A DNA stretch of 27,065 bases from Terramyces sp. JEL0728 (taxonomy: Eukaryota > Chytridiomycota > Chytridiomycetes > Rhizophydiales > Terramycetaceae). Every line of letters begins with the position of its first letter. Positions within the stretch are counted from its first letter, which is position 1. The stretch lies in contig JADIIU010000157.1 of the NCBI GenBank assembly GCA_027603945.1, positions 1-27,065 of the forward strand. The letters are read 5' to 3'. Shown here piece after piece: positions 1-27,065 of this stretch. Below the pieces are notes generated by a model. That model did no database searches. It was not told the origin of the DNA and worked only from the letters and a program-made list of their open reading frames with translations. A program made the position numbers and the translations under genes.

Positions 1-1
1 A

Positions 2-1363
2 ATGTCAGCACAAAAGGCTACAGTCAACGATTACCTCTATTGCGCACTGTTGTCCATCCCATGGATCGCAATCCAAGCTATTTGGCAAACTGAATTTGGA
101 ACAGTAAAGGATACTATGATCCACTACGGGTTGAACCCAGATGCAGCTGGTTTGATTTGGATGTTTGGTCCAATTACCGGATTCTTTACAGCTCCTTTGG
201 TTGGTGCATACTCTGACGCTTGCACTTCGAAATTCGGACGTCGTCGTCCATTCATTGTTGGTGGTTTGCTCTTGACCATCGTCTTCTCTCTCTGCTTTGC
301 TGCTGCTGAATATGTCAAGGGATATCAAGTTTTCCTTGGATATATCTCGTTTGTTATGCTTGATATCACCATTAATGTTATGCAAACCCCTGTTCGTGCG
401 CTTGCTTCCGACTTGGCTCCAGCCCACATGCAGAGCACTGTACAGTTGATGGCTGCCGGCTTCCAAGGTCTTGGCTCCATCATTGGTTTCTACATCCAGA
501 AAGCACTTGGCGCAGATGCAACTCTTTTATCTCTGTTCTCTATTGTCATGGCAATCAACTTTATAGTCATCTCTGGTGTCTGCTTTTTGATCAAGGAACC
601 ACAGCATGTCCCAAAGGAAAACGTTGAAATTTCCTTCACTGCCCCGTTCACCACTGTTATCAAGAATGTGTTTGCTATGGATGCCAAGATGGCAGTTGTC
701 TGTGCTGTAGAATTCTGCTCATGGTGGGCACTCTTCTTCTGGTGGACCGATTCTTCTACCTGGTGGAAGTTGAATGTCTACGGAGGCTGTATCACTGTGT
801 CTGGAAACGACGGCCCAGACTCTGCTTGTCCAAAGGGGTCTGCTGGAGACTTGGCTGCACAGTCTGGCGGTAGCGATTATGACAGCACTGGTATCTACGC
901 CAACACCATCCAAACCCTTTTGTCCATTGCTCTCGGCTCGCTAGTCTTGTTTGGCTTGCTCAAGAAAGTAAAGTACATCTACTCTCTTGGACTTGCTCTC
1001 GGCGGTGTCTTGTTGATCTTGCTTAAATTTGGACCAAAGTCTGTTGGATTCGCATGGTTGGTTACGCTTGCTATGCCAGTGGCTATCTCTGTCATCCAAG
1101 CTTTCCCATTCGCAATCGTTGGTTCATACAACAAAGGAAACGACGGCCAAGACACTGGTGTGCAAATGGGTCTCTTGAACCTGTTCATCTGTCTCCCACA
1201 ATTCTTGGTCACCATCATCACCAACGGAGTTCAAATCAGCGATACCACTGGTCTCTTCATTTCTGGGCTTGCTCTCTGTCTCGGTGCCGTCTTTGCTCTC
1301 TTCATCACTGAAGTCGATCTCGACAGCTCTTCGCCTGATGTTGAGGGAAAAACTAAAGCTTAA
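2..1363 (+). CDS. GPH-family sugar/H+ symporter (sucrose-transporter-like MFS protein)
   Basis: Intronless 453-residue polytopic protein starting with the ATG at position 2; upstream sequence is outside the window, so an earlier start or 5' exon cannot be excluded. The diagnostic segment is GPITGFFTAPLVGAYSD followed by CTSKFGRRRPFI (about residues 56-85), which matches the loop 2-3 signature of glycoside-pentoside-hexuronide/sucrose symporters (SUT type). About twelve hydrophobic segments span the protein, with a larger hydrophilic Gly/Ser/Asp-rich loop at about residues 255-295, presumably extracellular. By family it would import a disaccharide or related sugar with protons at the plasma membrane or vacuole; the substrate is not predictable. 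The C-terminus is short and acidic (about residues 437-453). AATAAA lies 18 nt after the stop. It converges on CDC45. Confidence 0.88.
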   Translation: MSAQKATVNDYLYCALLSIPWIAIQAIWQTEFGTVKDTMIHYGLNPDAAGLIWMFGPITGFFTAPLVGAYSDACTSKFGRRRPFIVGGLLLTIVFSLCFAAAEYVKGYQVFLGYISFVMLDITINVMQTPVRALASDLAPAHMQSTVQLMAAGFQGLGSIIGFYIQKALGADATLLSLFSIVMAINFIVISGVCFLIKEPQHVPKENVEISFTAPFTTVIKNVFAMDAKMAVVCAVEFCSWWALFFWWTDSSTWWKLNVYGGCITVSGNDGPDSACPKGSAGDLAAQSGGSDYDSTGIYANTIQTLLSIALGSLVLFGLLKKVKYIYSLGLALGGVLLILLKFGPKSVGFAWLVTLAMPVAISVIQAFPFAIVGSYNKGNDGQDTGVQMGLLNLFICLPQFLVTIITNGVQISDTTGLFISGLALCLGAVFALFITEVDLDSSSPDVEGKTKA

Positions 1364-1380
1364 ATTCATAGACTTGCTTA

Positions 1381-1386
1381 AATAAA
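1381..1386 (+). terminator. Poly(A) signal AATAAA of the sugar symporter gene
   Basis: Canonical AATAAA 18 nt after the stop codon, within the 122-nt gap separating this gene from the convergent CDC45 gene. Nothing else is visible in the gap. Confidence 0.6.
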
Positions 1387-1485
1387 CTTCTTATACATAC
1401 TACTTGAATTTTCTGTATGATTTAATCAATCCTGTTCAACCGCCTACCGCAAACACATGAGGAATCCAATTACTACTACTATTTA

Positions 1486-3530
1486 TTAAACTGTTAATTG
1501 CAAGTTCTCTAAAAATGTCCCCAAGTCATCCTTTGCAACTTTGACACAACTGCTATCAAAGAAATCTATTGTAATTTCAATTCCAGTCTTGCTCGCTGCA
1601 TCCATAAACGCAAGGCCAAATAAACTGCATTAAAAAAGATTACTTTTTCCTTGACGGCTCTCTGCCTAGTACGAGATACGTACCCGTTTGTTCGTCCAAC
1701 GCAGCAATCACAAAAGGCAAGTGTTTTTGACGATGCTCCTAAAGTTAATAGAATTTACTTTGTATGCTTCAATAATAAATGTGGATAAGCGGTATAGAAG
1801 AGGTATACTCTTGCCGAATAAGTGTAGCTGCTCGCCATCCCCATATCCACTCTTTAGCACGCAAAACTGGAAATGTTTAAGTGTTTGGACTCGTTTTTTG
1901 AGCAGTAAACTAGATCCTGTGGATACAAGAATCTTTTGGTAGTGTATCGATAGTAAAATACCGTGTAGAATGATATGTGGGGAGGATAATGCGTCGTAAG
2001 CCAAGTAAAAATTTTTCAGCCAAGGTTTCCTGGCATCCAAGTCGTTTGATTCAAGTTTTCCTTTAATTTCCGAAATAATCTCTCCAGCTACTGTTTTTGT
2101 ACCTATGCCTGCACCTACCAATCCTCCTTCGCTCATTGCAGTTGTATCTTGGTATTTGTGTAGCAGATTGCTAGTCGCGGAAGTTAGATTTTCGTATCCG
2201 CTAAAAGAATGGTTATCCAAGAACGATGTACCACAATCCAATAATGCAGTTAGTGAATATACAGTGTCTGTTGCTGATAAAGTGGTAATATAGCCGTATT
2301 TGCGCTGAAAAGACGGGAACAAGAGATCTGGCAAGTTGTATAATGGGGCAATTTCTTCTAGTTTTTCTTTCAACAAAGATTTGAAGGATACAGACATTTC
2401 CTTGTAAAACTGCTTTGATTCTTTTTGAGGAAACCCCATTTTAACCAATAAATTCACTAATCGCTCTCTACCTTTTTCTTTCCAGATACCAAACCTAGTG
2501 CCAACATAAGTTGAATGGAAAAGGGAATCATATAAATTCCAATGTTTCAGCAACATTAATTGCATTTCCTCGATAAATTCTATGGAATAATCATCAGTCT
2601 TTGATTCTGATGCAATGGTTAAACGATCCACCTGGATCTTTAGATCTGCAGCATACTGTGTGTATTGCACAGTTGATAGTTTGCCATAAATATAATTATT
2701 AGTTGTACTTGTGATTGTATGCCTGAGATCAATTCTAATTACCACAAGAAGTTGCAGTTTTCTCTTCCCAGTTGTACAGATAATTCAAATAGCAAGTAGC
2801 AGATTGGTGTGCCGTAAAAGGTGCCTTCATTATAGTAATTATTAATAAGTTGTTTGTATTCTCTCTTGATCCGCTTTTTCGATGGGACACCGCTACTTAG
2901 ACTCTTGCGTTTCTTTTTCGGCTGTTCACCGTCCTCTTCGTTTTCATCCTGGTTCTCTTTTTCTGTATCACTGGCATCTCCATCTTCTTGATCTTCCTCT
3001 TCAGACTCTTCCCCTTCAGATTCTTCACTTTCATCGTCAGACGCGTACTACATAAACAAACAAATACTTGAATACTGTCATACGCTTCCTTTAGCTCATT
3101 GTGGTGCTCTATCGGTTCTTCATCAATAATAACTATTTGATTTCCTCCAAACAAATTGTGTAAATTCATTGGCCGATGTGAATCCAGAATATAAACTAAA
3201 GAATCGTTAATTTCCAAATATTCTTGTAAATTAACCATAATCCCAACGTTCAAGCATATTATCACAGGATAGGAATCCTCCAGTTTCAAATCAGAGTAAC
3301 AAGAAATAGGTAAAAACTGGTACGATATCAGATCTTGCTTTAGTAATTCCTTGTTAGTTTGTTCGTACTACTAGTATTTTTAGAGCGCAGAGAGAGTCAA
3401 CGTCAGAGTGGACGAGGATCATTACTGTCCCCTTTCCTACCTTGCGTTTCATTTGCTGGTATACATCAATGAAAAACTGCTTGATTTGAAATCCCATAAG
3501 ATTGAAAAATACTTTTCGCTGTTCGGACAT
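1486..3530 (-). CDS. CDC45: CDC45, replicative CMG helicase subunit
   Basis: Six exons on the minus strand: 3530-3369, 3349-3068, 3047-2743, 2722-1759, 1738-1644, 1624-1486. The five introns are 19, 20, 20, 20 and 19 nt. The spliced reading frame is 649 codons (648 residues), close to yeast CDC45. Family blocks appear in order: ILVHSDVDSLCALKI (DHH-like core, exon 1), YILDSHRP (exon 2), a long Asp/Glu-rich stretch beginning at about residue 149 followed by a basic PKKKRK, then LINNYYNEGTFYG, FGIWKEKGRERLVNLL, EEIAPLYNLPDLLFPSF and HLPFVIAALD. CDC45 joins MCM2-7 and GINS as the replication fork helicase in the nucleus. Exon 1 contains the start ATG followed by MSEQRKVFFN. The stop TAA is embedded in TAATAAA. 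All five junctions restore family alignment, so the model is firm. Confidence 0.93.
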
Positions 3531-3594
3531 TCAGGCAATTAAAGCAGCGATGTATCCTAATGTCGCTGATCGCAAGCTTAATAATCAAGTAGGA

Positions 3595-3600
3595 TTTATT
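3595..3600 (-). terminator. Poly(A) signal AATAAA of the Kish gene
   Basis: AATAAA on the minus strand about 20 nt beyond the Kish stop codon, in the 90-nt gap before the CDC45 start codon. Confidence 0.5.
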
Positions 3601-3620
3601 TATAAAATAACAATCTCAGT

Positions 3621-3856
3621 TCATGTAGCTACTAATAGTTTGACTCCCATACAAACCAATGCTAGCGAAACGTAGGGAGATAATCGCTCTCCTATCCTTG
3701 CAAATTTCCAAAACAATCCCACCACACCGTTTTTTTGTACAATCAGCGAAGGAAACTGGATTAAGATGAAGTTACTTGAGTTTTGAGGTATGTACATGTG
3801 CATATCAGCAGTAGAATTACCAGGACTAGTGATTGGAAGTTGAATATGGCTGCCAT
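3621..3856 (-). CDS. KSH1: Kish/TMEM167-family secretory-pathway protein
   Basis: Two exons, 3856-3776 and 3755-3621, separated by a 20-nt intron (GTAACTTCATCTTAATCCAG on the coding strand). The product is 71 residues, the usual length for this family (about 72). It begins MAAIFNFQSLVLVILLLIC and continues with GLFWKFARIGERLSPYVSL, both hallmark blocks of Kish/TMEM167, a tiny protein with two membrane segments in the early secretory pathway (Golgi), required for secretion. The N-terminal signal-like hydrophobic helix is residues about 8-20; the second helix is about residues 52-68. The gene is easily missed because neither exon alone is a convincing ORF. It lies head-to-tail upstream of CDC45 with about 90 nt between its stop and the CDC45 ATG. 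Confidence 0.92.
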
Positions 3857-4585
3857 TACTTTGTGATTGAAATTGAAAATTTGAAAAAATTGTAGTGCTG
3901 ATGCATTGATATCAGCGTTCTGCAACGACTCGCAATGTAAACACCAATTGCATAATCTTGATTATCCAAATATATATGTCTTGTCAAGCAGTTCCATATG
4001 AAAACCAATAATCATTCTGGCATTACTACATTGACCATCATATGACGAGCATGTGAAATAAACTGCTGGAATAATAGTCTTCCAAGCTAAGGCAGAACTA
4101 ATGGCGTTCTAATGATATTGGTTTTTCCACAAGTGCTTTAATTTCGCCCGATCGGATTAGGTTGGGATTTGGCCAGCCCGTTTGTCTATCCGGATTGAAT
4201 ACAAGATATTTATGGTCTGTATAATATTGCCTCTGCTTTGGACACGTACTGGTGGGCTCTACAGTTAAAATTAAAGCCAGCGCAGTTCGTGGCATGGGCA
4301 TCAATGGCAGGCTCACAAATACACTGTTGAGTTGGTTAATTGAAAATAAATATTTGTATATTAAAATGCATTGATCTTATTCCATTTCGTGGCTTTCAAT
4401 TGATCTGAAATTGTGGCTGGGCTCTTTTGAAAGACGGAATCCAGTAAATTGAGAGAAATTATGGAATTTTTACACATTACTGATCGCAATTATTTTGCGG
4501 TTGTTTACAGTACATTTTCCCTCCATTGTGTGTATTCTACAGCATTCTTTTATGAATCATCCTACGTGTCACATGGGGCTCAGTG

Positions 4586-4592
4586 TGACTCA
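4586..4592. promoter_or_regulatory. TGACTCA (bZIP/Gcn4-AP-1-type) site
   Basis: Exact TGACTCA heptamer 9 nt before the TATA box of the PAM2 protein gene. A CACGTG-like half element (ACGTG) lies at 4564-4568 just upstream. TGACTCA is the known binding site of Gcn4/AP-1 bZIP factors; its use here is inferred from position only. Confidence 0.4.
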
Positions 4593-4600
4593 GCAATCAG

Positions 4601-4607
4601 TATAAAA
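4601..4607 (+). promoter_or_regulatory. TATA box of the PAM2 protein gene
   Basis: TATAAAA 48 nt before the ATG at 4649, implying a 5' UTR of roughly 20 nt if transcription starts about 30 nt downstream of the TATA box. Confidence 0.55.
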
Positions 4608-4648
4608 GAAAAAACATTCCTGCCTGAAACATAGAAATTGTGTAAATA

Positions 4649-4900
4649 ATGTCAGTAAGATTCAACGAACTAGTTCAAGTTGTACATACTCACCATAAAT
4701 CGGATTACGATAGATCTTCGATCCTAGTAGACCCTATCACTAAAACTGACATTTTCGTTTTGTTACAATTAAGAAAGACTTTCCAACAACATACACTTTA
4801 TTTGGAATATTTAAGAAACATGATAGAAAACAAGAAGCATTTGAATATAAACGCTCCCGAATTCGTACCTAGAGGGTACTTTATGGACATTCAATTATAA
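4649..4900 (+). CDS. Small protein with a PAM2 (PABC/MLLE-binding) motif
   Basis: An 83-residue intronless protein. Residues 65-74 read LNINAPEFVP, a near-perfect PAM2 motif (consensus LNPNAxEFxP) with the key Leu65 and Phe72; PAM2 binds the MLLE domain of poly(A)-binding protein. The N-terminal part has VRF at residues 3-5 and SDYDRSSI at about 18-25, resembling a (V/R)xF...EYDR block found in small fungal proteins thought to bind protein phosphatase 1; this second resemblance is weaker. The middle, about residues 33-61, is probably helical. The likely role is cytoplasmic, linking something to the poly(A) tail, similar in concept to animal Paip2, but that is inference. The stop codon is part of TAATAAA, and a TATA box and TGACTCA precede the gene. 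Confidence 0.72.
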   Translation: MSVRFNELVQVVHTHHKSDYDRSSILVDPITKTDIFVLLQLRKTFQQHTLYLEYLRNMIENKKHLNINAPEFVPRGYFMDIQL

Positions 4901-5167
4901 TAAAAAGATAGAGTAACATTTTAATTTGTGTATTAATAGTCTGGCAAATCGGCCGCAGTTGATAATGGTATGACCGAATAACCGCTATTGCTGACTACAG
5001 GCACGGTTGATCTAAACCATTCCATTTTCTAAAGTAGCACTGGATCCGTGCCGACGGATGCATTTGATCCAGCACATAATCCTTGACTCAATTCGGCACA
5101 AATATTTAAATGTATTACGAGGTAATCAAAGATGTTATAACTCTGCAAGAAAAATTGAACTTGAAAA
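4901..5167. other. Intergenic, upstream of PPWD1
   Basis: 267 nt with the poly(A) signal of the preceding gene at its left edge. No TATA box at the expected distance, no RNA gene and no convincing coding segment is visible; a 30-codon minus-strand frame was considered and rejected. Confidence 0.4.
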
Positions 5168-7069
5168 ATGACAAAAAGAGATCTGGATGAAGAAAATAGT
5201 GATGATGACTTTGGACCTAAACCAGCACAAGAAGAAGTAGGACCACAGCCAGTGGAACTAAAGAAACACAAAGGTACACACAAATTAATTCCAGTGGACC
5301 ATGAAGAACTGTATCTCTCAAACCTTCCAAACACCGATTCATACGAAGTTTCATTGATGCACAGAGATACTGTGAATTTCGTATTCATTACAAAAACCGA
5401 TTTTTTAATTACTTGCTCTATTGATGGACATGTAAAGTTCTGGAAAAAGACTGACAAGGGAATTGAATTTGTCAAGCATTTCAGAGCGCATGTTGGATTA
5501 ATTACCAGCGGAACAGTTAGCTTTGATGGATTATTGTTTTGCAGTTGTTCAATCGACAAGACACTAAAGATTTTCGATGTTATTAATTTTGATATGATTA
5601 ATATGATCAAAACAGAGTATGTTCCGAATACGAGTTGTTTCGCTTACCAAAATGGACAAGCAGTGTCGCTATTGGCGGTTACTGGAAAGGAAGATAATCT
5701 GATTTACTTTTATGATGGGAAAACTTCGCAGGATATTATTAGGACTATATCTGTATTCCAAACTACGTCAATGATTCTGTATAATCCCGTTTATGATGTA
5801 TTGTTGGGGTGCGATGATCGTGGGATGATTGAATACTTTACTTTGGATCTTGATTCAGAACTTGGATTCAGCAAACCTGGAAATATGAAATGGAAATTAA
5901 AATCAGATACGGATTTGTACGAATTCAAGAAACAGCGACTAGTACCTACATCGATAGTATTTTCGAATGATTACAAAATGTTTTCTGTTTGGGAATTCAA
6001 ATCTAGAGTGTTGCGTATTTATGACTTTCTGACCGGCAAAATCATCAAAAAGATTGACGAGTCTCTGCAACTAATTTCTGAAAAACAGCAGGAGGCTGAA
6101 GACCGCATGGATGACATGGAGTTTGGACGGCGATTGGCATTAGAAAGAGAATTTGAGAAACCAGGCCAGGGACAAACGTGCAACTCTTGTTTTGACGAAA
6201 CCAATACTTTTATCATTTACCCTACAATGTTTGGAGTCAAGATGGTGAATCTAAAGAATGATAATACCGTGCTAATTGGTAATTATTCCTAACACTAGGG
6301 AAATCAGAAACAATCAGATACATGAATATATGTTTATACCAAGGTCAGCCTAAAAAGAAACAACTAGTAACTGTTGAAATGGCAGCATCTGAGAATATAG
6401 TACTAAGAGAGTCAGAAGAAACAGATCCCACAATATTCTGTACTTCATACAAAAAGAACAGGTTTTATTCATTCAGTAGGAGAGAGCCAGATTCCAGTGC
6501 AACCAGGGATATATTTAACGAAAAGCCAACGCGGGAAGAAGGAATCATCAATCAACAAAACGAAATTCAACAGCAGCACGGAACTGAAGCAATGATACAC
6601 ACTTCTTACGGAGATATTATTGTCAAGTTGTATCCGGAATATGCTCCTAAATCGTGCCAAAACTTTGTTGAATTATCTCAAAAAGGTATTTTTCGTTAAT
6701 GTAGGCTATTACGACGGATGCCACTTCCATCGTGTAATCAAGAACTTTATGATTCAAACAGGGGATCCGTTAAACGACGGCACAGGCGGTGAAAGTATAT
6801 TCGGCGGCGAGTTTGAAGATGAATTCCATCCATTTATCCGACATGATAGACCGTATATGGTCTCGATGGCTAACTCTGGGCCAAACACCAACGGCAGTCA
6901 GTTTTTCATTACTGTTGCTCCTTGTCCATGGCTGGATAACAAGCATTCTATTTTTGGCAAGGCTATTAGTGGGCATGATGTGATTCATCGTATTGAGAAT
7001 GTTGAAACTGACAAGTATGATCGGCCGTGGGAGCCAATTAAAATTATAGGGGTTGAAATCCGACAATAA
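5168..7069 (+). CDS. PPWD1: PPWD1-type WD40-repeat peptidyl-prolyl isomerase (spliceosomal cyclophilin)
   Basis: Three exons, 5168-6278, 6299-6685 and 6705-7069, with 20- and 19-nt introns; 620 residues, close to human PPWD1 (about 646). The N-terminal third to half is a WD40 domain (for example [33 protein letters not shown]). The linker carries the PPWD1 blocks MAASENI and [15 protein letters not shown]. The cyclophilin domain occupies about the last 155 residues, with the catalytic segments [23 protein letters not shown] and [11 protein letters not shown], including the Arg, Gln, Phe, Trp and His positions known to line the active site. The family acts in the nucleus in late spliceosomes, isomerising prolyl bonds. 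Each intron removes a stop and restores the family sequence. The stop TAA lies inside AATAAA. Confidence 0.94.
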
Positions 7070-7183
7070 ACTTTTATTGTAGTATTCACAAATGCCCGCC
7101 TGTTACTGGGCGTAATAATTGCCAAGTCGGATGCACCATATTATCAAACAGCTTTTTCGGTGTACTAGACTCTCATTTTTCAA

Positions 7184-8384
7184 ATGAATATTCTAATCTC
7201 GCTGCTGCTTTTGTTTGTGTGGGCAGATGAAGAACTAAACCCAATCCAACCAGAACCAGCTAATCTCAGATGGTACTTGCCAATCACTGGTCCACCACTG
7301 GCTTTTGTAGGTGTACAGGATAAACGAATCATTGTCCACACTGCAAATTCGGTAATTGGAGTCAACGCATCCAACGGAGCGTTTCTATACAATTCCACAA
7401 TCAAACAAGAATTCAAACTCGTGAAATTGACAGAGAAGTCTATTCTGACTGTATCTGTTGGCGACTCTGTGTATTTTGGAATGTGGGATTTACAAAATGG
7501 AAAAGGATACTTGTGGTTGGATTTAAAAGAAACCCGGGTTATTAATGTGGATATACTACTGAAAGATTACGTTTATATTCTGCTGAATGATAAAATTATC
7601 TGTTTGGATCATGGCGAAATTAAATTTGTTCATCAAGGTAGAGGATACGAATTTTTAGAGTACAGAGAAGATTTGATGGCGATTGGACACCATAATAATC
7701 ACCTAGTCTTTACAAAAATCGATGGCAGTGGTAAAGCCATCGACGATCTTGATTTTCAAGTGCCTATATCGACAGATCCGCAATTTGTCGTCCTGGGCAA
7801 CAATGAATTCTTGCTTTGGATTGATCAGAATAGGCTGTATGGATTAAACATGTACAGTAATGAATTGTTGGATTTCCAAGTATTTGCTGATATTGAAAAT
7901 TTTGATAAATTAAAGAAAGAGCTGATTTTAATTGACCAAAAAACTAACAGCGTGATCATTGCACTACCTGATTTCTATGTGCTAATGCACATTTTCAACC
8001 CACAAGATCCATATATTGAATACCATGATTTGGAACGGAATGGAAAGAGTGTTTTTATATTCAGAGATGAAAACAAGGATAGACCGACACTAGGACGCAT
8101 ATACCAACTGGAAGGCGTGTATATTTTTGATTTACTAGATCCAACGACAGGTAATCTGTGCTAACAAAGGCAAACTATTGCAAAATTACTACCTCGAAAA
8201 CAAATTCCACATCAAAATCGAAAAGGGATGGATTAATACATTCATGGTTGATTTGGAAAGCTATGCGTTTAATCTGGTTGTATTTTATAGCCAAGGGATA
8301 TGCAGTTTTCGAATGGAGGATTATATGCTTGATGAGCATGTTTATGAACAAGAGTACCTTCAAATGGTTCATGACGAATTGTAA
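7184..8384 (+). CDS. ER-lumenal protein with signal peptide and C-terminal HDEL (possibly EMC1-lumenal/beta-propeller-like)
   Basis: Two exons, 7184-8150 and 8170-8384, joined across a 19-nt intron (GTAATCTGTGCTAACAAAG); 393 residues. The protein starts with a clear signal peptide (MNILISLLLLFVWADE), has N-glycosylation sequons at N61 and N70 and ends in HDEL, the ER retrieval signal recognised by Erd2/KDEL receptors. HDEL is only read in frame after splicing. The body is beta-rich with repeated aromatic/hydrophobic strands and TTG/NG turns such as VNASNGAFLYNST and LLDPTTGKLLQN, reminiscent of the PQQ-like lumenal propeller of EMC1, but no EMC1 C-terminal block or membrane anchor is present, so the family is uncertain. 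The stop lies inside TAATAAA (8382-8388), supporting this as the true end. It is therefore likely a soluble ER resident. Confidence 0.7.
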
Positions 8385-8636
8385 TAAAGTGCTTGGTAAG
8401 TCATTGAATTCAACTGGGGCGTTGCAGGATTACATCCTGGTTTTTATATTTGGAGCACCTCTGTATTTGCGGTTATTTGGACGTTGTTACTGACAGCATA
8501 TGTCGTATTTTGATTGTGATCAATGACGAGTTTGAGATTACCGGCCATTTGAATCTTGGCTGTCTACAATATCTCTTAATATACCCTCAATTCTCTACCA
8601 GACACATTAGAAACCGATATTTCAATAAATTGCGAT
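8385..8636. other. Convergent intergenic gap
   Basis: About 250 nt between the 3' ends of the HDEL protein gene (+) and the PAH protein gene (-). It contains open frames in several phases, one with a hydrophobic run, but the upstream gene already ends in TAATAAA, so I see no supported gene here. Confidence 0.4.
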
Positions 8637-9325
8637 TTATTCAAGCAAGTCCAGCAGACCATCAAACAAACCAACTGAGAATAAAATAACGCAAGTGACA
8701 ATCAAAACGACTGCAAAAACAATCCAAATCCAAATATACCATTTACTCTTTGGTTTTTCCACTCTACTCTCGACATCAATCAACGGTTGCGTTTCAGCGA
8801 CAGTATCATTAGAATCTTGTCTGACAATCTTTGGTTGGCAAAACTGTTGAAATTCTTCAACTAGATCAGGTCTGGCTTTTAATAATTTTGTAACTAATCC
8901 AGTAACCTACATTAATGAATAGTACGGTATCTGCATCCAGCTGTCCTCTCTGGAAATCTCTGAATAGTGTAAGGAACTGGTCGTATACAGCTGGGTTATC
9001 CTTATAAGCTACTTTTATCTATATTAGCAGAGTATACTTTGTTTACAAATGCTATCGCAGATCCGAATTGAGTAGGTGCAGGCTGTACTTTAGGCTGTGA
9101 AATCATACACTCTTCAAACTGTGTAAGCAAGTGCGGATAATCCTGTAATAAAACAGAGACTCGTTCATGTACAGTATTTGAATCTATGGATTTCTTTTTA
9201 AAACTTGATAGGATAGAGTGGAATTCTTTGTTTGTTTCTGGTGGTGTCTGGGTGCGGATTTGGTCCAACAACGAATAGGCTCTTACAGAGTATGAACCTA
9301 TTGATGTTTCACTTTGTCTGTCCAT
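8637..9325 (-). CDS. Double PAH-domain (Sin3-type) protein with C-terminal transmembrane anchor
   Basis: Three exons, 9325-9038, 9018-8926 and 8906-8637, with two 19-nt introns; 216 residues. Residues about 12-75 form one paired amphipathic helix (PAH) unit (SYSVRAYSLLDQIR ... VSVLLQDYPHLLTQFEECM). Residues about 86-150 form a second, very close to Sin3 PAH (FGSAIAFVNKIKVAYKDNP, then VYDQFLTLFRDFQRGQ, VTGLVTKLLKARPDL). A polar linker leads to a strongly hydrophobic Trp/Ile/Val helix at about 183-205 and a 10-12 residue tail. Sin3 itself is a large soluble nuclear scaffold with three or four PAH domains, an HDAC-interacting region and no membrane span. This is a mini-protein with only PAH units, built like a tail-anchored protein. 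Location (ER or nuclear envelope) and ligands are inference. The stop overlaps AATAAA. Confidence 0.85.
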
Positions 9326-9687
9326 TATTTTGGTTGAACTTTTTGAGGCACGAAAAAATGAAATTGACTTGAAACATGTGAAATCAACAGCAAGTGTTTA
9401 TATTACTCATCCAGAGTATCGCCTTGATCCGAGAAGCAGCCTAATGCTGAAAAGTTAGAGTAGTCTGCGGATTTTCGCCAGTTTCGATCTTCTGTATAGG
9501 GTTATACAAACGTGCAGTTAGGAAATTGCCAACCCTGCAAGCCAGAGTTTGATTTGGAAAGTGTCAAGCTTAATAGTATCAAGCTTAATAGTGTCAAGCT
9601 TAATAGTATCAAGCTTAATTGTGTCACAAGACTTTCGGCCCAAGAAAGAAGCCATGCAGGAAATGGCCGACAGATTCTTTACAGAAA
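9326..9687. other. Divergent intergenic region with minisatellite
   Basis: Region between the minus-strand PAH gene and the plus-strand dehydrogenase. It contains a four-copy 15-nt repeat (9561-9620) and, at 9654, an ATG opening a 23-codon frame (stop at 9718-9720) that overlaps the dehydrogenase start in another phase. No TATA box at the expected distance was found. Confidence 0.4.
9561..9620. repeat. 15-nt tandem repeat, four copies (two 30-nt dimers)
   Basis: Four head-to-tail 15-nt units, GTGTCAAGCTTAATA alternating with GTATCAAGCTTAATA; the third base alternates G/A, so the higher-order unit is 30 nt. The last unit ends AATT and is followed by a partial copy (GTGTCA). Each unit holds a HindIII-type AAGCTT. 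It lies 68 nt before the dehydrogenase ATG. Confidence 0.9.
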
Positions 9688-10451
9688 ATGCCAAAGGTAG
9701 CAGTCATCACAGGTTATAGTCACTAATACTAGGAGCCTCATCCGGATTCGGAAAGCAATTATCAGTTCGTCTCGTAGATCGTGGCTACAATGTCGTTATT
9801 TCTGATATGAACGACAAGGCAGGAAAGGAACTCGAGGCTCTCTTGAACAAGAAAAGACCTAATAGCGCTTCTTATCTGCACTGCGATGTCACTAAAAAGC
9901 AAGATCAAGAAGCACTGATCAAACATGCAGTCCAAAAGTATGGCAAGTTGGATGCAATGGTCAACAATGCAGGTATTGGCGAAAACATTGAGTTCAGCCA
10001 AAACACAACAGACAACTGGATTAAAGTCATGGACATTGATCTTACTGCTGTTATCCTTGGAACAAGATTGGCGATTGAGCAATTCAGAAAACAAAAGACT
10101 GGCGGTTCAATTGTTAGTACTGCGTCATTAGCAGGTTTGTACCCAGTCCCCCAACAACCAGTATACGCAGCAGCTAAAGCTGGAGTAGTAAACTTTACAA
10201 AATCGTTTGCAGGGTACAAAAAAGAAAATATTAGGGTAAACTGTGTATGTCCTGGGTATGTAAAGACTGGAATTACATCTGGTAAAGCACAAGAGATTAT
10301 GGGGATTAAGGAATGGATTCCTATTGACAAAGTAATTGACGCGTTTGTGCTTGGAATCGAAGATGAATCACTTGGTGGGGATGTTATTCGTATTACCACT
10401 CAATACGGCGTTGATTTGCCTTTCAACAAAAAGTACAAGTCTAGACTCTAA
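9688..10451 (+). CDS. Short-chain dehydrogenase/reductase (classical SDR)
   Basis: Two exons, 9688-9712 and 9733-10451, with a 20-nt intron that splits the nucleotide-binding glycine motif; 247 residues, typical for classical SDRs. The spliced N-terminus is MPKVAVITGASSGFG (TGxxxGxG). NNAG lies at residues 86-89, and the catalytic triad is S140, Y153, K157 (YAAAK), followed by NIRVNCVCPGYVKTGI, the usual PG motif. The enzyme should use NAD(H) or NADP(H); an acidic Asp in VVISDMND after the second strand is more usual for NAD preference. The substrate is unknown. The start was chosen because the first exon gives the correct beta-strand before the glycine motif. An upstream overlapping frame (9654) could act as a uORF. 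The gene ends in TAATAAA. Confidence 0.92.
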
Positions 10452-10529
10452 TAAAGATGGCAGTCATGATTTTACTCTATCTAAAGTGTGATGTAATACA
10501 GTACGTCATTCACCATATAATTTTCCAAG

Positions 10530-11496
10530 ATGTTTTTGACAACTGGAGAGTATGTCGATGGAACAGCGCTCGATTATATCGATTACACAAACACAGTAGA
10601 TATTTTCGCACTTGTCTTGATCTGCATTTACCTCTTGTGTACAATCACCATGCTCATCCTGATTCTAAATGGATGGACCAGGATACCTAAATCCAAAGTG
10701 TACTCGTTTGTACTGTATATCAATGTGCTGCTGCTGGTATTTTACGTTGTAACACTACTACGGTATTCGTGGTTTAGTAACCCGCTTCTGTGCTGGATGT
10801 ATTCTGTTATTGGTGGCACGGGTGCATGCTCTGTTGTTGTTGGGTAAATGGAACTAATGCAGGCAAATGGAGATTTTGAAATCGTTTACAGCCAAAAGTA
10901 GGTTCCTGACAGTCGACCGCATTGTTATCGCGCAAAAAGGGTATGTTGTGTTCAGTTTGGTGTGTATGTGTGGGTTATACGGGACAGTTGGTTACTTGGG
11001 ATACCAACGTCCAAAGTTTCTCGAATCGGCAAGTGAAAACTGATTTAGTGGTACACTTACGGCTACATCCTCTTCCTTTTTGTTTCTTTGTCCTATGAAA
11101 CGTAAATTGGTTTGATTTGCAGGTTCCATTCGGTGTATGTAAGCAACAGTGTAATTGAACACCTAAAAGAACGGAAACGGGTATTCTATTCAGACACACT
11201 ATCGAATGCAAGAGAAACAAGCGCGTTTAATCATATATACTACTTGGTAATAAGCGACTTTGTATTAGACTGGATTGCGGCTGTATTTTGGGTAATCAGT
11301 TTCTTTTCCGATGATTACAGGACGACTTTTGGGTACGAGTAGTTAATGCAGGATGCTTGGAAGTGCTACTGGGTATACCCATATTCTATTTGTTATTCTG
11401 GTGTTCAAGAAGCTTCGTGAAGCGAATATGAATAAGGGAAAAGAAACAACTGGAAAAGAAACGATTGCGTCTGCAACAACCAAGCAAGAAGATTGA
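10530..11496 (+). CDS. Multi-pass (about 7TM) membrane protein, family 1, copy A
   Basis: Five exons, 10530-10843, 10863-11028, 11049-11101, 11123-11332 and 11352-11496; 295 residues. Introns are 19, 20 (a GC-AG intron), 21 and 19 nt. I do not recognise the family. About seven hydrophobic helices are visible: FALVLICIYLLCTITMLIL, YSFVLYINVLLLVFYVVTLL, LLCWMYSVIGGTGACSVVVG, a fourth around VVFSLVCMCGLYGTVGYLGY, a fifth in YTYGYILFLFVSLSYET, a sixth in LDWIAAVFWVISFF and a seventh in THILFVILVFKKL. The N-terminus has a conserved GxYxDGxxLDYxDYxNxVDI segment before helix 1, and the tail is short, polar and Lys/Thr-rich. The exon structure was solved by aligning copy B codon by codon. A receptor-like or sensory surface role is possible but unproven. 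AATAAA is at 11541. Confidence 0.75.
11029..11048 (+). other. 20-nt GC-AG intron in 7TM family 1 copy A
   Basis: GCAAGTGAAAACTGATTTAG. Only removal of exactly this segment aligns the flanking codons (...LES | WYTYGY) with copy B, where the same position holds a 19-nt GT-AG intron. GCAAGT is the typical donor of GC-AG introns. Confidence 0.7.
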
Positions 11497-11540
11497 CAAA
11501 ACAATATCCGATGATGATGAAGGATAGGCATTTTCAGGTT

Positions 11541-11546
11541 AATAAA
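11541..11546 (+). terminator. Poly(A) signal AATAAA of 7TM family 1 copy A
   Basis: AATAAA 45 nt after the stop of copy A and 50 nt before the ATG of copy B. Confidence 0.5.
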
Positions 11547-11596
11547 AGGATCATCTATTGCAAGATTAAAACGTGTCAAATTGTTGACATCATTTT

Positions 11597-12562
11597 ATGG
11601 GGGTTTTGACTGTTGGGCAGTATTTAGACGGGAGCCCTCTGGATTACCTGGATTACTCCAATGCAGTAGATATTATCGCTCTCGTTGTTACACTCTGTTA
11701 CTTGACTGCCAACATCATCCTAATGATTCAAATCGCTCGGGGATGGTTAGAAATACCACCATCGAAAATTTATACACTAGTTTGGTATATGAATATCTTG
11801 TTGTTTATTTACTACATCGCAATGCTACTGCGGTACTCGTGGTTCAGTTTTCCTTTGCTTTGTTGGATATATTCAGTAATTGGAGCGGTTGGGGTATGCT
11901 CAGTCATTGTAGGGTAAATGGATATAATGTAGACAGATGGAGATACTTCAGGCGTTTACTACAAACAGTGTTTTTTTAAACGTAAAGAGGATCCAGCTAG
12001 CTCAGAAACTGTATGTGGTATTCAATTTGGTTTCGATGGGAGGACTGTATATTTCAGTTGGGTATTTAGGCTACCCAAGACCAGACATTATTGCCATAGT
12101 AATCATTGCTAATCCAGTGGCATTCTTACGGTTACATTTTGTTTCTATTGGTATCGCTGTCTTATGAAACGTAAGATTTGGCTAACAAGGTTCCATGCTA
12201 TTTACGTCAGTAGAAGTGTAATTTATCATCTTACTGAACGAAAGCGAATGAATTTATCCAATTCTGCAAAGAACCAGGATGAAGACACGGCGTTTAAACT
12301 GATTTACTATGTGGTCAATGTGGACATTATTGTCAATTGGATTGGCGTAGTGATTTGGGTAATCAGTTTCTTTTACCAGCCTTTTGCAACTCCATTTGGG
12401 TAATTACAAGCTAACTTTTGTATTATTGGAACTGCGATTGGGTATGGACACGTCATGTTTGTCACCGTTGTGTTCAAATTATTACGTCAAGTCAATATTA
12501 GGAAGCATTATGGCGAATCAACTGAAAAGTCTACCACTGTACATGGCACACCTAAATTATAA
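11597..12562 (+). CDS. Multi-pass (about 7TM) membrane protein, family 1, copy B
   Basis: Tandem paralog of the preceding gene, also 295 residues and also five exons: 11597-11913, 11933-12098, 12118-12170, 12190-12399 and 12421-12562. Exons 2, 3 and 4 have exactly the same lengths as in copy A (166, 53, 210 nt). Shared blocks include LLRYSWFS, PLLCWxYSVIG, QMEIL, GYLGYxRP, SLSYETFH, ERKR and VISFF, and the last exon shares GxxxGYxH. Introns are 19, 19, 19 and 21 nt. The fourth intron (12400-12420) has a GT donor and a CTAAC branch-like motif but ends in TG, not AG. If it were retained, translation would stop immediately after PFG and the seventh helix would be lost. The gene may be functional, a recent pseudogene or affected by a base error. 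Confidence 0.7.
12400..12420 (+). other. 21-nt intron with non-canonical TG acceptor (copy B)
   Basis: The segment starts GTAATTACAAG and continues CTAACTTTTG. Removing it restores the exact reading frame and codon alignment with copy A and gives the same total length (295 residues). No AG is available at a frame-compatible position nearby. Confidence 0.55.
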
Positions 12563-12586
12563 ACCTGGAAGTTGTTTGATTGTCTC

Positions 12587-12592
12587 AATAAA
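12587..12592 (+). terminator. Poly(A) signal AATAAA of 7TM family 1 copy B
   Basis: AATAAA about 25 nt after the copy B stop. The position fits a gene that still has a normal 3' end despite the odd last intron. Confidence 0.5.
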
Positions 12593-12747
12593 CTCTTGCG
12601 ATTATCCCCGCTAATGGGATTGCAAAGTTCAAGACCACTTAACGGATTGCAGATTAATTACTTTGAGCCCTGCGGTTAATGAGCATTCTAAAGAACGAAG
12701 CCTGCTTTCCAATTGCTTTTTCACAACAGAGCCTACGATAACTGGCG

Positions 12748-12755
12748 TATAAAAG
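12748..12755 (+). promoter_or_regulatory. TATA box of the histidine phosphatase gene
   Basis: TATAAAAG, 30 nt before the ATG at 12778. Transcription starting about 30 nt downstream would begin practically at the start codon. Confidence 0.6.
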
Positions 12756-12777
12756 ATTAGATTAATCTGATATTAAT

Positions 12778-14210
12778 ATGATTCTTGTATTTTGTTTTGT
12801 ATTGTTTGCCAAATGTATTGAGCTTGGATCTACCACTCCGTACCAAGCATCAAACTACCAACCGCTACCAGATAAAACGTTGCTTCAGGTACACTTGTTC
12901 ACTAGACACGGCGCTAGATTCCCGACTTCAAAAGCATTTCAAGCTCACTTGGATATAGTTGAGCTAGTTCAAAAAAGCAGTTTATTCCAAAATGAAAAAC
13001 TTGATTTGAATTATGGAAATTCATCCAATGCCGGATTGCTACATCCAACAGGCAAAGAATCAGTATTTGAATACGGCCAGAGATTTCAAGCGCGGTACAA
13101 AATTGGTGTATTGGCAAACCAGAGCAAATTCTTCATGTCTAGTAGCAACGACAAAAGAGTACTGCAAACAGCTTCAAACTTTTTCATTGGCATGACAGGC
13201 ACGGATCTTCCAAATGGGGTGGTAAAGAATAGGACTTTGGATGCAGATAATGACATGAACAAATCTTGCTTTTTGTTTGTAAATACACCGAAAAACAAGC
13301 AAGAATCAAACCTATTCGAGAAACCAATCAAGAAAGAGCTGACTCTTAGGGTGAATAACGAACTGCAAATGGACTTGAATGACACGCAAGTCGGTACTCT
13401 ACAAGATGCCTGTGCTTTTCAATTGGCTTTTGGTTCTACTTTGAATCAATCGATATGCAAACCATTCAATCAACAGGATTTTGTAGACTTTTCACTGGAT
13501 GACAATTTATCTAAATTCTATACTTTGTCATATGGATTACCACCACCATTGAATTCACAGTTGGGTTGTTCACCATTGACTGGTTTGGTAACCAACATCA
13601 AGGATCAGGAATTGAAAGCAACTTTTCACTTTGGTCACGCAGAAACCATTATCCCAATGATTACTAGTTTGGGGCTGTTTAAAGATTCAAAACCATTACA
13701 AGCCAACGATTCTCTCGCAGAAAAGCAATTTCAAGCAGCTAAAATAGCACCGTTTCAATCCAATTTGGTATTTGAAGTTTATGCTGGTTCAACTACAGCC
13801 AATCCTGACATTCGTTTACTACTGAATGAGCAACCGATTGATTTACCATGCTCAACTAACGGGTTGGTTTCATTACAAGCCTTTGAATTGCACTACAAGG
13901 ATATAATCGGGTGTAAATTTGATTCCATTTGTCAGAATCCCTACACTTCAATCGGAGGATCGAATGGTAATGAAGGGAATGTTTTCAACAAAAATGCCCC
14001 ATCTCTAACGACTGATATTTCAAATACTCCAACTCTATCGGCAGACATTCCTGCCTATACCGTTTCAAATATGCAAATATTCCAACACCAGCTATTCCGA
14101 CACCAGTTATTCCGACTGCTGCCCCGTCTATCGCTGCTTCAGCTGTTATATCCTCTGCTAAAAGCACGTTTGATATTCTCCTTTTGTTTATTCCACTCCT
14201 ATTTCAATAA
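12778..14210 (+). pseudogene. MINPP1: MINPP1-like secreted histidine phosphatase, with an apparent frameshift before a GPI-like tail
   Basis: Signal peptide (about residues 1-17), then histidine phosphatase branch 2 motifs: FTRHGARFPT with the nucleophile His44, and FHFGHAET with the proton-donor region around His287. The blocks LGLFKDSKPL, RLLLNEQPI and HYKDIIGCKF match multiple inositol polyphosphate phosphatases (phytate and InsP hydrolysis, secreted or surface). Many NxS/T sequons are present. The frame carrying the motifs runs open to a stop at 14260-14262, but after about 14065-14080 it becomes Leu/Arg/Phe-rich. The +2 phase there reads Pro/Thr repeats (IPTPAIPTPVIPTAAPS) and then a hydrophobic end (FDILLLFIPLLFQ) whose stop at 14208-14210 lies inside AATAAA. 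That looks like a stalk plus GPI signal. I find no standard-size intron bridging the phases. The catalytic part is intact, so 'pseudogene' refers only to this break, which could be a base error. Confidence 0.6.
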
Positions 14211-14617
14211 ATTCATCAGTAATCAAATTAGACTTTCGGAAAATTATTTTCACATAATCTGATTGGCTCAACCAGAATATAAATACGAAAAAACTAAAAG
14301 AATTCTTTGAACAATTAACACAGGACCTTTAGTTGTAACTCAATTTTCAATTTTTGAACTTACCGTTCCCGGTCTCTAAGATTGACATGGTCGTTAAAAC
14401 GCATGATGTATCGCTAAATGGTGCATTGTGTACCTATCGCACCAGACAACTCTAAAACTTGGTGCTGGAATTTGTCTTGTTTCAGTAGCCTGTCGCTGCA
14501 TTACTGAGGATTGATAATTATATCTGCTGAGAGAGTATTTGCATTATCATCTCCAGTTGGATGCATCCGAATGAGTTTCTGCATTGAAAAGTTGATTTTA
14601 AGATTTGCAATCTAAAA
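14211..14617. other. Intergenic, between phosphatase and Ku80
   Basis: About 400 nt. It has a TATAAATA at 14278 with no ATG at the spacing typical here (the first ATG that follows is at 14387 and opens only 22 codons), and a short GGTGC...GCACC hairpin near 14422-14445. I see no supported gene; a non-coding RNA cannot be excluded. Confidence 0.35.
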
Positions 14618-16478
14618 ATGTCCAAGGAAGCGACAGTGTTTATAATTGATATCGGCCCATCAATGCCAAAGAGAGACCAGGCAATCCAAATAATCTCCAA
14701 ACTGCTGACGAATAAAATGCAATCCAACCGAAAAGGAGATCAAGTTGGTATTATCCTGGTTGGTACTGAAACATGCAACAGAGTCAATGAAGATGGTTCC
14801 TGTAATTAATATAGATGAAGGATATGAGAATGTGTTTGAAGTGAATTTCAACCTGCAAGATCCAGTAATCCTCTCGCCAGCAAATATAAAAATGATTAAA
14901 CTAATTGAACAACAAAAACCAACTAAAGATGGAGACATCATGGATGTAAGTTTCTTTAACAAAGGCTCTTATTGTTGCTGTGCAAATGATTGCTAAACAC
15001 ACGGTTTCTGAAAAGACTGGCAAACCATTGAAATATGATAAAAAGATATATATTTTTACCAATGGAGAGGCTCATGTTGATCAAGATGGATCTGAATTGG
15101 TCACTGGCAAGCTGGATGAGCAGCAAATTAAACTCTCTCTCTGTGGTTTTGATTTCCATGATACCGATACACAAAAGTTCCTGCAATCGTTGACAAACAG
15201 AAACGACGAATCATTAGGTACACTAGCTCTTATCGTAGGTGTCTATTTTGAATCGCAAGATGCACTGGATTTGATTAACCAACAAACTACAAGGCAAGTC
15301 AAGCCAACTACAACTTTTAGAGGAAGCCTAGTGCTTGGAGATCCAGAGAATATAACTACATCACTAAGGATTCCCATTTGGGTTTACAACAAGACAAGCG
15401 TACTGGCAGTACCAACTGCAAAGAAACAATCGAAACCAGGGCTGGAATTGGGTGATGGGAGAATTGAAACTATAATATCTTTAAAGTCGATAAAGGGCGA
15501 AAAAGATGAAGAAATGGAAAGGGTTAAATCGTTTAGGTATGGTAAACATTTGGTGCCATTTACAGAGCAAGATGAGCAAAATGCACAATTAGAAACATTC
15601 AAATCATTGTCTGTAATTACATTTGTGCCAAAGACAAAGATCAAGAGAGAGCATTATATGGGAAATGTATTGGCGGTAATTAAGGATCCTACCAGTGCAA
15701 ACGTTCAATTGGATTCAATAGTTGAAGCGTGTAAATTAAACAATACTGTGGGAATAGCGCGATATGTTCGGACTGACAGATCAGGAGTAAAGGTATGCGC
15801 ATTGATTCCAAACAAAAAAGGATACTTCTACATGATCCAACTACCGTACCAAAATGATATCTACCACTTTAATTTCAGTACACTACCGCCGCCAAAGCAA
15901 GATTCAACAATCCAAGAATTGATTGACAATTTCATTGACTCTAACGGACAAGAACTAATGCCAAAAGAAGTCTATAACCCAGTATACCAACGAATGATTG
16001 ATTCTATAATCAATAGAGCAATGGGAAAGCCAATACCAACACTTTCACCATTCTTTTTACAGTTGTTGGATGATGAATTACTAAAACCGCACTTTGAAAT
16101 CACTAAAATACTTGAAAAACCAAAAGGTAGGATCAAGAGCAAGACTGCTGTTGTGCAAGTCGAGCTGGATGATTTGGATGCATTGTGGTCTGATGATGAA
16201 GTTACCGAGCAGGTTGCAGAGTTGAGCGTTGCCAAGGATATCAGGAGTGATTGGCAGAGTATAAAGAGTAGCGACTTGAATCAACCTAAACACACGAGTC
16301 TGGATATCAAAAAAGAGCCAGTTGTAAAAGCTGAAAACGAGGACGACGATTTTGTATTATTGCAAGCGCAAAAAGTATTGGGAAATCAAAAGGAAGATTT
16401 TGTGATGGTAGACAAGGTATTTAATATTAGGTAAAGGAAGAACCCGCAAGTGATTTGTTGGATGATTTGTTTTTCTAA
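14618..16478 (+). CDS. KU80: Ku80 (XRCC5) subunit of the Ku DNA-end-binding heterodimer
   Basis: Four exons, 14618-14795, 14815-14945, 14965-16416 and 16437-16478, with introns of 19, 19 and 20 nt; 600 residues. The N-terminus SKEATVFIIDIGPSM opens a von Willebrand A-like domain typical of Ku80, with KKIYIFTNGEA later in the same fold. The central region contains FRYGKHLVPFTEQDE and VGIARYVRTDRSGVKVCALI, typical of the Ku beta-barrel core. The last exon encodes EEPASDLLDDLFF, resembling the extreme C-terminal acidic/hydrophobic motif with which animal Ku80 recruits DNA-PKcs, although the large C-terminal domain is absent. Ku binds broken DNA ends in the nucleus and starts non-homologous end joining. 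The last intron has two in-frame acceptor options (14 or 20 nt). No AATAAA is seen close to the stop. Confidence 0.88.
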
Positions 16479-16851
16479 TATACATTTTTTCGTCCTATGT
16501 AGTTAGCTTCAATACGCGATTGCACTCAAACGTCCATTCAATCAACCAAATCTATGCAATGGGCTTTCACTGCCTCGCAAATTCTTGTGTCCCGATGGAG
16601 CAACCAAAGGGAGGCGGACTATCTTGGGAACTGAAATTTGGATCGAGACAAAAGTACAACAAACCACTCAAAAGCAAACCAAAAGCCGAATCCAGCAAAC
16701 CAATTCTTTTAAAACACCACACACTTGTTTATCTCCAATCCTTTCGTAGCTTTAATAAAAAGAAAATTTGGTCGTTCGCTGAAACAGCAGAAATAAATTC
16801 ACCGAAATGCGGGGCATATAAATCAATTCAATCCCCAGAAAATTCTTACTC
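16479..16851. other. Intergenic, promoter region of 7TM family 2 copy C
   Basis: 373 nt. A 102-codon plus-strand frame (16559-16867) runs through it and over the next start codon; it is Lys/Ser-rich without recognisable motifs and overlaps a TATA box, so I treat it as probably non-coding, with low certainty. Confidence 0.35.
16817..16822 (+). promoter_or_regulatory. TATA box of 7TM family 2 copy C
   Basis: TATAAA 35 nt before the ATG at 16852. Confidence 0.6.
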
Positions 16852-17972
16852 ATGCGACCATTCGTAGCTTACACAGTTCCAGCATGTCTATTCGTAGGAT
16901 TCGCAATCCACGACTTGTTCTCCTCGTTTATTCTCCTCCTTATGAAATACAAAACAGCAGGTAATACAATCTTGTGGAAAATCGCATTTGCCACTTGCAT
17001 GTTACTGTTTGTTTTCGTTGTGTTCCAAATAATGGTGCTGGATTTCTTTGCCAGTCCTTATAACGTTACCAACCAGTACATTGGGTTTATCATTGGGATG
17101 AATTACTTGCTGGCTTGGCTGGTTACTGTTGGTGTTAGTTTTATGCTTGTTGTCCGGATCAAGTTGTTTTACGGCAAGACATCCATGCTGTTCAAATTGA
17201 TGACTATTTATGGTGGTGTTGTAGTAGTGCTGAAAGCTGTTGGTGAAAGCATTGGGCTTTATGTTTGTTACCGTGTAGCTATTGGCAAATACGTTATTCC
17301 AAACTATGATCCGCTGTATCCAGTACTTTGTATTAATTGTAGACGGTTGCGTTAGCATTGGCGTTTGGTCTAACTTTTGAAGCAGTGTTTTCTGCAATTG
17401 GTACTTTTTCGTTCTTGTATTTCTTGACTGGATTCCAGGGATTCAAGAGGGATATCATTAGAGATAGAAAGTTCCAAAAGGAAGGTGCTAGATTAGTTGT
17501 CATCTTTGTGTTGAATGTCATCGTAGCTACATTGGGTATCTGGCTAGCTATTGATGATAACTGGATTGACCATTCGGCTTATTTCGTTCCATCGTGTATC
17601 TATTCTCTTGAACTGTATGTGTTCTTGGATTTATCATACAACAATGCCAAGGATATGCTTATTTCTTCAAAAGACAAAGGATCTAGTCAAACTAATAGCA
17701 AGCCCGGCATAGAAAGCAGACAGAAATCCACTACAGTGTCAGTGCAAGGAAAGGAACCAGTACCACAGTATGAAAAACAGTTCAGATCGATGAATACCAC
17801 TCAATATGCACCAAAGCAGTATACACCATATCCAGAGGATTCTTACACTAGCCAAGCAAATTCTAATGACGGCTACCAAACCAATCTGATGACTTCAATG
17901 CCGCCTAAAGTGCAACAAAGACAAAGAAACCAGAACGACTACGAGTCAACCAAAGTAGTAAACTACTTTTGA
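16852..17972 (+). CDS. 7TM membrane protein, family 2, copy C
   Basis: Two exons, 16852-17322 and 17343-17972, with a 20-nt intron; 366 residues. The family is not recognised. Seven hydrophobic helices are evident: about CLFVGFAIHDLFSSFILLL, IAFATCMLLFVFVVFQIMVL, FIIGMNYLLAWLVTVGVSFM, a fourth in YGGVVVVLKAVGESIGLYV, a fifth in LALAFGLTFEAVFSAIGTF, a sixth in LVVIFVLNVIVATLGIWLA and a seventh in PSCIYSLELYVFLDL. They are followed by LSYNNAK and a 100-residue Ser/Gln/Tyr/Pro-rich hydrophilic tail ending in NYF. Very short N-terminus, 7TM core and long Ser/Thr-rich tail resemble a receptor layout, but there is no sequence link to a known receptor class that I can name. The intron sits between DPLYP and the fifth helix and is absent from copy D. 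Confidence 0.78.
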
Positions 17973-18028
17973 AACTAATAGATAATATTACCTTGGTTTT
18001 TTCATGTTTCACTTTGGTATGCGGTAAA

Positions 18029-18036
18029 TATAAAAA
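18029..18036 (+). promoter_or_regulatory. TATA box of 7TM family 2 copy D
   Basis: TATAAAAA, 36 nt before the ATG at 18065, matching the 35-nt spacing of copy C. Confidence 0.6.
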
Positions 18037-18064
18037 TAACACCGCAAAAAGGTTTCATAAAAAA

Positions 18065-19108
18065 ATGCGAGACTACAACGCATACATTATTCCATCTTGT
18101 GTATTCGTAGGATTCGCCATCCATGACTTGTTTATCGCTATTTTGCTACTGGGTTCCAAAGCACGAAAAGCTAGCGATACCATTCTGTGGAAGCTGGCCC
18201 TACTTACCTGGCTGCTGATTCTAGTATTTGTTTTCTTTCAAGTAGTCGTATTGGATTTCTATGCGTCGCCTTACTATGTCTCTCTTTCGTTTCTTGCGTT
18301 CATTGTTGGTGCAAACTACTTGGCGCACTTTCTGGCGACTATTGGGATTACACTGATGATGGTGGTGCGGGTTCGGTTATTCTATGGTGCGAAATCAGCT
18401 TTTTATAGGTTGATGGCTGTATTTGGTGTGCTGGTTGTGCTGTTTAAAGGCGCTGCCTGCACCATTGGCACTCTAGTGTGCTTGCATGTATCCAATGGCG
18501 ACTATGCACATTTTACTTACGATCCGCTGTACACAAAAATTGCGCTGTCATTTGCAGTGGCACTTCCAATCGAAGGAGTATTCGCGGTATCAGGCACACT
18601 CTCATTCCTGTATTTCTTGACGGATTTCAAAGGATTCAACAATATCGCAATACAAAAAGACAAGAAATTCCAAAGCGAAGGTCTTCGACTACTAGTGATT
18701 TTCGCACTAAATATCGCTGTGGCTATTCTGGCAATCTGCGTAGCAATTGAAGACATGTACATTGACCACGTTTCTTTCTTTATCCCATCATGTATTTACG
18801 CACTAGAATTCCACGCGTTCTTGGATTTGTCGTACAATAATGCCAAAGTCATGCTTGCTACTACTAGGTCATCGGAAAAGAAGGATAAATCGACCAACAT
18901 CATCAATAGGAATACAAACAACTCGCGCGTTGACCAGTCTAATGAATCTGTGGATGAACCCAACTACTTTCAAGCTTCCGGGTACAATGCTTCCTACGGC
19001 GAATTCAAGTCTAGACACATACCTGCCGATCACAAGCCGCAGTTTTATCAGGCGTCTATCAATTCCATGCCTCCAAAGAGTCCAAATCCGACGGTGGAGT
19101 ATTTCTAG
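18065..19108 (+). CDS. 7TM membrane protein, family 2, copy D
   Basis: Intronless tandem paralog of copy C; 347 residues. I start it at ATG 18065 (MRDYNAYIIPSCVFVG) because this aligns with the copy C start (MRPFVAYTVPACLFVG) and places the TATA box 36 nt upstream; the longer open frame upstream lacks an aligned ATG. Conserved blocks are FVGFAIHDLF, NTILWK/DTILWK, VVLDFYASPY, YDPLY, SGTLSFLYFLTDFKGF, FIPSCIYALE and FLDLSYNNAK. The C-terminal tail (about 85 residues, Asn/Ser-rich) differs in sequence from copy C, except that both end with SMPPK ... V(N/E)YF. AATAAA is at 19155. Function unknown; probably a surface or endomembrane protein. Confidence 0.82.
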   Translation: MRDYNAYIIPSCVFVGFAIHDLFIAILLLGSKARKASDTILWKLALLTWLLILVFVFFQVVVLDFYASPYYVSLSFLAFIVGANYLAHFLATIGITLMMVVRVRLFYGAKSAFYRLMAVFGVLVVLFKGAACTIGTLVCLHVSNGDYAHFTYDPLYTKIALSFAVALPIEGVFAVSGTLSFLYFLTDFKGFNNIAIQKDKKFQSEGLRLLVIFALNIAVAILAICVAIEDMYIDHVSFFIPSCIYALEFHAFLDLSYNNAKVMLATTRSSEKKDKSTNIINRNTNNSRVDQSNESVDEPNYFQASGYNASYGEFKSRHIPADHKPQFYQASINSMPPKSPNPTVEYF

Positions 19109-19154
19109 CTGCCGAGCTTTAACCTATCTATTATTCACTGCTAAATTTTTATAG

Positions 19155-19160
19155 AATAAA
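19155..19160 (+). terminator. Poly(A) signal AATAAA of 7TM family 2 copy D
   Basis: AATAAA 46 nt after the stop codon of copy D. Confidence 0.5.
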
Positions 19161-19470
19161 AAATCCGGTGGATTGCGATGGAAAGATCCGTCAGTTTGGA
19201 TTCCGCTGAATACGGTCATGTTCTGACTATTTTCCCTTGTTTTGTATTATTACTGTTAAAGTTCGGCTTGTTCCAAATTCTACGGCCGATGTAACGGACA
19301 CAATTTTTAGCGGCTGGTGACGTGGTATAGAAGTAGAGCAACTGCCATATATTCGGTCGAATTTCAAAAATATATTTACATTCCTTCTACTCCACGGCAT
19401 GTTGTTCAATTGGTGGTTCACTATTCACCTCGAAAAGGAAATCCACTCGATGACCCGATCCTAAAAGACT

Positions 19471-19491
19471 TCGGGTTTGATTCAAACCCGA
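19471..19491. promoter_or_regulatory. Perfect inverted repeat (10-nt arms, 1-nt centre) abutting the TATA box
   Basis: TCGGGTTTGA, then T, then TCAAACCCGA. The arms are exact reverse complements and the outer triplets give CGG-N13-CCG, the layout bound by Zn2Cys6 dimer regulators in fungi. The last base overlaps the A preceding TATAAAAG. It could equally form a hairpin in DNA or RNA. Confidence 0.7.
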
Positions 19492-19499
19492 TATAAAAG
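19492..19499 (+). promoter_or_regulatory. TATA box of ABC transporter 1
   Basis: TATAAAAG, 33 nt before the ATG at 19525. Confidence 0.65.
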
Positions 19500-19524
19500 C
19501 AGTGAAAATCGAACCCAGCTGAAA

Positions 19525-22500
19525 ATGGGCGAAAAAGAAAAGCTGGATATCCCAGAGAGTAAATCTGACAAAAAGGATGTCGAAAAAACCAAGGCAATTC
19601 CATATTACAAATTGTTCACATACGCTACAACCACAGAAGTATTATTTGATGTATTCGCAATCTTCATGGCTTTAGTTTCTGGTTCCGCATTGCCATTTAC
19701 TACAATTATTTTTGGGGATTTAGTCGATTCATTCGCCAAATGGCAAGGTAAATCCAAATATAATTTTAGCTCAACCATTCCCTGGCGCTTTAATTACAGC
19801 TGATCAGTTGGCTTCAGATGTCAGCAGCAAAGTCATATTCTTTATTTATCTTGCGGTTATTTCGTTTGTATCTACTTATGTTTTCATGGCAACTTTTGTT
19901 TATACTTCAGAAGCTTCTTGTCACAGAATCAGAAAGGAATATTTGCTCGCTGTTATGAGACAAGATATCGCTTGGTTTGACACTGTTGGTGCTGGTGAAG
20001 TGTCTACAAGAATTACAAACGATACTCTATTGATCCAGGACGGTATTGGTGAAAAGCTTCCGTTAGCATTCGCATCCGTCGCTACGTTTATTGCTGGGTT
20101 CGCTATTGCATTTTACAGAAGTTGGAAAATGACATTGATGCTTTTATCCGTTATTCCGTTTATCGTTGTGTCTGCTGCTATCATGAACGTAGCTGCTGGA
20201 AGATTCCAAACTAGAATCTCTGCTTTATATGGGAGCGCTGGCAATATTGCTGAAGAAAGTATCAGCTCGGTTAGAACCGTTGCTTCGTTCAATGGACAAA
20301 AGAAAGTTTCAGCACTGTACGATGAAAGTTTGGGGGCAGCTCGAAAAGAAGGTAATCAAAATTAACTTTAGGAATTAAAAAGTCGTATGTTGTCGGCCTT
20401 GGTTTAGGGGTATTGATGTTCTTTTTATATCTCGCGTATTCCGTTGCATTTTGGTATGGCCACATCCTGCTCAATAACAATGAAATTACAGTTGGCACTG
20501 TCGTAAACGTCTTTTTTGCTGTACTTATTGGTGCCTTCTCTCTCGGTCAACTTGCTCCAGATCTCCAAGCTTTTGCATTTGGCATTGGGGCTGGAAACAA
20601 GATTTTCGAAACAATTGAACGTGTTCCGCCAATTGATGCCTATGACAAAGGCGGTTACAAGATTCCAAAGGACAATGTTGAAGGAAAGATTGAGCTCAAA
20701 GATGTTGAAGTAAGTACTGATTAATATTAGTTTACCTACCCATCCAGAAAAGAAGTAAAGATCTTGAAAAAGTTGAGTCTTACCGTATTACCTGGACAAA
20801 CTGTTGCTCTAGTCGGACAATCTGGCAGTGGAAAAAGTACTATTATTCAATTGTTGGAGCGATTTTACGATCCCCAAGCTGGCACTGTCGAGTTGGACGG
20901 CCGTCCTTTAACAGAGCTAAATCTGGCCTCACTTCGCCAAGTCATTGGGCTGGTTTCTCAAGAACCAGTTTTGTTTGAAGGAACTGTTGCTGAAAATGTC
21001 GCTCAAGGATTAGTTGGCTCGAAATTTGAACATGTTACTGGCGATGAAAGATTGGCTCTTATCCAAGATGCATGCAAACAAGCCAACGCTCATGAATTTG
21101 TTTTGAACTTGCCAAATGGTTATGATACCCAAGTTGGTGAACGCGGTATGCTTCTGTCTGGAGGTCAAAAGCAACGTGTTGCTATTGCGCGTGCTATCAT
21201 CAAAGACCCAAAGATTCTTTTGCTGGATGAAGCTACTTCCGCCTTGGATACTACTTCAGAAAGAATTGTGCAAGAGGCGTTGGACAATGTCTCCAAAACT
21301 CGCACTACAATTGCAATTGCCCACAGACTTAGTACCATCAAGAATGCAGACAACATTATCGTAATGGTCAGAGGTGAAATTATCGAACAAGGAAATCACG
21401 CTGAATTACTTGCCACTGGCGGATTATACTCTGAATTGGTTGCCGCTCAAGAATTGGAAACAAACAAGGCTGGCCAAACTGGGCAGAAGGAACATCAAGA
21501 AGAAGCATACACAGGATTGAAGAGTGCTATTAGCGATGAGCAAATGAAAGGAGGAAAAGATATCGAAGAAGGACAGGATAAGGAAATGACATCATTCCAA
21601 GTGTTGATTGAAATCATGAAGTTCAACTTGCCAGAATTAAACTTTACGATCCTTGGCTTCATTTCTGCCGTCGGAACGGGTTTGGTTTATCCATTCTTTG
21701 CTTACACTTTTGCTTCCATTATTGATGCCTTCTCTAAAAAAGGTCCAGAATTGGACACTGAAGCTCGTAATTGGGCACTGGCCTTTATCGGCATTGCAGT
21801 ATGGAATCTTATCTTCAACTTTGGCCAAAATGCATTCTTTGGTATCACTGCCGAGTTATTGACTGAGCGACTCCGTAAATTAGTATTCAAAGCCATTATG
21901 CGCCAAGAAATTGCGTTTTTCGATGAAGAGTCCCATTCAACTGGTGCATTGACTTCCAACCTTTCTACTGATGCCCAAAAAGTCCAAGGTGCGTCTGGTT
22001 CTACTCTTGGTATGATTCTACAAATTATCGTCAACTTGGTTGGCAGTTTGATCATTTCATTCATCTTTGGATGGAAACTGGCCGCTGTTGCTACTGCTTG
22101 TTTGCCTTTCTTGGTTTTGATGTCCTCCATTCGTATGGCAATCTTTACCTACTTTTCAAACAAGAGCAAAGTCGCTTACGAACGATCTGCTCAAGTTGCT
22201 TGTGAATCGGTTGCTGCTATTAAAACTGTGCAATCATTGACAAGGGAGAGGACTGTTTACAATAACTACACCGATCAGCTGGTTCAGCCTTTAAAAGATG
22301 GGCTGAAGAATGCTATTTTCAACACTCCATTGTACGCTCTCGCCCAGAGCTTCAACTTTGTAATCAACGCTCTAGTCTTTTGGTATGGCGGCCAATTAAT
22401 AGCCTACAACGGCTACACTACCAAACAATTCTTTACTGTATTTGTTGCTATCATTTTCGGTGCTCAAGGGATTGGCCGTGTCTTTGCATATGCCCCTGAT

Positions 22501-23340
22501 TTAGCCCGTGCTAAAGGTTCTGGCGAAAGCATCCTCAAACTCCTCCGCAGAGTTCCATTTATTGATTCAGAATCAGACAAAGGCGAAAAGATTGAAAAAA
22601 CCGAGGGTCATGTTAAATTCGAAAATGTCAAATTCCGTTACCCAACTAGAAAACACGTCCAGGTATTGAAAGGTCTCAACATTGAAGTAAAGCCTGGTCA
22701 ATTCGCTGCTCTAGTTGGACCTAGTGGCTGTGGGAAAAGTACGACTGTTGGCTTGATTGAACGGTTCTATGATGTCACTGGAGGAAAAGTAACTTTGGAC
22801 GGAAAAGACATCTCTAAACTTAATGTCGCAGCGTACCGAAAATTGATTGGTATGGTTTCCCAAGAGCCAAACTTGTTTGATACGACCGTCAAGGAAAACG
22901 TCATGTTTGGTTTAGATTACATTCCTAGCCAAGAAGAAATTGAAACTGCCTGCAAGTCAGCCAACATTCATGACTTTATCATGAGCTTGCCAGACAACTA
23001 CGACACCAGAGTTGGTGCCAAAGGAGGCCAAATGTCTGGAGGCCAGAAGCAGCGTATTGCGATTGCAAGAGCATTAATCAAAAACCCAAAGATTTTGTTG
23101 CTTGATGAAGCTACTTCTGCTTTGGATGCAGAGTCTGAAAAAGTCGTCCAAGAAGCGTTGGACTCTGCTGCGAAAGGGAGAACCACAATCGCCATTGCTC
23201 ATAGACTCTCAACAATCCAGCATGCAGATGTTATCTATGTACTTAAGGATGGTGTTGTTGCCGAAAAGGGCACTCACATGGAGCTGTATGCCAAGAAGGG
23301 TATCTATTACGAACTTGCAATCTCTCAAAATCTTTCATAA
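19525..23340 (+). CDS. Full-length ABCB (P-glycoprotein/MDR-type) ABC exporter 1
   Basis: Four exons, 19525-19747, 19770-20351, 20372-20709 and 20731-23340, with introns of 22, 20 and 21 nt; 1250 residues in the TMD1-NBD1-TMD2-NBD2 order usual for ABCB transporters. NBD1 has Walker A GQSGSGKST (410-418), signature LSGGQ (523-527) and Walker [13 protein letters not shown] with Asp547/Glu548. NBD2 has Walker A GPSGCGKST (1044-1052), a slightly changed signature MSGGQ (1149-1153) and Walker B Asp1173/Glu1174. Both sites keep the catalytic glutamate, so both should be competent. The linker between halves is Lys/Glu/Gln-rich. Probably a plasma-membrane exporter of hydrophobic compounds. The promoter has a TATA box 33 nt from ATG and the adjacent palindrome. 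The stop lies inside TAATAAA. Confidence 0.95.
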
Positions 23341-23733
23341 TAAATTAACATGCATTAATGTAATTGACATTTACTGATATTTGATTGAGTAGTCGATCTG
23401 CTTATCTTCCGATCTCTCTTGTTATCTCCGCGCTGCATAAATTTTGCCTTGAGATTTCCATGTGTTGTCAAGTTGATAACACATTGTACTAATAATGTAT
23501 ATCCGACCCAAAATTTGATCTTATCCGTTGAATATCATAGTTTCGGTGTGATTTACATATTCCGCGGAAAATTTCTTTTAGCGGAAAACTCGGATATTGA
23601 GTTAAATATGGCACTCGTGCTAGAACATAACTACTAGTTAGTATCGGGTTCCTCCCAAAATACCCTAGCACGGCCGGATCGGATTCTAAGCCTCCTTAGA
23701 TTATCTTCCAAGAACGCGTCTTCAATTTCCATA
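23341..23733. other. Intergenic, promoter of ABC transporter 2
   Basis: About 390 nt, rich in CGG/CCG triplets: TCCGCGGA at 23561, GCGGAAA at 23581, CGGAT at 23591, and CGGCCGGATCGGAT near 23672. No TATA box at the usual spacing, no other gene seen. Confidence 0.5.
23561..23568. promoter_or_regulatory. TCCGCGGA palindrome (identical to the yeast PDRE)
   Basis: Perfect 8-nt palindrome located 166 nt before the ATG of an ABCB gene. TCCGCGGA is the known pleiotropic drug response element bound by Pdr1/Pdr3 in S. cerevisiae in front of ABC transporter genes. The identity of sequence and target class is seen; conservation of the regulator is inference. Confidence 0.5.
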
Positions 23734-26700
23734 ATGGCGAAAAAAGAAAAAGCTCCTCCGTTAGATATCCCGTCAATTAAATATTCAGTAAATAAATCTA
23801 ATACAGACGTTATATACTTATGCTACTGGTGGAGAGTTGTTTGCAAATTTCCTAGGAATCCTTTTCGCAGTTGTATCTGGCGCAGCTTTTCCTGCAACCA
23901 CGTAAGTATGTACTGAAGGTAGTGTTGTATTTGGAGACTTGATTGATACGTTTGGAAAATGGGGAATACAACAAAGGCCTGGAGCTCCGCAATTGATTAC
24001 TGCTGAGCAATTCACCTCCAACATCAACTCTAGTACCTTGTACTTTTTGTACCTTGCAAGTATTAATCAATCTAATCTAGTCTTATCATTTTTCTCCACC
24101 TATGTTTCAATGGCCGCTTTCGTGTATACTGCTGAAGCCTCAACAAGTAGAATCCGCGACCAATACCTTAGAGCTGTGTTACGCCAAAATGTCGCTTGGT
24201 TTGACAAAGTCGGTGCCGGTGAAGGTTTTAATATGGCTAATTCAAGTCGCAACCAGAATTATTAGTGACACGCTTTTGATTCAAGATGGAATAGGCGAAA
24301 AGGTGCCTTTAGCCTTTTCATCCGTTGCTACCTTTATTGCTGGGTTTGTTATCGCATTTGTTAAATCATGGAAATTAACGTTGGTTCTTATTTGCGTTGT
24401 ACCTTTGGTTGCTATTTCAGGTGCTGTAATGAACATCATCAATGGAAAGTTCCAAACTAGGATCCTTGCCTTATACTCCCAGTCTGGAAATATTGCGGAA
24501 GAAAGTATTGCTGCTATTAGAACTGTTACCGCGTTCAACTCTCAAAAGAAAGTGAGCAAACTTTATGATGAAAGTTTGGCTGGAGCGCGTAAAGAAGGTA
24601 TTAAAAAGTGTATCTCGACCGGTATTGGGCTTGGTTCTCTGTTCTTTTTCATTTACAATGCTTACGCTCTTGCTTTTTGGTATGGTCACATTCTTCTTCA
24701 GAATAACGAGATTAGTGCCGGTGCAGTTGTAAACGTATTCTTTGCTGTCCTTATTGGTGCTTTCTCGCTTGGCCAGCTCGCACCAGATCTTCAGGCATTT
24801 GCATTTGGAATTGGTGCAGGAGCTAAAATCTTTGACACTATCAACAGAGTTCCGCCAATCGATCCATATGATGAAAGTGGAGAAAAAATTAAGCCAGAAG
24901 AAACCAAAGGAAAAATTGTCCTCAAAGATATCGATGTATTTTATGTTAATGCCAGTTTACTTATCCTTCTCGTCCTGATGTTCCAATTTTGAAAAAATAC
25001 AACCTTACTATCGAACCCGGTACCACAGTAGCTTTAGTTGGCCAATCTGGTAGTGGAAAGGTAGCTGTTCCTGATTTTAGAGTACCATTATTCAATTGCT
25101 GGAAAGATTTTATGATCCCGATAGTGGAGAAGTCGAACTTGATGATCGTCCTCTAAAATCTATTAATCTTAATTCTCTCCGTCAAGTTGTTGGTCTCGTA
25201 TCTCAAGAACCTGTATTATTTGAAGGAACAGTGTTTGAAAATGTTGCAAACGGTCTTGTAGGGTCACCACATGAAAATGCCAGTGATGATGAGAAGCTTA
25301 AACTGGTTCAAGAAGCTTGCAAACAGGCCAATGCCCATGACTTTATTTTGAAACTGCAAAACGGCTACAACTCACAAGTTGGGGAAAGGGGCATGCTACT
25401 TTCAGGCGGCCAAAAACAAAGAGTTGCCATTGCTAGAGCTATCATCAAGAATCCAAAGATATTACTGTTGGGTAAACGATGCTAATATCAGACGAAGCTA
25501 CTTCTGCCCTGGATACTACATCTGAAAGAGTAGTCCAAGCTGCCCTTGATAATGTCTCAAAATCTAGAACTACCATCACAATCGCGCACCGTCTCAGTAC
25601 CATTAAAAACGCTGACAAGATTGTTGTAATGGTGAGAGGCGAAATAGTCGAAACGGGTAATCACGACAGTTTGGTAAAGAATGGTGGTTTATATGCTACA
25701 CTGGTTAATGCCCAAACATTAAAGTCTGCTACCGAAGCTGAAAATCAACCTGGTCTAGAGGTTGACCCTGATGCAATTCAACCACCTCCAGTTGAAGAGC
25801 CAAAGAGGGTTTCGGAACCACTAGCCCCAGTTGTTGAAAGTTTGCACGACTTGGAAAAATTGGGAGATGATGTAAAGCTATCAACAACTTTTGTTGTTAG
25901 AGAAATTATGAAGTACAACATGCCTGAATTAAAATACACTATTCCGGGTTTAGTTGGGGCTATCGGAAGTGGTTTGATTTGTAATTGTTAATTTACTCTA
26001 GATCCATTCTTTGCGATTTCGTTTGCCAGTATTATTGGAGTGTTCTCTGCCAAAGGCAGTGATCTCGAGCAACAGGCTGATTTTTGGGCTGTCATTTTTG
26101 TAGTCATCTCTGTTGTCTATTTCATCTTCACCTTTTTGCAAAACACTCTGTTTGGATTTGCCGCCGAATTACTTACTGAAAGACTCCGCAAATGGACATT
26201 CAGTGCCATTTTGAGACAAGATATCTCATTCTTTGACGATGAAAAGAATTCTACTGGTGCCTTGACTTCCAACTTGTCCTCAGATGCCCAAAAAGTCCAA
26301 GGTGCGTCTGGAGTTACTCTGGGAACAATTTTGCAGATTATTGTAAACTTGATTGGTAATATTGCTGTTGCTCTTATTTACGGCTGGAAATTGGCTTTGG
26401 TTGCCACTGCTACCTTGCCTCTGCTTGTCGGCACCTCAATGTTCAGAATGATGATCTTTACATTCTTTGCAAACAAGAGTAAAGCTGCATATGAAAAATC
26501 TGCTCAAGTTGCCTGTGAATCTGTAGCTGCCATCAAAACAGTTCAATCCTTAACCAGAGAGAAAACGGTTCACCAACGTTACAAGGATCAACTTGTAGCT
26601 CCCCTCCGTGCTGGATTAAAGTCTGCGATTATGAATACACCGTTCTATGCTTTCAGTAACTGCGCCAACTTTTTGATCAACGCGCTTGTCTTTTGGTATG

Positions 26701-27065
26701 GCGGGCAGCTAATTGCCTATGAAGGATACGACATTCAGCACTTTTTTACTGTATTCGTAGCTATCATCTTTGGTGCGCAGGGTGTTGGTCGTGTGTTTGC
26801 CTATGCTCCTGGTATTGGCTGGACTAATGGTAGATTTGACAAAAGCTAAGGAATCTGGCGAAAACATTATCAAATTGCTAAATCGAAGACCAAGAATCGA
26901 TTCCGCACAAGAAGGCGCAAAGATTGAAAGTCCAGCTGGCCATGTAAAGTTATCAAATATAAAGTTCCACTATCCACACAGACCTGAAGTTAAGGTATTG
27001 AAAGGTCTCGACATTGAAGTAAAGCCTGGTCAATTCGCTGCTCTAGTTGGACCTAGTGGCTGTGG
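23734..27065 (+). CDS. ABCB exporter 2 (partial, 3' end beyond window)
   Basis: Tandem paralog of the preceding ABC gene. Exons: 23734-23787, 23807-23901, 23923-24059, 24081-24224, 24247-24935, 24956-25060, 25081-25471, 25492-25980, 26002-26811 and 26834 to the edge. The nine introns are 19, 21, 21, 22, 20, 20, 20, 21 and 22 nt. The joined frame stays open for 1048 codons and aligns with copy 1 throughout ([23 protein letters not shown] TMD1, [40 protein letters not shown]). The intron at 25061-25080 splits Walker A between GSGK and ST; that at 25472-25491 splits Walker B before Asp. The sequence ends inside the second Walker A. The interdomain linker is Pro/Glu-rich and unlike copy 1. Function as for copy 1; substrate unknown. 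Confidence 0.9.
24060..24080 (+). other. 21-nt stop-free intron in ABC transporter 2
   Basis: GTATTAATCAATCTAATCTA+G. Removing it gives [11 protein letters not shown], aligned with LAVISFVSTYV in copy 1. It is a multiple of three with no in-frame stop, so a retained copy would add seven residues rather than truncate the protein. Confidence 0.65.

Follow-up and report, generated by a model that had tools for sequence, protein, structure and literature searches.

Ultrashort introns are known from ciliates, mikrocytids, and nucleomorphs. The described sizes are 15–16 nt in the heterotrich ciliate Stentor coeruleus (PMC9505925), 16–17 nt in Mikrocytos mackini (PMC10245619), and 18–21 bp in the chlorarachniophyte (Bigelowiella) nucleomorph (PMC10245619, PMC4035089). 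Among fungi, a mean intron length of 63 bp in Cryptococcus neoformans is called relatively short, and the part of that source consulted makes no mention of fungal introns near 20 nt (PMC8476143). We found no report in the literature of an ultrashort-intron genome in a fungus. The 27,065-nt stretch of Terramyces sp. JEL0728 analyzed here (hereafter, the window) is best explained by ordinary U2-type spliceosomal introns that are kept at about 19–22 nt, near the lower end of known intron sizes, throughout the genome of this member of the Terramycetaceae (Rhizophydiales), a reading to which we assign a probability of roughly 0.93.

An independent rebuild of the window recovered 35 introns in 11 genes, with lengths of 19 nt (n = 14), 20 nt (n = 12), 21 nt (n = 6), and 22 nt (n = 3), and none of the spliced models contained internal stops. 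The earlier note on this DNA had listed 36 introns of 19–22 nt in 12 genes (14, 13, 6, and 3 by length); the two sets differ by one unmatched 20-mer, and the coordinates of the outermost introns (1625–1643 and 26812–26833) are identical. The rebuilt introns are as follows.

1625..1643, minus strand: CDC45 intron, 19 nt; frame, Pfam CDC45 (552.6 bits for the spliced protein), solved CDC45 chains
1739..1758, minus strand: CDC45 intron, 20 nt; frame, Pfam CDC45, solved CDC45 chains
2723..2742, minus strand: CDC45 intron, 20 nt; frame, Pfam CDC45, solved CDC45 chains
3048..3067, minus strand: CDC45 intron, 20 nt; frame; adjoins an acidic stretch where the alignment is loose
3350..3368, minus strand: CDC45 intron, 19 nt; frame, Pfam CDC45, solved CDC45 chains
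6279..6298, plus strand: PPWD1-like cyclophilin intron, 20 nt; frame, alignment to solved human PPWD1 spans the junction
6686..6704, plus strand: PPWD1-like cyclophilin intron, 19 nt; frame, alignment to solved human PPWD1
8151..8169, plus strand: intron of an unnamed gene (7184–8384), 19 nt; frame and motif only, first exon without Pfam match
8907..8925, minus strand: PAH-domain gene intron, 19 nt; frame, lies within the spliced protein's PAH match in Pfam
9019..9037, minus strand: PAH-domain gene intron, 19 nt; frame and motif
9713..9732, plus strand: short-chain dehydrogenase intron, 20 nt; frame, junction inside the Pfam adh_short match (3–193)
10844..10862, plus strand: paralogue A intron, 19 nt; position common to paralogue B
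11029..11048, plus strand: paralogue A intron, 20 nt, GC-AG; same position as a 19-nt GT-AG intron of paralogue B
11102..11122, plus strand: paralogue A intron, 21 nt; position common to paralogue B (19 nt there)
11333..11351, plus strand: paralogue A intron, 19 nt; position common to paralogue B (21 nt there)
11914..11932, plus strand: paralogue B intron, 19 nt; frame and alignment with paralogue A
12099..12117, plus strand: paralogue B intron, 19 nt; frame and alignment with paralogue A
12171..12189, plus strand: paralogue B intron, 19 nt; frame and alignment with paralogue A
12400..12420, plus strand: paralogue B intron, 21 nt, GT-TG ends; frame, alignment to paralogue A
14796..14814, plus strand: Ku80-like gene intron, 19 nt; frame, inside the Pfam Ku_N match (5–175)
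14946..14964, plus strand: Ku80-like gene intron, 19 nt; frame, inside the Pfam Ku_N match (5–175)
16417..16436, plus strand: last Ku80-like gene intron, 20 nt; ambiguous, frame only and equally kept by a 14-nt alternative (16417–16430)
17323..17342, plus strand: paralogue C intron, 20 nt; frame; by eye missing from paralogue D (18065–19108)
19748..19769, plus strand: ABC1 transporter intron, 22 nt; spliced product equals deposited protein P0217
20352..20371, plus strand: ABC1 intron, 20 nt; spliced product equals P0217
20710..20730, plus strand: ABC1 intron, 21 nt; spliced product equals P0217
23788..23806, plus strand: ABC2 transporter intron, 19 nt (gene cut by window end); junction spanned in ABC1 and relatives
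23902..23922, plus strand: ABC2 intron, 21 nt; comparison with ABC1 and relatives
24060..24080, plus strand: ABC2 intron, 21 nt, in-frame read-through; 7-residue insert here in deposited Boothiomyces macroporosus P0214
24225..24246, plus strand: ABC2 intron, 22 nt; comparison with ABC1 and relatives
24936..24955, plus strand: ABC2 intron, 20 nt; same position as the 21-nt ABC1 intron at 20710
25061..25080, plus strand: ABC2 intron, 20 nt; comparison with ABC1 and relatives
25472..25491, plus strand: ABC2 intron, 20 nt; comparison with ABC1 and relatives
25981..26001, plus strand: ABC2 intron, 21 nt; comparison with ABC1 and relatives
26812..26833, plus strand: ABC2 intron, 22 nt; comparison with ABC1 and relatives

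A GT or GC donor with an AG acceptor bounds 34 of the 35 introns (33 GT-AG and one GC-AG, 11029–11048), and the remaining one (12400–12420) runs from GT to TG. Nearly all were said earlier to start with GTA, which holds for 31/35 in the rebuild (GTT in three, GCA in one). Four intron positions are common to paralogues A and B, where the introns measure 19/19, 20/19, 21/19, and 19/21 nt, i.e., positions are conserved with a length drift of 1–2 nt. Two gene copies that are 99.35% identical (L037 and L038) differ by one base in the length of one intron (21 vs. 20 nt); their other four gaps all lie past the stop codon, with no further indel upstream of it. Junctions in PPWD1 and CDC45 are spanned by solved homologues, and those of ABC2 run through without a break in ABC1 and relatives. 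Indels introduced by sequencing or assembly, or pseudogene decay, would also break the frame as do the segments with lengths not divisible by three, and might produce the odd GT-TG end in paralogue B; however, errors would carry no donor, branch motif, and acceptor at fixed spacing, and would not recur at the same sites in diverged paralogues, and the segments sit in genes such as Prp8 and CDC45, which are conserved and of the single-copy type. This explanation, which is also contradicted by the rebuild and by the flat-prior controls and dinucleotide competition described below, has a negligible probability.

The deposited Terramyces sp. JEL0728 protein P0217 matches spliced ABC1 letter for letter across introns of 22, 20, and 21 nt, therefore some ultrashort introns are already in the public annotation. 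Among deposited models from relatives, Boothiomyces Prp8 carries one 7-residue insert, and the ABC2 orthologues include one species with a 7-residue insert and an 8-residue gap and another that lacks the N-terminus. The expectation that standard gene finders would break nearly every gene was thus not borne out, given that ABC1 is exact across three tiny introns and that the relatives' models are damaged locally.

Of the 15,016,339 bases of the genome, 227,065 were sampled: the window, plus bases 10001–20000 of each of the 20 longest contigs (200 kb in all, a non-random choice). One decoder, given no motif and a flat prior on length, was used to compare GT-AG to ten control dinucleotide pairs. 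Introns of 18–22 nt accounted for 67 of the 186 GT-AG introns, compared to 7, 7, 14, 9, 7, 11, 8, 8, 7, and 6 in the controls, with the limit that the decoder's codon table had been trained earlier on a GT-AG decode. Eight of the 67 lie in the window and 59 outside, spread over 19 of the 20 outside loci. No length class except 18–22 nt exceeded the controls in this decode of 227,065 bases. With a learned motif, 172/250 introns were 19–22 nt long and no other length was represented more than three times; with a donor motif but no branch term, the count was 117/227. The 78 motif-decoder introns of other lengths, only some of which were resolved by reading, are taken for gene merges and boundary errors. 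In SF1, inspection of the three frames turned two decoder introns (15 and 131 nt) into a GC-AG intron of 21 nt and a GT-AG intron of 20 nt, and many long introns proposed by a first, weakly trained decoder (window alone) were judged wrong and the decoder was retrained. The decoder can hardly detect introns that keep the frame and contain no stop, and the share of 21-nt introns may therefore be too low.

When four donors and four acceptors competed under the learned motif, 144/167 GT-AG introns fell at 19–22 nt, followed by GC-AG (5/17), GT-TG (3/11), GT-AA (1/14), and GC-TG (1/7), with 0/113 for the remaining 11 kinds together, showing that the peak is specific to GT-AG plus small GC-AG and GT-TG groups. 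Across the sampled genome, nearly all detectable introns form one class shorter than about 25 nt. It is improbable that these are only a short subset and that introns of ordinary fungal size (50–100 nt) form a second class missed by our methods. The decoders did place other lengths (119/186 outside 18–22 nt without a motif, 78/250 outside 19–22 nt with one), a few of which may be real, but motif-free GT-AG introns of 43–60 nt (14, vs. 21–31 in controls) and 61–100 nt (14, vs. 24–43) were fewer than in every one of the ten controls, and all 35 hand-rebuilt window introns, one of them ambiguous, are 19–22 nt long. A length distribution centered above 40 nt, raised in the earlier note as evidence that would speak against its reading, is not what the 227,065-base sample contains, and its description of the genome as gene-rich agrees with the 74% of sampled bases called coding.

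A branch-like match is present in 64 of the 67 motif-free introns (18–22 nt), with the branch A at intron nt 14–15 in 59/67 and 5–6 nt before the last G in 55/67, consistent with the earlier description of a branch site and acceptor that almost touch. In the window, where the search was confined to 3–8 nt from the intron end, the best branch A was at nt 14 or 15 in 30/35 introns and 5–6 nt before the last nucleotide in 31/35; within that range, only the ambiguous Ku80 intron had no good candidate. The donor shows G at +5 in only 14/67 motif-free introns and T at +6 in 45/67. Three signals are thus packed into each intron with almost no spacer: a donor GTAxxT, a branch YTAAY (A at nt 14 or 15), and an acceptor with its last G 5–6 nt after that A. 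This arrangement implies a lariat loop of 14–15 nt and a tail of 5–6 nt. We infer that the major spliceosome excises the ~20-nt segments from RNA. The lower size bound would be steric, given that a single active site must be reached both by the 5' splice site held in U6 and by the branch site held in U2, and the upper bound would be kept because recognition is tuned to the 19–22 nt geometry. U1 pairing (to +6) would abut U2 pairing (about nt 8–16), therefore one snRNP may give way to the other instead of both being bound at once.

The genome encodes U2 snRNA, Prp8, SF1, U2AF65, Slu7, and Prp18. The U2 snRNA has an intact GTAGTA and keeps GTGTAGTATC, and SF1 and U2AF65 retain RNA- and partner-binding regions that align to solved homologues; the U2AF_lg match (251.7 bits) is under the cut-off (310.3) because introns break it. 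Both Slu7 and Prp18 score above Pfam cut-offs, so the loss of these two step-two factors that is listed for Stentor is not seen here. A search for U2AF35 gave 16 CCCH fingers among the matches listed. U1 had no Rfam match in the genome, and Rfam was equally blank in control genomes, so absence is not implied; a U1 pattern search of the assembly gave six matches vs. nine for the control, none with ACTTACCTG on viewing. Two U6 Rfam matches (27.4 and 26.9 bits; gathering score 44) were rejected, as they lie inside a protein-coding gene, across a tiny intron. Two stretches of the U6 core, searched with up to three mismatches, gave three matches (vs. four for the reversed control) and none, respectively; one pattern match viewed at length (L040) looks coding, and two others (L041 and L042) were viewed at their ends only. 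Rfam detected no other snRNA in two sets of 14 and 17 loci, nor in the window.

These parts bear on the level at which the segments are removed, which is read here from sequence. Ciliate-type DNA elimination or ribosomal bypassing is very improbable, given the classic splice signals and the retention of U2 snRNA, SF1, and U2AF65. We know of neither DNA elimination nor nuclear bypassing at such a scale in fungi. Under the preferred reading of spliceosomal removal, the earlier idea that the spliceosome is adapted to a fixed, minimal intron finds no counterpart in the factors recovered, which are conventional, Slu7 and Prp18 included; U1 and U6, the possible seats of such adaptation, were not found. 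A stronger version appears rather doubtful to us: an opisthokont nuclear genome with a single enforced intron size of 19–22 nt, a 14–15 nt donor-to-branch ruler, and a spliceosome with SF1, U2AF65, Slu7, and Prp18, in which the first assembly steps must differ because the U1 and U2 footprints would abut. Here, U1 or U6 may have changed, given the lost preference for G at +5, the retained T at +6, and the fact that neither RNA was recognized in the assembly.

Its ultrashort introns place the JEL0728 genome alongside those of Stentor, the mikrocytids, and the Bigelowiella nucleomorph, in this case within a fungus. Stentor shares one narrow ultrashort class with GT-AG ends and a fixed branch position, a tail of ~5 nt, a U2 with GUAGUA, and a genome that is not that of an intracellular parasite (PMC9505925). 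The two differ in the position of the branch A (nt 10 of 15, or 11 of 16, in Stentor vs. nt 14–15), in the branch consensus (weak vs. strong YTAAY), and in Slu7, Prp18, and Cdc40, which are listed as not found in Stentor (PMC9505925), whereas Slu7 and Prp18 are found in Terramyces. The Bigelowiella nucleomorph has a nearly equal length range in which 19 nt is frequent (PMC10245619, PMC4035089), but it is a relict endosymbiont nucleus, unlike this 15.0 Mb fungal nuclear assembly. Mikrocytos mackini has numerous introns of constrained length, as here, but is an obligate parasite within Rhizaria with a highly reduced spliceosome (PMC10245619). What Terramyces shares with other fungi is U2-type introns, found here in an intron-bearing chytrid lineage (PMC8476143). 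Compared to Stentor, the tail is the same (about 5 nt) and the loop is longer (14–15 vs. 10–11), a hint that the stricter limit is set by the tail.

For chytrid annotation, these results carry a caution, namely that 7-residue inserts in deposited proteins can be unremoved 21-nt introns. More broadly, the splicing proteins found in this chytrid look ordinary, which makes it a simple system for asking what minimum intron length normal splicing can handle. Because this fungus has close relatives, and its Slu7, Prp18, SF1, and U2AF65 are conventional, two questions can be tested directly: what sets the minimum size of a spliceosomal intron, and whether Slu7 and Prp18, both kept here, become dispensable in nature when the branch site lies close to the acceptor.

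Minimal introns, very probably of U2 type, form a real class throughout the genome of the chytrid Terramyces sp. JEL0728. Based on decoding of the window independently of the intron list in the earlier note, followed by settling of gene models with paralogues and homologues, 11 genes contain 35 introns of 19 nt (14), 20 nt (12), 21 nt (6), and 22 nt (3), with no internal stops in any spliced model. This rebuild kept the length classes of the 36 introns listed earlier (14, 13, 6, and 3, respectively) and all but one of them, a 20-mer that was not recovered. The last intron of the Ku80-like gene can be read as either 20 nt or 14 nt. Intron support is strongest in the ABC transporter genes ABC1 and ABC2, PPWD1, CDC45, and tandem paralogues A and B, and the weakest gene model is the unnamed 7184-8384 (frame and motif only). 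The deposited Terramyces protein P0217 is identical to spliced ABC1 over all 1,250 residues. All nine ABC2 junctions are continuous against ABC1 and the deposited proteins P0216 and P0218, and six of nine are covered without a gap by P0215, which lacks its N-terminal tenth. Both PPWD1 junctions are spanned in the alignment to the solved human PPWD1. The deposited ABC transporters P0214, P0215, and P0217 carry the record name 'GTPase-activating protein'. Other features of the window were:

4649-4900, open frame of 83 aa with a PAM2 motif close to its end
8637-9325 (-), PAH domain (as in Sin3) oddly paired with a hydrophobic stretch at the C-terminus of the same protein
9560-9619, 15-bp tandem repeat in four copies, directly upstream of a dehydrogenase gene
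10530-12562, tandem pair of 295-aa paralogues (A and B), by eye likely multi-pass membrane proteins; no Pfam match for A, the one searched
16852-19108, tandem paralogues C and D, by eye likely multi-pass membrane proteins; no Pfam match for D, the one searched

Chance was assessed in the window plus a non-random outside sample, positions 10001-20000 in each of the 20 longest contigs, together 1.5% of the assembly (15,016,339 bases, 231 contigs). A motif-free decoder scored codon usage only, costed lengths of 8-200 nt equally, and required nothing but two end dinucleotides. With GT-AG ends, 67 of 186 introns were 18-22 nt, although the codon table was itself trained on a GT-AG decode; ten control dinucleotide pairs each gave 170-200 introns, only 6-14 of them at 18-22 nt, and no other GT-AG length class exceeded the controls in this decode. 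Fifty-nine of the 67 lie outside the window, spread over 19 of the 20 loci, showing that the narrow ultrashort class claimed from the window extends beyond it. When a donor motif and a branch motif, both learned from 17-24 nt introns, were added, with length still costed flat, 172 of 250 introns were 19-22 nt and every other length held three at most; without the branch term, the count was 117 of 227. With four donors and four acceptors in competition, 144 of 167 GT-AG introns were 19-22 nt; of the 113 introns of the 11 kinds besides GT-AG, GC-AG, GT-TG, GT-AA, and GC-TG, none fell in that range. The density of 0.76 such introns per kb extrapolates roughly to ~11,400 genome-wide, which is likely low. 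Window introns end in GT-AG (33 of 35), GC-AG (1), or GT-TG (1), and one GC-AG intron has GT-AG instead in its paralogue. Introns with variant ends were:

GT-TG, window 12400-12420, in paralogue B
GT-TG, 19-22 nt, three in the outside sample (loci L002, L018, L020)
GC-AG, 20-21 nt, window 11029-11048 and outside loci L004, L011, L016, L017, L021; L022

Among the 67 introns of the motif-free decode, the top-scoring branch A falls at nt 14 or 15 in 59, and in 55 it is 5 or 6 nt upstream of the last G, bearing out the earlier description of a branch site almost touching the acceptor. Branch sites follow the consensus YTAAY and leave little space downstream for a pyrimidine tract; upstream, nt 7-10 lean to T (41% T, 12% C; non-coding sequence has 31.5% T). 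Donors begin GTA in 55 of 67, with no G preference at +5 (14/67) and T at +6 in 45/67. Intron phases 0, 1, and 2 number 63, 47, and 26.

Four intron positions are common to paralogues A and B (19/19, 20/19, 21/19, and 19/21 nt), and ABC1 and ABC2 have one in common (21 and 20 nt), their remaining introns being unshared. Two gene copies on separate contigs, L037 (C199) and L038 (C111), are identical at 3,072 of 3,092 aligned bases (99.35%), which suggests alleles or a recent duplication. Four of their five gaps lie beyond the stop codon and the fifth is a single T within an intron (21 vs 20 nt); unspliced, the 21-nt form brings stop codons into the reading frame and the 20-nt form would cause a frameshift, and after splicing both copies have the same reading. 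Across these alignments, the sequence drifts but intron length is held. In the same family, Terramycetaceae, Prp8 of Boothiomyces sp. JEL0866 is identical at 1,543 of 1,566 aligned residues, its sole gap being seven extra residues in the deposited protein at the site of the 20-nt intron of Terramyces Prp8. In P0214 of B. macroporosus, seven residues are likewise added at the 24060 junction of ABC2, and eight are missing beside the 25061 junction. The 7-residue inserts are read, at the protein level, as putative unremoved 21-nt introns, since a GT...AG segment containing a branch motif is among their possible back-translations.

The splicing machinery includes a U2 snRNA (140.2 bits) with an intact branch-binding box, Prp8 (a partial gene with introns of 20, 19, and 22 nt), and SF1, whose KH-QUA2 region and N-terminal U2AF-binding stretch align to human SF1. 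U2AF65 scored under the family cut-off in a six-frame search because introns (20, 20, 19, and 19 nt) break the match; once spliced, RRM1-RRM2 and the C-terminal domain match solved U2AF65. Slu7 (introns of 20, 20, and 21 nt) and Prp18 are present, the latter as two stretches with 14 bases between them, a break that persisted in the decoded model. Rfam and pattern searches of the whole assembly found no U1 or U6 snRNA genes, while U2 scores 140 bits; because sub-threshold Rfam matches, a gap in the assembly, or an intron-containing RNA gene could each account for this result, we claim no loss.

In Stentor, 8,173 of 8,806 annotated introns are 15 nt, with the branch A at nt 10 and a 5-nt tail, and the spliceosome table of that paper has no Slu7, Prp18, or Cdc40 (PMC9505925), whereas Terramyces keeps Slu7 and Prp18. 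Introns are 16-17 nt in mikrocytids (PMC10245619) and 18-21 bp in chlorarachniophyte nucleomorphs (PMC10245619, PMC4035089). A survey of 644 fungal genomes termed a mean of 63 bp relatively short (PMC8476143). We found no report of fungal introns near 20 nt in the literature searched, outside which most subscription papers lay; the raw fact is already public, even if undescribed, because deposited annotation contains such introns. The chytrid lineage of Terramyces is free-living. Ultrashort-intron genomes are a known phenomenon; what is new is their place in the tree, in a chytrid, which differs from Stentor in retaining Slu7 and Prp18, and the minimal intron class is in all likelihood common to the family Terramycetaceae.
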